This document shows positions 1 to 64,000 of a stretch of DNA of 64,000 nt, piece by piece. Origin of the DNA: an uncultured Sphingomonadaceae bacterium (GTDB lineage Bacteria > Pseudomonadota > Alphaproteobacteria > Sphingomonadales > Sphingomonadaceae); NCBI GenBank assembly GCA_947488625.1, contig CANKZR010000001.1, positions 868,001-932,000 on the forward strand, in the 5' to 3' direction. The translations under genes were made by a program, and so were the position numbers. The notes beneath the pieces are model-generated. The model had not been told where the DNA came from. It searched no databases and worked only from the letters and a program-made list of their open reading frames with translations. Numbering within the stretch: the stretch's first letter is position 1; each line of letters begins with the position of its first letter.

Positions 1-1
1 C

Positions 2-256
2 GCGCAGGGCGGTAATGTTGAAGGCTCTGTCCCCGATCAGGTCGTGCAGAAGCACGGTGTTTCGATCATGGGATTCTCCAACCCGCCCGCGCACTTACCT
101 GCTGATGCCAGCGCGCTGTTCAGCCGCAACCTGTTCAACTTCCTCAATGCTTTCTGGGATGCCGAAGCAGGCAGACCCGTGCTGGACGAGGAGATCGGCG
201 ATGCTATCCGGCTGACGAAGGATGGTGCAGTGGTCAATGCGAGGCTGACGTCATGA
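2..256 (+). CDS. pntAA: NAD(P) transhydrogenase alpha subunit part 1 (3' end only)
   Basis: The reading frame is open from the window edge and ends TGA at 254-256, so only the C-terminal 84 residues are present. They match the end of the soluble NAD(H)-binding subunit (domain I) of the split proton-translocating transhydrogenase. The visible part includes GFSNPPAHLPADAS and a region with NLFNFLNAFWD, typical of the end of this subunit. The assignment rests on these residues plus the downstream order pntAB-pntB. The stop overlaps the next start (ATGA), which indicates translational coupling. In this family hydride passes between NADH and NADP+ across domains I and III while the membrane part moves protons. 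Confidence 0.88.
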   Translation, partial: AQGGNVEGSVPDQVVQKHGVSIMGFSNPPAHLPADASALFSRNLFNFLNAFWDAEAGRPVLDEEIGDAIRLTKDGAVVNARLTS

Positions 257-384
257 GTTGGTTCAACAGCCTCGCGACGTCGAAACAGATCATCGTCGGA
301 CTTGCGGTATTGGTCGTGCTGGTGCCCGTAATCTACAATCTTGGCTACTATGCTGGCCAATATCTCGCGCGAACGGGGGGTTAG
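253..384 (+). CDS. Small single-span membrane peptide inside the pnt operon
   Basis: A 43-residue frame starts with ATG overlapping the pntAA stop and ends TAG three bases before the pntAB start codon. It has a short polar N-terminus (MSWFNSLATSKQ), one hydrophobic span of about 20 residues (roughly 13-35), then YYAGQYLARTGG. The tight fit between two subunits of one complex (4-base overlap upstream, 3-base gap downstream) argues that it is translated. The function is unknown. It could be an accessory or assembly peptide of the transhydrogenase, but that is inference from position alone. I do not recognise the family. Confidence 0.7.
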   Translation: MSWFNSLATSKQIIVGLAVLVVLVPVIYNLGYYAGQYLARTGG

Positions 385-387
385 GCC

Positions 388-669
388 GTGGACTTCATAT
401 CAATCCTCTCGATCTTCGTATTGGCGTGCTTTGTCGGCTATTACGTCGTGTGGTCGGTTACGCCCGCGCTGCACACGCCGCTGATGGCTGTCACCAACGC
501 CATCAGCTCGGTAATCATCGTGGGTGGCCTGATCGCCGCTGCTGAAGCGGGCAGTGACATTGCCAAGTGGCTCGGGTTGGCAGCCGTTGTTCTCGCAAGC
601 GTGAATATCTTCGGTGGCTTCGCCGTGACGGAGCGGATGCTGGCCATGTACAAGAAGAAGGATAAGTGA
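388..669 (+). CDS. pntAB: NAD(P) transhydrogenase alpha subunit part 2
   Basis: This 93-residue protein supplies the short membrane piece (4TM_PNTB-type domain) of the split transhydrogenase. Hydrophobic spans are near residues 3-20, 30-50 and 58-80, and the tail is short and Lys-rich (MYKKKDK). Its length matches free-standing PntAB proteins. The start is GTG at 388; there is no better ATG at the N-terminus. The stop TGA at 667-669 overlaps the GTG start of pntB. Together with PntAA and PntB it would build the inner-membrane proton channel that couples proton entry to NADPH formation. Confidence 0.93.
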   Translation: MDFISILSIFVLACFVGYYVVWSVTPALHTPLMAVTNAISSVIIVGGLIAAAEAGSDIAKWLGLAAVVLASVNIFGGFAVTERMLAMYKKKDK

Positions 670-2129
670 GCATGCTGTCCTTCCTCGCTCCCGTTGCCGA
701 TCTTGCTGCGCATGGTGGTGAAACGCCTGCATGGGCAATGCTTGCCTATCTCGTTGCCGGTATCTTCTTCATCCTTGCGCTGCGCGGACTTTCCAGCCCG
801 GCCACCAGCCGAACGGGCAATCGCAATAGCATGATCGGTATGGCCATCGCCGTGATCACTACGCTGGTGACGCACGACATCGCCAATATCCTGGAGATCG
901 GCGTTGCCATCCTGCTGGGCGGCATCATCGGTGTAACCATCGCGCGCAAAATCGCCATGACGGCGATGCCCGAACTGGTCGCGGGCTTTCACTCGCTGGT
1001 GGGCCTTGCCGCCGTGCTGGTGGGCTGGGCGGCCTATCTCAACCCCGGTGCCTTCGGGTTGCTGGTGGGTGACAGCATCGGCGCGGTCAGCAAGGTCGAG
1101 ATGGGTCTGGGCATCGCTATCGGCGCAATTACCTTCTCCGGCTCCGTGATCGCCTTCCTGAAGCTTTCGGGCAAGATGAGCGGTTCGCCCATCATGCTGC
1201 CTGCGCGCCATGTCATCAATCTGGGCACGCTGGTTGCCATCATCGTGCTGACTGCCATGTTCGCCATCGCCAGCGGGCCTGCCGAAACGATGCCGCTGAT
1301 TGCAGCTGTGACGGTGCTGGCCTTCATCATCGGTTTCCTGCTGATCATCCCCATCGGCGGGGCGGACATGCCGGTGGTGGTGTCCATGCTGAACAGCTAT
1401 TCCGGCTGGGCGGCAGCGGCCATGGGTTTCACCCTTGGCAATACGGCGATGATCATCACCGGCGCGCTGGTCGGCTCCTCCGGCGCGATCCTCAGCTACA
1501 TCATGTGCCGCGCGATGAACCGCAGTTTCATCAGCGTAATCGCAGGCGGATTCGGCGCGGACGACAGCAGCGCCGGCAGTGGCGAGGCGATGGAGCAGCG
1601 CCCCTACAAGCAGGGTAGCGCTGCCGATGCCGCCTTCATGCTGGAACAGGCCGAGAGCGTCATCATTATCCCAGGCTACGGCATGGCAGTGGCGCAGGCG
1701 CAGCACGCTTTGCGTGAAATGGCCGATCTGCTGGAGGAGAAAGGTGTGCAGGTGAAGTACGCCATCCATCCCGTGGCTGGACGCATGCCTGGCCATATGA
1801 ACGTGCTACTGGCCGAAGCCTCGGTCGAATACGACAAGGTGTTCGAACTGGAAGACATCAATTCCGAATTCGCGCAGGCGGATGTCGCCTTCATCATCGG
1901 CGCGAACGACGTGGTGAACCCTGCCGCCAAGACCGACAAGTCCAGCCCGATCTACGGCATGCCCGTGTTCGATGTGGACAAGGCAAAGCAGGTGTTCTTC
2001 ATCAAGCGTTCGATGGGCGGCGTCGGCTATGCGGGCGTCGATAACGACGTGTTCTACATGGACCAGACAATGATGCTGTTATCCGATGCGAAGAAGATGG
2101 TGGAAGAGATCGTGAAGGCACTGGACTAG
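666..2129 (+). CDS. pntB: NAD(P) transhydrogenase beta subunit
   Basis: A 487-residue protein of usual PntB length. The first roughly 290 residues are a string of membrane spans (domain II) and the C-terminal part is the NADP(H)-binding domain III. Domain III shows the GYGMAVAQAQ fingerprint starting at about residue 337, followed by HPVAGRMPGHMNVLLAEA and GANDVVNPAA, all characteristic of this domain. The start is GTG at 666 overlapping the pntAB stop; an in-frame ATG at 672 is an alternative. It is the last gene of the operon. A weak hairpin (GGAAC/GTTCC) follows the stop. Confidence 0.97.
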   Translation: MSMLSFLAPVADLAAHGGETPAWAMLAYLVAGIFFILALRGLSSPATSRTGNRNSMIGMAIAVITTLVTHDIANILEIGVAILLGGIIGVTIARKIAMTAMPELVAGFHSLVGLAAVLVGWAAYLNPGAFGLLVGDSIGAVSKVEMGLGIAIGAITFSGSVIAFLKLSGKMSGSPIMLPARHVINLGTLVAIIVLTAMFAIASGPAETMPLIAAVTVLAFIIGFLLIIPIGGADMPVVVSMLNSYSGWAAAAMGFTLGNTAMIITGALVGSSGAILSYIMCRAMNRSFISVIAGGFGADDSSAGSGEAMEQRPYKQGSAADAAFMLEQAESVIIIPGYGMAVAQAQHALREMADLLEEKGVQVKYAIHPVAGRMPGHMNVLLAEASVEYDKVFELEDINSEFAQADVAFIIGANDVVNPAAKTDKSSPIYGMPVFDVDKAKQVFFIKRSMGGVGYAGVDNDVFYMDQTMMLLSDAKKMVEEIVKALD

Positions 2130-2265
2130 GAACTGGCAATCGGTTCCACCTTTCGCATCACGGGAACGCGAGGTTACCGGACCCCGTTTCGGAATTTCTG
2201 CACAGACCAAGTTGCTCGCGTCGGGCGATTGTTGGAAAAACGGGTTAAGACAAGGGCATTCTATC

Positions 2266-2961
2266 TTGCGAACACTGGGTTTGATTGGCGGCATGAGCTG
2301 GGTTTCGACCCGCACCTATTACGAACGCATCAATCGCTATGTACAGCGGCATATCGGCAGAACATCCTCTGCGCCCATGCTGATCGAAAGCCTTGATTTT
2401 TCGCGTATCTATCGCGCGCAAAGCAACGAGGACTGGCAGCGCGCAACCGACGTGATCGCCGAAAGTGCGCAAAGGCTGGTGACCGCCGGAGCGCAGCAGA
2501 TCGTGATCGGTGCCAATTCCATGCACAAGGTCTATCGCGACGTGGAAGCACGGATCGAGACACCAATCCTTCACATCGGCGAATGCGTTGGTGCACAAAT
2601 GGCCTCCGACGGGATCGAGCGCGCTTCCCTGATCGGCACGCGCAATGTGATGACGGAAAGCTTCTATCGCCGTCGTCTGGTGTCGCACGGCGTCGATCTG
2701 CTGCCGCCGGATATGGACAATGTCGAACAGCTCGACCGAATCATTTACGAGGAACTCATGCTTGGCAAGGCCAGCAAGGACGCCCGCCGTTCGCTGAAAT
2801 CGATGTTCACGAACATGCAGAAAGAAGGCGCCCAAGCGGTTATTCTCGCTTGCACCGAACTGGAACTCGTCGTCGATGTCGATGCCAATATCCTGCCGGT
2901 ATATGACTGCACCGCCATTCATGCCGATGCAGCAGCGCGGTGGATAATAGGCGACGAGTAG
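2266..2961 (+). CDS. Aspartate/glutamate racemase family protein (YgeA-like)
   Basis: With TTG at 2266 as start the protein is 231 residues and opens MRTLGLIGGMSW, the usual N-terminus of this family; an upstream TTG at 2212 would add 18 residues with no family resemblance. It resembles E. coli YgeA in length and in the order of motifs: the N-terminal GLIGGMSW, NSMHKV, LIGTR, IIYEEL and ACTE. The second catalytic cysteine is present (Cys196 in ACTELE). The position of the first catalytic residue (Cys in classical racemases, Thr83 in YgeA) is Ala83 here (GANSMHK). Racemase activity on Asp or Glu is therefore uncertain. Confidence 0.85.
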   Translation: MRTLGLIGGMSWVSTRTYYERINRYVQRHIGRTSSAPMLIESLDFSRIYRAQSNEDWQRATDVIAESAQRLVTAGAQQIVIGANSMHKVYRDVEARIETPILHIGECVGAQMASDGIERASLIGTRNVMTESFYRRRLVSHGVDLLPPDMDNVEQLDRIIYEELMLGKASKDARRSLKSMFTNMQKEGAQAVILACTELELVVDVDANILPVYDCTAIHADAAARWIIGDE

Positions 2962-3029
2962 CCGCTTTTTCGCGGCGTTCACCCGCTGTTCCCGTTGTCA
3001 CCCCACAGACGCTGACCTAGCGGTCAGGC

Positions 3030-4190
3030 ATGTCTCGTGCGCCCTATGCCGCCAATCCTGCCTACACCCGCGGTCGTGAATTCGATCAGCTGGGACATGG
3101 CGTGCGCGGCCCGCGCAGCGCCTTCCAGCGGGATCGTGATCGGATCATCCATTCGATTGCCTTCCGCCGCCTTGCCGGAAAGACCCAGGTTTTTGTCGCG
3201 CCCGATGGCGATCACTACCGCGTTCGGCTGACCCACAGCCTGGAAGTGGCGCAGATCGGACGCGTGATTGCGCGCGAACTTGGCCTTGATGAAGACCTGA
3301 CAGAGGCCCTGTGCCTGGCGCATGATCTTGGTCATCCCCCGTTCGGCCATCCGGGAGAGGATGCGCTTAATGCCTCGCTTTCCAGTCGCGGGGGCTTCGA
3401 TCACAACGAACATGCCCTGCGCACCGTCATGCGTTTCGATTCTCCATATTGCGATTGCCCCGGTCTCAACTTGACGTGGGAGACGCTGGAAGGGCTTGCC
3501 AAGCACAATGGCCCGGTCGATAAACCGGGTTGGGCCTTGGCGGAACTCGATGCTGCCTTTCCGCTGGAACTTCGGCACTGGCCCTCTCTGGAAGCGCAGG
3601 TCGCCGCGCTGGCGGATGATATCGCCTACGACAATCACGACATCGACGATGGCCTGCGTGCCGGCTTTCTGGATCAGGAGCAGTTGCTGGAACTGGATTT
3701 CATCGCCGAACTCTGGCGCGAGATCGAAAAGCGCTATCCCACCGCCAACCGGGAAAGGCAACTGCGTGAACTGGTGCGTACGCAGATCGGCGTCATGGTG
3801 AATGACTTGCTGGAAACGACGCGCGCGAACCTGAAGGGAATAGGGAACGCGGACGAAGTACGCGGGGCCGGGTGCGCGATAGCCGCCTTTTCACCGCAAA
3901 TGGCACAGCGTGAGCGGGCGTTGAAGGCATTCATGTATGCCAATCTCTATCACCACGATGCCCAGCTGCGCGCGGCGCAGACTGCGCGTGAAGTTATTGC
4001 CAAGCTCTATGCAGCTTACGACCAGGACGCATCGCTGATGAATTCAGGTTGGGCGGGATCCTTGCCGTCCACCCAGCCGGAACGTGCACGACACATTGCC
4101 GATTTCATTGCCGGTATGACCGATCATTATGCGATAAACCAGTATTCGCGTATCTATGGAGGAAAGCCCGAAGGATTGTCCAATGTCTGA
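3030..4190 (+). CDS. dgt: Deoxyguanosinetriphosphate triphosphohydrolase-like protein
   Basis: A 386-residue HD-domain protein of the dGTPase family, which removes triphosphate from dNTPs. Visible signatures are FQRDRDRIIHSIAFRRL near the N-terminus, LTHSLEVAQIGR (first metal His), AHDLGHPPFGH with the HD pair at residues 98-99, FDHNEHALRT and DDIAYDNHDIDDGLRAG. These make up the metal site and conserved core. It is in the shorter alphaproteobacterial class often annotated as dGTPase-like, whose nucleotide preference varies. The 3' end overlaps the next gene by 8 bases, suggesting co-transcription. Confidence 0.95.
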   Translation: MSRAPYAANPAYTRGREFDQLGHGVRGPRSAFQRDRDRIIHSIAFRRLAGKTQVFVAPDGDHYRVRLTHSLEVAQIGRVIARELGLDEDLTEALCLAHDLGHPPFGHPGEDALNASLSSRGGFDHNEHALRTVMRFDSPYCDCPGLNLTWETLEGLAKHNGPVDKPGWALAELDAAFPLELRHWPSLEAQVAALADDIAYDNHDIDDGLRAGFLDQEQLLELDFIAELWREIEKRYPTANRERQLRELVRTQIGVMVNDLLETTRANLKGIGNADEVRGAGCAIAAFSPQMAQRERALKAFMYANLYHHDAQLRAAQTAREVIAKLYAAYDQDASLMNSGWAGSLPSTQPERARHIADFIAGMTDHYAINQYSRIYGGKPEGLSNV

Positions 4191-4896
4191 AAGTCGGCGC
4201 ATACTCCTGGTTGGAGCAACAGGGCTTGTCGGCCGCACCATTATCGAGCGGTCACCCGAACTCGACGATGTCATGTTGCAAGGCGTCGCGCGTAGGGAAA
4301 TCGCCTTTCCCGAAGGGGTCCGCATGGAACTGGTGCTGGCGGAAAGTGACGCTTGGCCGGGAATCATAGCGCAGCTTTGCCCCGATGCCGTGATCAGCGC
4401 GCTGGGCACGACTCACAAGAAGGCCGGAAGCCAGGAAGGCTTCCGAGAGATCGATCACGATCTGGTGCTGGAAGTGGGCCGCGCGGCGAAAGACGCGGGC
4501 GTCAAGAATTTCGTGCAGATATCGTCCGTGGGGGCGGATGCGTTCTCTCGCAACTCCTACCTGCGCGTAAAGGGTGAAACGGAACGGGATCTGAAATCCC
4601 TGAAACTGCGTCGTCTCGATATTCTGCGCCCCGGCCTGCTGCGCGGCAAAAGGGAAAACGACCTGCGACCTCTGGAGCAACTCGGCCAGTTTGCCGCTCC
4701 GGTGGGCGACCTGTTCCTGCGCGGGGCAAAAACGAAGTACCGCTCCATCAAGGCGATCGACCTGGCCGATGCGGCTCTGGCTTTTGCAACGGCCAAGGCC
4801 GGCGGGCAGTTCATCCACGAGCACGAGGCGATGATGCGCATGACACGCGAATTCCGGCGCGCGCTGGCTGCAAAGACTGAAGCGCAGGATGGCTAG
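4183..4896 (+). CDS. NAD(P)-binding oxidoreductase (atypical SDR, YbjT/HTATIP2-like)
   Basis: A 237-residue Rossmann-fold protein starting at ATG 4183 inside the end of dgt. The nucleotide-binding glycine motif GATGLVGRT lies near the N-terminus. Further on there is VQISSVGAD and YLRVKGETE, where Y and K four residues apart match the SDR active-site pair. It fits the NAD(P)H-binding atypical SDR group that includes HTATIP2 relatives. The substrate is unknown. The overlap with dgt suggests an operon rather than a functional link. An alternative upstream start at 4156 would lengthen the overlap and lacks support. Confidence 0.85.
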   Translation: MSESRRILLVGATGLVGRTIIERSPELDDVMLQGVARREIAFPEGVRMELVLAESDAWPGIIAQLCPDAVISALGTTHKKAGSQEGFREIDHDLVLEVGRAAKDAGVKNFVQISSVGADAFSRNSYLRVKGETERDLKSLKLRRLDILRPGLLRGKRENDLRPLEQLGQFAAPVGDLFLRGAKTKYRSIKAIDLADAALAFATAKAGGQFIHEHEAMMRMTREFRRALAAKTEAQDG

Positions 4897-4941
4897 CGGG
4901 AGTGCGCCCGAGCGCGCGTAATCGATAAGGGAGCGAGCGCC

Positions 4942-5412
4942 ATGTGGGACAGTCTGTTCGGTATCGCCAATATCTGGGCGCTGGTGTGCTGGGCGGCACT
5001 TATCCTCCTGCCGCGCGCGCCATTCGTGCAAAGCGCCATTTTCTACGCCGGTGTCGGTCTGCTAAGCCTTGCCTATTCGGTGCTGCTGGTACTTCTTGTC
5101 ACCGGGACCATTGATGGTGGGGCGATCGAAGGCGCTGGAGAAAGCAACTTCCAGACCATCGAGGGCGTGCGCGGAATCTTCATGTCCGACGGCGGTGTCA
5201 CGGTGGGCTGGATCCATTACCTTGCGCTGGATCTGTTTGCCGGATTGTGGATCGCCAAGGATGCCGATCACAAGGGGTTCTCGCGACTTATCCAGGCTCC
5301 TGTCCTGTTGCTGACTTTCGTTGCTGGTCCTGCCGGGCTGTTGCTGTGGCTGGCCATCCGTGAAGGTCGTGCGCGTAAAGGTGCGCGAAGAACGCGCGGG
5401 CTGGGCAAATGA
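4942..5412 (+). CDS. ABA4-like (DUF4281) membrane protein
   Basis: A 156-residue membrane protein with about four hydrophobic spans (roughly residues 8-25, 32-58, 89-108 and 120-142). The pattern WDSLFGIAN at the N-terminus, HYLALDLFAGLWIA in the third span and VLLLTFVAGPAGLLLWL in the fourth match the ABA4-like/DUF4281 family, named after a plant protein needed for neoxanthin synthesis. Carotenoid-linked roles are known only for plant members; a link here would be inference, though pigmented relatives are common in this bacterial family. The C-terminus is basic and overlaps the next start. Confidence 0.82.
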   Translation: MWDSLFGIANIWALVCWAALILLPRAPFVQSAIFYAGVGLLSLAYSVLLVLLVTGTIDGGAIEGAGESNFQTIEGVRGIFMSDGGVTVGWIHYLALDLFAGLWIAKDADHKGFSRLIQAPVLLLTFVAGPAGLLLWLAIREGRARKGARRTRGLGK

Positions 5413-6005
5413 CGAAGAAATACGCGCCAGCTACGCTGCGCAATCGACAGCCCATTCGCGATGTCCTGCGGGGCGAATTGGCAACAACCGGTCTGCTGCT
5501 GGAAATTGCCGCCGGAACGGGCGAACATGCTGCCTATTTCTCGCACGCGTTCGACAATTGGGACTGGCAACCGACCGATCCCGATCCGGATGCGCTTGCC
5601 TCCATTGCGGCGTGGCGTGAAGAGGACGGTCCAGCAAACCTCCTTCCTCCGCTTCTTCTGGATGCAGCATCGTGTGTATGGCCGATAGACCGGGCAGATG
5701 CGATTTTGTGCGTGAACATGACACACATCAGCCTTCCTGCCGCCACTGAAGGGCTGTTCGCGGGAGCAGGCAGCCTGTTGCAATCGGGCGCGCCGTTGCT
5801 GATCTACGGCCCTTTTATCGAGGCAGAGGTGCAGACCGCTTTTTCCAACCTGCAGTTCGATGCAAGCCTTAAGGCGCGCGATGCATCATGGGGCCTGCGA
5901 AAAGTGGCCTGGCTGGACGAGCTTGCCGAGATGAACGGGCTGGAGCGGACCGCGCGCCACGTTATGCCCGCCAACAACCTTACGCTGGTGTATCGCAAAA
6001 CGTAA
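5409..6005 (+). CDS. DUF938 family SAM-methyltransferase-like protein
   Basis: A 198-residue protein of the DUF938 family, predicted to have a SAM-dependent methyltransferase fold. The motif LLEIAAGTGEHAAYF at about residues 30-44 corresponds to the SAM-binding glycine-rich loop. Other family marks are the early RNRQPI, the WQPTDPDP segment and NMTHIS. The gene starts with ATG overlapping the stop of the ABA4-like gene, so the two are probably co-translated. No substrate is known for the family. A strong hairpin immediately follows the stop. Confidence 0.87.
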   Translation: MTKKYAPATLRNRQPIRDVLRGELATTGLLLEIAAGTGEHAAYFSHAFDNWDWQPTDPDPDALASIAAWREEDGPANLLPPLLLDAASCVWPIDRADAILCVNMTHISLPAATEGLFAGAGSLLQSGAPLLIYGPFIEAEVQTAFSNLQFDASLKARDASWGLRKVAWLDELAEMNGLERTARHVMPANNLTLVYRKT

Positions 6006-6006
6006 A

Positions 6007-6034
6007 ACGCCCGCCGGGATCAACCGGCGGGCGT
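6007..6034. terminator. Bidirectional hairpin between convergent genes
   Basis: An 11-bp perfect GC-rich stem (6007-6017 with 6024-6034) and a 6-base loop directly follow the DUF938 stop. On the minus strand the stem is followed by TTTT, so it would serve best as a rho-independent terminator for the entericidin-like genes. On the plus strand only a short T-poor tail follows. Confidence 0.7.
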
Positions 6035-6064
6035 CTTGCGACCCTGAAAAGGGGTGCCTGTTAA

Positions 6065-6190
6065 TCAGATTTCTTCGTCAATCTCATCGCCGACCGATTC
6101 AATGTCTTCTCCAGCACCGTCGATCGTGTTGCAAGCGGCTGCTGACAAGGCGAAAACGGTAGCGGTTACTGCGGTGAAAAACTTGCGCAT
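6065..6190 (-). CDS. Entericidin A/B family small lipoprotein
   Basis: A 41-residue lipopeptide: a basic start (MRKFFTAV), a hydrophobic signal core, the lipobox AAAC with Cys21, then NTIDGAGEDIESVGDEID. This is the standard layout of entericidin-like proteins, whose mature part is about 20 residues. A good ribosome-binding site (AGGAG) lies about eight bases upstream of the ATG. Entericidins are small outer-membrane lipoproteins; in E. coli the A and B forms were proposed as an antidote/toxin pair linked to stationary phase. A paralogue lies just upstream. Confidence 0.88.
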   Translation of the reverse strand: MRKFFTAVTATVFALSAAACNTIDGAGEDIESVGDEIDEEI

Positions 6191-6232
6191 GGTGGCATCT
6201 CCTGGTTTTGTTCGACGCGGGGCATCACCGGC

Positions 6233-6361
6233 TCAGGTGGCCTCGTCGACATCATCTGCGACCGATTCTAGATCCTGCCCGATTCCGCGAACGGTGTTGC
6301 ACGCGGTGGCGGTCAGGGCCATCACACTGGCAGTGACAACCAGAATGATTTTACGGGTCAT
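6233..6361 (-). CDS. Entericidin A/B family small lipoprotein, second copy
   Basis: A 42-residue paralogue of the downstream gene: MTRKII start, signal core, lipobox ATAC with Cys21, then NTVRGIGQDLESVADDVDE. The two mature peptides share the N-T-x(3)-G-x-[GE]-[DQ] layout and the ESV core. An AGGAA ribosome-binding site precedes the ATG at 6361; an ATG six bases further upstream is possible but sits too close to that site. The two genes are tandem with a 42-base gap. Which, if either, acts as toxin or antidote cannot be told from sequence. Confidence 0.85.
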   Translation of the reverse strand: MTRKIILVVTASVMALTATACNTVRGIGQDLESVADDVDEAT

Positions 6362-6424
6362 TGGCATTTCCTTTTCCGTTCCAGTCTGGACAGGTCACTG
6401 CCCATATCAACCCCCTGCTATCCA

Positions 6425-7363
6425 TCAGGTTCCTGTGGCTTGTCTCTGGTCTACAAAAGCCCGCCTCGCAAGATAATGCTCCCGCCAGCTGATTATCAGG
6501 CCTGCCAGCACAACCAGAGGGGCACCAATCCAGGTGGAAACGGCCGGCAGGGTCGCAAAAAACAGCCAGCCGAACAATGTGGCTCAGATGATGTTGGAAT
6601 AATCCATCACGATCACGCTGGACACGTTGCCGAACCGCAGAGCCATCGTCACCAGCACCTGTCCCCAGGTGCCCGCCAGGCCCATGCCGATCAACAGCCA
6701 CCACTGTGAACTGGTAAGCGGTTCATGCACCCACAGCATGAACGGCAAGGTCACGATCACGCTGCCAACGCTGAACCAGAATACGATAACCAGGGGCTTT
6801 TCGGTACGAGAGAGGTCTCTGATCTGAATGGCGATGAGGGCGATCATGAACGCTCCGCCCAATGCCACCGCAGCGCCGAACAGCGGGATTCCTCCAGTGC
6901 CGGGCTGAGCGATAATCACGATACCGACAAAACCCGCTGCCACAGCCGACCAGCGCCAGATACCGACGCTTTCCTTCAGCAATACGATGGATAGCCCCAC
7001 CGCGAACATGGGCGCAGTGAAGCCTAGGGTTGTTGCCTCGGCGAGGGGCAGCAGGATCACGCCGCCGAAGTTCAGAACCATGCCGGTAACGCCGTAAGCT
7101 GCGCGAACTGCGTGAGCCTTTGGCCTTTTCGTTGCCAATTGCGACAAACCACCGGCCAGCATGGCCCAGGCAATCAGGATCGGAAGCGAAACCAATTGCC
7201 GCCAGAACAGCAATTCGGCGATATGAATACCCGTTTGGGATGCCAGCTTGATGAAGGCAGCCATGAGGCCGAAACCGGCGACCCCGGCCAGCCGCATCAG
7301 CAACGCCAGGAGCGGTCGATCGCTGGAATTGTCGCGGGGGGCGCTGGTCATCCTCATGGCCAT
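6425..7363 (-). pseudogene. EamA/DMT-family transporter interrupted by one in-frame TGA
   Basis: This encodes a ten-span drug/metabolite transporter (two EamA repeats) with one defect. After DYSNII the frame meets TGA at 6584-6586 and then continues without shift for 52 codons (ATLFGWLFF, TWIGAPLVVLAGLIISW) to a natural stop at 6425-6427. Relatives have Trp at this point, so one G-to-A change (TGG to TGA) explains the break. The truncated product would have about 259 residues and lack the last two spans. The start at 7363 (MAMRM) is chosen because the frame open to 7423 overlaps the divergent gene; 7357 is also possible. It may be a real nonsense mutation or a base error. Confidence 0.8.
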
Positions 7364-7428
7364 AGGCCTTCGGCCTTCGCGATCAAGCGTTGTTGGCGCG
7401 ATAGAGATTGCCCATATGGCCACCCGCG

Positions 7429-7662
7429 ATGCACCTGCCCGACTGGATCAGATTCGCCAGCGACGCGACGCTCTACGGCCTGTGGGGAGGGGCCTTGTTG
7501 AGCACGTCCGCCTTCTGCGCCTGGCGCGACCATCGCCGGCGCAAACGCAATGATATCGACGTCGTGGGCATCATGCCATGGCGCGATATTGGCGCGATGA
7601 CAGGTTTTGCAGGCCTCGCCCTGATGAGCTTCGCAGCCGTTGGCTGGTTAGCCGGAGCCTGA
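7429..7662 (+). CDS. Hypothetical two-span membrane protein
   Basis: A 77-residue protein starting MHLPDWIRFASDATLYGLW. Two hydrophobic spans (about residues 13-32 and 54-75) flank a basic loop with CAWRDHRRRKRND. The ATG at 7429 is preferred; an in-frame TTG at 7408 is the alternative and would extend into the 5' part of the divergent transporter. It sits between the broken transporter (divergent) and cpaF (convergent). I do not recognise the family. Confidence 0.6.
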   Translation: MHLPDWIRFASDATLYGLWGGALLSTSAFCAWRDHRRRKRNDIDVVGIMPWRDIGAMTGFAGLALMSFAAVGWLAGA

Positions 7663-7671
7663 AGAACTCGG

Positions 7672-9210
7672 CTACAGGCAGGCTTCCAGATAGGCCTGAT
7701 CGAAGCCGAACTGGCGTGCTTTTTCCAGCGTGTAGGGACGCAGGCCGCTGGATCGGTATTCGCCCATGATCTTGCCGTCTTCGCCTTCATCCAGATATTC
7801 GAAGCCGAACAGTTCCTGCGTCACGATCACGTCGCCTTCCATGCCGATCACCTCGGTGATGTTGGTGGTGCGGCGCGAACCGTCGCGCAGACGCTTTACC
7901 TGCACGATCAGGTCGACCGATTCCGCGATCTGGCGCGAGATGGCTTCCTTGGGGATCTTGATGTCGCCCATCAGGATCATGTTTTCCATACGCCCCAGGC
8001 ATTCGCGCGGAGAGTTGGCGTGAAGCGTACACATGGATCCATCGTGGCCCGTGTTCATGGCGGCGAGAAGGTCGAAACATTCCGCGCCACGAATTTCGCC
8101 AAGGATAATGCGGTCAGGACGCATACGCAGGGCGTTCTTCACAAGGTCGCCGATGGTGATGGCGCCTTGTCCTTCAAGGTTCGGCGGACGCGTTTCCAGC
8201 GGCAGCCAGTGGGGCTGCTGCAGGCGAAGCTCGGCGGCGTCCTCGATGGTCAGCACGCGTTCGCCCGGATCGATCATTTTCGACAGGGCGTTGAGCATGG
8301 TCGTCTTGCCCGAACCCGTACCACCCGAGATCACGACATTCATACGGCAGGCACCGGCAATCTTCAGCGCCGTTGCCATCTTGTCGTTCATCGAATCCCA
8401 GCCCTTGAGCATGTCGATGGTGATGGGTTTCTCGGAAAACTTACGAATCGAGATCGCCGTGCCCTTAAGGCTGAGCGGCGGGACGATCACGTTCACACGT
8501 GAACCGTCCTTCAAGCGGGCGTCGGCGAGCGGTGTGGTCTGGTCAACGCGGCGGCCAACCTGGTTCACGATGCGCTGGGCGATCTGGAACAGGTGGTTCT
8601 CGTCACGGAACTTGATCGGGGCGAGTTGCAGCTTGCCGCCCTTTTCGATGTAGGTCTGGTCGGGTCCGTTCACCATGATGTCGGACACATCCGGATCGCC
8701 CAACAGCTCTTCCAGCGGGCCAAAGCCCAGCAATTCGTCGATCAATACCTTTTCGAGAGCGAATTGCTCGCGGCGGTTCAGCGTGACCTTCAGTTCGGCC
8801 AGCACTTCCATGATGATCGGACGGAATTCTTCGGAAAGCTCTTCCTTGCTCAGCGTGGCCGCTGCTTCGGGATCGACGCGTTCCAGCAGGCGCGGCAGCA
8901 CCTGCTCCTTGATCTTGTGGACAGATGCTTCGAAGCCGCCAAGTTCGCTGACATTGTCGTGAACCGCATTGGTGCGATCGGCCAGACGGCTCATCGCGTC
9001 CTCGTTGCGCGCTCCGCCGCCTTCCACGGCTGCACCCTCGGAAGGGACAGGAGGGAACTGTTCGCCACCTGGCGCGGGAACCGACTGGTCCTCGGCAGAC
9101 GGCTTGCTGTTGCCGCTGCCGCCGCCACGCATGGGCTTGGCCACGCCAAAGCTCGGACGTGCGCCCTTGGACATGCCACCTGCGCCGCTCTTGCGTCCGA
9201 ATGCGCTCAT
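7672..9210 (-). CDS. cpaF: CpaF/TadA-type secretion ATPase
   Basis: A 512-residue ATPase of the type II/IV secretion superfamily, which powers assembly of Flp/Tad pili. After a low-complexity N-terminus of about 100 residues rich in Gly, Pro and Ser come the family signatures: PLEELLGDPDVSDIMVNG, RIVNQVGRRVDQTTPLADARL, Walker A GGTGSGKTT, TIEDAAEL and MRPDRIILGEIRGAE, then MCTLHANSPRE. All catalytic boxes are intact. No cpaA, B, C, E or TadB/C gene is next to it in the window, so it is isolated from the usual pilus locus. Confidence 0.93.
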   Translation of the reverse strand: MSAFGRKSGAGGMSKGARPSFGVAKPMRGGGSGNSKPSAEDQSVPAPGGEQFPPVPSEGAAVEGGGARNEDAMSRLADRTNAVHDNVSELGGFEASVHKIKEQVLPRLLERVDPEAAATLSKEELSEEFRPIIMEVLAELKVTLNRREQFALEKVLIDELLGFGPLEELLGDPDVSDIMVNGPDQTYIEKGGKLQLAPIKFRDENHLFQIAQRIVNQVGRRVDQTTPLADARLKDGSRVNVIVPPLSLKGTAISIRKFSEKPITIDMLKGWDSMNDKMATALKIAGACRMNVVISGGTGSGKTTMLNALSKMIDPGERVLTIEDAAELRLQQPHWLPLETRPPNLEGQGAITIGDLVKNALRMRPDRIILGEIRGAECFDLLAAMNTGHDGSMCTLHANSPRECLGRMENMILMGDIKIPKEAISRQIAESVDLIVQVKRLRDGSRRTTNITEVIGMEGDVIVTQELFGFEYLDEGEDGKIMGEYRSSGLRPYTLEKARQFGFDQAYLEACL

Positions 9211-9517
9211 TCTCGCAAACCCCCTAATAATTCCATTTTGCCGTCTTCCCGAAGAATTCGGCGGATTTCATGCAGTCAGCTTCTTGCGAATTTAGGTGAA
9301 GAACTGGTTAAGCTTTCGCCACGGAGCCAAGAAATGCGCGTGATCGTTAGCGCTTCGAAAGGCTTTTGCGGGCAGATTGTGCGCCAGCAGCACGGCGTTT
9401 TTTTCGCTGGAAATCTCTTGGCAGCCAATCCGCAGGAACGTGAAGGCGGCATATCTGGCAATCACGCGCTGGTCTTGGCTGCGATGGTGATCTAGGCGCG
9501 GAAAGGGCAAGGTTTTG
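9211..9517. other. Intergenic region between cpaF and the flippase-like gene
   Basis: This 307-base stretch separates divergent genes and should carry the promoters of both. One short plus-strand frame (9334-9495, 53 codons, MRVIVSASKGF...) is open within it. That frame has only a weak ribosome-binding site and no recognisable family, so I do not call it a gene. I see no strong hairpin, repeat or RNA gene. Confidence 0.4.
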
Positions 9518-10417
9518 ATGAAGGGCGCAGAAGCAATGCCAGAGAATGCGCGGCAGTATGCTTCGGGATCACTTCCAGAGCGAATTGTGCAACTGCGTGC
9601 ATGTGTCGGGCGGCATCGCGGTATCGCGACGCTGGCGGCCGTTGCGCTTTTTGCCGCAGGAATTGTTTGGGCGTTGGGGGAGACAGCCTTCGATCTCGCC
9701 GCAGTCGACGGGCGCTGGATGCTGGCCCTTGCCTTGTGCATGCTACCCGCGCTTGCCCTCAATGCTGCCGAACTGCGCGTTACTGCACGCATGCTTGGCA
9801 GCGACATTCCCTTCGGGGAATCGGTCCAGGTCACGTGTTGGGCGATGCTGGCGAACCTCTTGCCTCTTCCTGGCGGAGCCATGCTGCGCGGCGCCAAGCT
9901 GTATGACCTGGGCATCGAAGCAGGCAAAAGCGGGCAGGCCATTCTGGCTGGCGGCGCTTTGTGGGTTTCGCTCGCGGTCGCGATTACGCTTCTCGCGGTG
10001 GTGCCCTTGCCCGCGCTCGCGATACCGCTGGCGCTGGCCCTGTGCGGGGCAGGGGCGAGTATGGTCTGGCTCGTGCGGTTGGGACCTGCTGTCTTTGCCC
10101 TGCAACTGGCTGTCATTCGTATTGCCCTGATCGGGTTGACGATCGTGCGCATCTTCATCGCTTTTCGCGCCCTCGACCTTGCCGGTTCATGGATCGAGGC
10201 GACCGCATATTCCGGCGTATCGGTAGTGGGAACGGTGGTGGGCATCGTCCCTGCAGGCATCGGCATCACGGAAGCGATGGGGTCGGTACTGGCCATCCTC
10301 ATATCAGCCTCACCGGCGGACGCCTTCCTGGCTCTTTCGCTGAACCGGCTCATCGGCCTCGGCGTGAGCGCTCTCATCGTAGCGGGTCTGGCAACAAGAC
10401 GAAAGAAATCAATCTGA
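9518..10417 (+). CDS. Lysylphosphatidylglycerol synthase TM-region/UPF0104-like membrane protein
   Basis: A 299-residue integral membrane protein with about eight spans and the conserved GIVPAGIGITEAMGS region near residue 245. This is typical of the UPF0104/LPG_synthase_TM family (AglD2/YbhN-like), whose characterised relatives act as or with lipid flippases. ATG at 9518 is preferred over the TTG three bases earlier; a purine-rich stretch (GAAAGGGCAAGG) lies upstream. It overlaps the DUF354 gene (TGATG), so the pair is translationally coupled. A role in moving a lipid-linked sugar or other lipid is inference from family and context. Confidence 0.78.
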   Translation: MKGAEAMPENARQYASGSLPERIVQLRACVGRHRGIATLAAVALFAAGIVWALGETAFDLAAVDGRWMLALALCMLPALALNAAELRVTARMLGSDIPFGESVQVTCWAMLANLLPLPGGAMLRGAKLYDLGIEAGKSGQAILAGGALWVSLAVAITLLAVVPLPALAIPLALALCGAGASMVWLVRLGPAVFALQLAVIRIALIGLTIVRIFIAFRALDLAGSWIEATAYSGVSVVGTVVGIVPAGIGITEAMGSVLAILISASPADAFLALSLNRLIGLGVSALIVAGLATRRKKSI

Positions 10418-11445
10418 TGCGCGTGCTGTTCGATATCGTCCATCCGGCCGACGTGCTGATGTTCTATCACCCCATCCAGCGCTTGCTTGCGCGCGGCGAC
10501 GAGGTGCTGGTGGTGTCGCGCCAAAAGGACGTGGCTTGTCGCCTGCTTGACGAACTGGCTATCGCCCATCGCACCATATCGTCCAAGGGTAGCGGCGCAT
10601 TCGGGTTGGCGCGTGAACTCGTTCAGCGCGATCTGGCGATGTTGCGGGAAGTCGGGCGGTTTCGTCCGAATGTCATGCTGGGCCTGGGCGGGGTATCCAT
10701 CGCCCATGCAGGCTGGCTTTTGCGGCGACCTTCGATCGCGTTTTACGCGGCTGATACGGCGAAGCTGCAAACGCGTCTCACCTGGCCGTTCATAACCCAT
10801 CTCTACGTGCCAGAGGTCTATCAGGGTTCGACGCCGGAAGGGCGTACGACGAGGTTTCCGGGTATCAAGGAATTGTCGTACTTCCACCCCGACAATTTCT
10901 CCGTCGACGAGGCGCGGGCGCGAAAAGCGGGTTGGGAGGAAGGGCAGGAATGCTTTTTGATCCGCACGGTCGCCTGGGGTGCCAACCACGATATAGGCAA
11001 ATCCGGTTGGAGTGACGAGACTCTGGCTGCGCTGGTTGATTTCCTTGCCAAGCGAGGCCGTGTCATCCTTTCGACGGAGCGTGAACTTTCACCTCAGTTG
11101 CGTCCCTATCTCTATCGCGGGGAGGCGAAAGACCTTCATCACTTGATGGCGAAATGCGCACTGTATGTCGGCGAAAGTGCGACCATGGCGCATGAAGCGG
11201 CCTTGCTTGGCACACCGGCTATCTACGACGGCGCGGACCATCCCGGCACCACCCGCGACCTTGCGTCCAACGGACTTGTGACCGCGCTGCGGCAGCCCGG
11301 CGAGGCGGCATTGATCCAGCAAGTCGAGCGCCTGCTTTCACCGGCGGCGAGGAAAGGGTTCGACGACGCGCGTAGCGCCTACCTTGCGGGTAAGGGCAAC
11401 CTCGCCGATTACATAATGGCTGCAATCGACCGGCACGCCGGCTGA
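10417..11445 (+). CDS. DUF354 family glycosyltransferase-like protein
   Basis: A 342-residue soluble protein of the DUF354 family, which has a GT-B-like architecture. It begins MRVLFDIVHPADVLMF, matching the family's D-I-x-H-P-A/D opening. It has GLGGVSIAHAG near residue 90, KELSYFHPD near 150, and a C-terminal nucleotide-sugar-site-like part with MAKCALYVGESATMAHEAALLGTPAI near 250. The family is linked to polysaccharide or lipid glycosylation but no donor or acceptor is known. The start overlaps the stop of the flippase-like gene. Confidence 0.82.
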   Translation: MRVLFDIVHPADVLMFYHPIQRLLARGDEVLVVSRQKDVACRLLDELAIAHRTISSKGSGAFGLARELVQRDLAMLREVGRFRPNVMLGLGGVSIAHAGWLLRRPSIAFYAADTAKLQTRLTWPFITHLYVPEVYQGSTPEGRTTRFPGIKELSYFHPDNFSVDEARARKAGWEEGQECFLIRTVAWGANHDIGKSGWSDETLAALVDFLAKRGRVILSTERELSPQLRPYLYRGEAKDLHHLMAKCALYVGESATMAHEAALLGTPAIYDGADHPGTTRDLASNGLVTALRQPGEAALIQQVERLLSPAARKGFDDARSAYLAGKGNLADYIMAAIDRHAG

Positions 11446-11460
11446 CAATGAAATCACGGC

Positions 11461-13137
11461 TCAGAATGGAGTCCAGTATCGCCCTTTCGGAGGGTCGTAT
11501 GGCGGTGGTTCCAGCTTGTCGCCCCACAGCAGTCGAGCCATACCGACAGGAGCCGAAAGCATATAGGACCCTCGCTCGATGGTCACGACATCCCCCGGCT
11601 GATGAACCTGTCCGTCGATCGCGATTGGATTGTCGCGAACGGTATATGGCCCGGGGACGAGAAATTCGGTAGCGTACTCCCGATCGGCCGGGTCGATATC
11701 GCGCCCTGCCAGCCAGAACAGGCCCCAGAAATGGACGTAGTTTTCACGCAAGGCTGCAACATCTTCGTCGAACAGCATGGGATCGTTGCCTGTTATGCGT
11801 AACGCATCACTCAGCAGGGCTTCGTTCTCGATAACCAGTGGCACGGTCTGCTGTCGCATGGTTTCAACCAGGCTCGGCTCGTTACCACTCAAGTACCTGC
11901 GCATTCCCATGACCGTGATGAAGCCATTCGCCTTGGGATAGCTGCCCAACATGCCGGGAAAATCGAAATAGGCGACCGGTTCGGGGAAAATCGCATCTGC
12001 AGCTGTTACCAGCGCCTGTTGGTTCTGGAGCACGCCACGCTCGCTCATCGTCCAGCTGGTGAGCGCGCTGCCCGCGAGCAACAGGGCAAACAACCGGGCA
12101 CCGTAACGCTTGCATATCAGCGGAACCGCGATAGCGCTGCCCGCTGCCACCGGCGCAAGGATGAAAACATGAAAATATGGCGCGGTATTGTGGTAGAAGA
12201 ACACCGAGAGGATCGGCGCGATAAGACCAGCGATAGCGATGCTTTCCGCGCGGGGTCGCGAGTTTCGCGAGTGCCAGAGGAGCACGAGTGCAGCCACCAG
12301 CGTAAACGCAAAGAAGGGGGAACTCACAGCACCCATGGCATTGTGCCACAGGTAGGGCAGATCGTCGAAACCGAGCATGTTCTCCCAGGATCGGGACACG
12401 GTGCCTTTCGCCGCCGCGTCGCTGCCATCCGCCATGCCGGAGCTATGCCAGAGGTATAACGCAGCAAAGCATGCCAGCGCGCAGACCGCAAAACCGGTAA
12501 GTTTAAGCACGGTCTCCCGTGCATCAGGCCGCGTGGCGAGCAGCCACCAGCCGATGCCGGCAAAAGCAGGCGCGAACAGCACGCTCTTGATCGTAACTGC
12601 AGCCGCAAAACCGGCGCAGAGGCCCGCCGCAAGTGTCGTAGCTGTGGTCAGGTTCCCTCGAACGAGCAGTGCAAGACTTGCCATCAGGCCCGCCGCGGCC
12701 ATGGGATCGGCGCGGAACGATGTGCCGTTCTCGATTACGAAATTGGCGGAAAGGTACAGTAGCGCGGCAAAAAATCCTGCCGTTTTCCCGACGAACTTCT
12801 CCGCCACCAGCATCGTAGCGCCCGCCGTGATGGCGAGACAGAGCAGCATTACAAGCCGCAGTACGATCAGGTGATCTATGCTGTCTCCTGGCAACGATGG
12901 AACCCAGCCGAACAGACTGGCGTGGAGCGTTTGCAGCGGAGCGCGCAACTGCCCGGCCAGCTGGCTGTGGATTTGCGAGTAGTGCCAGAATTCATCCCAG
13001 TTAATCGCTCTCTGCGTGGCGATCAGCAAGTGCAGGGTCAGTGCCAAGGCCAGTGCACTTATCGGCCAGAACAGCGCATCGCGAGCAGGAAGCGCGAGGC
13101 GTATCTGCGGCGTGGCCGAGACAGCCTGCGTGGTCAT
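11461..13137 (-). CDS. GT-C fold glycosyltransferase-like membrane protein
   Basis: A 558-residue protein with around ten to twelve membrane spans. Its first external loop carries NWDEFWHYSQ, matching the acidic DE motif that GT-C enzymes (ArnT/PMT type) use for catalysis. The C-terminal roughly 200 residues form a soluble domain. The gene overlaps the downstream end of the GT2 gene by four bases (start ATG at 13137, GT2 stop at 13134), so the two are co-translated. A plausible role is transferring a sugar from the polyprenyl-phosphate donor made by the GT2 partner onto an envelope acceptor. Confidence 0.75.
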   Translation of the reverse strand: MTTQAVSATPQIRLALPARDALFWPISALALALTLHLLIATQRAINWDEFWHYSQIHSQLAGQLRAPLQTLHASLFGWVPSLPGDSIDHLIVLRLVMLLCLAITAGATMLVAEKFVGKTAGFFAALLYLSANFVIENGTSFRADPMAAAGLMASLALLVRGNLTTATTLAAGLCAGFAAAVTIKSVLFAPAFAGIGWWLLATRPDARETVLKLTGFAVCALACFAALYLWHSSGMADGSDAAAKGTVSRSWENMLGFDDLPYLWHNAMGAVSSPFFAFTLVAALVLLWHSRNSRPRAESIAIAGLIAPILSVFFYHNTAPYFHVFILAPVAAGSAIAVPLICKRYGARLFALLLAGSALTSWTMSERGVLQNQQALVTAADAIFPEPVAYFDFPGMLGSYPKANGFITVMGMRRYLSGNEPSLVETMRQQTVPLVIENEALLSDALRITGNDPMLFDEDVAALRENYVHFWGLFWLAGRDIDPADREYATEFLVPGPYTVRDNPIAIDGQVHQPGDVVTIERGSYMLSAPVGMARLLWGDKLEPPPYDPPKGRYWTPF

Positions 13138-14147
13138 GCCGCATTCTTTCGGCGAGGTTTGGCTGGAACTGAACGCTCATCATCGCGACCACGTTGCAAA
13201 TCGCGCAGCATGTCTTCCAGCTTGCGCGTGCGTACGAGGTTTTCTTCCATCAGCTTGCGGTTGGCCGCCACCAGGTCCGCCACCATGCCAAGGATGGCTA
13301 CCAACGTGCCCAGCACCAGCAGCGCGCCGCCCAGCACCAGCGATTGCACATGGCCGCTGCCGTCGCCCTGCACCCAGAACCACAGGAAGCGCAGTATCGG
13401 CAGGAGCCCGACGAAAGCGATCAACGCCCCTGTTCCCACGAAGGCGCGCAGGGGTTTGTGAGCGGTGAAGGCGCGCGCCATGGTGATGCCGGTTTGCATG
13501 ATGAAGCGCGGAATGGATTTGAACAGGCGACTGGGACGGGCGGCGGCATGTGTGCGCACCGGAACCGTGGCGATTGCCATGCGCTTTCGCCCGGCCTGGA
13601 TAAGCATGTCCGTTGTGTAGGAAAATTCTGTCGTGATGTTGATTCGCTGGGCAGCATCGCGACTGATCGCGCGAAATCCGCTTACCGCGTCGGCCACCTG
13701 CGTGCCCGCCAGATGCTGTACGACTCCACTGCCCACACGCTGCATAGCGCGCTTCAGCGGGGAGAAATGGGCGTTGTCCGACACACCACGATCGCCGATC
13801 ACGATATCGGCCTGTCCATGCAGGATCGGGGTTACCAGCGCCTCTATATCGCCGCCCTCGTATTGTCCGTCGCCATCGGTGTTAACGATGATATCGGCCC
13901 CCTCGGCCAATGCGCGGTCCACTCCGCTGCGAAAGGCTGCGGCAAGGCCACGGTTGCGGCGATGAGACACCACGTGATGAACGCCCCACTGGCGCGCAAC
14001 CTGCGCTGTACCATCGTCGCTGCCGTCGTCGATCACGAGGTATTCCACCACATCGATGCCCGCCACCCGGCGCGGCAGGGCCGCTAGCGTGGTGGGCAGG
14101 GTCTCGGCCTCGTTGAGGCAGGGTATCTGGATAATCAGCTTAGTCAT
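13134..14147 (-). CDS. Membrane-anchored GT2 glycosyltransferase (polyprenyl-phosphate sugar synthase-like)
   Basis: A 337-residue protein with an N-terminal GT2 domain and two C-terminal membrane spans (about residues 230-255 and 270-295), followed by a charged coiled tail. GT2 marks are QIPCLNEAETL at the start, LVIDDGSDDGT near residue 40, RNRGLAAAFRSG and NTDGDGQY (DxD-like) near 90. The layout resembles dolichol-phosphate mannose synthase and ArnC/GtrB enzymes that charge polyprenyl phosphate. ATG 14147 is chosen because the family motif begins right after it; the frame is open to 14252. Confidence 0.88.
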   Translation of the reverse strand: MTKLIIQIPCLNEAETLPTTLAALPRRVAGIDVVEYLVIDDGSDDGTAQVARQWGVHHVVSHRRNRGLAAAFRSGVDRALAEGADIIVNTDGDGQYEGGDIEALVTPILHGQADIVIGDRGVSDNAHFSPLKRAMQRVGSGVVQHLAGTQVADAVSGFRAISRDAAQRINITTEFSYTTDMLIQAGRKRMAIATVPVRTHAAARPSRLFKSIPRFIMQTGITMARAFTAHKPLRAFVGTGALIAFVGLLPILRFLWFWVQGDGSGHVQSLVLGGALLVLGTLVAILGMVADLVAANRKLMEENLVRTRKLEDMLRDLQRGRDDERSVPAKPRRKNAA

Positions 14148-14322
14148 TCGGCCCCCGGAATGCGTCCGCACGGACGCGCCATAGGGCGTTGTTAAGCATG
14201 ACCGTTTAACGCTTCGTAAACTTCGGCGGATCGGGACAAATGTTGCGCGCACTAGGTAAAGTCATTGCCCGCAGCACATGCGCCTCCTAAGCGGCCGGGA
14301 GCGCGAAGGAGCTGCAAGAAAC

Positions 14323-15228
14323 ATGCGACAATCGGACCGGGCAGGGCTGCTGTTTGCACTGGCCGGCTTCTGCACGCTCACCATCGGTGACAGTATCGTG
14401 AAAGGCATTGACGGGGCCTGGGCGCCCACGGCGATTGCGGCATGGCGATATGCCTTGGGCGCGATAGGGCTTACCGCACTGCTGGTGATGAAGCAGGGTT
14501 TGCAGCCGCTTCGAGAGATACCGCAGCCGGGAATGCAGTGGCTGCGCGGTGCCGGAGTAGGCATTGCCACCATCTGCTTTTTCGCCAGCGTGTGGCTGAT
14601 GCCGCTGACCGAAGCGATTGCGCTGGTTTTTACCCAGCCCATGTTCACCGCCATCCTGGCTGCCATATTCCTGGGTGAAAAGCTGCGATGGCAAACCGTT
14701 GCCGCAACCCTGGTGGCGTTTGTCGGTGTGTTGATAGTCTTGCGTCCCAATTTTGCCGCGATCGGTCTTGGCGCGCTGCTACCGCTGGGGGCCGCCTTCG
14801 GTATGGCGATCCTCGTGACGGCAAACCGGGCCGTCGCGGGCAGGGGCAGCGCGTTGGCGATGCAATCCTACGTCGCCATTTTTGCAACCATCATATTACT
14901 CGTTGCCATGGTCGTGGGCCATTTCAGCGGCTTTGCGGACCTGCGTGTCGAGTGGCCTGCGTGGCATGTCGCAGCACGCATGGCCATCGTCGCTGTTACA
15001 GCCAGCGTCGCGCACTGGCTGATCTACCTCGGCACCGAAAGAGCCGGTGCGGCCACGGTCGCCCCCATGACATATGGCCAGCTGATCGCGGCTTCGCTGA
15101 TCGGATATGCCTTCTTCGACGAAGTGCCGGATCTCACGGCGATGCTGGGTGCGGCCCTCATCATCGCATCGGGTCTCTGGCTCTGGTATCAGGGACGCAA
15201 TCGTCGCGGCACCAAGGTGCCTGCCTGA
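14323..15228 (+). CDS. EamA/DMT-family transporter
   Basis: A 301-residue, ten-span transporter with two EamA repeats. It begins MRQSDRAGLLFALAGFCTLT and the second repeat ends MTYGQLIAASLIGYAFF near residue 250. The ATG at 14323 has an AAGGAG ribosome-binding site about 11 bases upstream; the ATG at 14278 gives an N-terminal extension without hydrophobic character. The substrate is unknown. Unlike the relative at 6425-7363, this copy is intact. It lies between glycosyltransferase genes on the other strand. Confidence 0.88.
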   Translation: MRQSDRAGLLFALAGFCTLTIGDSIVKGIDGAWAPTAIAAWRYALGAIGLTALLVMKQGLQPLREIPQPGMQWLRGAGVGIATICFFASVWLMPLTEAIALVFTQPMFTAILAAIFLGEKLRWQTVAATLVAFVGVLIVLRPNFAAIGLGALLPLGAAFGMAILVTANRAVAGRGSALAMQSYVAIFATIILLVAMVVGHFSGFADLRVEWPAWHVAARMAIVAVTASVAHWLIYLGTERAGAATVAPMTYGQLIAASLIGYAFFDEVPDLTAMLGAALIIASGLWLWYQGRNRRGTKVPA

Positions 15229-15229
15229 T

Positions 15230-16723
15230 CTATCGGTTGCGACGCACCCATGCGGTGACACGGCGGCCATGCATCTCGACGGTAAGCCGCTTCCGGTAGT
15301 CTTTCGCGAGAGCGTCTTCCACCATGGCAGCCGCCTGCGGGTTGCGGATCGTCACGCCCTTGTCTGCCGTGACGATGGCACCGGGAGCCTGCGATAGAAC
15401 CCGTGCAACTTCTTCTACCTGATCGACTTCGAGTGCACCTGTTTCCAGTGCATTGTTGAGATGGTCGGGATAGACGAACCGCGTCGGAACGCAGCTGTTC
15501 GCTAGCCGGTACAGCACGGTAGGGCCGTCCCAGATCCACAGACAGTTCGCTTCCGGGTCGACATGCGGGGCGATTGCCGTTGCGAGTGCCCGACCGGCAG
15601 CGCGCTCATCAAGCGATTGAGCCCGTCGGTCCGGCAGCGAAAGCAGCGCCAGGAACATGGCCGAAAGTATCAACGCGGGCCAGAGACGCAGCGGCGCGCG
15701 GCGATCGAGGAGGGGTAATGCAACCAGCACAGCAGGTGCGGCGAGGGCGGCGTAGTAATAGAGGTAGACCGTGCCGGGCAGCAGCACGGTGGCCAGCGTA
15801 GCTAGCGACCAGCCGACGAAGAAGACCCATGTGGCGAAGGGCTCCGGCCGCCTCATGCGAAAAGCGGCGTAGATTCCCCCCGCTGCGAGGATCAGCAGCG
15901 GCGCGATGCCGAGTGCATGGTTTGCCCCCCATCGGCCCTGCGGCGCGGCCGCGCGTTCGAAAAAGCTCGTGAAATTGGCAAACCAGAAAGCGTCGAATTC
16001 ACCGACTGCTGCATAGAACGCGCCTACGGCCACTGTCGGCAAGACGCCCATCACCCCGAAAAGGGCTGCCATCGCGACAAGCACGCCTATCCTGCGTCCC
16101 CGCCGGTACTCAATCCACAGGGCCCACCCGCCAAAAAACAGGCATTGCGGAACGACGGTATATTTAACCTGAAGCGCAAGGCCGCCCAGCAGCATCGCTG
16201 CGGCAGCGCGGCGGGTGAAATGCGGGTGACCGGTATTCACGAGCAACGCGGCCATGCCCAGCATCAGCGGCGCGAAGAACACCTCGCTCTGCCCGGAATA
16301 GCTGCCGTATGCCGAAAGCAGGATAACGGCGATAATACCGGCAAAGCTGGCAGTTATCCGATCCACAAGATGACGGGCCAGGTGGAAAGTCAGCCAACCC
16401 GCCGCCACGGCAAAACCGGTTGCCACAAGTTGATAGGAAAGGGCGGAGGGACCGAAGAGGAAATGGACAAGACCGAAGATTGCAAACAGCCCGAATGGCT
16501 TTCGGTCCCACCAATCGACGAAAGGCAGTTCGCCATATTGCATCCGCCAGCCGATATAGCTGTACAACTGCTCGTCAAAATCGGCCACCGGATCGCCGAA
16601 CCAGATACCGCGCAGGGCGAGCGTAAACGCGGCGATCAGTGCAAGATACACGGCATCGCCGCGCAGCCACGCTGCCGCGCGCACCGATTCTGCATCGCCT
16701 GAAACTGCTGTCACGCCATCCAT
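15230..16723 (-). CDS. GT39/PMT-like membrane glycosyltransferase
   Basis: A 497-residue membrane protein with about ten spans. The first loop has GDPVADFDEQLYSYIGWRM, containing the acidic DE-type motif of GT-C enzymes, followed by DWWDRKPFGLF, a pattern common in GT39-like proteins. The last 120 residues form a soluble domain. It is likely to use a polyprenyl-phosphate sugar as donor, like the enzyme encoded at 11461-13137, but donor and acceptor are unknown. The convergent EamA gene ends one base away. Confidence 0.78.
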   Translation of the reverse strand: MDGVTAVSGDAESVRAAAWLRGDAVYLALIAAFTLALRGIWFGDPVADFDEQLYSYIGWRMQYGELPFVDWWDRKPFGLFAIFGLVHFLFGPSALSYQLVATGFAVAAGWLTFHLARHLVDRITASFAGIIAVILLSAYGSYSGQSEVFFAPLMLGMAALLVNTGHPHFTRRAAAAMLLGGLALQVKYTVVPQCLFFGGWALWIEYRRGRRIGVLVAMAALFGVMGVLPTVAVGAFYAAVGEFDAFWFANFTSFFERAAAPQGRWGANHALGIAPLLILAAGGIYAAFRMRRPEPFATWVFFVGWSLATLATVLLPGTVYLYYYAALAAPAVLVALPLLDRRAPLRLWPALILSAMFLALLSLPDRRAQSLDERAAGRALATAIAPHVDPEANCLWIWDGPTVLYRLANSCVPTRFVYPDHLNNALETGALEVDQVEEVARVLSQAPGAIVTADKGVTIRNPQAAAMVEDALAKDYRKRLTVEMHGRRVTAWVRRNR

Positions 16724-16779
16724 CGTGAAAAGTGTCTCCTGTCTGGCGTGCCATCGCTCAACATGGTTAAAAAGCGATT

Positions 16780-17067
16780 ATGAGCAACGCAGAAGACGAG
16801 AACTGCTGGCTTTGCAAAAGGCCGCTGGGCAGACGGGTGCAATGGCATCACACTGTGCCCAAGGCCAAGAAGGGGCGCGAAACCGTGCCTGTCCATCCGA
16901 TCTGCCACCGCACGATCCATGTCCATGCCACGAATGCCGAACTTGCACGCATGGGAGGCGCGCGCGGACCGCTGCTCGCGATGGAGGAGGTGGCGAAGTT
17001 CGTAAGCTGGGTGGCGGACAAGCCGCCCGATTTTCACGCGCCGACGCGCCGGAACCGGCAGAGCTAA
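16780..17067 (+). CDS. Small HNH endonuclease-like protein
   Basis: A 95-residue protein with an HNH layout: a CWLC zinc-type pair (Cys9 and Cys12), WHHTVPKAKKG with His23-His24, and the final pair Cys42-His43 in HPICHRTIH. This spacing fits short HNH proteins, though with no DNA-binding extension. The C-terminal half (ELARMGGARGPLLAMEEVAKFVSWVADKP) is helical and typical of a small alphaproteobacterial family usually annotated as HNH endonuclease. Nuclease activity is inferred from the motif only. Confidence 0.75.
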   Translation: MSNAEDENCWLCKRPLGRRVQWHHTVPKAKKGRETVPVHPICHRTIHVHATNAELARMGGARGPLLAMEEVAKFVSWVADKPPDFHAPTRRNRQS

Positions 17068-17093
17068 TCCAATCCGCCGACTAGGCCAAAGCG

Positions 17094-17663
17094 CTATTCG
17101 CTGGATACCTTGTCCGGTAGCACGCTGGGAAACCCGTCGATGAACTGTTCCGGCACCGTCCATTTGAACACGTTGTGGTTCTCGACCACCTTTTCGACAT
17201 CGGGGATCCAGCCGCCCATCGCGAAGGATTGGCTTACAACCCGCGAACCGGGTTCCATCTGCTGCAGGATGCGCGGACGAAGACGCAGGTTCAGCGTCGA
17301 ACCGAGGTAGATCGCCAGCACGTCAACTTCTGTCAGGTCGGTTTCGAACAAGTCCTGCTTACGAAACTCCACGAGCCCTGAAACTCCGGCCTCGCGCGCG
17401 TTTATACGCGAGCGTTCCAGCAATGCGTCATCGATTTCAATGCCAACGGCCCTGATGCCATAATCGCGCGCCGCAGCGATTACGATCCGGCCATCGCCAG
17501 AGCCAAGATCGTAGAGGACATCACCGTCCTTGATCTCGGCGAGACGAAGCATCTCATCGACCACCGCCGGCGGGGTCGGGACGTAATGGATATCCTGGCT
17601 GTTATCGACGCAGGACGAGAGGGCCAAGGCGGCAAGAGCCACCAGGAACGAAGCCTGTTTCAT
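17094..17663 (-). CDS. SAM-dependent methyltransferase-like protein with lipoprotein signal
   Basis: Starting at ATG 17663 the protein is 189 residues. It opens with a lipoprotein signal peptide (MKQASFLVALAALALSSC, lipobox Cys18) followed directly by a class I methyltransferase domain: YVPTPPAVVDEMLRLA, DVLYDLGSGDGRIV (SAM-binding loop) and GIEIDDALLERSR. A start seven codons upstream (17684) is less likely. Methyltransferases need SAM, which is cytoplasmic, so an exported copy is odd; similar exported proteins exist in families of unknown role. It follows atpC on the same strand. Confidence 0.75.
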   Translation of the reverse strand: MKQASFLVALAALALSSCVDNSQDIHYVPTPPAVVDEMLRLAEIKDGDVLYDLGSGDGRIVIAAARDYGIRAVGIEIDDALLERSRINAREAGVSGLVEFRKQDLFETDLTEVDVLAIYLGSTLNLRLRPRILQQMEPGSRVVSQSFAMGGWIPDVEKVVENHNVFKWTVPEQFIDGFPSVLPDKVSSE

Positions 17664-17715
17664 CCAGTCAGCTCCGCATGGCAACCTGAGGTGATACCAT
17701 GCGTAGCGCGCGGCC

Positions 17716-17973
17716 TCAGTCTTCTACGTGCTCGGCCAGCACGGTCAGCCCGTTGTCGCCGACTTCGGCAAAACCGCCGCGCACTTCGATATTCTCGGGC
17801 GCGCCGCCTTCGGTCTTGTAGACCTGCACCGCACCGTCACGAATGGTCGACATGAAGGGCGCGTGGCCTTCCAGCACGCCGAATTCGCCTTCCGCACCGG
17901 GAACGACCACCATGTGGACGTCCTCGGAGCGGACCAGCTTTGACGGGGTAACGAGTTCGAAGTGCAGTGCCAT
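17716..17973 (-). CDS. atpC: F1Fo ATP synthase epsilon subunit, short form
   Basis: An 85-residue epsilon subunit starting [14 protein letters not shown] and ending HVED. It contains the N-terminal beta-sandwich domain ([20 protein letters not shown] is characteristic) but lacks the C-terminal two-helix domain that in longer forms extends into F1 and inhibits ATP hydrolysis. The gene sits five bases after the atpD stop, in the standard position. In alphaproteobacteria a separate zeta inhibitor is known to control hydrolysis. Confidence 0.95.
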
Positions 17974-17978
17974 CTTGC

Positions 17979-19454
<1,476 letters not shown>

Positions 19455-19505
19455 TCAGAAAGGTATCTGGTTCGGTTAAACTATTAGGCGTCGGTTGCGC
19501 AGCGA

Positions 19506-19856
19506 TTACTGGGCGCAGACAGTCTCGGCATCGGCGATGACCCAGGCGTCGCCCGATTCACCGATTTCGAGGGTTGCGTCGTTACGAAGATATTCGTCTT
19601 CGCCGAGGCCGTACTCGCATGAAACGGTTTCTGCACCCATCGCGCGGCGGCAGACGGACGTGTTGACAGCTTCCGCTTCGGGACAGGTTTCAGCAAAGAC
19701 TTCCGCGAACAAGGCTTCGTCCGGTGCAGGCAGGCTGACAACGGGCTCTGCTTCTACGACCGGCGTGGCAACCGGCTCGGGTGCGGGTTCTTCGCCGCAG
19801 GCAGCCAGAGCAAGCAGGGGAAGGCAAAAGGCGAGGGGGGTAATCTTCACGGTCAT
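19506..19856 (-). CDS. Hypothetical lipoprotein inserted between atpG and atpD
   Basis: A 116-residue protein from ATG 19856 (MTVKITPLAFCLPLLALAACG) with a clear lipobox, Cys20 in LAAC. Next comes a Pro/Glu/Val-rich linker, then a compact domain with four cysteines (ETCPEAEAVNTSVCRR, VSCEYG, ETVCAQ), which could form two disulfides in the periplasm. A start at 19871 overlapping the atpG stop is also possible. It is on the same strand as the atp genes with small spacings, so it is probably part of the operon transcript. The function is unknown. Confidence 0.72.
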   Translation of the reverse strand: MTVKITPLAFCLPLLALAACGEEPAPEPVATPVVEAEPVVSLPAPDEALFAEVFAETCPEAEAVNTSVCRRAMGAETVSCEYGLGEDEYLRNDATLEIGESGDAWVIADAETVCAQ

Positions 19857-19867
19857 GTCTTTCCGGG

Positions 19868-20737
19868 TCAAAGCGCTTCGGCGCCAGCAATGATTTCGAT
19901 CAGTTCGGTGGTAATCGCGGCCTGGCGGCTGCGGTTGTACTGGATGGTCAGCTTGTCGATCAGTTCGCCCGCGTTGCGCGTGGCATTGTCCATCGCCGTC
20001 ATCGAGGCGCCCTGTTCGGAAGCCTCGCGTTCCAGCAATGCACCGAACAGCTGCGTCTTGATGTAGCGCGGCAGCAGGTCCTCGAGGATGGCTTCCTCGT
20101 CGGGCTCATACTCCACGACGGCATCCGATTCCTTGACGGTTTCCGGAGCGGGAACAGGCAGGATCTGCGTGGTCGTCGGATCCTGCGACAGCGCGCTTTT
20201 GAAAATCGGATAGACCAAGTGGGCGACGTCGAATTCGCCCTTCTCGAACTTGGCTACCAGCTCGTCAGCGATCTTCTCGGCTTCGGCGAAGTCCGGGTTC
20301 TTCATGTCGCTGGTGTCGTACATCGTATCGACCTGGTTGGCGTAGTCGCGCTTGATCGGAGCGCGACCCTTCTTGCCCACGAGGTAGAACGAAACACTTT
20401 TGCCCTGCGCTATGAGTTCACGCGCCTGTTTCTTGGCCTCTTTCACGATATTCGCGTTGAGACCGCCACACAGGCCCTTGTCGGTGTTGACCACCACCAG
20501 CAGGTGTTTCTGGTCGTTGCCCGTGCCGCGCAGCAGCAGCGGCGCGGAATCACCGCTTACCTTGCTGGCGAGCGAGCCCATGACGCCTGCAAGACGATCC
20601 GCATAGGGACGTGCAGCTTCGGCAGCGGCCTGCGCCTTGCGCAGTTTCGCCGCCGCGACCATCTGCTTGGCCTTGGTGATCTTCTGCGTGGACTTGACCG
20701 ACTTGATCCGGTCCTTGAGTTCCTTGAGGCTAGCCAT
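19868..20737 (-). CDS. atpG: F1Fo ATP synthase gamma subunit
   Basis: A 289-residue gamma subunit, the central rotor shaft of F1. It opens [36 protein letters not shown] and ends with the C-terminal signature [34 protein letters not shown]. The length fits the family. It lies 30 bases after atpA and its stop adjoins the lipoprotein gene. Confidence 0.98.
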
Positions 20738-20767
20738 TTCGGCTCCCTATCTTGTCTCTTGAACGGT

Positions 20768-22321
<1,554 letters not shown>

Positions 22322-22325
22322 CTAC

Positions 22326-22883
22326 TCAGGCGGTCTTCATGGCCTGGGCGAGGGAGTTGAGACGGGTACGGATCGAGCTGTCGATACGCTTCGATCCGAT
22401 GGTGACGACGAGCCCGCCCAGAAGGTCGGGATCGACGCGCGATTTCAGTTTCACCGTGCGGCCTTCACGAGCACGCAACTTGCCTTCCAGATCAACGAGC
22501 TGGGCATCGGTGAGAGCATGGGCGCTGGCAACTTCGGCCTGCACTTCGCCGCGCTGGGCGGCGGCGATCGTTGCGAAGGCCCGGATCACACCGGGCAGTT
22601 TCGACACGCGACGATTGTTCGCCAGCACGCCGAGGAAGTTCTTCGTCAATTCCGAAAGACCGAGGTGATCGCCGATACCGGCCATCACGGAAGCCAGCTG
22701 GCTGCGGCTGATCTCGGGATTGTTGATAAGCGCCGAAAGCTCTTTCGATTCGCGCAGGGCGGCATCGAGCTTGTCGAGATCGGACTCGACAGCGGTTACC
22801 GTGCCAGCTTCACTGGCAAGATCGAATAGGGCCGAGGCATAACGCCCTGCCAGGCTGGCCTGAATACCGGCGGAAAGCTCCAC
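22326..22883 (-). CDS. atpH: F1Fo ATP synthase delta subunit
   Basis: The best start is GTG at 22883 ([15 protein letters not shown]), preceded by GAAGGA, giving 185 residues, the normal length for delta. The frame stays open to 23120, but the extra 79 residues are unlike any delta subunit. The protein has the family pattern [13 protein letters not shown] near the N-terminus and ends [11 protein letters not shown]. Delta links F1 to the peripheral stalk. It is the first gene of the operon; genes for the Fo part (a, b, c) are not in this window. Confidence 0.93.
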
Positions 22884-23034
22884 GCGCGAATGTCCTTCAA
22901 GGTCAGAGAAAACGCAAATACTGGTTACCCGATCAGGAGCGCGCTGAACGCCCCTCATCAAGGTTGGCGCGCGCCTAGCACCGAGGTTTGATTCATGCAA
23001 CCCGAGTCCGGGACGGGACGTGCTACAAGATCGC

Positions 23035-23592
23035 CTACCCCAGCGTGCGCGATAGCCACGCGATCGGAATGAACGACATCGCAACATAGCCGATGCCCAC
23101 TTTCCACCACCGGTTTGCAAAGATCATCCACACTACCAGCAACATCGAAAGCCATTCCCCCCAACCGCGAGTAAAGGCTTCTACAAATCCCGTGCGGGTC
23201 CAGAGCGTGAGCAGCCAGCCCGAACCGATGGTGGCAACTACGATGAGCACGAGGCTCCACTGGTATTTCCTGTTTGCCATGTAATATTCGCCAAGGTCCA
23301 GCGTGCCCTCTTGCGGAACACGGTCGGGCAAGGCGACGGCGGCAATGAGGACGATCACGATCATCAGGCCCATGATCGGCAGGAACTCGCCCAACGAAAT
23401 AACACCTGAACCCTCGCGGGCAGCCATCATCCACCAGAACACCAGCACCATCATCAGGGCAAAGAAAGCGAAAATCGGCTGTGCCCAGTGCCAGCGCACG
23501 TTGGGCGCACGGATGAGCCGGTTGAGATTCTCCAACTCGAAGGTGATCGCGACACCAAGCACGATTGATATGAGGACAAGTGCCTGCGCCAT
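23035..23592 (-). CDS. Hypothetical five-span membrane protein
   Basis: A 185-residue hydrophobic protein with spans near residues 3-22, 36-60, 72-90, 115-132 and 145-178. It begins [28 protein letters not shown] Trp-rich segment ([16 protein letters not shown]) is visible. It lies six bases after the stop of the trypsin-like protease gene, so the two may be co-transcribed. I do not recognise a named family. Confidence 0.7.
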
Positions 23593-23597
23593 AGCCG

Positions 23598-25187
23598 CTA
23601 TTCCTCCGCCTGCTCGTCGGGCATCTCCACGTTTTCCGAGCAGCGATAGACGAGCCGTTCGTTGGGACGTGGGGGGAGGGCAGACATGATGGCGGCCTGG
23701 CTGTTGCCCAGTTCGCGCGCCGCGGCCTCGTCAACCCCGCAACCGGGCGCAACATAGGCGCCGCGTGCGGTGCGGGCCTCTCGCATGGTTTCCAGGTCCA
23801 GCAAGTAACGCTCCATCACCAGTTCTCCGGCAGCGGGGTCATAGCGGTTGACCGATACGGCGGCCTCGTTGGCCGGTACGAACACGCGGGTCCATCGGCC
23901 ACCTGTCAGACCATATTGCGTGCGATCGTTGATACAGCCCCCGCTCGACCACTCTATCGTCATGTCGTCCGTCGGGTCGCCGACAACGCGGCTGCGCTGC
24001 GTGTCCAGAACGCAAGCATAGCTGCCGGCCTGCGCCGCGGCGGTCGCTTCGGGCGTTGCGATGGCGCCGGTAGGTCCGTCGGCCTGCGCCCCTTCGCGAA
24101 GGCTCTCTTCAACGCGCTCGTCTATCTCGGCGAACGCGGGGCGCGATATCCATGCGACAAGCGCTCCGATCACGGCCAGCACGGCTGCTGCGCCTGCAAC
24201 TGCGCGCATTCGCATGTGGCGCTGCATATGTCCGTATGCTGCCACACCGCCAGCGGCCAGTGCCACGATAAAGAGCAGGAGCGCCAAGGCCATTCCGTTC
24301 GAGCGCGCTTCCATCACTTCATAGGTTTTCGTGCGCCGGATCTCCGCCGTTTGCTGAGCCAGCGCTTCTGCCTCTCGCTCGGCGCGCTCTTGTGCCACTT
24401 CCGCCTGCGCTTCGGCGCGGGCCAGTTCCTCTTCCTCCAGATCGGCAAGGCTGCGGCAGGGCAGCGCATTGATGCGCGGCTGCACATCATTGGCGCGCAG
24501 GAACGGCAGCAGCTCGCGCGTGCTGACAGCAAAGAAAAATTCGGCGTCGGACCCTGCGCTTTCGGTGCCGAAGGAATTGACGCCGATTACCCTCCCGCAA
24601 TCGTCCAACAGTGGCCCGCCCGAATTGCCGCGTGCGATGGGCGCGGTGTGCAAAATTGTGTCGAATTCGCGGCTGGGGCGGCGACCGGACAGGAAGCCGG
24701 TGGCGGTGACGGGGGGTTGGGCGCGGAAAATGTCGGATTGTCCGAGACCCTGCGCCCGGTCCACGTTCAGCGGGTAGCCCACGGCGGTCACTGAACCACT
24801 CTGCGCCGGGTTTCCGGCTATGGTGAGCGGGGGCAGGCCCAAGGGCTCCGTCAGTTCGAGCAGGGCCAGATCGTTATTCGGGCTGATTGCGACGAGCCGC
24901 GCGTAGACTGCCTCAGCCCCTTCTGCCGGCACGACGCCGATGGACAGGCGGTCATCGTCCACCGCCTCTTGAACAACGTGTGCATTGGTGACGATTCGCT
25001 CCCCGCCCACGGCAAAGCCGGTACCGTGGGAAATAGGGAAGAGTTCCTCCCCGTCCTTGCCGATGATTATCACCCGCACCACGCCGCGCGCAGACGCCTC
25101 GATATCGCCCGGATCGGCAAGAGCGGCTGCGGGCACAAGCGTGAGTGCGGCAAGAAAGACGGCGAAAATGGCTGCGATGCGATGCAT
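23598..25187 (-). CDS. Secreted/membrane trypsin-like serine protease (S1C-like)
   Basis: Starting at ATG 25187 the protein is 529 residues with a signal peptide (cleavage probably after AALA near residue 24). The S1 catalytic triad is complete: His70 in TNAHVV, Asp106 in NNDLALLEL and Ser189 in RGNSGGPLL. A coiled Glu/Ala-rich segment follows (about 265-310), then a membrane span (about 320-340), and a C-terminal domain with several cysteines. No PDZ domain is seen, which distinguishes it from DegP/HtrA proper. Envelope quality control or regulated proteolysis is possible but not shown. Confidence 0.85.
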   Translation of the reverse strand: MHRIAAIFAVFLAALTLVPAAALADPGDIEASARGVVRVIIIGKDGEELFPISHGTGFAVGGERIVTNAHVVQEAVDDDRLSIGVVPAEGAEAVYARLVAISPNNDLALLELTEPLGLPPLTIAGNPAQSGSVTAVGYPLNVDRAQGLGQSDIFRAQPPVTATGFLSGRRPSREFDTILHTAPIARGNSGGPLLDDCGRVIGVNSFGTESAGSDAEFFFAVSTRELLPFLRANDVQPRINALPCRSLADLEEEELARAEAQAEVAQERAEREAEALAQQTAEIRRTKTYEVMEARSNGMALALLLFIVALAAGGVAAYGHMQRHMRMRAVAGAAAVLAVIGALVAWISRPAFAEIDERVEESLREGAQADGPTGAIATPEATAAAQAGSYACVLDTQRSRVVGDPTDDMTIEWSSGGCINDRTQYGLTGGRWTRVFVPANEAAVSVNRYDPAAGELVMERYLLDLETMREARTARGAYVAPGCGVDEAAARELGNSQAAIMSALPPRPNERLVYRCSENVEMPDEQAEE

Positions 25188-25268
25188 AGGGCTCGGGCTT
25201 CTATAGGGTTGTGCATTGACCGCAAGCTTCGGGACGCGCAGCCTGCACAAAGCTGGCATAACCTTGGC

Positions 25269-26345
25269 ATGACCGAACCCGTCTTCTCCTCCCCGCTTTA
25301 TGCGACCCCGCCCACTGCGCCCATGTCCGACGAAGACCGCTGGCGCGTGGCGCTAGCGAAGGATCGCCGCTTTGACGGCGTTTTCGTTACCGGCGTGCAT
25401 TCCACCGGTATCTACTGTCGCCCCAGTTGCCCGGCCCGCGCGCCGAAGCGCGAGAATGTGCGGTTTTATGCTACACCCGATGCAGCAGAGGCGGCGGGCC
25501 TGCGCGCCTGCAAGCGTTGCGTTCCCGACCAGCAGAGCCGCGAAGAAGCAGCGGTGCTGCGCGTGCTGGAGATATTGCGCGATGCCGACAACCCCGTGCC
25601 GCTGGCAAGACTTGGCGCGGCGACCGATTGCTCGCCCACGCATCTCCAGCGCGTCTTCACCCGCGCCGTAGGCATGTCGCCCGCGGCCTATGCGCGCGCC
25701 TTGCGACGCGAACGGGCAGAACAGGCGCTGGCATGCAGTCCCAGCGTGACCGACGCCATCTACGAGGCCGGGTATTCGGCGCCATCACGCTTCTACGATG
25801 ATATGAAAGGGCAACTGGGCATGAGCGCGAAAGACAGGCAGGACGGCGCTGCGGGACGGGCAATCCGCTACGCCATAGTGGAAACCACGCTGGGCGCGAT
25901 GCTGGTGGCTGCCACCGACAAGGGCGTATGCTGTCTGGCTTTCAACGAAGGCGAGGCAGAATTGCGCGCCCGCTTTCCCAAGGCAGAACTTATTGAAGGA
26001 GACGATGCGTTTCGCGATCTTTTTTCGCGGGTCGTCGACGCAGTAGAGAAGCCGGGCACCGGGCAGGATATTCCGTTGGATGTGCGGGGCACCGCATTCC
26101 AGCAGCGTGTGTGGGAAGAACTGTGCCGTATCCCTTCGGGCGAGACGCGCAGCTATGGAGAGCTCGCCGCAGCGCTAGGCTCGCCGAAAGCCAGCCGCGC
26201 GGTAGGCGGGGCGAACGGTGCCAACAACATCGCCGTACTGATACCCTGCCATCGCGTGATCGCGGCGGACGGAGGCCTGGGCGGCTACGCCTACGGAACC
26301 GGGATAAAGGCCGAACTGCTGCGGCGGGAGAAGGGCGAGGCCTAA
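25269..26345 (+). CDS. ada: Ada bifunctional DNA repair methyltransferase and regulator
   Basis: A 358-residue Ada protein in three parts. The N-terminal zinc domain has Cys50, Cys54, Cys81 and Cys84 (GIYCRPSC, ACKRC), where Cys50 would accept methyl groups from phosphotriesters. An AraC-type helix-turn-helix follows (about 95-185). The C-terminal O6-alkylguanine methyltransferase has the active Cys327 in IPCHRV. Methylated Ada normally activates its own repair regulon. ATG 25269 is chosen because upstream codons lack domain similarity; 25323 is a weaker alternative. The 3' end overlaps the convergent photolyase gene by four bases. Confidence 0.95.
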   Translation: MTEPVFSSPLYATPPTAPMSDEDRWRVALAKDRRFDGVFVTGVHSTGIYCRPSCPARAPKRENVRFYATPDAAEAAGLRACKRCVPDQQSREEAAVLRVLEILRDADNPVPLARLGAATDCSPTHLQRVFTRAVGMSPAAYARALRRERAEQALACSPSVTDAIYEAGYSAPSRFYDDMKGQLGMSAKDRQDGAAGRAIRYAIVETTLGAMLVAATDKGVCCLAFNEGEAELRARFPKAELIEGDDAFRDLFSRVVDAVEKPGTGQDIPLDVRGTAFQQRVWEELCRIPSGETRSYGELAAALGSPKASRAVGGANGANNIAVLIPCHRVIAADGGLGGYAYGTGIKAELLRREKGEA

Positions 26346-27925
26346 CCCTCGCGCGCCCAGCCTTTGCCTGCCGGTTGCAGGGTTTCGAGGAAAGCTTCGG
26401 CACTATCGAGATATTCGCGCTGCTTGTCCTCGTCCATGCGATCCCAGGTGGAATAGATGCGTCCGATGCGGTGGTTGCTTTCCAGCCGGTCGCGGTGGCG
26501 GTGCATGAAGTGCCAGTAAAGCGGATTGAAGGGGCATGCGCCTTCGCCGGTCTTTTTCGAAGGTGAGTAGCGGCATCCCTTGCAGTAGTCGGACATCTTG
26601 TTGATGTAATTTCCGCTCGCCGCGTAGGGCTTGCTCGCCAGCTTGCCGCCGTCGGCATAAAGGATCATCGCGGCGACATTGGGCAGCTCCACCCATTCGT
26701 AGGCATCGGCGTAGACCACCAGGTACCAGTCCTGCACATCGCGCGGGTTGCAACCGGCCAGCAGGGCGAAATTGCCCAGCACCATCAGCCGCTGGATGTG
26801 GTGCGCATGGGCATTGTCGCGGGTGGAGCGCACGCAATCTGCAATGCACCGCATGTCGGTTTCACCGGTCCAGTAGAACTCCGGCAGACCGCGCTGGGCA
26901 TTCAGGGCGTTGTCGCTCTGCAAGCCGGGCATCAGATACCAGTAAAATCCGCGAACATACTCGCGCCAGCCGATTAGCTGGCGGATAAAGCCTTCCACGC
27001 TGTTGAGCGGCGCGTTCCCGTCTCGATAAGCCTTTTCTGCCCGCTGGCACAGGTCGAGAGGGTCCAGCAAGCCAAGATTGATACTGGTGGAAAGCATGGA
27101 GTGGTAGAGGTCGTCCTCCCCGTGCACCATGGCATCCTGATACGGACCGAAATTCTCGATGCGTTCGGCAAAGAAAGCGTCGGCCGCTTCCTCAGCTTCC
27201 TCGCGGGTGACGGGCCAGGCAAAATTGTCGAGCGAACCGAAATGGTGGTCGAAGCGGTCCTGCACCAGTTCGATGACTTCGCGTGTGATGTCGTCCGGCT
27301 CGAACTTCGCGCGTTCGGGCGGGTCCATCTCCGCGTCCGGCGACTCGCGGTTCTGCTTGTCGAGGTTCCACTGTCCGCCTTCGGGCTTGTCGCCATCCAT
27401 CAGCAGCCCGGTCTTGCGCCGCATTTCGCGATAGAAGTACTCCATCCGCAGTGCGTCGCGGCCTTCTGCCCATTCACGAAATTCGGTGATGGAGGCGATG
27501 AATCGGTCGTCGGGTAGAATTAGCACTTCGCAATCGAACTTGTCCGGCCATTCATCGATAGCCTGCTGCACACGCCACTCGCCCGCTTCCACCACATGGA
27601 TGGCGCGCGGATCGCGGCGCTCGATGGCGCGGGCGACTTCGCCGGTGAAGCTGCCGGAATTGTCGGCATCGTCCAGCTTGACGTAATCGACGCACCATCC
27701 CGCATCGCGCAGTTCGGCCGCAAAATGCCTCATGGCGGAAAAGATCAGCGCGATCTTCTGCTTGTGATGCTTCACGTAGGTGGCCTCGTCCCAGACCTCC
27801 ATCATCAGGATCACGGTATCATCCTTGGTGCGTCCGCGGATCGAGGCGAGATTCCGCGTCAGCTGGTCTCCCAGCACGGGGACGAGAACGGGGTTGTCAG
27901 ACGACAATTTGTCGGAAGAAGCCAT
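26342..27925 (-). CDS. Iron-sulfur cryptochrome/photolyase family protein (PhrB-like)
   Basis: A 527-residue protein of the deoxyribodipyrimidine photolyase-related (FeS-BCP) family. It starts with an N-terminal Rossmann antenna domain (VPVLGDQLTRNLA) and has the FAD-binding helical domain with NPRDVQDWYLVVYADAYEWVELPN. Cysteines consistent with a [4Fe-4S] cluster are visible: Cys360/Cys364 and Cys448, Cys451, Cys464 (DYCKGCRYS, GACPF). Characterised members such as Agrobacterium PhrB repair (6-4) photoproducts with blue light. The gene is convergent with ada and near the LOV kinase gene. Confidence 0.93.
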   Translation of the reverse strand: MASSDKLSSDNPVLVPVLGDQLTRNLASIRGRTKDDTVILMMEVWDEATYVKHHKQKIALIFSAMRHFAAELRDAGWCVDYVKLDDADNSGSFTGEVARAIERRDPRAIHVVEAGEWRVQQAIDEWPDKFDCEVLILPDDRFIASITEFREWAEGRDALRMEYFYREMRRKTGLLMDGDKPEGGQWNLDKQNRESPDAEMDPPERAKFEPDDITREVIELVQDRFDHHFGSLDNFAWPVTREEAEEAADAFFAERIENFGPYQDAMVHGEDDLYHSMLSTSINLGLLDPLDLCQRAEKAYRDGNAPLNSVEGFIRQLIGWREYVRGFYWYLMPGLQSDNALNAQRGLPEFYWTGETDMRCIADCVRSTRDNAHAHHIQRLMVLGNFALLAGCNPRDVQDWYLVVYADAYEWVELPNVAAMILYADGGKLASKPYAASGNYINKMSDYCKGCRYSPSKKTGEGACPFNPLYWHFMHRHRDRLESNHRIGRIYSTWDRMDEDKQREYLDSAEAFLETLQPAGKGWAREG

Positions 27926-28021
27926 GGACTAACAACGCTGGCATGCAGGCGCGGTGCCGAACCTGGGACCAAAGCCCGTATATGGCGCGCCGCGACTTGC
28001 CATCGCACGGTGCCGAAACGA

Positions 28022-28068
28022 AACCGGGGCACCGAATGCAGCTTCGCGCTACGTTCGATGCCCCGGTT
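28022..28068 (-). terminator. Stem-loop terminator downstream of the HExxH peptidase gene
   Basis: Two 17-base arms (28022-28038 and 28052-28068) pair with only two G-T wobbles around a 13-base loop. On the minus strand the stem is followed by a short T-rich tail (TCGTTT). It lies 32 bases after the peptidase stop and would end that transcript before the photolyase gene. Confidence 0.6.
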
Positions 28069-28100
28069 CGATTTCTCAAGGTCTTGTCGGCGATTGCGGA

Positions 28101-29726
28101 TCAGGCGGTCTCGCAGCCGTATTCCTCGATCTCGGCCTCGATTTCATCCTGGCGGGCTTCGCGTGCGGCTTCGTCGAGATATTCGCCCGGATGGTCGGGG
28201 CGGATCTCTTCCAGAAGCGGTTCACGGTTGCCTTCACCGTATTCGTCGAACTTCTTGCGAAGCATGCAGGAATAGCCGCCGCTGCCATTAAGGAAAGATG
28301 CGCCCACGATCCGCGCCTCGGCCGGACGGTCTTCCTCCAGCAGCATGTGGATCAAAGCCTGGCGTACACCCTGATCGAACGGCGCGTAGCTGAATGATGC
28401 TTCCAGAGCCATCTTCGCCTGGTCGGGCACGGGCTGGCTCTCATCGAAAAGATGGGTCAGGTAATAGCCATACAACGGATAGGCATGGTCGGTTTCCATC
28501 TGGTTCGCGGCGGCAAAGCGGCTGCGTGCCTCGGCCAGTTGCGAAGGATCCTCGAAAGAACGACGCAAGGCTACATCGGCATAGTAGTTCGCAGCGGCAG
28601 TGGATTCCGGATCGAGTTCGAGCACGCGCTGGGCGAGGCTTTCAGCCTCTGAATAGTTGCGGGCATCGAATTCGGCTTCGGTGGCCGCCAGCAGTACAGC
28701 CGGGCTTTGCGGATATTCGGCAACCAGGCGGCGCGCGTCTCGAACAAGGCGCTGGGCATCGTCCTCGTCCACGCCGCGCTTGGACTTGATCATCAGTTCC
28801 ATGCGCGCAGCTTGCGCTTCGGTCAGCCTGCGGATTTCGACCTCGGGTTCGGCGTTCGCCGCATAGGGCACACGCAGGGTTCGGGCCGAACCGCGACGAA
28901 ACTCTTCCAGCTCATCGTGCAGCACGTCCAGGTCACCGAACGCCCTCTCGGCAGCTTCCATCCGCGAAGCCCCTTCACCAATGGCGACCATGTATTCGCT
29001 CATCTGGCCGCGTCGTTCGGGATTGAGGTTCAGGTGGCTCGCAATCAACCAGCCGTGCGCATAGGTCCGCCCGGTGGTCGTACGGTCACCGCGAGCGGGA
29101 GGATCGAAGGTCTTCTCGAGATCGATCGGGATCGTCGCCAGCGATGCACTGCGCCATGTCGGCACGTCACCGATGACGAAGTTATCCTCGTTGAACTCAA
29201 TGTTGGAGAACAGTTCCGCGAAGCCTTCGCTATACCACAGGGGGTAGGGCGCATCGGCGTGCTGGAACATGAAGTAGTGCACGTATTCGTGGGCCAGCGT
29301 GGCCTCGGGATCGAGCATCATGTCCTGATCGATCGAATTGCGCAGGCTGCGATCGCGGCGCTTGTTGCGCTGGCGCGGGACGAAGGCCACCGATCCGTTG
29401 GCGCGGCCGATGAAGAAGCCGCCGACACCGGTATTGCGGTTTCCGGCAAGAAGAACCGACATGTCCGACGTCTCGCCAAAACGGAAAACCGTTACCTTGG
29501 TGGATTCGGGCAATTCCTCACCATCGGTCTTCACACCGGTGAAGAAGCTCAGAACTTCGTCCAGCCGCTCAAGCTCTTGCGCGAATTCTACCGTGTCTTC
29601 TTCATCATCTTCGGCATAGACGATGAAGTGCTCGGTCTCCGCCCGGAACCAGTCGGCGGCGAGGGCAGCAGGGGCGAGGGCAAGGGAAGTGGTCGCAGCA
29701 AGTGCCGCGAGAGCGCGTTTCATCAT
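28101..29726 (-). CDS. Secreted HExxH metallopeptidase with TPR-like tail (DUF1570-like)
   Basis: With the ATG pair at 29726 (GGAG ribosome-binding site upstream) the protein has 541 residues and a signal peptide cut near ALAA (residue 24). The peptidase part has the zinc motif HEYVH at 146-150 and a downstream acidic motif in YSEGFAEL (about 166-172) that supplies the third ligand in gluzincin enzymes. This matches the peptidase MA-like/DUF1570 group. The second half is helical with TPR-like repeats (AQRVLELDPES, AEARSRFAAANQ). The frame also opens at 29774 but without signal peptide features. Substrate unknown. Confidence 0.8.
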   Translation of the reverse strand: MMKRALAALAATTSLALAPAALAADWFRAETEHFIVYAEDDEEDTVEFAQELERLDEVLSFFTGVKTDGEELPESTKVTVFRFGETSDMSVLLAGNRNTGVGGFFIGRANGSVAFVPRQRNKRRDRSLRNSIDQDMMLDPEATLAHEYVHYFMFQHADAPYPLWYSEGFAELFSNIEFNEDNFVIGDVPTWRSASLATIPIDLEKTFDPPARGDRTTTGRTYAHGWLIASHLNLNPERRGQMSEYMVAIGEGASRMEAAERAFGDLDVLHDELEEFRRGSARTLRVPYAANAEPEVEIRRLTEAQAARMELMIKSKRGVDEDDAQRLVRDARRLVAEYPQSPAVLLAATEAEFDARNYSEAESLAQRVLELDPESTAAANYYADVALRRSFEDPSQLAEARSRFAAANQMETDHAYPLYGYYLTHLFDESQPVPDQAKMALEASFSYAPFDQGVRQALIHMLLEEDRPAEARIVGASFLNGSGGYSCMLRKKFDEYGEGNREPLLEEIRPDHPGEYLDEAAREARQDEIEAEIEEYGCETA

Positions 29727-29915
29727 TTCAATCTCCAGTCCAGACAGGCAGTCGTAACGGAGCAAGCCTCTCAACTCAATACGGTAAAAGGGTGTTTTAA
29801 CGCGACAAATCGAGCGTGTTATTCTGTAATTAGGTAATGGGCGTAGACGAAACTAATGCAAATTCCGGCGAATTCATCTGCGCCTGATGCCAGCGGTTCA
29901 TTACAGAAAATCGGT

Positions 29916-30977
29916 TTACCCGGAAGGCGATAGCGCGCTTTTGGGAAAGCCGATCGAAATCTTCGTGCCGGTCCTACCCGTATCGACCTCAAGGTCACCA
30001 GACAACCTGTTCACAAGTTCGCGTACGATGCGCGCGCCAAGGCTGCCATCATTGGGCCAGTCTACATTCTCGGGAATGCCTCGTCCGTTGTCGGACACTT
30101 GCAGACAGATCGTCCCATCGGCCTCCAGGTTCCATAGACGTACGTCGACGACGCCTTCATTCTCCGCCTTGAACGCGTGCTGCAGCGCATTGGTAAGCAG
30201 CTCGGAAACCAGCAGGCCCATCTGCGAGGCGGAATCAACAGAGACGCGGAATTCGTCCGTATCGAGGTTCATCCTCACTTCGCGGTGCCCGTCTAACATG
30301 TTGAGCGCGCTACAAACGCGCGAAATGTAGGCGCCCAGCGCGACGGTGTTGTGTTCGGTCTGTCCGGGGCGAGAAAACTCGTCGTAAAGGAGGTTCAAGG
30401 CTTCCACGCGATTGGCCAGAACATCCAGTGACGACTTGGCATCCGCGCCCTTCTTGGCCTCCATGCGGATCAGTGAAAGCAGTAGAGAAAGGTGGTTCTT
30501 CACCCGGTGCTGCACCTCCCGCAATTGTTCATCCAGCTTGGCGGCACGCTCGGCATAGGCCTTGTCTTTGGGCTGCTCTGACTGGATACCGAGAAAATGC
30601 GTGACCTCCCCGTCCTTTTTCATCGGCGATAGCAACAGCCGATTGATGAACTCCTCGCCGGTGGAGCGATAGTTGACGATATCGACGGTAATCTCTTCGC
30701 CCTGGCTCAAAGCCTCGCGAATGGCCATCCGGTCGCGATCATCCGTATTCGGACCCTGGAGGAAGCGACAGTTGCGCCCGATCACCGCGCTGCGACTGTA
30801 ACCGGTGATCCGTTCGAACGCAGCATTGACGTAGATGAGTGGCATATCCGGCAGTTGCGCATCGGCGATAACCAATGCGAACGGCAAATCTTCCATCGTC
30901 TCGCGCGAAATACCTTCCGGAATCGACGGGGGGTTTTCTGGATTGTATGCCGATACAAGCGAATCTTCACCGCGCAT
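29916..30977 (-). CDS. Blue-light LOV histidine kinase (HWE/HisKA_2 type)
   Basis: A 353-residue soluble kinase. Residues 28-135 form a LOV domain with the diagnostic GRNCRFLQG at 68-75, where Cys70 is the flavin-adduct cysteine. The helical phosphoacceptor region follows, His157 in EVQHRVKNHLSLLLSL, typical of the HisKA_2/HWE class. The ATPase domain has the N box SELLTNALQHAF (Asn263), DNGRG at 296-300 and GSLGARIV. Length and layout resemble the Erythrobacter litoralis LOV kinases EL346 and EL368. No response regulator gene is adjacent, so its target must lie elsewhere. Confidence 0.95.
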   Translation of the reverse strand: MRGEDSLVSAYNPENPPSIPEGISRETMEDLPFALVIADAQLPDMPLIYVNAAFERITGYSRSAVIGRNCRFLQGPNTDDRDRMAIREALSQGEEITVDIVNYRSTGEEFINRLLLSPMKKDGEVTHFLGIQSEQPKDKAYAERAAKLDEQLREVQHRVKNHLSLLLSLIRMEAKKGADAKSSLDVLANRVEALNLLYDEFSRPGQTEHNTVALGAYISRVCSALNMLDGHREVRMNLDTDEFRVSVDSASQMGLLVSELLTNALQHAFKAENEGVVDVRLWNLEADGTICLQVSDNGRGIPENVDWPNDGSLGARIVRELVNRLSGDLEVDTGRTGTKISIGFPKSALSPSG

Positions 30978-31069
30978 ATTAAGTCAAGCCTCGTTCTCTT
31001 TGTTGATCGTTATCCGCGCGATACACGCCTGAATGGCAAGATTTTGACGAGTTTCGATGCCATTGCAAG

Positions 31070-33241
31070 TTAAACAAAGCTGTAAGGATCGATGTCTACG
31101 CCGATACGCACCCCCGGCGGATGCTCGATCCCGGAGAGCCAGACCCGGATCACCTGCTGCAGTTCCGCACTCCGCCTTGCATTCAGCAGCAGGCGATAAC
31201 GGTAACGCCCGCGCAGCAGTGCCATGGGGGCAGGGGCGGGGCCGAGAACCTGCACGTCGTCGAGGCGCGGGCGCGTATCGCCAAGGCGGTTGGCGGCCTC
31301 TCGTGCCTCGCGCTCGTCCTCGCTGGAAATGATGATGGCTGCCCACCTGCCAAACGGGGGGGCACCCGCATAGCGGCGCGCATCGGTTTCTGCTTCGTAA
31401 AAAGCGTCGCGGTCGCCTGCCTCCAAGGCTGCAATCACCGGCGCCTCGGGGTGTCGGGTCTGGATCAGCACTTCGCCCGGCTTGGCACCGCGTCCGGCGC
31501 GGCCTGCCACCTGCGCCACCTGCTGATAGGTACGCTCGGCGGCGCGCAGGTCTCCGCCTTCCAGCCCGAGATCCGCGTCAATCACGCCGACAAGGGTGAG
31601 TTCGGGGAAGTGGAAACCCTTGGTGACAAGCTGCGTGCCCACGATGACGTCAATCGCCTTCGCTTCCGCCATCGCGACGAACTCGGCAGCCTTTTCCGGC
31701 GAATTGAGCGTGTCTGACGTTACCACGGCCACGCGCGCCTCGGGCAGCATTTCGGCGACCTCATCGGCGATCCGCTCTACACCGGGGCCGCAGGCGACCA
31801 GGCAATCGGGCTCCCCGCAGTCGGGGCATTTCTCGGGTGGCTGCGTCTCATGTCCGCAGTGATGGCAGGCGAGACGTTTCGACAGCCGGTGCTCCACCAG
31901 CCAGGCGCTGCAATTGGGACACTGGAAGCGAAAGCCGCAATGGCGGCACAGCGTCAGCGGGGCATAGCCGCGGCGATTGAGGAACAGCAGCGATTGCTCG
32001 CCCTTTTCAAGCCGGTCGAACAGCGCGCGGCGCAGGGGCGGGGAAATCCACGCGCCGCTGCCTGGCTTTTCCTCGGTCAGGTCCACAAGCTGGATATCGG
32101 GCAATTGCGCGCCGCCGAAACGGCTGGGCAGCACCAGTTTCTCGTATATCCCGCTGTCGGCCATGTGGAGGCTTTCCAGCGCGGGCGTGGCACTGGCGAG
32201 AATGACGGGCATCCCCTCGAAACGCGCGCGCATCACGGCCACGTCGCGGGCGTTGTAGCGCACGCCTTCGTCCTGTTTGAAACTGATTTCGTGCGCCTCG
32301 TCCACCACGATCAGGCCGAGGTTGGCATAGGGCAGGAACAGGGCAGAGCGCGCACCCACCACGACCTGCGCCTCGCCGCTGGCGATGGCGCGCCATGCCC
32401 GGCGACGCTCGGTGGATTTCAGCGAGGAATGCCACACCACGGGCGCAGCACCGAAGCGTGCTTCGAACCTGCCGAGAAAAGCTTCGGTCAGCGCGATTTC
32501 GGGCAGCATCACCAGCACTTGCCGGTTCGCCGCGATGGCGGCGCCGATGGCTTCGAAGTAGGTCTCGGTCTTGCCCGAACCCGTTACGCCATCCAGCAGG
32601 ATTGGAGCAAACGTGCGGGCCTCTACCGCCTCCACCAGCCGGTCTGCCACTTCGCGTTGATCCACCGACAGGTCGGGCAGGTGATGATCGGCATGGGCGC
32701 GGGGGTAGGGGCGGTCGACGTCCACTTCCACCGGTTCCAGCACGCCTTGGTTCACGAGGCCGCGCAGCACGGCCTCCGAAACACCGGCCAGCCCGGCCAA
32801 TTCGCGGATCGTCGCCTGCTCGCCTTCCAGCGCCGCTATCGCCGTCGCGCGCTGGGGCGTCATGCGTTCGGGCGTGCCGCCGGTCAGCCGGTATTCCGTC
32901 ATGGTGGCAGGGCCGCGCAGCGCGCCGCCGCTGGCGATCACCATGCGCGCCACGGCCGCAAGTGGCGAAACGTAGTAATCTGCCGTCCATTCTATCAGGC
33001 GGCGCAGTTCTGCGCGCACCGGCGGCACGTCCAGCACGCCCAGCAGGGGGCGCAGCTTGTTCTCGGGCACCGGATCGGTCGGCAGGCGTTCATCTTCCCA
33101 GACTATACCTGTGACCTGACGCGGGCCCAGCGGCGCGACCACGACAGACCCATGTTCGATATCCATGCCTTCCGGCACCCGGTAGTCGAGCGGGCCGAGC
33201 GCGGCGTTCATGACGAGGAGGCGGACGCGGGTTGCAGGCAT
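31070..33241 (-). CDS. priA: Primosomal protein N' (replication restart helicase)
   Basis: A 723-residue PriA of usual length. It has the N-terminal 3' DNA-binding domain (RVRLLVMNAALGPLDYRVP), Walker A GVTGSGKTE, the DEAH box in VVDEAHEISF, and eight cysteines binding two zinc ions between the helicase lobes (CRHCGFRFQCPNC, CHHCG, CPDCG). It then has GTQLVTKGFHFPELTLV and QVAGRAGRG. PriA reloads the replicative helicase at stalled forks. It is transcribed in the same direction as the LOV kinase gene, with a 92-base gap. Confidence 0.98.
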   Translation of the reverse strand: MPATRVRLLVMNAALGPLDYRVPEGMDIEHGSVVVAPLGPRQVTGIVWEDERLPTDPVPENKLRPLLGVLDVPPVRAELRRLIEWTADYYVSPLAAVARMVIASGGALRGPATMTEYRLTGGTPERMTPQRATAIAALEGEQATIRELAGLAGVSEAVLRGLVNQGVLEPVEVDVDRPYPRAHADHHLPDLSVDQREVADRLVEAVEARTFAPILLDGVTGSGKTETYFEAIGAAIAANRQVLVMLPEIALTEAFLGRFEARFGAAPVVWHSSLKSTERRRAWRAIASGEAQVVVGARSALFLPYANLGLIVVDEAHEISFKQDEGVRYNARDVAVMRARFEGMPVILASATPALESLHMADSGIYEKLVLPSRFGGAQLPDIQLVDLTEEKPGSGAWISPPLRRALFDRLEKGEQSLLFLNRRGYAPLTLCRHCGFRFQCPNCSAWLVEHRLSKRLACHHCGHETQPPEKCPDCGEPDCLVACGPGVERIADEVAEMLPEARVAVVTSDTLNSPEKAAEFVAMAEAKAIDVIVGTQLVTKGFHFPELTLVGVIDADLGLEGGDLRAAERTYQQVAQVAGRAGRGAKPGEVLIQTRHPEAPVIAALEAGDRDAFYEAETDARRYAGAPPFGRWAAIIISSEDEREAREAANRLGDTRPRLDDVQVLGPAPAPMALLRGRYRYRLLLNARRSAELQQVIRVWLSGIEHPPGVRIGVDIDPYSFV

Positions 33242-33294
33242 TGTCAGCCATATGGGGCGGGCATCAGCCTGCCTGCAAGGAGATGAGTTGCCTT

Positions 33295-34002
33295 ATGACC
33301 GAATTGACCACTTCTGCCACCAAGTCCGGCATTCTGGGCCGCCGCGCTTTCATGGGCGGCGCCCTAGCATCTGGCGCGCTGCTTTTGCCTGCCTGCCAGA
33401 GTTTTGGCGGATTCAGCCTGACCGATGCGGTCCGCCGACTGCTCTACCTTTCCAGCGAACGCGCCTTTGCGCGGCTGACGGCGCCGGGTGGTTTCTGGGA
33501 TGAACAGGTGGCGGCACTGGGCCTGTCCAACATGATCGGATCGCGCGGCGGCGTCGTGGCCAGCATTCTTACCTCCACCCTGTTCAAGGACAGGCTGGAA
33601 GGTGCTTTTGCCGATATAGCCATCGAGGGGGCGGAACGCGCTGCGCCCATCGTGGCCGATGCCGTGCGGGTGATCGGCATCCAGAACGCCATCGCGCTGG
33701 TGAACGGCGGGCCGACTGCCGCCACCGCCTTCCTGCGTGAGGATCTGGGCGTTACCCTGGTGGAGGCGATGGTGCCCGAACTGGGCGACGCGATGCGCGT
33801 GGCAAGCGATCCGCTGGTGGGCGAATTGCTCTCCGGCCTCACGGGGATCGATGTTGCGGGCGTCTCGCGCAATGTCGCCACCCAGATCGACAACGCCATC
33901 TGGAACGAGATGGGGCTGGAGGAAGCCGCGATCCGGCGCAACCCGCAATCCACCAACGATCCCTTGCTGATGAGCGTGTTTGGCGCAGGGGCGGTACTTT
34001 AG
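33295..34002 (+). CDS. DUF4197 family exported protein
   Basis: A 235-residue protein from ATG 33295 with a clear AAGGAG ribosome-binding site. The N-terminus has GRRAFMGGALASGALLLPAC, which combines a twin-arginine-like pair with a lipobox Cys. The rest fits DUF4197: GGFWDEQV, SRGGVVASILTSTLFKDRLE, AERAAPIVADAV and WNEMGLEEAAIRRNP. The family is common in Proteobacteria and has no known function. It is divergent from priA. Confidence 0.82.
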   Translation: MTELTTSATKSGILGRRAFMGGALASGALLLPACQSFGGFSLTDAVRRLLYLSSERAFARLTAPGGFWDEQVAALGLSNMIGSRGGVVASILTSTLFKDRLEGAFADIAIEGAERAAPIVADAVRVIGIQNAIALVNGGPTAATAFLREDLGVTLVEAMVPELGDAMRVASDPLVGELLSGLTGIDVAGVSRNVATQIDNAIWNEMGLEEAAIRRNPQSTNDPLLMSVFGAGAVL

Positions 34003-34057
34003 GCCCTTGCGTATGGGGCATGGCTATCTCTAGGCAGCAGCTGAGAAAGTTGCCCTG

Positions 34058-35884
34058 ATGTCCGACGAATCCCCCCTCGACCGTTTCAAACTCGCGCTGA
34101 CCGGTGCGGCGCGCGCCATTGCGCGTGAGCCGGAGGCGGAAATCGGCTGGACCGCCGATCAGCCTTCACAGCAGGGCAAGAGCGCGCGCGTGCCCATGCC
34201 GGGACGCGACGTTACGCCGGAACAGGCCCGCGAAGCGCGCGGATTTGCCGACAGTTTCGCCCTGCGCCTGCGCCACCACAACGGCGCGCTGCATGCGAAG
34301 ATGCGGCCTGACGATGTCGATGCCCGCGCCTGTTATGACGCCATCGAACGGGCACGTTACGAGGCGATAGGCGAAAGTGAATATTCGGGCATGCGCTCCA
34401 ACATGGAAGCCATGCAGGAGCGGCGCGTGGCAAGCGACCCCATCGCCAGCGCGCAGAGCGCCGACGATGTGCCGCTGCACACCGCCCTTGGCCTGATGCT
34501 GCGCGAACAACTGACCGGACAGCCGGTGCCGCCCGCCGCCCGTGAAGGTGTGGAGATGGTGCGCGAATTCGTGGAAAGCCGCACCGGCGACGATTTCGAA
34601 CAACTGGGCGAAGCGCTGCACGACCAGAGCGCGTTCCAGAAACTGGGCCTCGACATGCTGCGCCACCTCGACATGGTGCCGATGGAGCCGGAGGACGCCG
34701 ACGGTCTCGACGATGACGAGGACGCCGACGACGGCCAGGACGAGACACCCGACGACAACGAGGACGACGACGACGGCGCCGACCAGTCCGACCAGCCCGA
34801 GACCCGCGCCGAGGGTGCCGAAGGTGACGAAGGCGAGGGCGACGATAGCGAACAGACCCCCGGCGAGAACGAACTGGCAGAAGGCGATCCCGGCGACGAT
34901 GGCGAGGAGATGCAACTGCCTCAGCGCCGCAACGCGCCGTGGCAGGATATTCCCGACAGCTTCGATTACCAGGCCTTTACGACCAGCTTCGATGAGGTGG
35001 TCGAGGCCACAGAGCTTTGCGATATCGAGGAACTGGACCGGCTCCGCGCCTATCTGGATAGCCAGCTAGCGGGCCTTGCGGGTGTTACCACGCGGCTCGC
35101 CAATCGCCTGCAACGCCGCCTGATGGCGCAGCAGAACCGCAGCTGGGATTTCGACCAGGAAGAAGGCTTGCTGGATGCCGCAAGGCTGGCGCGCGTGGTG
35201 GTCAGCCCCGGCCACTCGCTGAGCTACAAGCAGGAGCAGGAGCAGGAGTTCAAGGACACCGTCGTCACCCTGCTGATCGACAATTCGGGCTCCATGCGCG
35301 GGCGCCCCATTTCCATCGCCGCTATCAGCGCCGATATCCTTGCCCGCACGCTGGAACGCTGCGGGGTAAAGGTGGAAGTGCTGGGCTTCACAACCCGCGC
35401 ATGGAAGGGCGGGCAGAGTCGTGAGAAATGGCTGAGCGACGGTCGCCCCGAAAAGCCGGGACGCCTGAATGACCTGCGCCACATTATCTACAAGAAGGCC
35501 GACGAACCGATGCGCCGAGCGCGCCGTTCTCTCGGCCTCATGATGCGCGAAGGGCTGCTGAAGGAAAATATCGACGGTGAAGCGCTGCTATGGGCGCACG
35601 AACGCCTGCTCGCCAGACCCGAAGATCGCCGAATACTGATGGTGATCAGCGACGGCGCGCCCGTCGACGATTCCACGTTGTCAGTGAACTCGGCTGGCTA
35701 TCTGGAAGCGCATTTGCGCAAGGTGATCGAATGGATCGAGAAAGTCTCGCCCGTTCAGCTCGTCGCCATCGGCATCGGCCATGACGTGACGCGCTATTAC
35801 AAGAAGGCGGTGACGATCATGGATGCAGAACAGCTTGGCGGCACGATCATAGAGCAGCTTGCTGACCTGTTCGAGGTGGAATGA
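34058..35884 (+). CDS. cobT: Cobaltochelatase subunit CobT
   Basis: A 608-residue CobT, the von Willebrand-type subunit that pairs with CobS (AAA ATPase) to drive cobalt insertion by CobN in aerobic cobalamin synthesis. The N-terminal half is helical, residues about 210-290 form a highly acidic linker rich in Asp and Glu, and the C-terminal third is a VWA domain with the metal-ion site DNSGSM and SDGAPVDD. The partner cobS, often adjacent, is not in this window. The 3' end overlaps the DUF2939 gene by four bases (ATGA). Confidence 0.95.
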
Positions 35885-36381
35885 TGAAAAAGGTTCTCGC
35901 CTTTATCGTACTCATCGCCATCATCATTGGCGGCTGGTATTTCGCCTCGCCGTGGCTCGCCATGAAGGGTCTTTCCGATGCGGCACAGGCTGGCGATACG
36001 GCGGAGCTCGAGGAACGGGTGGATTTTCCCGCCTTGCGCGCTTCCGTCAGTGACCAGATTTCCGAGGCCACGCGGCGGCGGCAGGGGCAGGGCGGTTTGC
36101 TGGGCGAACTTGGCGGCGCGGTGGCGGAGCAATTGGGGCGCCGGGTGACGGACCGCGCCGTGACCCCCGATGCCGTTGGCCGCCTTGTCGCTTCGGGCGC
36201 ACTTGCTGCAGGGTTACTGCCGGAACGCCTGCGCGGTCAGGAGATCGAATGGGATGTCGAGCGAGACGGCTTTGACCACTTCCGCGCAGTCGGCACATTC
36301 GAAGACGGCACTGCGGGCCCGATCCTGCTGTTCGCGCGGGATGGACTGGGCTGGAAACTGACGGGCCTCGAACTGCCCTGA
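35881..36381 (+). CDS. DUF2939 family membrane-anchored protein
   Basis: A 166-residue protein with an N-terminal hydrophobic anchor ([20 protein letters not shown]) and a soluble rest. The segment [15 protein letters not shown] followed by [19 protein letters not shown] is the DUF2939 signature. Its start overlaps the cobT stop, so the two are probably translated together; a functional link is unproven. The function of the family is unknown. Confidence 0.85.
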
Positions 36382-36392
36382 GGGCGATGGCG

Positions 36393-36959
36393 CTATCGCT
36401 TTCCGCGCGCCCATCGTGTGGGATCGCCCTTTGCCAGCCGCGTCTGAATTTGCCAGGCGGCTACAGCATAGATCGCGATGTTCACCGCCGCGAAAGTCAT
36501 CCAGAATTGGGTCATGGTTTCAAACGGCATCACCACCAGCCAACGTGGATTGGTGGCCATTTGGCTGAAACCGGCCATCAGCAATCCCGCATAGCTGTAG
36601 GCGAGGTGCATCTGGTGCGCACGTAGCCATTTGACATCGTGTGTCGAGCGCCAGCGTAGCACGGCGCGAATGCCGAAAAAGAGCGAGATAAAGCCGACAA
36701 TCACGAAGACATGAAAGAAGCCGAACCGGGTTCCCGCGATGGGCATCACGGTTGCTTCCACCGGTACGACCGAAATAACCGTGATTGTCATCGCCGCGAT
36801 ATAGCTCAACCCCATCATGCGATGCCGTTTCGTCCCCTTGCGCATCAGGAAGATCGCGGCGCCCGCGACGATGGCGAAGATCGCGGCAATAAGGTGGATC
36901 AGGACAAGCGGTGAAAGGTCTGAAAACACGCGATGATCTCCCCAGCGTATTACTGCCAT
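36393..36959 (-). CDS. DUF2306 family membrane protein
   Basis: A 188-residue membrane protein with about five spans. It shows the DUF2306 pattern: LIHLIAAIFAIVAGAAIFLMRKGTKRHRMMG near the N-terminus, where the KGTKRHRxxG loop is characteristic, and HQMHLAYSYAGL further on. ATG 36959 (MAVIRW) is preferred; the frame also opens at 36983. The family has no assigned function. Confidence 0.83.
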   Translation of the reverse strand: MAVIRWGDHRVFSDLSPLVLIHLIAAIFAIVAGAAIFLMRKGTKRHRMMGLSYIAAMTITVISVVPVEATVMPIAGTRFGFFHVFVIVGFISLFFGIRAVLRWRSTHDVKWLRAHQMHLAYSYAGLLMAGFSQMATNPRWLVVMPFETMTQFWMTFAAVNIAIYAVAAWQIQTRLAKGDPTRWARGKR

Positions 36960-37097
36960 AGCACAGTGAGCCCGTAGCTGCAAAAGAGGTCCAAACTTTC
37001 CTACAGGGGCAGTGGCAAGAAGTGTGGGAAACGTGACGAACGACGCCCGCCCTTTTCGCAGTTTCCTCCGGCCTGACGGCCCGTATCACCCCGCCGC

Positions 37098-37137
37098 TTT
37101 TTCGCCCCAGGACCGTGTTCCATGTGTTCCACATTAG
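37098..37137 (+). repeat. 40-bp dispersed repeat, copy A
   Basis: This 40-base sequence recurs at 57092-57131 in opposite orientation with 37 of 40 bases identical. It begins with a T5 run followed by CGCCCCAG and holds two copies of GTGTTCCA with a 9-base period. Copy A lies in the gap between divergent DUF2306 and cysS genes, 63 bases before the cysS start. On the minus strand it also encodes an ATG-initiated MWNTWNTVLGRK. The role is unknown. Confidence 0.85.
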
Positions 37138-37200
37138 TTGGATTGGCGCAGGCACCTCCCGGCTTGTCCCCCGCCGTTGCCCGCTCTAAGCCCGCCCACG

Positions 37201-38640
37201 ATGTCTGACCTCAAACTCTTCAATTCGCTAACCCGGCAGATCGAGCCGTTCGTGCCCGTCCACTCCGGGGAGGCGCGCGTTTATACTTGTGGGCCCACGG
37301 TCTACAACTACCCGCATATCGGCAATATGCGTGCCTACGTGTTCGCCGATGTGCTGGGCCGCACGCTGAGCTGGAAGGGCTACAAGCTCACCCACGTCAT
37401 CAACATCACCGACGTCGGACACCTGACCGACGATGCCGATGCGGGTGAGGACAAGCTGGAGAAAGCGGCGGCGGAACGCGCCCAATCCATCTGGGATATC
37501 GCGCAGCATTACACGCAGGCTTACTGGGAGGACGTGAAGGCGCTGAACATCCGCCAGCCCGCGCACTGGTCCGTCGCCACGGACTACATCGACGAGATGC
37601 TGGCATTCGCCAGCAGCATTGCCGACAAGCACTGCTACGAACTGGAAAGCGGCCTCTATTTCGATGTCTCTACCGTTGCGGATTACGGACGTCTCGCGCG
37701 TGCCGTAACCGAAGAGGGGGAAGGCCGCATCGATACGGTGGAAGGCAAGCGCAACGCCGCCGATTTCGCCATCTGGCGCAAGACCCCGGCGGGCGAGACC
37801 CGGCAGATGGAATGGGACAGTCCATGGGGCAGGGGCGCGCCCGGCTGGCACCTTGAATGCTCCGTGATGAGCGAAAAGCTGCTGGGCTTTCCGTTCGATA
37901 TCCATACCGGCGGCATTGACCACCGCGAGATTCACCACCCCAACGAGATCGCCCAGAACCAGGCTTTCTGCGGCTGCGGCGGCCTGTCCGATGCGGCCAA
38001 TAGCGGCGCGCGTGTGTGGATGCACAACAATTTCCTGGTGGAACGCAGCGGCAAGATGAGCAAATCGTCGGGTGAGTTCCTGCGGCTGCAACTGCTGATC
38101 GACAAGGGCTACCACCCGCTTGCCTACCGCATGATGTGCCTCCAAGCGCATTACCGCAGCGAACTGGAATTCAGCTGGGACGGGCTGGGCGCCGCACTCA
38201 CGCGGCTGAAACGAATGGTGATGCAGGCGGTGCGGTTGAAAGATGCCGAGCCTTGCCAGCCGGAGCATCCCAAGTTCGCGGCTCTGCTGGAGAAGTTCGA
38301 CACGGCGATCAGCGACGATTTGAATACAGCGATTGCGCTCACCGCGCTGGAAGAGACACTGGCCGTGAAGAAGGTCGACGCGAGCATCAAGCGCGCAGTC
38401 GTGGAGCGTATGGACGCCGTCCTCGGGCTTGGCCTGGTGGATCTTGCGCGCACCGACCTGCGCATCCGGCCAAAGAGCGCGCGGATTACCGAGGCCGAGA
38501 TCGAGGACGCGCTCTTGCAGCGCAAGGCCGCGCGCGCCGAGAAGGATTTCGCCACTTCCGATGCCCTGCGCGATGATCTTAGTGCGAAAGGCGTGGAGGT
38601 TATGGACGGCGATCCGCTGGGCTGGGAATGGGCACTTTGA
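37201..38640 (+). CDS. cysS: Cysteinyl-tRNA synthetase
   Basis: A 479-residue class I synthetase charging tRNA-Cys. The start ATG 37201 gives the usual MSDLKLFNSLTR. Signatures are CGPTVYNYPHIGN (zinc ligand Cys30 and the HIGH-like PHIGN), the zinc-site pattern GWHLECSVMSEK, HHPNEIAQNQAFCG and the KMSKS loop at residues 285-289. The frame is open to 37138 but upstream codons are not conserved. The 3' end overlaps the next gene by 13 bases. Confidence 0.98.
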   Translation: MSDLKLFNSLTRQIEPFVPVHSGEARVYTCGPTVYNYPHIGNMRAYVFADVLGRTLSWKGYKLTHVINITDVGHLTDDADAGEDKLEKAAAERAQSIWDIAQHYTQAYWEDVKALNIRQPAHWSVATDYIDEMLAFASSIADKHCYELESGLYFDVSTVADYGRLARAVTEEGEGRIDTVEGKRNAADFAIWRKTPAGETRQMEWDSPWGRGAPGWHLECSVMSEKLLGFPFDIHTGGIDHREIHHPNEIAQNQAFCGCGGLSDAANSGARVWMHNNFLVERSGKMSKSSGEFLRLQLLIDKGYHPLAYRMMCLQAHYRSELEFSWDGLGAALTRLKRMVMQAVRLKDAEPCQPEHPKFAALLEKFDTAISDDLNTAIALTALEETLAVKKVDASIKRAVVERMDAVLGLGLVDLARTDLRIRPKSARITEAEIEDALLQRKAARAEKDFATSDALRDDLSAKGVEVMDGDPLGWEWAL

Positions 38641-39575
38641 CGCAAGCCGTTTTGCCGGGCTGGATGCGCAAGCGTCTGGAAGATCGCCTGCCGCAATGGA
38701 TCGATGCTGCATGGTGGAATGACGAGGCGGAGTTGATTGCGCTGGCGCCCGAAGCGCAGATCGGTTGGTTCGACCTGCACGTGAAAACGCCTGCGCTGGA
38801 AGCCATTTCGAAAGCGCGCAGGCTGGAGTGGCTCAATTCCGCCTACGCCGGAGTTGACTGGATACCGCTCGCAGACCTGAAGGCGCGTGGGGTAAGACTG
38901 ACGTGCGGCTCCGGCCTGGCGGCAGGACAGGTGGCTGAGTTCGCGGTCATGTCCATGCTCAGCTTCGCGCGCGGCTACCCGGAGATCATCCGCGCCGGTA
39001 ATCGGCGCCAGTGGCTTTCCCGCCCGCCGTCCACTCGCGAAATGGCGGGCAGTCGCGCACTCATCCTCGGCTATGGCGCAATCGGGCAGACGATGGCACG
39101 GATGCTCGAAGCCTTCGATGTCGAATGCGTGCCCGTGCGCAGTCAGTCCGGAAAGGGCGTACTCGGTCCCGACGAATGGCGGAGTTGCCTGGGAGAGTTC
39201 GACTGGGTGGTGCTTACCCTGCCGGCCACGCCGGACACCCACGATATGATCGGCGCAGACGAACTTGCAGCCATGAGAGATGACGCCGTGCTGGTAAATT
39301 ATGGCCGCGCCGAGGTGGTGGCCCAGCCCGCACTGGTGGATGCGCTTGAGCGAAAGGCGATTGGCGGAGCCATACTCGATCTCACCACGCCAGAGCCGCT
39401 TCCGTCCGATCACAGGCTATGGGCGCTGGAAAACGCGCATATCACCATGCACCTTTGCGGCATCCCGAACGAAGCAAGCCGAGCGCGTGCTGCGCAACGC
39501 TTTCTCGACAATTGCGAGCTTTTCCGCACCGGGCAGGAGTTGGCGGGGCAGGTCGACCTTGAACGTGGTTACTGA
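38628..39575 (+). CDS. D-2-hydroxyacid dehydrogenase family protein
   Basis: A 315-residue NAD-dependent dehydrogenase of the D-isomer 2-hydroxyacid family. The cofactor motif LILGYGAIGQ lies at about 145-154, and the catalytic residues appear as Arg227 (NYGRAEVV), Glu256 (TTPEPLP) and His275 (TMHLCG). It overlaps cysS by 13 bases and is probably co-translated. The substrate cannot be read from the sequence. Confidence 0.9.
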   Translation: MGTLTQAVLPGWMRKRLEDRLPQWIDAAWWNDEAELIALAPEAQIGWFDLHVKTPALEAISKARRLEWLNSAYAGVDWIPLADLKARGVRLTCGSGLAAGQVAEFAVMSMLSFARGYPEIIRAGNRRQWLSRPPSTREMAGSRALILGYGAIGQTMARMLEAFDVECVPVRSQSGKGVLGPDEWRSCLGEFDWVVLTLPATPDTHDMIGADELAAMRDDAVLVNYGRAEVVAQPALVDALERKAIGGAILDLTTPEPLPSDHRLWALENAHITMHLCGIPNEASRARAAQRFLDNCELFRTGQELAGQVDLERGY

Positions 39576-39655
39576 GGTGGCGGGTAAAGGGGGGTGAAGT
39601 TGAGGCCGGAACAGACGGCGACGCTCTGCGTCGATCTGTCAGTCAGGAGAATCTC

Positions 39656-41089
39656 ATGCCGCACCTCGAAGATACCTATCCGCTCTACCTCAACAACAAG
39701 GCGACGCAGCCGAACACGGATCTTGAGGTAACCGACAAGTACACCGGCGAGGTCGCCTTTCGCACCGCCCTGGCGACGCCTGACATCATCGAGGAAGCTA
39801 TCGCTGGCACCGTTCGCGCGACGGAGCCAATGGCGAAGATGGCGAGTTACGAGCGGCGCGACGTGTTGCAACATTGTGTCGACAGGTTTCGCGAACGCTA
39901 CGACGAACTGGCCTATTCGCTCTGCGTCGAGGCAGGCAAGCCGATCAACGATGCGGAGGGTGAAGTCGACCGGCTGATCGACACTTTTCGCATCGCGGCG
40001 GAAGAGGCAACGCGCAACTACGGCGAGGTGCAGCCGCTGGACATTTCTGCGCGGGCCAAGGGCTACATGGGCATGTGGAAGCGCGTGCCGATCGGGCCGT
40101 GCAGCTTCATTTCGCCATTCAACTTTCCGCTTAACCTGGCCGCACACAAAATCGCGCCCGCCATCGCCGTGGGCTGTCCCTTCGTGATGAAGCCTGCATC
40201 GAAAACGCCGCTCGGCGCGCTGATCATGGGGGAGGTTCTCGCAGAAACCGATCTTCCCGAAGGTGCGTTTTCCATCCTTCCCACCAGCCGAGATGGCGCC
40301 GACCTGTTTACAGAGGACGAGCGGCTGAAACTTCTGAGCTTCACTGGATCGCCCGATGTGGGTTGGACGCTAAAGGCCAGGGCGGGCAAGAAACCGGTGG
40401 TGCTGGAACTGGGCGGCAACGCGGCGGTGGTCGTCGACAAAGATGCCGATCTCGATCACGCGCTGGAACGGGTCATCATTGGTGCTTTTTACCAAAGCGG
40501 GCAAAGCTGCATCGGTGTGCAGCGCATCATCATCCACGCCGATATTTACGACACTTTCAAAAGCATGCTGGTCGAGAAAACGAAGTCGCTGGTTTCCGGC
40601 GATCCCAAAGACCGCGATACCTTTATCGGTCCGATGATTTCCGAGAAGGAAGCAAAGCGTCTGAAAGGCTGGATCGATGACGCGGTTGATGCCGGTGCAA
40701 AATTGTTGTGCGGCGGCGACCGGGATGGTGCGATGTTGCAAGCTACCTTGCTGGAAGACGTACCGCGCGATTGCGACGCCAGCGCCGAGGAAGCGTTCGG
40801 CCCACTGGCCAACCTATCCAGGTTCAGCGATTTCGACGAAGCTCTGAAACAGGTGAATGACAGCAGGTACGGATTGCAGGCGGGTATCTTCACCCGCGAT
40901 ATTCATCGCATTCTGGATGCATGGGATGATCTTGTAGTCGGCGGCGTGGTGGTGAACGACGTATCGTCCTACCGGGTCGACAACATGCCCTATGGCGGCG
41001 TGAAGGATTCCGGTCTCGGGCGCGAAGGCATTCGCTTTGCCATGGAAGACATGACCGAGATCCGGAACCTGATTATCCGCCGTGATTGA
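39656..41089 (+). CDS. Aldehyde dehydrogenase family protein
   Basis: A 477-residue NAD(P)-dependent aldehyde dehydrogenase. The catalytic pair is intact: Glu251 in VLELGGNA and nucleophile Cys285 in GQSCIGVQR. The oxyanion and cofactor region reads PFNFPLNLAAHKIAPAIA and the C-terminal motif is EEAFGPLA. The SCIGVQR form resembles non-phosphorylating GAPDH or lactaldehyde/glyceraldehyde type enzymes, but the substrate is not certain. The gene follows the 2-hydroxyacid dehydrogenase by 80 bases in the same direction. Confidence 0.92.
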   Translation: MPHLEDTYPLYLNNKATQPNTDLEVTDKYTGEVAFRTALATPDIIEEAIAGTVRATEPMAKMASYERRDVLQHCVDRFRERYDELAYSLCVEAGKPINDAEGEVDRLIDTFRIAAEEATRNYGEVQPLDISARAKGYMGMWKRVPIGPCSFISPFNFPLNLAAHKIAPAIAVGCPFVMKPASKTPLGALIMGEVLAETDLPEGAFSILPTSRDGADLFTEDERLKLLSFTGSPDVGWTLKARAGKKPVVLELGGNAAVVVDKDADLDHALERVIIGAFYQSGQSCIGVQRIIIHADIYDTFKSMLVEKTKSLVSGDPKDRDTFIGPMISEKEAKRLKGWIDDAVDAGAKLLCGGDRDGAMLQATLLEDVPRDCDASAEEAFGPLANLSRFSDFDEALKQVNDSRYGLQAGIFTRDIHRILDAWDDLVVGGVVVNDVSSYRVDNMPYGGVKDSGLGREGIRFAMEDMTEIRNLIIRRD

Positions 41090-41116
41090 GCGGGGCGGAC
41101 GGGTGAGCCCGGCGGC

Positions 41117-41473
41117 TCATCCTTCCTCCAGCAACAGTATTTCGCAAGTTACTGTCAACTTGGGCGGCGATGCCGAGCTATCGACTTGCGTTATGGCCGC
41201 GTCGGCTACCAATTGGCCACGAATTGTGAACTCGTGTTCGGGCAGGAATACGATGAAGCACTCGCCTGCTTCCACCGCGTCATCGCCTTCGAACACCATC
41301 CGGATACGGTGACGCGCCCCAGCGAAGGTGATGCTGGCCCAACTTTTTTCGGAATGGCTATCTATCCGGCCCTTTCCGTCGGACAGGTTGATCAAGGCTT
41401 CCGCCAGCCGTTCACGCGGCCCACGAAGGTTGCGGCGCCTGGCGGGGGGAGGAGTAATGGGATCAGTATGCAT
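41117..41473 (-). CDS. Hypothetical protein, PilZ-like size
   Basis: A 118-residue soluble protein starting MHTDPITPPPARRRNLRGPRERL. The middle part has alternating hydrophobic residues (SWASITFAGARHRIRMVFEG, ECFIVFLPEHEFTIRG), suggesting a beta-rich fold, and the end reads LTVTCEILLLEEG. I cannot assign a family. The start overlaps the stop of the small gene upstream by 11 bases, so the two form a short operon divergent from the S24 repressor gene. Confidence 0.65.
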   Translation of the reverse strand: MHTDPITPPPARRRNLRGPRERLAEALINLSDGKGRIDSHSEKSWASITFAGARHRIRMVFEGDDAVEAGECFIVFLPEHEFTIRGQLVADAAITQVDSSASPPKLTVTCEILLLEEG

Positions 41474-41651
41474 TGGTCATCTCGCGGTATTTGTTCATGA
41501 AATGTTCCACCCGTTTTTCCGTAGTAGGGCGGGGTGTACGACCGTTGCGCAGATCGAGCACGAATCGCGGATCGCGAGTCGCAAGACGGCCGAACTTGGT
41601 AGGTGGCATGCGCGTGTGGCGCAGAAAAACTTCGATTTTGCGGATGAGCAT
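41463..41651 (-). CDS. Small conserved hypothetical protein
   Basis: A 62-residue basic protein: MLIRKIEVFLRHTRMPPTKFGRLATRDPRFVLDLRNGR followed by EKRVEHFMNKY. The helix-rich first half with MPPTKFGRLA, then DPRFV, is suggestive of a short helix-turn-helix DNA-binding protein (compare HTH sequences of the SxxxFGxxxxxD type). It overlaps the downstream gene by 11 bases and lies divergent from the S24 repressor gene across 140 bases. Function inferred only from pattern. Confidence 0.7.
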   Translation of the reverse strand: MLIRKIEVFLRHTRMPPTKFGRLATRDPRFVLDLRNGRTPRPTTEKRVEHFMNKYREMTNAY

Positions 41652-41728
41652 GGTGCGGACCCCTCTTCCTTTTTCCCTTGTTTAACGAGCACTTGTGCGA
41701 CTCGATTTCGCCCATCTTGCGATCCAAA

Positions 41729-41786
41729 TCCTACTTGTCTAGGAAAAATACATCGTGTAGGACGATTTTTACGTTAACGTAGGATT
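41729..41786. promoter_or_regulatory. Candidate operator of the S24 repressor gene
   Basis: Within the 140-base gap between divergent genes sit a perfect 12-base palindrome (TACGTTAACGTA, 41770-41781), a second 5+5 palindrome (ATCGT/ACGAT, 41752-41766), and three TAGGA hexamer-like repeats (41740, 41758, 41780). The perfect palindrome lies 10 bases before the repressor start codon, a common place for an autoregulatory site. The binding protein is not shown by sequence. Confidence 0.55.
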
Positions 41787-41791
41787 ATACG

Positions 41792-42424
41792 ATGGAACCG
41801 CGTGAGAAACTGGCAGAACTGGCAAGGGAGCGTGGCGTCAGCTTGGCTGCGCTTTCGCGTATGCTCGCGCGTAATCCCACCTATCTCCAGCAATATATCA
41901 GCAAGGGTAGCCCAAGAAAGCTGGAGGAGGAGGACCGTCGGGTCCTCGCAAAATTCCTCGGTGTGGAGGAAGCCGTATTGGGTGGGCCTAAGGAAAGTTC
42001 CTATGTTTCCCGTGATGGCACTGATTGGGTCGAGGTCCCCCGCCTCGAAGTCGATGCCTCTGCCGGTCCGGGTTCTGCCAGCGCGCAGGAGGGCATGTTC
42101 GATGCCTTCCGCTTCTCGCAACGCTGGCTGACGGAGCAGGGGCTGGATGGCGCAAAGCTTTCCGCCATCCGCGTGGTTGGCGATTCCATGGAACCCCTGC
42201 TGCGCGAGGGCGACGAGGTGTTGGTGGACTGCCGGGAGCAGCCTTTCCGCGATGGCGTGCACGTGGTGCGGCTGGACGAGCTTTTGCTGGTGAAACGCGT
42301 CGCCTCGAAAGGAGGCGGGCGCTTTTCATTGCTCAGCCAGAACCTGGCCTATCCGCCACTTGATGTCGCTGCTGACGAATTTGCGATCATTGGCCGGGTG
42401 GTCTGGAAAAGCGGGCGGGTCTAA
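41792..42424 (+). CDS. S24/LexA-like repressor protein
   Basis: A 210-residue protein with an N-terminal helix-turn-helix-like part (LAELARERGVSLAALSRMLARNPTYLQQYIS) and a C-terminal S24 peptidase domain. The serine-lysine pair is Ser132 in GDSMEPLL and Lys168 in LLLVKR. A candidate self-cleavage Ala-Gly pair (Ala91-Gly92) lies in the linker. Such proteins act as cI/LexA-like repressors that cleave themselves under DNA damage, though many relatives lack that response. It faces a divergent small operon across a palindrome-rich gap. Confidence 0.87.
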   Translation: MEPREKLAELARERGVSLAALSRMLARNPTYLQQYISKGSPRKLEEEDRRVLAKFLGVEEAVLGGPKESSYVSRDGTDWVEVPRLEVDASAGPGSASAQEGMFDAFRFSQRWLTEQGLDGAKLSAIRVVGDSMEPLLREGDEVLVDCREQPFRDGVHVVRLDELLLVKRVASKGGGRFSLLSQNLAYPPLDVAADEFAIIGRVVWKSGRV

Positions 42425-42834
42425 TCCCAGCCAGCTTGCCGCATCGCGATGGTGTCATTCCAGATTTTCGTCATGTGGCTGATCTTTTCGCCATCGAACT
42501 TGATGACGTAGCAATATTCGGACGCCACTGTCTTTCCGGTAGGAGGAACTGGTCCGCCATCTCCTGTATGAGTAGCAATGAAAGTGGCGGCCGCACAGAT
42601 CGTGTTGCGATCTTCATCGATGCCGAATGCGATCATTTCATATCGCATGTCCGGCATTGGTTCGAGCAGATGCGCCATCGATTCTGTATAGGCTTCAAGC
42701 GTTTCGGTTTCCCCGAAAAGGTCTGTCTGCGAAGAGAAGGACGCGCCCGCACTGCACCACTGCTTGCAGACGCTCCACCCTTTTCCGGTCTCACAAGCAT
42801 CGAAAAATGCGAGTGCGTTTTCTTTCATTCCCAT
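42421..42834 (-). CDS. SnoaL-like/NTF2-fold protein
   Basis: A 137-residue small protein. ENALAFFDACETGKGW at the N-terminus and the series of beta strands that follow (MRYEMIAFGIDEDRN, CYVIKFDGEKISHMTKIWN) match the NTF2-like SnoaL-type fold. The function is undetermined; relatives include polyketide cyclases and isomerases. It overlaps the end of the convergent S24 gene by four bases. Confidence 0.78.
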   Translation of the reverse strand: MGMKENALAFFDACETGKGWSVCKQWCSAGASFSSQTDLFGETETLEAYTESMAHLLEPMPDMRYEMIAFGIDEDRNTICAAATFIATHTGDGGPVPPTGKTVASEYCYVIKFDGEKISHMTKIWNDTIAMRQAGWD

Positions 42835-42952
42835 CGAATATCCCCCTCTGACTGCGTGAGGTTACAGCAGGCGGGGAGATTTAAAAGGCGAACCTCGATC
42901 CTCGGGAGAAGCACGCTTGCAACCTGTGCCCGTCACCGCCACCTATCCAGAC

Positions 42953-43618
42953 ATGACCAGTCAAGCCCCGATCCGCGCCGCAATCATCCCCGTTACCCCG
43001 TTCCAGCAGAACTGCTCGCTGGTCTGGTGTTCCAAGACCAAGCGCGGCGCGCTGGTCGATCCGGGTGGAGAGCTGGACAAGCTGAAGGACGCGGTTGCGA
43101 AGGCAGGGGTGACGCTGGAGAAGATCCTGCTCACGCACGGCCACGCCGATCACTGCGGGCAGGCAGGCATGCTGGCAGACGAGCTTGGCCTGCCGATCGA
43201 GGGCCCGCACGAGGAGGATCGCTTCTGGATCAGTCGCCTCGAGGATGATGGCCCGCGATTTCAGATGCAATGCGAGGTGTTCGAACCCTCACGCTGGCTG
43301 AAAGATGGCGATACCGTCAGCTTTGGCGAGGTTACGATGGAAGTTCTGCATTGCCCCGGCCACACGCCCGGCCACGTGGTGTTTTTCCACCGGCCCACGA
43401 ATTTCGCCTTCGTCGGTGACGTCCTGTTCCAAGGCAGCATCGGCCGCACCGATTTCCCGATGGGCAACCACCAGGATTTGCTGGATGCGATTACCCAGAA
43501 ACTTTGGCCGCTCGGCGATGGAGTCACATTCGTGCCCGGCCACGGTCCTACCAGCACGTTCGGGCAGGAACGGCAGAGCAACCCCTATGTGTCCGATGCC
43601 GCGATGGCGCAGGGCTGA
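42953..43618 (+). CDS. Metallo-beta-lactamase fold hydrolase (GloB-like)
   Basis: Starting at ATG 42953 the protein has 221 residues. It carries the metal-binding motif THGHADH (His62, His64, Asp66, His67), the downstream HCPGHTPGHVVFF and FVGDVLFQGSIGRTDFP segments, and GHGPTST near the end. These are characteristic of glyoxalase II-like hydrolases of the YcbL type. The specific thioester substrate is not given by the sequence. The frame opens at 42917 but those codons are not conserved. Confidence 0.93.
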   Translation: MTSQAPIRAAIIPVTPFQQNCSLVWCSKTKRGALVDPGGELDKLKDAVAKAGVTLEKILLTHGHADHCGQAGMLADELGLPIEGPHEEDRFWISRLEDDGPRFQMQCEVFEPSRWLKDGDTVSFGEVTMEVLHCPGHTPGHVVFFHRPTNFAFVGDVLFQGSIGRTDFPMGNHQDLLDAITQKLWPLGDGVTFVPGHGPTSTFGQERQSNPYVSDAAMAQG

Positions 43619-43625
43619 TGCGCAG

Positions 43626-44021
43626 CTAGATGATGCCGAAGGCGACGAGCGCCGCCCATACGATCCAGATCGCATATGGCAGCATGGTCATAAGCATGCC
43701 AACCATGCGCGGCTTGCTTGGTTTGTCCGCTTGCATGCCGATTGCGTGAAGAACCCGGCCCAGCAGAAACACCGCCGCGGTAAGCGCGAGCAACCAACCG
43801 TGCTGTTCGTTGAGGTCCAGCACGAGGATCAGCAGCAGCGCGATCGGCGTATATTCGATGAAGTTGGAATGCGCGCGCATGTGACGCTGCAAAGATGTGT
43901 CTCCGCCATCGCCGTGCAGCACCTTGGCTTTTCCACGCCCGGCACCGCAACGCGATGCGAGCCAGAGATTGATCAGCCCTGCCATCGCGATGCTGAGCAG
44001 GCTTATGTGATGCTCTACCAT
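43626..44021 (-). CDS. MAPEG family membrane protein
   Basis: A 131-residue four-span protein. The signature RAHSNFIEYTPIALLLI lies near residue 50 and HAIGM near 92, both typical of MAPEG-type proteins (membrane-associated eicosanoid and glutathione metabolism family). The bacterial members often have glutathione-related activity but this one is not characterised. Confidence 0.88.
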   Translation of the reverse strand: MVEHHISLLSIAMAGLINLWLASRCGAGRGKAKVLHGDGGDTSLQRHMRAHSNFIEYTPIALLLILVLDLNEQHGWLLALTAAVFLLGRVLHAIGMQADKPSKPRMVGMLMTMLPYAIWIVWAALVAFGII

Positions 44022-44073
44022 TGTTAGTTCCCCCGAATGATCCCACCTTCTTGCTAGAACCGGTCGGGCGCGC

Positions 44074-44101
44074 TTGCAACTGTGTGAGAAAACGCTATAG
44101 C
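44074..44101 (+). promoter_or_regulatory. Putative promoter of the rpmF operon
   Basis: TTGCAA (44074-44079) and TATAGC (44096-44101), 16 bases apart, match -35 and -10 elements for the housekeeping sigma factor reasonably. They lie about 120 bases before rpmF, the first gene of the following same-strand block. The call is from consensus resemblance only. Confidence 0.35.
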
Positions 44102-44217
44102 GCGCGCCTTCGCCGCATCCTTGAATAGGGCTGCTCCGGCGCGCTTGCGCATCGGACAGCCTTGGCCTAGGGCGGCTCCGATATCAATTTTGAACGAATT
44201 CAAGGAACAGGTGCCGC

Positions 44218-44400
44218 ATGGCTGTCCCTAAAAGAAAAGTTTCGCCGCATCGCCGGGGCAATCGCCGGTCACATGATTCGCTGAAGGTTGAAGCCTTCCA
44301 CGAATGCTCCAACTGTGGCGAGCTGAAGCGCCCGCACATGCTTTGCAACGCCTGTGGTCATTACAATGGCCGGCAGGTTATCGAGCCCAAGGGCCTGTAA
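44218..44400 (+). CDS. rpmF: 50S ribosomal protein L32
   Basis: A 60-residue L32 with [17 protein letters not shown] at the N-terminus and a zinc-ribbon-like pair, ECSNC and MLCNAC, showing that this is the Cys-bearing form. AAGGAACAGG precedes the ATG. It starts the conserved rpmF-plsX-fabH cluster that couples ribosome protein supply to fatty acid and phospholipid synthesis genes. Confidence 0.98.
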
Positions 44401-44430
44401 AGTCCAAACCGGACGAAGGAGGTCGCGCGC

Positions 44431-45501
44431 ATGAGCCTGCCCCGTATCGCGGTTGATGCGATGGGCGGGGATCATGGCGTGCGCGTCATGGTTTCCGGAG
44501 CGGCGCTTGCGCGTCGCCGCCACGACAAGTTCAAATTCCTGCTGGTGGGGGACGAGGAGCGCATCAAGCGCGCTCTCGACGATCACCCCGGCATGCGCGA
44601 AGCATCGGAAATCCTGCATTGCGACGATGTTGTGGCGGGCGACGAGAAGCCCAGCCGCGCGCTACGCCGTGCAAAGACGACCAGCATGGGCCTTGCCATA
44701 CAGGCCGTGAAAGATGGCAACTGCGGCGCGGCGGTCAGCGCCGGCAATACCGGTGCGCTCATGGCCATGAGCAAGCTGGCCCTGCGCACGATGCCGGGTA
44801 TCGACCGTCCTGCCCTCGCAGCCCTGCTGCCCACGCTGGAAGAGCATGACGTGATCATGCTGGACCTTGGTGCCAATACCGATTGCGATGCGCGCAACCT
44901 CGTGCAGTTCGCCATTATGGGCGCTGCCTATTCGCGCATCGTCAACAAGGGGCGCACCCCGCGTGTCCGCCTGCTGAACATCGGCACCGAAAGCATCAAG
45001 GGCACCGACGATCTGCAGCGGGCAGCGCAATTGCTGCAGAATGCCACCGACCTCGACATGCAGTTCGACGGGTACGTGGAAGCCGACAAGATCAATCGCG
45101 GTCAGGTTGATGTTGTGGTCAGCGACGGGTTCTCCGGCAATATCGCATTGAAGGCGATCGAAGGGTCCGCTCGGTTTGTCACAGATCTTCTTAAAACGGC
45201 TTTCACCAGTTCGCTGCGATCGAAAATCGGATTTCTCGTGTCCCGCCCGGCTACCGAATTGCTGAAACACCACCTCGATCCCAATAACCACAATGGCGGG
45301 GTATTCCTCGGCTTGAATGGCGTGATCGTGAAATCGCACGGCAGCGCCAATGCGCAGGGGGTGGCCAACGCCGTCGCCGTAACCGCACGCCTGCTGGAGG
45401 ATGACATTACCGATCGGATTGCCGCCGATCTTTCCAAGATGGGTGAAGAAGCCTTGAGCGGTAGTAGCGCGGCCCCGGCAGAAGAGACGGTGAGCAAGTG
45501 A
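44431..45501 (+). CDS. plsX: Phosphate acyltransferase PlsX
   Basis: A 356-residue enzyme that makes acyl-phosphate from acyl-ACP for phospholipid synthesis. It opens [13 protein letters not shown], the family hallmark, and has [15 protein letters not shown] near residue 107 and [13 protein letters not shown] near 233. The gene lies 30 bases after rpmF and its end overlaps fabH by four bases, so the three are one operon. A GAAGGAGG ribosome-binding site precedes the start. Confidence 0.98.
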
Positions 45502-46463
45502 TACGCTCTGTCCTTCTGGGAACCGGTTCGGCCTTGCCGAGGGATTGCGTCAGCAATGCAGAGCTGGCCAAGCGCGTGGATACCAGCGACGAATGGATCC
45601 GCGAACGCACGGGCATCACCCAACGTTATATCGCTGGCGAGGGGGAGACGACCGCTTCGCTGGGAACGGCGGCGGCAAAGGCGGCGCTGGACGATGCGGG
45701 CCTGTCCATCGCTGATATCGATCTGATCGTTCTGGCTACCGCGACGCCGGACAACACCTTTCCTGCCACGGCCACCAAGGTGCAGCACCAATTGGGTGGC
45801 AAAGGCTTTCCAGCCTTCGATGTTGCCGCCGTATGTTCGGGCTTTCTCTATGCGCTAAGTACGGCCGATGCCATGCTGCGCGCGGGGATGGCCAAACGGG
45901 CGATCGTTATCGGGGCCGAGACTTTCAGTCGCATCCTCGACTGGGAGGATCGCGCCACCTGTGTTCTGTTCGGGGATGGAGCCGGTGCGTTCGTGATCGA
46001 AGCGCAAGACGGACAGGACGGTGGGGCCGGTATCATTGGCTCCAAACTCCACGCAGCCGGAGAACATGGCGAAATTCTGTATGTCGATGGCGGCCCATCC
46101 ACCACCGGAGAGGTGGGCAAACTGCGCATGAAGGGCCGGGAAGTATTCCGCCATGCCGTGACCAACCTCTCCAGCGTGCTGAGCGAAGTGCTGGACGATG
46201 CAGGTTTCCAACCTGCCGATATCGACTGGGTCGTACCGCACCAGGCAAATCTCCGCATCCTGGATGCCACGGCGCGCAAGCTGGGCCTTCCGATGGAAAA
46301 AGTGGTGGTAACGGTAGACAGGCACGCCAACACGTCCGCCGCATCGGTACCGCTGGCTTATGATGTCGCCGTCAAGGATGGACGCATCAAGAAGGGTGAT
46401 CTGGTGATGCTGGAGGCCATGGGCGGCGGGTTCACCTGGGGCGCGGCACTGCTGCGCGCATAG
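45498..46463 (+). CDS. fabH: 3-oxoacyl-ACP synthase III
   Basis: A 321-residue condensing enzyme that starts fatty acid synthesis from acyl-CoA and malonyl-ACP. The catalytic triad is visible: Cys113 in AAVCSGF, His248 in PHQANLRI and Asn278 in HANTSAAS. The length fits. Its start GTG overlaps the plsX stop. Together with PlsX it sets the supply and use of acyl chains. Confidence 0.98.
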
Positions 46464-46555
46464 GATAATACCGAGAAATTGCGCGCCACCTTGCGCAACG
46501 GTTGGTTTTCCTACATAAAAGTCCTGGGTCGTCAGGAAAAGAGGAGTGGGTACGC

Positions 46556-46861
46556 ATGAATGTTATGCGATCCGTCGGTACGCTTACGCGCGCAGACCTG
46601 GCAGAGACGATCAATCACAAGATGGGGTTTTCACGGGCCGAGAGCCTTGACCTCGTCGAAGCAATCCTCGCCAAGATGTGCGATGCGATGTCCGATGGCG
46701 AAAATGTAAAAATATCCGGTTTCGGCAGCTTCGTGCTGCGAGACAAGAAAGAGCGTATCGGACGCAATCCCAAGACCGGGGTCGAGGTTCCTATTACCCC
46801 GCGCCGGGTGATGACGTTCCGTGCCAGCCAGAAGCTCAAAGAGCGTATCGCCCAGGGCTGA
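46556..46861 (+). CDS. ihfA: Integration host factor subunit alpha
   Basis: A 101-residue DNA-bending protein of the IHF/HU family. Starting at ATG 46556 (GAGGAG upstream) it reads [19 protein letters not shown], and has the typical arm region [21 protein letters not shown] and [17 protein letters not shown]. With IhfB it bends DNA at recombination and promoter sites. ATG 46565 is an alternative start. It lies 92 bases downstream of fabH with its own ribosome-binding site. Confidence 0.95.
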
Positions 46862-46881
46862 TGTACCGGACACGTTTCTGA

Positions 46882-47262
46882 ATGGCCCGGTTCGATGATG
46901 GCAAGGCGCCCGATGCGATGCGCACCATCGGAGAGGTTTCCGCAGCCTTCGGCATCAAGCCGCATGTCTTGCGCTATTGGGAACAGCAATTTCCGATGCT
47001 CCAGCCACTCAAGCGCAGTGGCGGTCGTCGTCTCTACCGAGCCGAGGATATCGCCCTGATCAAGTCGATTGATCGGCTCGTGAATCAGCAGGGCTATACC
47101 CTGAAAGGTGCCAACAAGGCGCTGCTTGATGGCGATAGCGACGCGGTAGACGGCGATGTGAGCGATAGCGCCGCTGCACAAGCACCCGGCGTGTCCGCGG
47201 CGGAGACACTTGCGCGTTTGCATTCGATTCGCCAACGGCTCGCCAACGCGACAGCCGACTAG
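46882..47262 (+). CDS. MerR family regulator
   Basis: A 126-residue MerR-type protein. The winged helix-turn-helix reads MRTIGEVSAAFGIKPHVLRYWEQQFP followed by SGGRRLYRAEDIALI. The rest is a short helical and acidic tail, without the cysteine effector site of metal-responsive relatives. This gene next to ihfA is a common arrangement in the group. The effector is unknown. Confidence 0.9.
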   Translation: MARFDDGKAPDAMRTIGEVSAAFGIKPHVLRYWEQQFPMLQPLKRSGGRRLYRAEDIALIKSIDRLVNQQGYTLKGANKALLDGDSDAVDGDVSDSAAAQAPGVSAAETLARLHSIRQRLANATAD

Positions 47263-47311
47263 CACACCCTAAAACTGAAGCTTTCTGCATGACTGCAGGC
47301 AGACGGTCCGA

Positions 47312-47845
47312 TCAGCCGACACGGACCGGCCCCAGTTCGGGGTCGAGATCGCGCGGGCGTGCGAAGTGGACAAGTTTCCCGCACCCGCTGCGCACATCGG
47401 CCCAGGTATCGATATCCAGTTCCAGCACCGCGAACGCCGCTGTGGGATATTTCGTCATGACCTCGTCGAACAGCTCGTCTTCGTTGTCCGCTGCGACCAG
47501 ATCGAGGGCCAGTTCCTGCAAACCGGGGTTATGCCCGACCATCAGCACGGCATTGGCACGATCATCGCAGGCGGACAGGAGTTGCATCAAGGTCGGGCTA
47601 TCGGCGAGGTAGGCCGCTTCCTCGTATTGGACAGGCACATCCAGTCCGCTCGATCCCAACGTCAGCTTGACCCGCTCCGCCGGGCTGGCGAGCACGAGGT
47701 TCCATGCACCCGCCTGTTCGCGGATATGGGCACCCATCAGTTCGGCACCCTTGCGGCCACGCGCATTCAGCCCGCGATCGAAATCGCGCAGGCTCATATC
47801 GTCCCAGTCGGACTTTGCATGGCGCAGCAGGCCAAGGCGTTTCAC
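47312..47845 (-). CDS. Histidine phosphatase family protein (SixA-like)
   Basis: A 177-residue protein with the phosphatase signature LLRHAKSDW at residues 6-14, where His9 would be phosphorylated, and the later MVGHNPGLQ. SixA in E. coli removes phosphate from a His-phosphotransfer protein; a role here is by family analogy. Its start overlaps the end of the helicase gene (ATGA). Confidence 0.9.
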   Translation of the reverse strand: MKRLGLLRHAKSDWDDMSLRDFDRGLNARGRKGAELMGAHIREQAGAWNLVLASPAERVKLTLGSSGLDVPVQYEEAAYLADSPTLMQLLSACDDRANAVLMVGHNPGLQELALDLVAADNEDELFDEVMTKYPTAAFAVLELDIDTWADVRSGCGKLVHFARPRDLDPELGPVRVG

Positions 47846-50589
47846 GTGCGCGCATCCTCTTCCAATTTGGCGTCGTCACAGGAAACACCCGTGGCGACCC
47901 GTTGTAAAGCCTCGTCCAGCGTCAGCCTTGTGACGGGAACGCCCGGTGGAAAGGCGGTGAGCAGGCGAGAGGGGAAGGCAGGGGACAGGACGATGAAGTA
48001 TCCGCTGTCGTCGCGGCTGCGAATCAGTCGACCGAAGGCCTGCGCCAGTCTTCCGCGTATGATCTTGTCATCATAGGAACTTCCACCGCCAGCGGCGCGC
48101 CGGGCACGATGCAGGATACTGGGCTTCGGCCACGGCACCTGCTCCATCACCACGCAGCGTAGGCTATGGCCCGGCACATCCACGCCGTCGCGCAAAGCGT
48201 CTGTGCCCAGCAAGCTGGCGTGTGGATCGTCGCGAAAGATATCCACCAAAGTGCCGGTATCGATCGGGTCGACATGCTGTGCGAACAGCGGCAAACCCTC
48301 ACGCGCCAGTCGGTCGGCAATGCGGCCATGCACAGCGCGAAGCCGCCGGATTGCGGTGAAAAGACCCAGCACGCCGCCCTTGCTCGCTTCGATAAGGCGG
48401 GCATAGGCGCCAGCCAGTCCGGCAAGGTCGCCTTTCTTCACATCGGTTACGATAAGCACTTCGGCGCGGCTGGCATAATCGAACGGACTGGTGGCATCGG
48501 CAAGGCGCGGCTGTACCTCGATATGCGAAGCGCCCGATCTGGCAACGGCGCTCGGCCAGTCCGGGCCTTCCTCGTTCCGGTCCGTCAAGGTAGCGCTGGT
48601 GAGCATGACCCCGTGCGCAGGCTCAAGCACGACGCGGGCAAAGGGTTTCATCGGATCGACGAAGCGGCGGTGCAAGCCGATGTCGAATTCGCGGGTGTCG
48701 TTGCGTTCAACGCTCAGCCAGTCGACGAATTCGGGATCTGTCGGTCCGCCCAGTCTGCTCAGCAGCGCCTCCCAGGCAGCCAGAGTGTCTATCCGCCACG
48801 TAAGGGAGAAACGTGCGCCTTCGATGCGTGCGCGCCCCTGTGCATCCAGCCAGTCCGGCGCGTCTTCCAGCATGGCCTCCAGACGAACACCCAGCTTGAT
48901 GAGGGGCTTACGAATTTCAGTCAGGGCCTGCTGCGCCGCTTGCGCGCGTTCCACGAAATCGCCGGTCAACCCGGCAGCCTCTGTCTCGATGCCGTAACCT
49001 GCATCCGCCGCGCCACTTTCATCGCGCGCATAGGTTGCGGCGCGCACGGCAGCGAGCAGGGATTCGATCTCTCCAGAGGGCTCATTCTCGGCAAGGCGAC
49101 CAAGCCAGCCTTCTCCGGGCAGAGCCTGTGCCGCTTCGCAAGCAGCAGTGATGGCCTCGCCTCCTGCCTCGTCATAGCTGGCGACATCGGCAAGACGGGC
49201 AGCAAGGCCGCGCCGCCGCCCTTTCGAACCGCGTTCCGGACCAAGTATCCAGCGCTTGAGCTCGATCGCTTCCTGCCCTGTCAGCGCGGCGGCGAAGGTG
49301 GAATCGGCAGCATCGAAAACGTGGTGACCTTCGTCGAACACGATGCGCGTAGGACGCTGTGCATGGTCGCGCCCGCGTGCGGCATTGACCATTACCAGCG
49401 CGTGATTGGCGATTACCAGATCGGCCTGCGCGCTGGCGCGGGCCGCGCGTTCGATGAAGCATTTGCGGTAATGCGGGCAGCCAGCATAGATGCATTCGCC
49501 GCGCTGGTCCGTCAGCGACCGTATGGCGCGCTGGCGGAACAGGGTGCCGAGCCAGCCCGGCAGGTCCCCGCCGATCATGTCGCCATCCTGAGAATAGGCG
49601 GCCCAGCGCGCCACCAGCTGCGCCAGAATTGCCGCCCGCCCGCCGAAGCCGCCCTGCAACGCATCCTCGAGATTCAGAAGGCACAGGTAATTTTCCCGGC
49701 CCTTGCGCACCACCACGGGGCGCGTGCCGTCGGCGCGGCGATCGGGCCAGGCGCGACTGGCTTCGCTGCGAAGCTGGCGCTGAAGGTTCTTGGTGTAGGT
49801 AGAGACCCAGACTGTACCACCCGATGTTTCTGCCCATAGAGAGGCGGGGGCAAGATAGCCCAGCGTCTTGCCGATGCCCGTGCCTGCCTGCGCCAGCAGT
49901 ACATGCGGCTTGTCACGCCGTTCGCGCGGAGCGAAGATATTGCCGACATCGCGAGAATAGGCGCGTTGTCCTTCGCGCTTTTCAGACCCTTCACCAGTGA
50001 GCCGTTCAAGCTGCCCCTGGATGGCCTTCTCGTCCAGCGCGACCTGCGCGGGCTGGGGGCGCTCGGCGCTTTCCTCCCATTCGGGCAGGCGGGAGAACAG
50101 CCATCTCTCCGCGCGTTCCGGTTTGGCGACATGAGGGCCAAGCACTTGCGCCCAGGGCCATCGGAGGCGGGCAAGTGATTGCAGCACGCTCCAGGCGCCA
50201 TCGCGTGCAGCCCAATCTTCGCGTTCGCATGTTGCCAGCAGCACGCCTGCGGCTTTTCGCAACAACTTGGGAACCTGCGCGCCGTCCTCCGGCTCCGGCA
50301 GACCCAGTGCGTGGGCGAGCCCCTTGGGCGTCGGCACGCAGAAAACCGCCGGATGGACGAAGGCGAACAGCTCCAGCAGGTCGAGGCCGGAAAGGTCGGG
50401 ATAGCCAAGGCGCGTGGCGATTAGCGGCGCGTTGAGGATGAGATGCGGCGTATCGGCGGCGGCCATCACTGCCTCGCCCTTGGAACTGCCGCGCACAGCG
50501 CCTTCGCTTCCGCATAACCAGCTGCCCGCATGGCTGGCATGGAGTGCGGGGAGGGGCACGTCTTCGGCGGACAGGGCGGTTTCGACCAT
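47842..50589 (-). CDS. DinG/YoaA-like XPD-family ATP-dependent DNA helicase
   Basis: A 915-residue superfamily 2 helicase. Walker A reads AGTGIGKTLGY near residue 230 and the DExH box is FDEGHHVF. Between them are cysteines (CLLN, CIYAGCPHYRKC) consistent with the iron-sulfur domain of XPD-like helicases. The C-terminal motifs include GTDALRDGVDVPG and QAFGRLIRS. A roughly 200-residue N-terminal extension precedes the helicase core. It likely unwinds DNA in repair, as its relatives do. Overlap with the SixA-like gene suggests co-transcription. Confidence 0.9.
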   Translation of the reverse strand: MVETALSAEDVPLPALHASHAGSWLCGSEGAVRGSSKGEAVMAAADTPHLILNAPLIATRLGYPDLSGLDLLELFAFVHPAVFCVPTPKGLAHALGLPEPEDGAQVPKLLRKAAGVLLATCEREDWAARDGAWSVLQSLARLRWPWAQVLGPHVAKPERAERWLFSRLPEWEESAERPQPAQVALDEKAIQGQLERLTGEGSEKREGQRAYSRDVGNIFAPRERRDKPHVLLAQAGTGIGKTLGYLAPASLWAETSGGTVWVSTYTKNLQRQLRSEASRAWPDRRADGTRPVVVRKGRENYLCLLNLEDALQGGFGGRAAILAQLVARWAAYSQDGDMIGGDLPGWLGTLFRQRAIRSLTDQRGECIYAGCPHYRKCFIERAARASAQADLVIANHALVMVNAARGRDHAQRPTRIVFDEGHHVFDAADSTFAAALTGQEAIELKRWILGPERGSKGRRRGLAARLADVASYDEAGGEAITAACEAAQALPGEGWLGRLAENEPSGEIESLLAAVRAATYARDESGAADAGYGIETEAAGLTGDFVERAQAAQQALTEIRKPLIKLGVRLEAMLEDAPDWLDAQGRARIEGARFSLTWRIDTLAAWEALLSRLGGPTDPEFVDWLSVERNDTREFDIGLHRRFVDPMKPFARVVLEPAHGVMLTSATLTDRNEEGPDWPSAVARSGASHIEVQPRLADATSPFDYASRAEVLIVTDVKKGDLAGLAGAYARLIEASKGGVLGLFTAIRRLRAVHGRIADRLAREGLPLFAQHVDPIDTGTLVDIFRDDPHASLLGTDALRDGVDVPGHSLRCVVMEQVPWPKPSILHRARRAAGGGSSYDDKIIRGRLAQAFGRLIRSRDDSGYFIVLSPAFPSRLLTAFPPGVPVTRLTLDEALQRVATGVSCDDAKLEEDART

Positions 50590-50801
50590 CGATGCCCACT
50601 ATCCGGGGTGAGAACGAAATGTAAACGGATTTGCACTCACGAAGCCGTGGAAGAACGCCTGCACAATTTACGGAGAGCGTACGATTTGTCGCAAATCCGG
50701 TGCTACCCATCGCGTACAATGGCTTGCACGAAAGGTGGGAAGGACTTGCGGCCTTTCATTCATTGGCGCGAAAGACGCAAGGTGCCTATGGCGTCGGCGC
50801 A

Positions 50802-51749
50802 ATGGCCAGAATACCTAGAATCGTACTATTATCGGCGATGCCGTTGTCGCTGAGTCCGGCTGTCTCGCTGGCTCAGGACGAAGGTGAGCGCATTGAAACC
50901 GCGCAGGCCACCCAGCCGCAGACGATCAATCCCGCGCAAGGCATTCCCGACGACTTCACCTTGCCGCCCGGCCCTACCGCGACACCACAAAAGCGGCTCG
51001 AACCGATGGTTCAGCCACTGCCACAGCCAAGCGCCAGCCCAACCACCGCACCAACGCCTGCGCGAGAAGTTCCACAACCGAGGAGCACTCCTGTTCCGCA
51101 GCAGACAGGCCCCAACCGCACCCCGTCCGGACGCACCGTTCCCGACAGAGCGACACCACCTGTTACCAGAACCGTTGCACCCCGCGCCGAACCGGTGCCG
51201 CAAGTAGAGGAAACTTTGTCGGCGGTGGAACCGGAACCTTCTTCAACAGAGCAGGACGTTGCGCCGGCCAGCCCCTCCACCCGAGCTCAGCCGGAGACGT
51301 CGCGGGCTGCGGCGACCGATCTGCCCGACCGGGCGGAGGTTGCTGCCGCCCAAACCGGTTGGGGAATTTTCGCGTGGCTTCTTGGTGGGATCATCGTGTT
51401 GGCGCTGGGTGGATTAGCTTTCTGGTTATTGCGGCAGCGCAAGGAAGAAGGTTCCGCGGTCGAGAAGATCGAGCCCTATCGACCAAAGTCAGAGCCGGAC
51501 GCCGTGAAGGATAGCCCGCGCGTGGAAGAAGTGCCGCAGGCAAAGTCAGGCGCGCAGATGCCAAGGGGCCTTGTCAACGTTAGTCGTCCCGCACCTGCGA
51601 CTAATCCAGGCGGGTTTGTGACAAGCTCGATCGCCACGCGTCGCATGGATCCGCGGGGCGCAAGCGAGCAAACGCAGTCGCGAAGCAACATGTCATCTGA
51701 CGGTCGGATCGTCACAACACTGTCTGCAACGAGGACCCGCCGCGACTAG
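50802..51749 (+). CDS. Pro-rich single-span membrane protein
   Basis: Starting at ATG 50802 the protein has 315 residues: a signal-like N-terminus (MARIPRIVLLSAMPLSLSPAVSLAQ), a long periplasmic part rich in Pro, Thr, Ser and Gln (about 25-180), one membrane span (about 190-210), and a charged cytoplasmic tail. Repeated patterns such as TPAREVPQPRSTPVPQQ dominate the external part. The frame is open to 50631 but codons before 50802 do not look like a signal peptide. I do not recognise the family. Confidence 0.68.
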   Translation: MARIPRIVLLSAMPLSLSPAVSLAQDEGERIETAQATQPQTINPAQGIPDDFTLPPGPTATPQKRLEPMVQPLPQPSASPTTAPTPAREVPQPRSTPVPQQTGPNRTPSGRTVPDRATPPVTRTVAPRAEPVPQVEETLSAVEPEPSSTEQDVAPASPSTRAQPETSRAAATDLPDRAEVAAAQTGWGIFAWLLGGIIVLALGGLAFWLLRQRKEEGSAVEKIEPYRPKSEPDAVKDSPRVEEVPQAKSGAQMPRGLVNVSRPAPATNPGGFVTSSIATRRMDPRGASEQTQSRSNMSSDGRIVTTLSATRTRRD

Positions 51750-51819
51750 CTGCGCATCCTTCCTCGGGTTCTGGGGAGGATACCAAGGCAAATGCGTCGC
51801 GCCGATCTGTCTTGTTGCC

Positions 51820-52695
51820 CTAGTCGGCCGTCTTTTCTGATGAAACCTGTTCGATACGCAGCGGTTCGGCAAAGTAGTTGGTCTGGATGGGGAAGGGGAT
51901 GTCGATACCGGCCGCATCAAGGCTCTTTTTGATAGCCTTGATTGCCTCGCTCTTGGTCTGCCGCAGATCGCGCGCCGCGGACTGGGCGTACCATTGCACG
52001 AGAAAGTCGATCGAGCTTCCGCCGAATTCCTGCGCATAGACGATAACAGGACGATCCTTCACCACCGCATCCACGGTTGTCATCGCCTCTTCAATGGCCT
52101 TTTGCGCGACTTCAAGATCGGTTTCGTAGGATACGCCAACAACCACTTCGTTACGCCGTACCGTGTCGTCGGTCAGGATCTTCACCGCGTTCTTGAACAG
52201 CATCGAATTAGGCATGATAGTGAGTTCGTTGGAAAGCTGGCGTATATAGGTTTCCCGCAAGGTGATCTTTTCAACCTTGCCCAGAACACCTTCGACCTCG
52301 ATCAGGTCGCCGATGCGCATCTTCTCGCGCAGCATGATGAGAATGCCTGCAAGGAAGTTCTCGAAAATGTCCTGAAAGGCAAAGCCGATCGCAAGTGCAC
52401 CAATACCGAGGCCGGCGATCATACCGGTCGGCGTGAAACCCGGTATCGCGATGATCAGCGCCAGCATGATGCCGACCAGCCAGATAAACAGGCGGACGAT
52501 GGTTTCCACCAGCTGCCGCAGATCTTCGCGCATGTTCGATTTGCCGGTCAGCTTGTCAGCAATACGCACGGCGAACTTCGCGACGATCCACGTAAGCATC
52601 AGAACGATAATCGCGATGGCAAGGTTCGGCAGAATGGCGATGAAGCCAGCCCACATGGACGTGACCTGCTCTTGCAGGATGGCGATGTAATTCAA
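51820..52695 (-). CDS. MscS-family mechanosensitive channel
   Basis: With the TTG at 52695 as start (MNYIAILQEQ, GGGGG upstream) the protein has 291 residues, a good size for a small MscS. It has three spans in the first 120 residues and the pore helix GMIAGLGIGALAIGFAFQDI, then the beta domain with GDLIEVEGVLGKVEKI and a C-terminal cytoplasmic region. Relatives protect cells from hypo-osmotic shock. The frame is open upstream to 52854 but those residues have no homology-like character. Confidence 0.85.
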   Translation of the reverse strand: MNYIAILQEQVTSMWAGFIAILPNLAIAIIVLMLTWIVAKFAVRIADKLTGKSNMREDLRQLVETIVRLFIWLVGIMLALIIAIPGFTPTGMIAGLGIGALAIGFAFQDIFENFLAGILIMLREKMRIGDLIEVEGVLGKVEKITLRETYIRQLSNELTIMPNSMLFKNAVKILTDDTVRRNEVVVGVSYETDLEVAQKAIEEAMTTVDAVVKDRPVIVYAQEFGGSSIDFLVQWYAQSAARDLRQTKSEAIKAIKKSLDAAGIDIPFPIQTNYFAEPLRIEQVSSEKTAD

Positions 52696-52813
52696 GGGGA
52701 CCCCCGGGGGTAAAATTAACGAATGATATGCCAACGCGACATATCGGCGCGCGGTTCCTACATGCTTTCCGCGCTTGCACAACGGCGCGTGATCCGCAAA
52801 AGCCCGGCGCATC

Positions 52814-54442
52814 ATGTTCAGCACCGATCTTATCGAAGCCGCCCGCACTTCCAAGGCCTGGCCTTTCCAGGAGGCGCAGCGCTTGGCAAAACGCTATCGC
52901 GATGGCAAGCCGGGCGGCGAACCCATATTGTTCGAGACCGGTTACGGTCCCAGCGGACTGCCGCACATCGGCACCTTCCAGGAAGTGCTGCGCACGACGT
53001 TGGTCCGCAAGGCCTATGAAATCGTGGCCGCCAGCGACGACGGCACGCCTGCGCCCACTCGCCTCGTTGCATTCAGCGATGATATGGATGGTTTGCGCAA
53101 GGTGCCCGACAACGTGCCCAACAAGGCGATGCTGGAGGAAAATCTTCATAAGCCGCTAAGTCGCATTCCGGACCCTTTCGAGAAGCATGAAAGCTTCGCC
53201 GCACACAACAACGCGATGCTGCGGGAATTTCTTGACCGCTTCGGCTTCGAGTACGAATTCATCGCCGCATCAGACCGCTACAATTCGGGCGCGTTCGACG
53301 ATGCCTTGCGCGCAGTGCTGCGCAACAATCAGGCTATTCTCGATATCATGGTACCCACGCTGCGTGCGGAACGCGCGGCGACCTATTCCCCCATCATGCC
53401 TATCTCGCCCACGACAGGCCACGTGCTGCAGGTGCCGGTCGAGGTGGTGAATGCAGAAGAGGGTGTCGTCCGTTTTACCGATACCGACGGTTCGACGATC
53501 GAGCAGAGCGCGCTTGGCGGGATGGCCAAGCTGCAGTGGAAGGTCGATTTCGCCATGCGCTGGGTCGCGCTGGGTGTCGATTACGAGATGTACGGCAAGG
53601 ACCTGACTGATACCGGTGTGCAATCGGGCAAGATCGCGAAGGTGCTGGGCGGTCGCAAGCCGGAAGGGCTGATTTACGAGCTGTTCCTGGATGCGAACGG
53701 CGAGAAAATTTCCAAGTCCAAGGGCAACGGCCTGACGATCGAGGAATGGTTGGCCTACGGCAGCGAAGAGAGCCTGGGCTTCTATATCTTTCCCAATCCG
53801 AAAAGCGCGAAGCAGTTGCACGTCGATGTAATCCCGCGCGCCGTCGATGATTATTGGCAGTTCCGCGAACGGATAACTGAACAGTCCATCGACAAGCAGC
53901 TAGGCAACCCGGCATGGAACCTGCTGCGGGTGAAGGATTCCAGCGGTTCGCAACCGCCCATCGGTGCGGGCGACAGCCTGCCGGTCACCTATGGCCTCCT
54001 GCTGAACCTTGTCAGCGTGCTCGGCGCGACGGCAACGCATCAGCAGGTGTGGTCGTACCTTGGCAATTACATGGACGACACCGATCCCGACGACCACCCG
54101 GACCTGTTCCGCCTTGTCGAGAAGGCGCTCGCCTACAACCGCGATTTCGTCGCCCCCACGCTGAAAAAGCGCGCGCCAACCGAGAACGAAGCTGCTGCCC
54201 TGCGCGAACTGGATGCCCGGCTGGCGGATCAGGCAGAGGACGCGGCAGCCGAAGACTTGCAGACGATCGTTTACGAAATCGGCAAGAACGAGGCTCACGG
54301 CTTTGACAACCTGCGCGACTGGTTCAGGGCGCAGTACGAGACGCTGCTGGGTTCTTCGCAAGGGCCCCGCATGGGCAGCTTTATCGCGCTCTACGGCGTT
54401 CAGAATACGCGCAAACTGATTGCCGAGGCGCTGGCGCGCTGA
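52814..54442 (+). CDS. lysK: Class I lysyl-tRNA synthetase
   Basis: A 542-residue synthetase. The HIGH-like motif is in GPSGLPHIGTF near residues 45-55 and the KMSKS loop is KISKS at 298-302. The arrangement is that of archaeal-type class I LysRS, also used by many alphaproteobacteria, and not the class II lysS found in most bacteria. It charges tRNA-Lys. The gene is transcribed divergently from mscS. Confidence 0.97.
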   Translation: MFSTDLIEAARTSKAWPFQEAQRLAKRYRDGKPGGEPILFETGYGPSGLPHIGTFQEVLRTTLVRKAYEIVAASDDGTPAPTRLVAFSDDMDGLRKVPDNVPNKAMLEENLHKPLSRIPDPFEKHESFAAHNNAMLREFLDRFGFEYEFIAASDRYNSGAFDDALRAVLRNNQAILDIMVPTLRAERAATYSPIMPISPTTGHVLQVPVEVVNAEEGVVRFTDTDGSTIEQSALGGMAKLQWKVDFAMRWVALGVDYEMYGKDLTDTGVQSGKIAKVLGGRKPEGLIYELFLDANGEKISKSKGNGLTIEEWLAYGSEESLGFYIFPNPKSAKQLHVDVIPRAVDDYWQFRERITEQSIDKQLGNPAWNLLRVKDSSGSQPPIGAGDSLPVTYGLLLNLVSVLGATATHQQVWSYLGNYMDDTDPDDHPDLFRLVEKALAYNRDFVAPTLKKRAPTENEAAALRELDARLADQAEDAAAEDLQTIVYEIGKNEAHGFDNLRDWFRAQYETLLGSSQGPRMGSFIALYGVQNTRKLIAEALAR

Positions 54443-54466
54443 ACCGCCCCCGGCTCTAACCCGGAC

Positions 54467-55150
54467 CTAGCGCCACTCGCGCGTGCGGTACCACTTGGTG
54501 ATGATGTACTTCGAACCGGCCTGAACGGGCCTGCCGGCGTGCATCGTCTTGTCGTTGGTGACCCCGGAGGGATCGGCATTGTTCCAGATCAGCAGCACGC
54601 CGGGCTTGGGTTCGAGCGAAATGCCCAATTCGGTGAAGTCGGTAGTGCCGCCCGCTTCCACAGCGTTCAGAAAAACCATGGTGGTGAAGCTGCGCTGCCC
54701 GCCGCGACCCATCTCGAAGTCCCAGTAGCTGGTGCCGGGATGAAACCAGTCGTGATGCGGCTGGAATTCCTGCCCTGGCATGTACCGCTGGCCCTGTATG
54801 GTTTCACCGAAGCGCGGGTCCATTCCCAGCAGATCGTCGATGCGGCGGCCAATCTTCTTAACGAAGGGGTCATGCGGGTCCACGTCGCCCGAATAGCTTG
54901 TGCGGTAGCCGGATTCGTAATCCAGATCGAACACCTTGCTGGGCTTGGCCGTCGCGTCGATCAGTTCCATCATCTTCGCGCATTCGGCAGCCGTCATGAA
55001 ATCCCCCACCGCGAACAGTTCCGCGCCCTCGCTGGGAATCGTGTAGACCGCTGGGTTGGCCGCCAGCCGTTCGCGCACCTGCTTGCCCACCGTCCTGAGC
55101 CGCGCCTGGTCTGCATTCACCGGAATGGGAGATTTCGTCTTGCTAGCCAT
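54467..55150 (-). CDS. Prolyl 4-hydroxylase-like 2-oxoglutarate dioxygenase
   Basis: From ATG 55150 the protein has 227 residues. The iron-binding facial triad is visible: His132 and Asp134 (PHHDWF) and His204 (MHAGRPV), and a nearby Arg/Lys in KYIITKWYR fits 2-oxoglutarate binding. It matches bacterial prolyl 4-hydroxylase-type oxygenases. The protein target is unknown. ATG 55150 gives a standard start; upstream codons are non-conserved. Confidence 0.87.
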   Translation of the reverse strand: MASKTKSPIPVNADQARLRTVGKQVRERLAANPAVYTIPSEGAELFAVGDFMTAAECAKMMELIDATAKPSKVFDLDYESGYRTSYSGDVDPHDPFVKKIGRRIDDLLGMDPRFGETIQGQRYMPGQEFQPHHDWFHPGTSYWDFEMGRGGQRSFTTMVFLNAVEAGGTTDFTELGISLEPKPGVLLIWNNADPSGVTNDKTMHAGRPVQAGSKYIITKWYRTREWR

Positions 55151-55243
55151 GATGCATAGGCTTTTTCCATTGCTGGCACGCGTAAGCAAGGGGTCTTGAA
55201 GCCACAAACGCGAAACCCCCCGCCCGGTTAGGGGCAGGGGGTC

Positions 55244-55270
55244 CATTGCCGGCCACTCGCTCCGGCAATG
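55244..55270 (-). terminator. Stem-loop downstream of the RcnB-like gene
   Basis: A perfect 9-bp stem (CATTGCCGG/CCGGCAATG) with a 9-base loop lies 12 bases after the RcnB-like stop on the minus strand. It has no strong T-run, so it may be only an attenuating or 3'-end structure. The region between it and the dioxygenase gene has a G-rich stretch. Confidence 0.45.
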
Positions 55271-55282
55271 AGCGTAGTTCGA

Positions 55283-56326
55283 TTACCAGAAGAAATCGTG
55301 GATCACGTCGACCACTTCGCCGGTGTAGATATCCACCAGCACGACATCGTCGTAATAGCGAACCCAGCGGTAGGGGCCGTAGACTTCGGGCAGGCGATAC
55401 TGCCAGGGGTCGTTGATCCAGTAGCGATTACCGTAGAACAGATCGTTCAGGTAGAAACCGATGCTCAGGCGGCGATAGCTGTAGTTGCGATAGGGCGAAT
55501 AATAGCGGCCCAGGCGGTACAGACCACGATTGTTCGAGCGGTAACGGTTCCAGTTGTACCGGCGATCGTTGCGCCACTGATTCCGGTTCCACCGGCGATA
55601 GTCGCGGCGTGCTTCGCGCCTTGCATCCCGCCGCGCTTCACGACGATATTCGCGGCGATCGTTGCGGTAGTCGCGCTGGTCGCGATAATTGCGCTGGTCG
55701 CGGTATCGACGCTGGTCGCGCTCACGATAGTTGCGCTGGTTGCGGTCACGGTACGTCCGGTTGCGGTCGCCGTCGCGATAGCTGCGATTGCGGGTGCTTA
55801 CCTGCCGATTGCCCTGGCGGATGTTGTCTGCCCGGCGATCACCGCGACGTTCGATCCGGTCTGCCCGGCGTTCGGAACGGCGATCGATCTGGCGCGCCTC
55901 GCGGCGATCTCCGTTGCGGCGCGCCTGGTTTGCCTGGCGATCACCGCGACGTTCCACACGGTCTGCCCGGCGTTCGCTGCGATTTTCCACGCGGCGCGCC
56001 TGCTGCCGTGCTGCATCACGACGAGCGCGAGCTTGTTCACGATCGGACGTGCGAACGGGCCGTTCGGCGCGTTCCCGTGGAGCGCGGCGAGTCTCGCGAT
56101 TGGCGCGGCGTTGCTGCCGCGCTTCGCGATTGTCACGCCGGTCCTGCCGCGCTTCACGGTTGCCACGACGGTCTTGACGCGCATCGCGGTCACGGCGCTG
56201 CTGATCTTCCGCAGCTTCGGTGGCGGCATTCGCGGCGGCTTCGGCGGTTTCCGGTATCATCGGAATCGCCAGCGCAGCAGCGAGAGCGGCGAGGCCGCAT
56301 GATTTCATGAGTTCTGCGAGTTGCAT
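55283..56326 (-). CDS. Exported Arg-rich RcnB-like protein
   Basis: A 347-residue protein from ATG 56326 (GGGAG upstream). It has a signal peptide (cleavage near AEAAA), then about 210 residues of Arg-, Asp- and Gln-rich repeats such as RRGDRRADN and RDQRNYRDQ, and a C-terminal domain ending VYGPYRWVRYYDDVVLVDIYTGEVVDVIHDFFW. The C-terminus fits the RcnB family, which is linked to periplasmic nickel/cobalt handling in E. coli. The very long basic low-complexity middle is unusual in amount. Function inferred only from the C-terminus. Confidence 0.75.
   Translation of the reverse strand: MQLAELMKSCGLAALAAALAIPMIPETAEAAANAATEAAEDQQRRDRDARQDRRGNREARQDRRDNREARQQRRANRETRRAPRERAERPVRTSDREQARARRDAARQQARRVENRSERRADRVERRGDRQANQARRNGDRREARQIDRRSERRADRIERRGDRRADNIRQGNRQVSTRNRSYRDGDRNRTYRDRNQRNYRERDQRRYRDQRNYRDQRDYRNDRREYRREARRDARREARRDYRRWNRNQWRNDRRYNWNRYRSNNRGLYRLGRYYSPYRNYSYRRLSIGFYLNDLFYGNRYWINDPWQYRLPEVYGPYRWVRYYDDVVLVDIYTGEVVDVIHDFFW
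55600..56210 (-). repeat. Degenerate Arg-codon-rich repeat block within the RcnB-like gene
   Basis: The plus strand of this stretch shows repeated CGCGCTGGTCGCG-type and GCGCTCG-type phrases, encoding degenerate units such as YRDQR, NRETR and RRxDRR. Repeat borders are irregular, and the coding frame is kept throughout. Such coding repeats can expand or contract by slippage. Confidence 0.7.
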
Positions 56327-56450
56327 TGCAACATCTCCCTTGTGTTGACCAATGCCACACGAGTGATGCGGCGGAGGAAGTCTTTCGATGTCACAAGTTG
56401 TAACAAGGTGCGATGAGCGGTATCTGAACCGGGGTGTATGGCGTTCGTTC

Positions 56451-57071
56451 ATGTTAAACGCCATGAACCTTAACGGTATTTTTCAAGAGGGCCGTGCTAT
56501 CGAAACCCTTGATAACATTCGCAACGATATCGCGGCGCGCCTGAACGAAGGCGCAACACGTCGACGGTCCGCGCTGCATACGCCTGTCGTAGCCACCGCC
56601 GATGCCGATGCGCGGGTCATGGTGCTGCGAGCTTTCGAACGCGCGAACTGGCGGCTGCGCTTCCATACCGATGCCCGGTCCCCGAAATGCGCTGTCATCG
56701 CGAATGGAGCGCCTGTAGGCGTCCTCTTCTACGACCGGGAGGCGAAGCTGCAACTGCGCTGCCGGGGGCGCGGCTGGATTGAGCGCGATACGCCGCTGGC
56801 CGATACCGCCTGGCAAAGCAGCGACAACTACGCCCGCCGTTGTTACCTTGGTGAAGGGCCGGGTGCTGTATCGGATGGCCCTACGTCTGGCCTGCCAGCA
56901 AGGTTCGAAGGCGTAAAGCCAAGCGATACCGAACTCGCCCCCGCGCGGGAGCACTTTGCGATCCTGCTGGTCGAACTGGAAATGGCCGACTGGTTCAGCC
57001 TTGCGCACGATGGCCACAAGCGCGCGATAATTGATCTGAAGACGGGTGAGGGGCACTGGGTCTCGCCCTGA
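56451..57071 (+). CDS. PNPOx-like FMN-binding protein
   Basis: A 206-residue protein (start ATG 56451; 56463 and 56388 are alternatives) of pyridoxamine-phosphate-oxidase fold. It has VMVLRAFERANWRLRFHTDARSPKCAVIANG in the FMN region and CRGRGWIERDTPLAD. Relatives include pyridoxamine 5'-phosphate oxidases and FMN-dependent oxidoreductases. The active form cannot be specified. It is divergent from the RcnB-like gene. Confidence 0.82.
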   Translation: MLNAMNLNGIFQEGRAIETLDNIRNDIAARLNEGATRRRSALHTPVVATADADARVMVLRAFERANWRLRFHTDARSPKCAVIANGAPVGVLFYDREAKLQLRCRGRGWIERDTPLADTAWQSSDNYARRCYLGEGPGAVSDGPTSGLPARFEGVKPSDTELAPAREHFAILLVELEMADWFSLAHDGHKRAIIDLKTGEGHWVSP

Positions 57072-57091
57072 TCTGTCCCGTGCTTTGCCGG

Positions 57092-57131
57092 TTAATGTGG
57101 AACACCTGGAACACGGTACTGGGGCGAAAAA
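57092..57131 (-). repeat. 40-bp dispersed repeat, copy B
   Basis: Read on the minus strand this is the second copy of the element at 37098-37137, 37 of 40 bases identical. It sits between convergent genes (PNPOx-like ends at 57071, the four-span protein ends at 57231). On the plus strand it starts a short ATG frame (57095-57223, 42 codons) beginning MWNTWNTVLGRK; the two wobble differences with copy A inside those 12 codons are both synonymous. The short frame is not called a gene. Confidence 0.85.
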
Positions 57132-57230
57132 CCCATGATGCGAAACCGGGTTGTCATCCGGCGTATCGCAAACCTTTTTCGCTATCGTCATGTGCCGGAC
57201 GGTGCCGCGAGGCAGGGGCGTAGGAAACCG

Positions 57231-57740
57231 CTAGACGTCGTCGCCCGGAGTAATGGTTGCGATGATGCTGCGCAGCGTACGGTAAAGCACCGTAACGGTC
57301 GCCGCGATCAGGCCTACCATGGCCACACAGCTTGCGAACAACACGTTGTAGAGATTGTCGAACCAGGCGGCAGGCAGTTCCTCGAACTCTCCCACGGGCA
57401 AGGTAAAGGCCAGCAGCACGATCAAGCCGAACATCAGCGAGACCGTGGCCAGGCGAGCGATCAGTTCCACCCCGCGATAGGTGCTATCATCGAAATCGCT
57501 GTCCATCCGTCGCATCATGCCGATCATGGTCAGCATCAGCGCCAGCGTGGTGGCGGCGGCAGTCACGATGGCAGAGCCTAGATATAAGCCAGCGCGGCTC
57601 AGCGCTTCTATCAGCAAGGTGGCTTCTGCTGTCGAATAGATCGTGCCGATGGCGTTTCGCGCAGTATAGCCGATCAGGCAGATAACGATAAAGGTGCCCG
57701 CCGCCCAGGCATGATTGCGATACGATGTTTTGCTCTGCAT
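57231..57740 (-). CDS. Hypothetical four-span membrane protein
   Basis: From ATG 57740 the protein has 169 residues with four hydrophobic spans (about 14-34, 46-72, 98-115 and 130-155). The segment DFDDSTYRGVELIARLATVSLM between spans two and three is the most polar part. The end is ATITPGDDV. I do not recognise the family. The frame also opens at 57764. Confidence 0.68.
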   Translation of the reverse strand: MQSKTSYRNHAWAAGTFIVICLIGYTARNAIGTIYSTAEATLLIEALSRAGLYLGSAIVTAAATTLALMLTMIGMMRRMDSDFDDSTYRGVELIARLATVSLMFGLIVLLAFTLPVGEFEELPAAWFDNLYNVLFASCVAMVGLIAATVTVLYRTLRSIIATITPGDDV

Positions 57741-57804
57741 GGCCTTGCAACGGGCAGGGCGCACGGGGTTTCCGCCCGTAGCTTTTGTTAAGTTGCGCGG
57801 GAGC

Positions 57805-58071
57805 TCAACGCCGCTCGAATGTTGCGCAGTTCTGCGGCTGCGCTTTGCTGTGATCGATCCGGTCTACGCGTGCTGCGAGGGGACCGTCGTGCATCTTCTC
57901 GATCATAGCCTCCACGGCATCGGCGGCACCGTCCAGATGCGCCTCCACCGTTCCATCAGGCAGATTGCGCACCCATCCGCTGACACCGAGCTGCCGCGCG
58001 GTTTTCACCGTCCAGTCGCGGTAAAACACGCCCTGCACGCGGCCGTGGATGATGAGGTGAGTGGGGGTCAC
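57805..58071 (-). CDS. acyP: Acylphosphatase
   Basis: An 88-residue acylphosphatase. It has the catalytic loop GRVQGVFYRDWT with Arg near residue 18, GVSGWVRNLPDGTVEAHLDG with the active Asn near 36, and the helical tail. It hydrolyses acyl phosphates. The gene lies four bases after the GNAT-type gene, but its link to that gene is unknown. Confidence 0.93.
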   Translation of the reverse strand: MTPTHLIIHGRVQGVFYRDWTVKTARQLGVSGWVRNLPDGTVEAHLDGAADAVEAMIEKMHDGPLAARVDRIDHSKAQPQNCATFERR

Positions 58072-58075
58072 TATT

Positions 58076-58630
58076 TTAGCGAGCCTGTCGTTTCAGGGGG
58101 TATTCGCCACCGGCTTCGAGTTCTGCGTTTGCTGCTTCTACAGCGGCGATAGCAGCCTGTATTGGTAGAACTAACCTCGGCCCGCGAGGGTATTCGGTAA
58201 ACCCGAAGCGAAGGTAGAACCTTTTTGCATCTTCATTCAGCGGGGTTACGATCAACGCGGGCAGACCTGTGTATTCGCCAACGTTCGCGAAGTTTCGAAC
58301 AATTTCAGCAAGAATTATCGAGCCGTAGGCTTTTCTTTGATGATCCTGATGAACGGCGAGATAGACCAATTGAAGACAAGGAAAAAATGCGTCTGTCTCG
58401 AAAGGAAAAAAATCTACGTCAGGAAGTGCTCGGGCGCTCTCGACGACCGAGGATAGAGCGTAAAAGCCTAAAATATCTTCCTTATCATCTTCGCGGGCAC
58501 AAGTGACGATATGCTTGCGTGCGCTATGATCTTTCAAAGCCTTTTTTCTCAGCCATCCGTCGATCTCACTATCGCCAGAGACGAATTTGTGGGTCGCGCA
58601 ATCAGCGCGGAGTTCCCTGAAGCTGAGCAT
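58076..58630 (-). CDS. GNAT acetyltransferase, TacT-toxin-like
   Basis: A 184-residue protein with a GNAT fold: FVSGDSEIDGWLRKKA in the N-terminal part, LQLVYLAVHQDHQRKAYGSIIL around residues 85-107 (acetyl-CoA loop, HQRKAYG), and AKRFYLRFGFTEYP with the Tyr typical of TacT/AtaT toxins near 155. These toxins acetylate aminoacyl-tRNA. The DNA of this and the next gene is more A+T-rich by eye than the neighbours. A short frame 15 bases upstream is a possible antitoxin. Confidence 0.8.
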   Translation of the reverse strand: MLSFRELRADCATHKFVSGDSEIDGWLRKKALKDHSARKHIVTCAREDDKEDILGFYALSSVVESARALPDVDFFPFETDAFFPCLQLVYLAVHQDHQRKAYGSIILAEIVRNFANVGEYTGLPALIVTPLNEDAKRFYLRFGFTEYPRGPRLVLPIQAAIAAVEAANAELEAGGEYPLKRQAR

Positions 58631-58645
58631 AATCTCAGCTTAGCA

Positions 58646-58822
58646 CTACTGCGCAGGTTTGCGGTCGTTTTTGATCGAAGCTTTGATGGCGTCTTTCAAA
58701 GCTTGGTTCACCCCAGTGCGGCGAAAAATTGCGTCGCCCGCAGCAAAAGCTTTTGCCGTACCTTTAGCCTTTATCGGCTTCGGAGCCCAAAGAGCCCAAC
58801 GTGGGGGTGTAATAAGTGCCAT
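58646..58822 (-). CDS. Small basic protein, candidate antitoxin
   Basis: A 58-residue basic protein from ATG 58822 (MALITPPRWALWAPKPIK) with KAFAAGDAIFRRTGVNQALKDAIKASIK near the C-terminus. A GTG at 58849 would add nine residues. It lies directly upstream of the GNAT gene with a 15-base gap, the usual place for an antitoxin gene. It is not a ribbon-helix-helix DUF1778 protein, which is the normal partner of TacT-like toxins, so the pairing is a hypothesis. Confidence 0.5.
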   Translation of the reverse strand: MALITPPRWALWAPKPIKAKGTAKAFAAGDAIFRRTGVNQALKDAIKASIKNDRKPAQ

Positions 58823-58908
58823 ATCCGTATCTCGAGGCTGGAGATGCACATGTAGGACAGAGGTTTCAACAAAAACTTACTTTGTAAAACTCCTGAACAC
58901 GTTGATTC

Positions 58909-58940
58909 GACAGGTACAGCACAGAACTGCTGTACCTGTC
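58909..58940 (-). promoter_or_regulatory. Perfect 13-bp palindrome overlapping a putative promoter
   Basis: Two 13-base arms (58909-58921 and 58928-58940) form a perfect inverted repeat around a 6-base centre. On the minus strand a TTGACA -35 element (58942-58937) enters the right arm, and TGTACC 18 bases on is a weak -10. It is not a terminator: on the plus strand it is followed by A7, and on the minus strand the T-run precedes it. The layout suits an operator for the GNAT operon. Confidence 0.6.
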
Positions 58941-58985
58941 AAAAAAACTTTCGTCAATCATCGGCAGCTTGACGAACTATGATCC

Positions 58986-60659
58986 TCACCTAGTCAGCTT
59001 CTTGTAAGCCACCCGCGTAGGCCGATCCGCTGCATCGCCAAGGCGGCGGCGCTTGTCTTCTTCGTAAGCTTCGAAATTGCCTTCGAACCATTCCACGTGA
59101 CTGTCGCCTTCGAAGGCGAGGATGTGCGTGGCGAGGCGATCGAGGAAGAAGCGGTCGTGCGAGATGACCACGGCGCAGCCGGCGAAGTTCTCGATGGCTT
59201 CTTCCAGTGCGCCCAGCGTTTCCACGTCGAGGTCGTTGGTCGGTTCGTCCAGCAGCAGCACGTTGCCGCCCTGCTTCAGCATCTTGGCCATGTGCACGCG
59301 GTTGCGCTCACCGCCAGACAGCTTGCCGACGTTCTTCTGCTGGTCCTGTCCCTTGAAGTTGAATGCGCCGACATAGGCGCGGGTGGATGTCTCGTGCTTG
59401 TTGACGGTCATGTAATCCAGCCCGTCGGAGATTTCCTCCCACACGTTGTTCTTGGGGTTCAGGTCGTCGCGGCTCTGGTCGACATAGCCAAGGTGAACCG
59501 TCTCACCGATCTCGATGGTGCCGCTGTCCGGCTCTTCCTGCCCGGTGATGATCTTGAACAAGGTGGACTTGCCCGCGCCGTTCGGCCCGATCACGCCCAC
59601 GATGCCGCCCGGCGGCAGCATGAAGGAAAGATCTTCGAACAACAGCTTGTCGCCATAGGACTTGGTGATGTTCTTCGCCTCGATCACCTTGCCGCCAAGG
59701 CGTTCCGGCACCTGGATGACGATCTGCGCCTTGCCGGGTTTGCGGCTGCTCATCTCGTCCTGAAGCTGGTCGAACTTGCGGATACGTGCCTTGGACTTGG
59801 TCTGGCGCGCGGCAGGGGTCTGGCGGATCCATTCCAGTTCGCGCGACAGGGCCTTCTGGCGGCCCGATTCCTCGCGGTTTTCCTGCTCCAGACGCTTGGC
59901 CTTCTTCTCCAGGTAGGTGGAGTAGTTGCCTTCGTAGGGGTAGTAGGAACCGCGGTCGAGTTCGAGAATCCAGCCCACCACGTTATCCAGGAAGTAACGA
60001 TCGTGGGTGATCATCAGCACGGCGCCAGCATATTCCTTCAGGTGGTTTTCCAGCCACTGCACGGATTCCGCGTCAAGGTGGTTGGTCGGCTCGTCCAGCA
60101 GCAGGATATCGGGCTTCTGGATCAGCAGGCGGGTAAGGGCGACGCGGCGCTTCTCACCGCCTGAAAGGTTGGACACATCGGCATCGGAGGGCGGGCAGCG
60201 CAGGGCTTCCATCGCGATTTCCAGCTGGTTGTCCAGCGTCCAGCCGTCGACAGTGTCGATCTTCGTTTGCAGCTCGGCCATTTCATCGCCCAGCTTCTCG
60301 TAATCGGCATCGGGTTCGGCCATCTGCGCTGCAACCGCGTTGTAGCGTTCAACGAGGTCTGCCGTTTCGCGCGCGCCGTCCTTCACGTTTTCCAGAACGG
60401 TCCTGCTTTCGTCCAGCTGCGGTTCCTGCGCCAGATAGCCAACCGTGATGTTCTCACCCGGCCATGCCTCGCCTGTGAAATCGGTGTCGATCCCGGCCAT
60501 GATTTTCATCAAGGTGGACTTGCCCGCGCCGTTGGGCCCGACGATGCCGATCTTCGCCCCGCGATAGAACTGCAGGTTGATGTCGGAAAGCACCGGCTTC
60601 TGCGCGCCGGGAAAAGTCTTGGTCATGTTCTTCATGACATATGCGTACTGGGCAGCCAT
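58986..60659 (-). CDS. ettA: Energy-dependent translational throttle protein EttA (ABC-F)
   Basis: From ATG 60659 the protein has 557 residues. It has two ABC domains, each with GPNGAGKST and LSGGEKRRV or LSGGERNRV signatures, an inter-domain linker, and the EttA-type arm DLVERYNAVAAQMAEPDADYEKL. EttA in E. coli gates ribosome entry into elongation according to the ATP/ADP state. The frame extends upstream to 60746 without conserved residues. It follows the palindrome-controlled GNAT locus. Confidence 0.97.
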   Translation of the reverse strand: MAAQYAYVMKNMTKTFPGAQKPVLSDINLQFYRGAKIGIVGPNGAGKSTLMKIMAGIDTDFTGEAWPGENITVGYLAQEPQLDESRTVLENVKDGARETADLVERYNAVAAQMAEPDADYEKLGDEMAELQTKIDTVDGWTLDNQLEIAMEALRCPPSDADVSNLSGGEKRRVALTRLLIQKPDILLLDEPTNHLDAESVQWLENHLKEYAGAVLMITHDRYFLDNVVGWILELDRGSYYPYEGNYSTYLEKKAKRLEQENREESGRQKALSRELEWIRQTPAARQTKSKARIRKFDQLQDEMSSRKPGKAQIVIQVPERLGGKVIEAKNITKSYGDKLLFEDLSFMLPPGGIVGVIGPNGAGKSTLFKIITGQEEPDSGTIEIGETVHLGYVDQSRDDLNPKNNVWEEISDGLDYMTVNKHETSTRAYVGAFNFKGQDQQKNVGKLSGGERNRVHMAKMLKQGGNVLLLDEPTNDLDVETLGALEEAIENFAGCAVVISHDRFFLDRLATHILAFEGDSHVEWFEGNFEAYEEDKRRRLGDAADRPTRVAYKKLTR

Positions 60660-60793
60660 CGAGCGTCCTTGGGTAAACGGTGTGTGGATTTGATGTGGTT
60701 TTGCCGCGGCAGATAGGGCTTCGGCTCTGCCGGGGCAAGCGTCCATCGGATGGGGCCGGGGGAACGGCCAGGCGGGTGGTCGGTTCTATCAGC

Positions 60794-61765
60794 ATGAAAC
60801 ATGCACCCTTACTCGCCGCCCTCGTCGCCATTCCCCTTACCATCGCCGCGCCGCCTGTTGTCGCGCAGGATGGGCCGGGGCTTTCCGTAACCCTGCCCCA
60901 AGGCGTAACCAAGTCGCAGTTGGGGCAGCGCGACATGCAGGTGCTGGCCGTGCAGATCATGCTGGATCGCACGAACCATTCACCCGGTGTGATCGACGGT
61001 TTCATGGGTGGCAACACCCGCCGCGCGATAGAGGCCTATCGCCGCAACAACGATCTGCCATCGGGCGATGGCATCGATAGCGCGCTACTGCGGTCGCTGC
61101 TGGACACGCAAAGCGGCGAGATGTTCCGTACCTACACTCTCACCGAAGACGATGTGAGTGGTCCATTCTACGATGTGCCGTCGGATTTTGCAGAGCAGGC
61201 CGATCTGGAACGCGTCGGCTACAAAAACCCCCAGGAAATGCTGGCCGAACGTTTTCACATGGATCAAGGGTTCTTCGAGGCTCTCAATCCCGATGCCGAA
61301 CTGAGCCAGGCGGGACAGGAAATCGTCGTAATCGCACGCGGTGACAAAAGCTTTTCGGGCGAGGTTGCGCGGATCGAGGTGCGCAAGGACGCGGGTGAAG
61401 TCGCAGCGCTGGATGCCGACGGCAACGAGCTCGCCACTTATCCCGCCACCATCGGTAGCGGAGAATTTCCCAGCCCCAGCGGCAGCATGACGGTGAATGC
61501 GGTTGCGCCCGAAGCGAACTACACGTTCGACCCCGATGACCAGAAGTGGGGACCGGACAAGACCTTCGTCATTCCGCCTGGTCCGAACAATCCCATCGGC
61601 GGCGTATGGATCGATCTAGGCAAGGATGGCTACGGAATTCACGGCTCACCTGATCCTCAGTTGATCGGCAAGACCACCAGCCACGGCTGCGTGCGGTTGA
61701 CCAATTGGGATGCGAGGGCGCTGGCGGATGCTGTGTCGCAGGGCGTAGAGGTAGAATTCGTCTAA
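60794..61765 (+). CDS. L,D-transpeptidase with peptidoglycan-binding domain
   Basis: From ATG 60794 the protein has 323 residues. A signal peptide (cleavage near VVAQ, residue 24) precedes a peptidoglycan-binding-like domain (MQVLAVQIMLDRTNHSPGVIDGFMGGNTRRAIEAY). The YkuD domain has GIHGSPDPQLIGKTTSHGCVRLTNWD with catalytic Cys299. It makes 3-3 cross-links or attaches lipoproteins to peptidoglycan in relatives. The frame is open to 60680, but that start lacks a signal peptide. Confidence 0.94.
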   Translation: MKHAPLLAALVAIPLTIAAPPVVAQDGPGLSVTLPQGVTKSQLGQRDMQVLAVQIMLDRTNHSPGVIDGFMGGNTRRAIEAYRRNNDLPSGDGIDSALLRSLLDTQSGEMFRTYTLTEDDVSGPFYDVPSDFAEQADLERVGYKNPQEMLAERFHMDQGFFEALNPDAELSQAGQEIVVIARGDKSFSGEVARIEVRKDAGEVAALDADGNELATYPATIGSGEFPSPSGSMTVNAVAPEANYTFDPDDQKWGPDKTFVIPPGPNNPIGGVWIDLGKDGYGIHGSPDPQLIGKTTSHGCVRLTNWDARALADAVSQGVEVEFV

Positions 61766-61819
61766 ACGCAGACGTTTGGCCGTCTGGCGCCGCTGTGCTG
61801 TATCAATGAAGAGGCTCGC

Positions 61820-62755
61820 ATGGATATAGCGATTATCGGCGCCGGCATGGCAGGGCTGACCTGCGGCCGACGCCTTTCCGGAAATGGCCATTCGGTACGA
61901 TTGTTCGACAAGGGGCGCGGGCCAGGCGGTCGTATGTCTGCTCGCCGTGCGCTGGTTGATGGCGTTATGCTCAGCTTCGATCACGGGGCACAATACTTCA
62001 CTGCGCGCGATGATCGTTTCGTGCAGCAGGTGGAGGGGTGGCACGCTGACGGCGTCGTCGCCCGCTGGCCCGTGGCTGGAAACGATGCCTGGGTAGGCAC
62101 CCCCGCCATGAACGCGCCGGTCAAGGCGATGGCAGCAGAGGCCGACGTGTCCTTTGGCGTGCGGATTTCATCCATCCGAAAAGTGGGAACAGGATGGAAG
62201 CTGTTGGGTGAGGACGCCCCCGCCGAAATCTTCGACGCAGTAATTTGCGCCGTGCCTGCGGAGCAGGTCGCAGCATTGCTGGGTTCGCAAGCCCCCGAAA
62301 TCGCCGCGCTTGCCGAGGCGACCGTTTCCGAGCCGTGCTGGACCTTGATGCTGGCGTTCGACGAACGTCCCGACTGTCCGGACACGATCCGCGATGCCGG
62401 GCCGATCGGTTGGGCCGCGCGCAACGCGTCTAAACCCGGGCGCGGCGATGCGGAATGCTGGGTGGTCCAAGGCTCGCCCGAATGGTCTCGTGACCATCTG
62501 GAGGACGAAGCGGCTACGGTGGAAACGCTGCTCTTGGATAGCTTCCGCCACCATGTGGACGGTACGCTACCCCCTGTGTGCCATTCCAGCGCCCACCGCT
62601 GGCGCTATGCCATGTGCGGTGATGCAGGCGAGGGTGCCATCTGGAACGCCCATACCGGGATTGGTGCCTGCGGGGACTGGTTGCACGGTCCGCGGGTGGA
62701 GAATGCGTTTCTGTCCGGATGGGAACTGGCGCAACGGGTGATCGACAATGACTGA
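61820..62755 (+). CDS. FAD-dependent oxidoreductase, renalase-like
   Basis: A 311-residue protein with an N-terminal Rossmann FAD site DIAIIGAGMAGLTCGRRL and the second family motif GRGPGGRMSARR. It ends with the FAD-binding region GIGACGDWLHGPRVENAFLSGWELA. It fits the NAD(P)/FAD-dependent renalase-like amine oxidase group, whose substrates are often unknown. Its end overlaps the DCC-family gene by 8 bases. Confidence 0.9.
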   Translation: MDIAIIGAGMAGLTCGRRLSGNGHSVRLFDKGRGPGGRMSARRALVDGVMLSFDHGAQYFTARDDRFVQQVEGWHADGVVARWPVAGNDAWVGTPAMNAPVKAMAAEADVSFGVRISSIRKVGTGWKLLGEDAPAEIFDAVICAVPAEQVAALLGSQAPEIAALAEATVSEPCWTLMLAFDERPDCPDTIRDAGPIGWAARNASKPGRGDAECWVVQGSPEWSRDHLEDEAATVETLLLDSFRHHVDGTLPPVCHSSAHRWRYAMCGDAGEGAIWNAHTGIGACGDWLHGPRVENAFLSGWELAQRVIDND

Positions 62756-63110
62756 TGTTACGGTGTGGTACGATGGCGCTTGTCCGCTATGCCGCCGGGA
62801 AATTGGCGGGCTGCGCAGGTTGGATCGACGCGGGGCGATCCAATTCGTGGATGTCAGCGAGGAATCGTCGCGCAGTTGTCCCGTCAGCCAGAAAGAACTG
62901 CTGGCCCGATTTCACGCGCGCGAGAACGGCCGCTTGCTAAGCGGCGCGGCTGCCTTTGCAGCGATGTGGAGAGCGATCCCCGTGCTAAGGCCGCTGGGTG
63001 AACTGGCACGGATTCCACCAGTCCTTCGCCTTCTGGAATGGTCATACCGCCGTTTTCTCGTCGTGCGCCCACACTTGCAGAGGTTGCTCGCAGGAAAGAT
63101 CGCCTCGTGA
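62748..63110 (+). CDS. DCC family (DUF393) thiol-disulfide oxidoreductase-like protein
   Basis: A 120-residue protein with VWYDGACPLCRREIG at the N-terminus, where Cys12 and Cys15 form the DxxCxxC motif. LSGAAAFAAMWRAIP and RFLVVRPHLQRLL follow in typical order. These proteins are predicted thiol-disulfide oxidoreductases; none has a firm substrate. It overlaps the FAD oxidoreductase gene by 8 bases and the DUF427 gene by one. Confidence 0.9.
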   Translation: MTDVTVWYDGACPLCRREIGGLRRLDRRGAIQFVDVSEESSRSCPVSQKELLARFHARENGRLLSGAAAFAAMWRAIPVLRPLGELARIPPVLRLLEWSYRRFLVVRPHLQRLLAGKIAS

Positions 63111-63604
63111 TGCTCCCGAAGCCCGATCCCGCAGGGCCGGGCCAGGAAAGCGTGTGGGACTATCCGCGTCCCGCCGTCGCACAAGCGACCGATGCGCATA
63201 TAGTGATCGAACATGGCGGAGTGCGCATCGTCGACACCCGCAATGCAGTGCGCGTGCTGGAAACAAGCCATCCGCCCAACTACTACCTCCCGCCTGACGA
63301 GATCGCGGATGACGTGCTGCAGCGCGCACACGGCAGTTCCATGTGCGAGTGGAAAGGATCAGCGAGATATTGGGACGTGGTCGTGGGTGATGACGTGCTG
63401 CCACGGGTTGGATGGTCTTATCCCAATCCCACCCCCGACTTCGCCATTCTCGCCAATTTCATCGCCTTCTATGCCGCGCCTTTCGATGCCTGTTTTGTCG
63501 ATGGCGAAAAAGTGGTTCCACAGCCCGGAGAATTTTACGGCGGGTGGATAACCGGCAAGGTAACAGGGCCGTTCAAGGGTGTGCCCGGCAGCCGGTTCTG
63601 GTAG
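63110..63604 (+). CDS. DUF427 family protein
   Basis: A 164-residue protein of the DUF427 type. The tandem strands (HIVIEHGGVRIVDTRNAVRVLETSHPPNYYLP and SSMCEWKGSARYWDVVVG) are typical, as is the ending PGEFYGGWITGKVTGPFKGVPGSRFW. The ATG overlaps the upstream stop (TGATG); a GTG three bases earlier is an alternative. No function is known. It ends the same-strand run that starts with the L,D-transpeptidase. Confidence 0.87.
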   Translation: MLPKPDPAGPGQESVWDYPRPAVAQATDAHIVIEHGGVRIVDTRNAVRVLETSHPPNYYLPPDEIADDVLQRAHGSSMCEWKGSARYWDVVVGDDVLPRVGWSYPNPTPDFAILANFIAFYAAPFDACFVDGEKVVPQPGEFYGGWITGKVTGPFKGVPGSRFW

Positions 63605-63659
63605 GAATGGGCCGACTTATCCTTGGCAATTGAAGCATCTAGCGTTAGCGAGCTTCGCC

Positions 63660-64000
63660 ATGCACAAACAGCTTCTTACGGCCGTTGCAGCCGTCTCGCT
63701 CGTCCTTCCTGCAACTGCGCAGGCAGACCATCATTCGGACCCCGTGGCATCTCAGGCCGATCGCGCGCTGGAAACAGATGGCGCCGCCTGGGATTTCCTG
63801 GAAGGGATCACGACCGAAGTCGGCCCGCGCCAGCCGGGTACTCCGGCAGAGGCACGCGGGCGCGCATGGGCGATGGACTGGATGAACGCGCGCGGTTTCG
63901 CCAATGTGGCGGACGAGCCTTTCCAGATGCGCACCTGGGTTCGCGGCGAGGAAGAGGCGCGCGTTACGGCGCCGTTCCCACAGCCCATGCACATAACCGC
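63660..64000 (+). CDS. M28-like exported peptidase (5' end only)
   Basis: The frame from ATG 63660 runs off the window end, giving 113 residues. It has a signal peptide (MHKQLLTAVAAVSLVLPATAQA) and then AWDFLEGITTEVGPRQPGTPAEARGRAWAMDWMNARGF, which resembles the start of M28/M20-type aminopeptidases with their pro-region (GPRxxGTPAE). The catalytic metal site is beyond the window. A short spacer of 55 bases follows the DUF427 gene. Confidence 0.72.
   Translation, partial: MHKQLLTAVAAVSLVLPATAQADHHSDPVASQADRALETDGAAWDFLEGITTEVGPRQPGTPAEARGRAWAMDWMNARGFANVADEPFQMRTWVRGEEEARVTAPFPQPMHIT

Follow-up and report, generated by a model that had tools for sequence, protein, structure and literature searches.

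Two copies of a 40 bp repeat in the window

The window, i.e., the whole stretch of DNA that was analyzed, comprises 64,000 nucleotides from an uncultured Sphingomonadaceae bacterium. It contains a 40 bp sequence twice, at 37098–37137 on the plus strand and at 57092–57131 on the minus strand, with 37 of 40 bases being identical. As described in the original prediction, the repeat holds a T5 run, CGCCCCAG and two GTGTTCCA words with a period of 9. Copy 1 lies between divergent genes, which were assigned by Pfam to a DUF2306 protein (minus strand) and to cysS (plus strand), and copy 2 is flanked by convergent genes. The following features were located around the two copies:

36996–37004, plus strand: box A of copy 1, promoter-like box (CTTTCCTAC), assigned by box enrichment
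37033–37137, plus strand: leader open reading frame (ORF) of copy 1, GTG start, 34 codons, terminal TAG stop
37098–37102, plus strand: T-run of copy 1, from the sequence
37108–37131, plus strand: core site of copy 1, CAGGAC and two tandem half-sites, word TTCC
37201–38640, plus strand: cysS, gene 3' of copy 1, by Pfam
56454–57191, minus strand: leader ORF of copy 2, ATG start, antisense to the convergent gene
57098–57121, minus strand: core site of copy 2, CAGTAC variant, word TTCC
57127–57131, minus strand: T-run of copy 2, from the sequence
57220–57228, minus strand: box A of copy 2 (GTTTCCTAC), directly 3' of the stop codon of the upstream gene
57231–57764, minus strand: gene 5' of copy 2, 177 aa, without Pfam match

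The leader ORF of copy 1 runs open across the site, which is in frame 0. In copy 2, the site is in frame 1, and the frame is open across the site and beyond.

Copy number and chromosomal distribution

The whole-genome search that had been suggested was carried out with the 23-base core CGTGTTCCANGTGTTCCACATTA. With up to three mismatches, 17 places were found in 3.21 Mb, as compared to none for the reversed pattern. Within the window, TGTTCCANGTGTTCCAC with up to three mismatches gave three matches (both copies and one three-mismatch match) versus 0.28 expected. Thus, the repeat is beyond chance. In the genomes of relatives, the reversed control gave 5 matches in 20 genomes, and one recurrent match (CAGGTCGCTGCCGCA..) resembled coding sequence rather than a site.

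The same neighboring genes were present in relatives for 16 of the 17 own sites, in a comparison that left out nine loci without a recognizable site. For folP, 13 of 30 loci were parsed. Genomes of the family carry some ten to thirty sites, and one (G182) a single site only. Sites were found beside cysS, folP, queE, lon, lepB, ctrA and chpT, with all names except cysS assigned by eye.

The sites lean towards the terminus, with a mean of 0.60 on a scale from 0 to 1 (141 sites, 12 genomes). The terminus half holds 89 of the 141 sites, and the bins from parB outwards contain 14, 21, 30, 34 and 42. In the own genome, 15 of 17 sites lie within 1.22 Mb of C1. By eye, no polarity of the sites along the replication arms was seen in G150 and G169, and the GC skew of the sampled stretches was too weak for placing the terminus. 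Since the sites are not confined to the terminus, a terminus-organization motif was rejected. The chromosome-organization motif of the original prediction was likewise not favored, as the sites also go together with a promoter-like box and with the starts of genes.

Site anatomy and genome-specific word

In most copies, the site forms the end of a leader element of about 150 bp, in the order box A (CTTTCCTAC), start codon 33–38 bases further on, short ORF, T-run and site. The consensus after the T-run is CAGGACANTG[word]CAnnTG[word]CA, with half-sites 9 bp apart; conservation does not extend to the middle of the element. Among the matches listed, each genome has one word, which is the same in both half-sites of nearly all copies and varies between genomes. 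Different words occur at the same place in 16 of 28 multi-member groups, if minor variants are counted. In some copies, TCCTACA upstream and TGTAGGA downstream of the site resemble terminal repeats.

The LexA box of alphaproteobacteria is GTTC-N7-GTTC. It was rejected as an assignment, as the words here are spaced by N5 and vary between genomes. An interpretation of the 40-mer as containing −35 and −10 elements was abandoned, since relatives do not preserve its right end. The 40-mer itself is indeed not a simple promoter, as had been stated, and a promoter-like box lies about 100 bp upstream.

This box was assessed in a set of 203 sites, limited to those whose half-sites differ at no more than one position; the set includes about eight chance matches in unrelated genomes (e.g., L193, L195, L200, L207, L226 and L252) as well as near-duplicate entries for the same place. 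TCCTAC occurred 148 times in the 200 bp upstream of these sites, versus 3.8 expected. Box A was absent at 41 of the 203 sites, including the recA 3' sites. The start codon followed box A at +33 to +38 in 136 of 149 cases, and the distance from box A to the site showed no 10.5 bp phasing.

Leader ORF and signs of translation

In-frame stops before the site were found in 10 of 132 leaders, as compared to 58.8 by shuffling, or 6.4 versus 23.8 when weighted over 54 orthologous groups. All three site frames relative to the leader ORF are used (39, 46 and 47 of 132), and the frame differs within 22 of 28 groups. Frames that make the word a stop were avoided (2/25 versus 45/107). Since the ORF is open through the site in any frame, the peptide is not conserved, while translation seemingly is. 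The leader ORF is thus apparently translated and, if this reading is true, selected only for openness.

Site orientation was analyzed for the 189 sites for which 500 bp were available on either side, with genes taken as ORFs called by codon score. Sites inside genes were in the sense direction in 19 of 21 cases. Of 167 intergenic sites, 129 had the downstream gene on their own strand, and 38, including copy 2 of the window, faced an antisense gene.

The original prediction had offered a repeated mini-gene on the opposite strand. By eye, ATG..MWNTWNTVLGRK can indeed be read there in both copies; however, neither ATG nor MWNTWNTVLGRK is kept in genomes with other words, and the sign of translation concerns the site strand, with the start codon upstream of the site. 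A leader-peptide attenuator with conserved codons in one frame is not in line with the frame usage described above. At 202 sites, the hairpin of an intrinsic terminator was not found directly before the T-run; the mean folding energy was −12.1, compared to −12.1 in control flanks and −11.2 after shuffling. No known RNA family matched in the window at the Rfam gathering score.

A terminase-like helix-turn-helix protein as candidate binder

Of the options in the original prediction, a protein-binding site appears best favored, given the many copies and the association of the word with one recognition helix. The likely binder is a helix-turn-helix (HTH) protein matching a phage terminase-small-subunit family. 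Its gene lies outside the window:

C1:1691794–1692594: HTH gene of the own genome, between uvrA and rlpA

Three queries matched PHROG 4044, terminase small subunit (E 9.9e-20, 5.9e-19 and 2.1e-17). Pfam Sf6_terminase scored 16.8 bits, under the cut-off of 27; NCBIfam gave no match of the HTH protein over cut-off, and Foldseek with the whole model found nothing at E ≤ 0.001. No phage genes, including large terminase and head genes, were recognized by eye in 14–17 kb around the HTH gene (own genome, G169 and G216). The protein appears to be kept by the bacterial family as its own gene. Many HTH genes carry a site in or near their own gene; for 14 of 26 parsed HTH genes, none was found there.

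Among 35 distinct helices, 28 entered the association analysis (omitted were L174, a remote paralogue, G173, G162, G158, G163, G175 and G168), with words set by hand for L127, L357 and L135 and taken from the genome-wide word for G097 and G098. In these 28 orthologues, the association with the word was highest at alignment columns 33 (z 8.1) and 32 (z 7.8), the two residues with which the predicted recognition helix (57–66) begins. Other columns also reached the permutation floor (column 23, z 6.9), and all scores are inflated because the genomes are related. At equal identity of the rest (0.55–0.65), proteins with the same word shared 1.26 of the two helix residues, as compared to 0.49 for others. 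In G091 and G216, which belong to the same genus, word and helix differ together, and helices outside the 28 orthologues agree (G074, G114 and G213). Mostly, AQ or PQ occurs with TTCC, RQ with TCAC, RM with TAAC, YR with TGAC and RS with TGTC; misfits are G223 (RQ with TTCC) as well as L127 and G087 (RQ with mixed words).

Among the matches listed, a close HTH relative was present in 25 of 26 genomes with sites and in none of four site-free genomes, with E-value limits chosen after the values were seen and site presence read by us from the match lists. G155 has TTCC sites, yet only a remote relative among the matches listed. Of 159 family genomes that lack the strict pattern, at least 40 encode an HTH relative that matches equally well.

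Possible mechanism and alternative explanations

The copies, their kept places, anatomy, words and open frames, the association of word and helix and the co-occurrence with the HTH gene are seen in the sequence. From these, we infer binding, promoter activity, translation and a roadblock with its direction. The most likely role of the site would be that of an operator in translated leaders, which blocks or attenuates transcription. In full, the 40-mer would be an operator for the host-owned terminase-small-subunit-like protein, with control of the roadblock type, for which we see an even chance. Mostly about 100 bp downstream of the promoter-like box, the operator would lie in a short ORF ahead of core operons. 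Transcription would start between box A and the start codon, with the ORF beginning at or near the expected transcript start, and a ribosome would follow the polymerase at once. The protein on the tandem words may halt or slow RNA polymerase, and the close ribosome may prevent its termination or aid its passage. As the ribosome would aid the polymerase past the bound protein, expression would depend on both protein and translation. Self-control by the protein via the site in its own gene is possible. A stop inside the site would not be obviously harmful to a roadblock; therefore, the avoidance of such frames is only partly explained.

Another protein may bind, with the HTH protein merely sharing ancestry with the words. 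Relatedness inflates the word association, G155 has no close HTH relative among the matches listed and many HTH genes lack a site; however, the two top columns are adjacent at the start of the recognition helix, same-word proteins share its residues at equal rest-identity, and word and helix change jointly within one genus. Overall, this explanation appears unlikely. It is quite unlikely that the site acts at the RNA level, by binding a protein or small RNA or by loading an antitermination complex while ribosomes pass. The open reading across the site regardless of frame and the position of the site in the transcribed sense speak for this, but the word is associated with a DNA-type helix and Rfam gave no match in the window.

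Chromosomal pac-like or chromosome-organizing sites, at which the protein marks DNA for packaging or terminus organization, would account for the site found in many of the genes that encode the terminase-like protein, and for the terminus lean. We consider them likewise quite improbable, as the sites are tied to box A, start codon, open frame and gene orientation and are not terminus-confined, and no phage genes were seen by eye beside the HTH gene. A mobile short repeat of the MITE or REP type, spread in each lineage, is already disfavored and highly improbable: although copies are dispersed and some are bounded by the terminal-repeat-like sequences, nearly all own sites keep their place in relatives, words differ at the same place in most multi-member groups and the element shows no conservation in its middle.

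Going beyond the operator itself, we tentatively propose, with somewhat less than even confidence, that a phage small terminase was recruited by the host to regulate core operons, that its operators lie in ribosome-swept, frame-independent leader ORFs, and that protein and operators repeatedly rewrote their shared word, which would constitute a new translation-coupled roadblock switch. If true, a whole regulon changes its operator word repeatedly among close relatives, and the helix residues that match can be read alongside. This would provide a natural code table for a recognition helix within one bacterial family, and core genes such as those named above would be regulated by a former phage packaging protein.

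Comparison with known systems

Literature searches on motif strings, GTGTTCCA or Sphingomonadales, TTTCCTAC with promoter and Erythrobacter repeats, as well as on leader peptides, small terminases, gene transfer agents and small terminases as regulators, gave no description of the system among the matches listed. LexA and other regulons comprise tens of sites, and their operators change between lineages, as observed here; unlike in LexA, the half-sites are 9 bp apart and the word is not fixed. As in trp-type attenuators, a short leader ORF precedes structural genes, but peptide and frame are not conserved and the T-run is not preceded by a terminator hairpin. The system shares a few tens of sites with some terminus lean with MatP/matS and ZapT, whereas its sites are not terminus-confined and show a link with gene orientation and a promoter-like box. 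For ZapT, which belongs to the MerR type, no consensus site was reported to be found (PMC7188993).

RcGTA g1 is likewise a small terminase kept by alphaproteobacteria. Its product gp1 apparently has no HTH domain, and its binding to DNA is reported to be weak and non-specific (PMC6854486). Phage TerS/pac systems (SF6/SPP1) are similar in that an HTH protein matching PHROG 4044 is combined with tandem direct repeats, and many of the genes for this protein have a site within or next to them. The start of the small terminase gene lies within the pac region in SPP1-like phages, and the SF6 domain is reported to have bound DNA with little sequence specificity (PMC4737164). The system described here differs by a presumably sharp word preference, by a gene kept between uvrA and rlpA/argG with no phage genes recognized beside it, and by further sites that precede core genes.

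Distribution and Genomic Context of the Sites

The original prediction had described a 40-bp sequence occurring twice in the window, and the two copies were indeed identical at 37 of 40 bases:

37098–37137, plus strand: copy 1 of the 40-mer
57092–57131, minus strand: copy 2 of the 40-mer

The genome-wide search that it proposed revealed 17 places with at most three mismatches to CGTGTTCCANGTGTTCCACATTA in the own genome (G000; 3.21 Mb, 14 contigs, of which the window covers C1:868001–932000), and 0 in the reversed control. All 17 sites align without gaps as TTTTT-N7-CAGGACNGTGTTCCANGTGTTCCACATTAG, i.e., a T-run followed by a core with two tandem half-sites. The relatives were searched as well, with a sequence profile built from the 17 own sites. 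At a lax limit of E <= 0.5 and among the matches listed, it matched 31 of the 37 genomes of the genus, counting the own one, 21 of these at least 10 times, and gave one or two weak matches each in 8 of 24 genomes from other families. The form carrying TTCC, the own version of the variable 4-base word, was rare across the wider family (at most one mismatch; 2 of 149 genomes, own included).

The sites are conserved in position, as 16 of the 17 own sites adjoin the same genes in relatives, with offsets within about 150 bp. Upstream of folP, the site was kept in 10 of 13 parsed loci, with the words TTCC, CTCC, TAAC, TAAC/TCAC and two odd ones (genomes G175 and G168), and was absent from three (G012, G155, G162). 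Among 189 classed sites, 79 were flanked on both sides by genes on the site strand, 47 by divergent and 22 by convergent genes; the rest were located between two antisense genes (15), within genes (21, 19 of them sense) or next to a missing neighbour (5). Downstream genes, named by eye except for cysS, include cysS, queE, purS, folP, lon, lepB, rpsA, sdhB, lolC, ruvA, ctrA and chpT. The sites lean towards the terminus, with a mean distance from parB of 0.60 of the half-chromosome and 89 of 141 sites (12 genomes) beyond its middle, figures in which some genome lengths are rounded and orthologous sites are counted repeatedly.

Genome-Specific Words

With a generalised pattern, a single word per genome was found, shared by the two half-sites and by almost every copy listed: TTCC, CTCC, TAAC or TCAC in a search of 20 genomes, and in addition TGAC and TGTC in 179 family genomes. 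Reversed controls gave 5 matches in the 20 and 0 in the 179 genomes. The strict general pattern was matched by 20 of the 179. Exceptions to one word per genome were a mixed first half-site in G161 and G154 and a single CTCC copy each in G171 and G012. Locus L132 (G150) has three consecutive tandem 9-mers instead of two. G161 carries two site classes, CAGGACACTGTCAC.. and CTGGACACTGTGCC.., the latter commoner, by eye, in the parB-proximal half.

A Candidate Binding Protein

The candidate binder is a helix-turn-helix (HTH) protein matching PHROG 4044, terminase small subunit (own gene C1:1691794–1692594, outside the window). With E limits chosen after the values had been seen and relatedness ignored, a relative was present at E <= 3.1e-31 in 25 of 26 site-bearing and 0 of 4 site-free genomes, and at E <= 2.1e-23, among the matches listed, in 20 of 20 strict-pattern family genomes versus 40 of 159 others (p 3e-11). 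The best relatives in the site-free G158, G162, G163 and G173 scored 5.2e-20 or weaker; the exception, G155, has the site and a relative at only 9.9e-10. The 40 HTH-bearing genomes without the strict pattern may use other words, as is the case in G098 (CTCC) and G074 (one TTCC site).

Some sites lie inside the HTH gene itself. Among 35 distinct helices in the loci, 27 (one, L174, a remote paralogue) had a site within 1.2 kb, in 27 of 27 cases on the gene's strand. In the parsed HTH genes (26; 4 of 30 loci were unparsed), the site was present in or near 11 and absent from 14, and one match looks spurious. For 17 of 18 HTH genes, a variant of the promoter-like box A described below occurred within 600 bp upstream of the HTH. 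The gene is flanked by uvrA and rlpA/argG in the own genome, G169 and G216, separated from them by several small genes at most.

HTH proteins form a multi-copy family, with up to six matches per family genome among the matches listed and four very similar proteins in G057. At own C3:170725–171139 (L015, L369), a remote paralogue is followed by a GGTGACACTT-like repeat array, behind which the 40-mer lies; in relatives, too, sites are preceded by similar arrays (L158, L166, L174).

Association with the word (28 orthologues, six word classes) was highest at alignment columns 33 (z 8.1) and 32 (z 7.8), followed by 23 (z 6.9) and 31, which adjoins 32/33 (z 5.9); with relatedness ignored, permutation p was at its floor of 1/2001 for these and other columns. 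Columns 33 and 32 are the first two residues of model helix 57–66, the second helix of the HTH (pLDDT about 88–91 there; model mean 73.5). At 0.55–0.65 identity in the rest of the protein, 1.26 of these 2 residues were shared with the same word versus 0.49 with different words, and at 0.65–0.80, 1.58 versus 0.80. Helices outside the 28 agree, namely G074 and G114 (AQ, TTCC in the gene) and G213 (YR, TGAC). Misfits to a simple code are G223 (RQ with TTCC) and L127 and G087 (RQ with mixed words). L394 (G211) shows an additional word, TCTC, with residues RA.

Box A, Open Reading and Function

The site is preceded by box A (CTTTCCTAC). Within 200 bp upstream of 203 sites (half-sites with at most one difference, including about 8 chance matches and near-duplicates), TCCTAC occurred 148 times versus 3.8 expected from far flanks. 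Allowing variants, the box was present at 162 of 203 sites, mostly 97–125 bp away. NTTTCCTAC was counted 10 times in 364 kb of own DNA, 4 times accompanied by a site. Downstream of the box there is a weak peak of CTA at +21/22 (37 of 162) and a strong one of ATG at +34 to +37 (131 of 162). Judged from sequence, box and CTA resemble a promoter pair, and the ATG would be a start codon located at, or close to, the expected 5' end of the transcript. Both window copies carry box and start codon, GTG in copy 1; a start codon was absent at the expected distance for 13 of 149 boxes. The T-run has no preceding terminator hairpin.

Two further arrangements were observed. TTTCCTAC lies at 46507–46514 (plus strand) of the window directly upstream of an IHF/HU-like gene (by eye) without a 40-mer. 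At recA, both in the own genome and in a number of relatives (L011, L153, L061, L275, L276), the site lies about 30 bp past the stop codon without box A.

Between ATG and site, stops were found in frame in 10 of 132 cases and in the other frames in 89 and 38, the frame +1 count being raised because of ATGA; shuffling expects 58.8. The leader ORF traverses the entire site in 119 of 131 ATG and 5 of 5 GTG cases. With 54 orthologous groups each counted once, a stop up to the site end occurred in 6.4, versus 23.8 expected up to the site start. The frame in which the word itself is a stop was avoided (2 of 25 versus 45 of 107; Fisher p 0.001 uncorrected for relatedness). Site frames relative to the ATG were distributed 39/46/47, the frame varied among members in 22 of 28 multi-member groups, and coding bias was absent from base and residue composition. 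Since in-frame stops are few, the stop frame is avoided and the frame varies, it seems to be openness, and not the peptide, that is maintained.

Promoter operator, packaging start and terminus site are the other functions considered. Given its position downstream of a promoter-like box, mostly in sense orientation and within a stretch kept open, the site would fit better as a roadblock or attenuation operator than as any of these.
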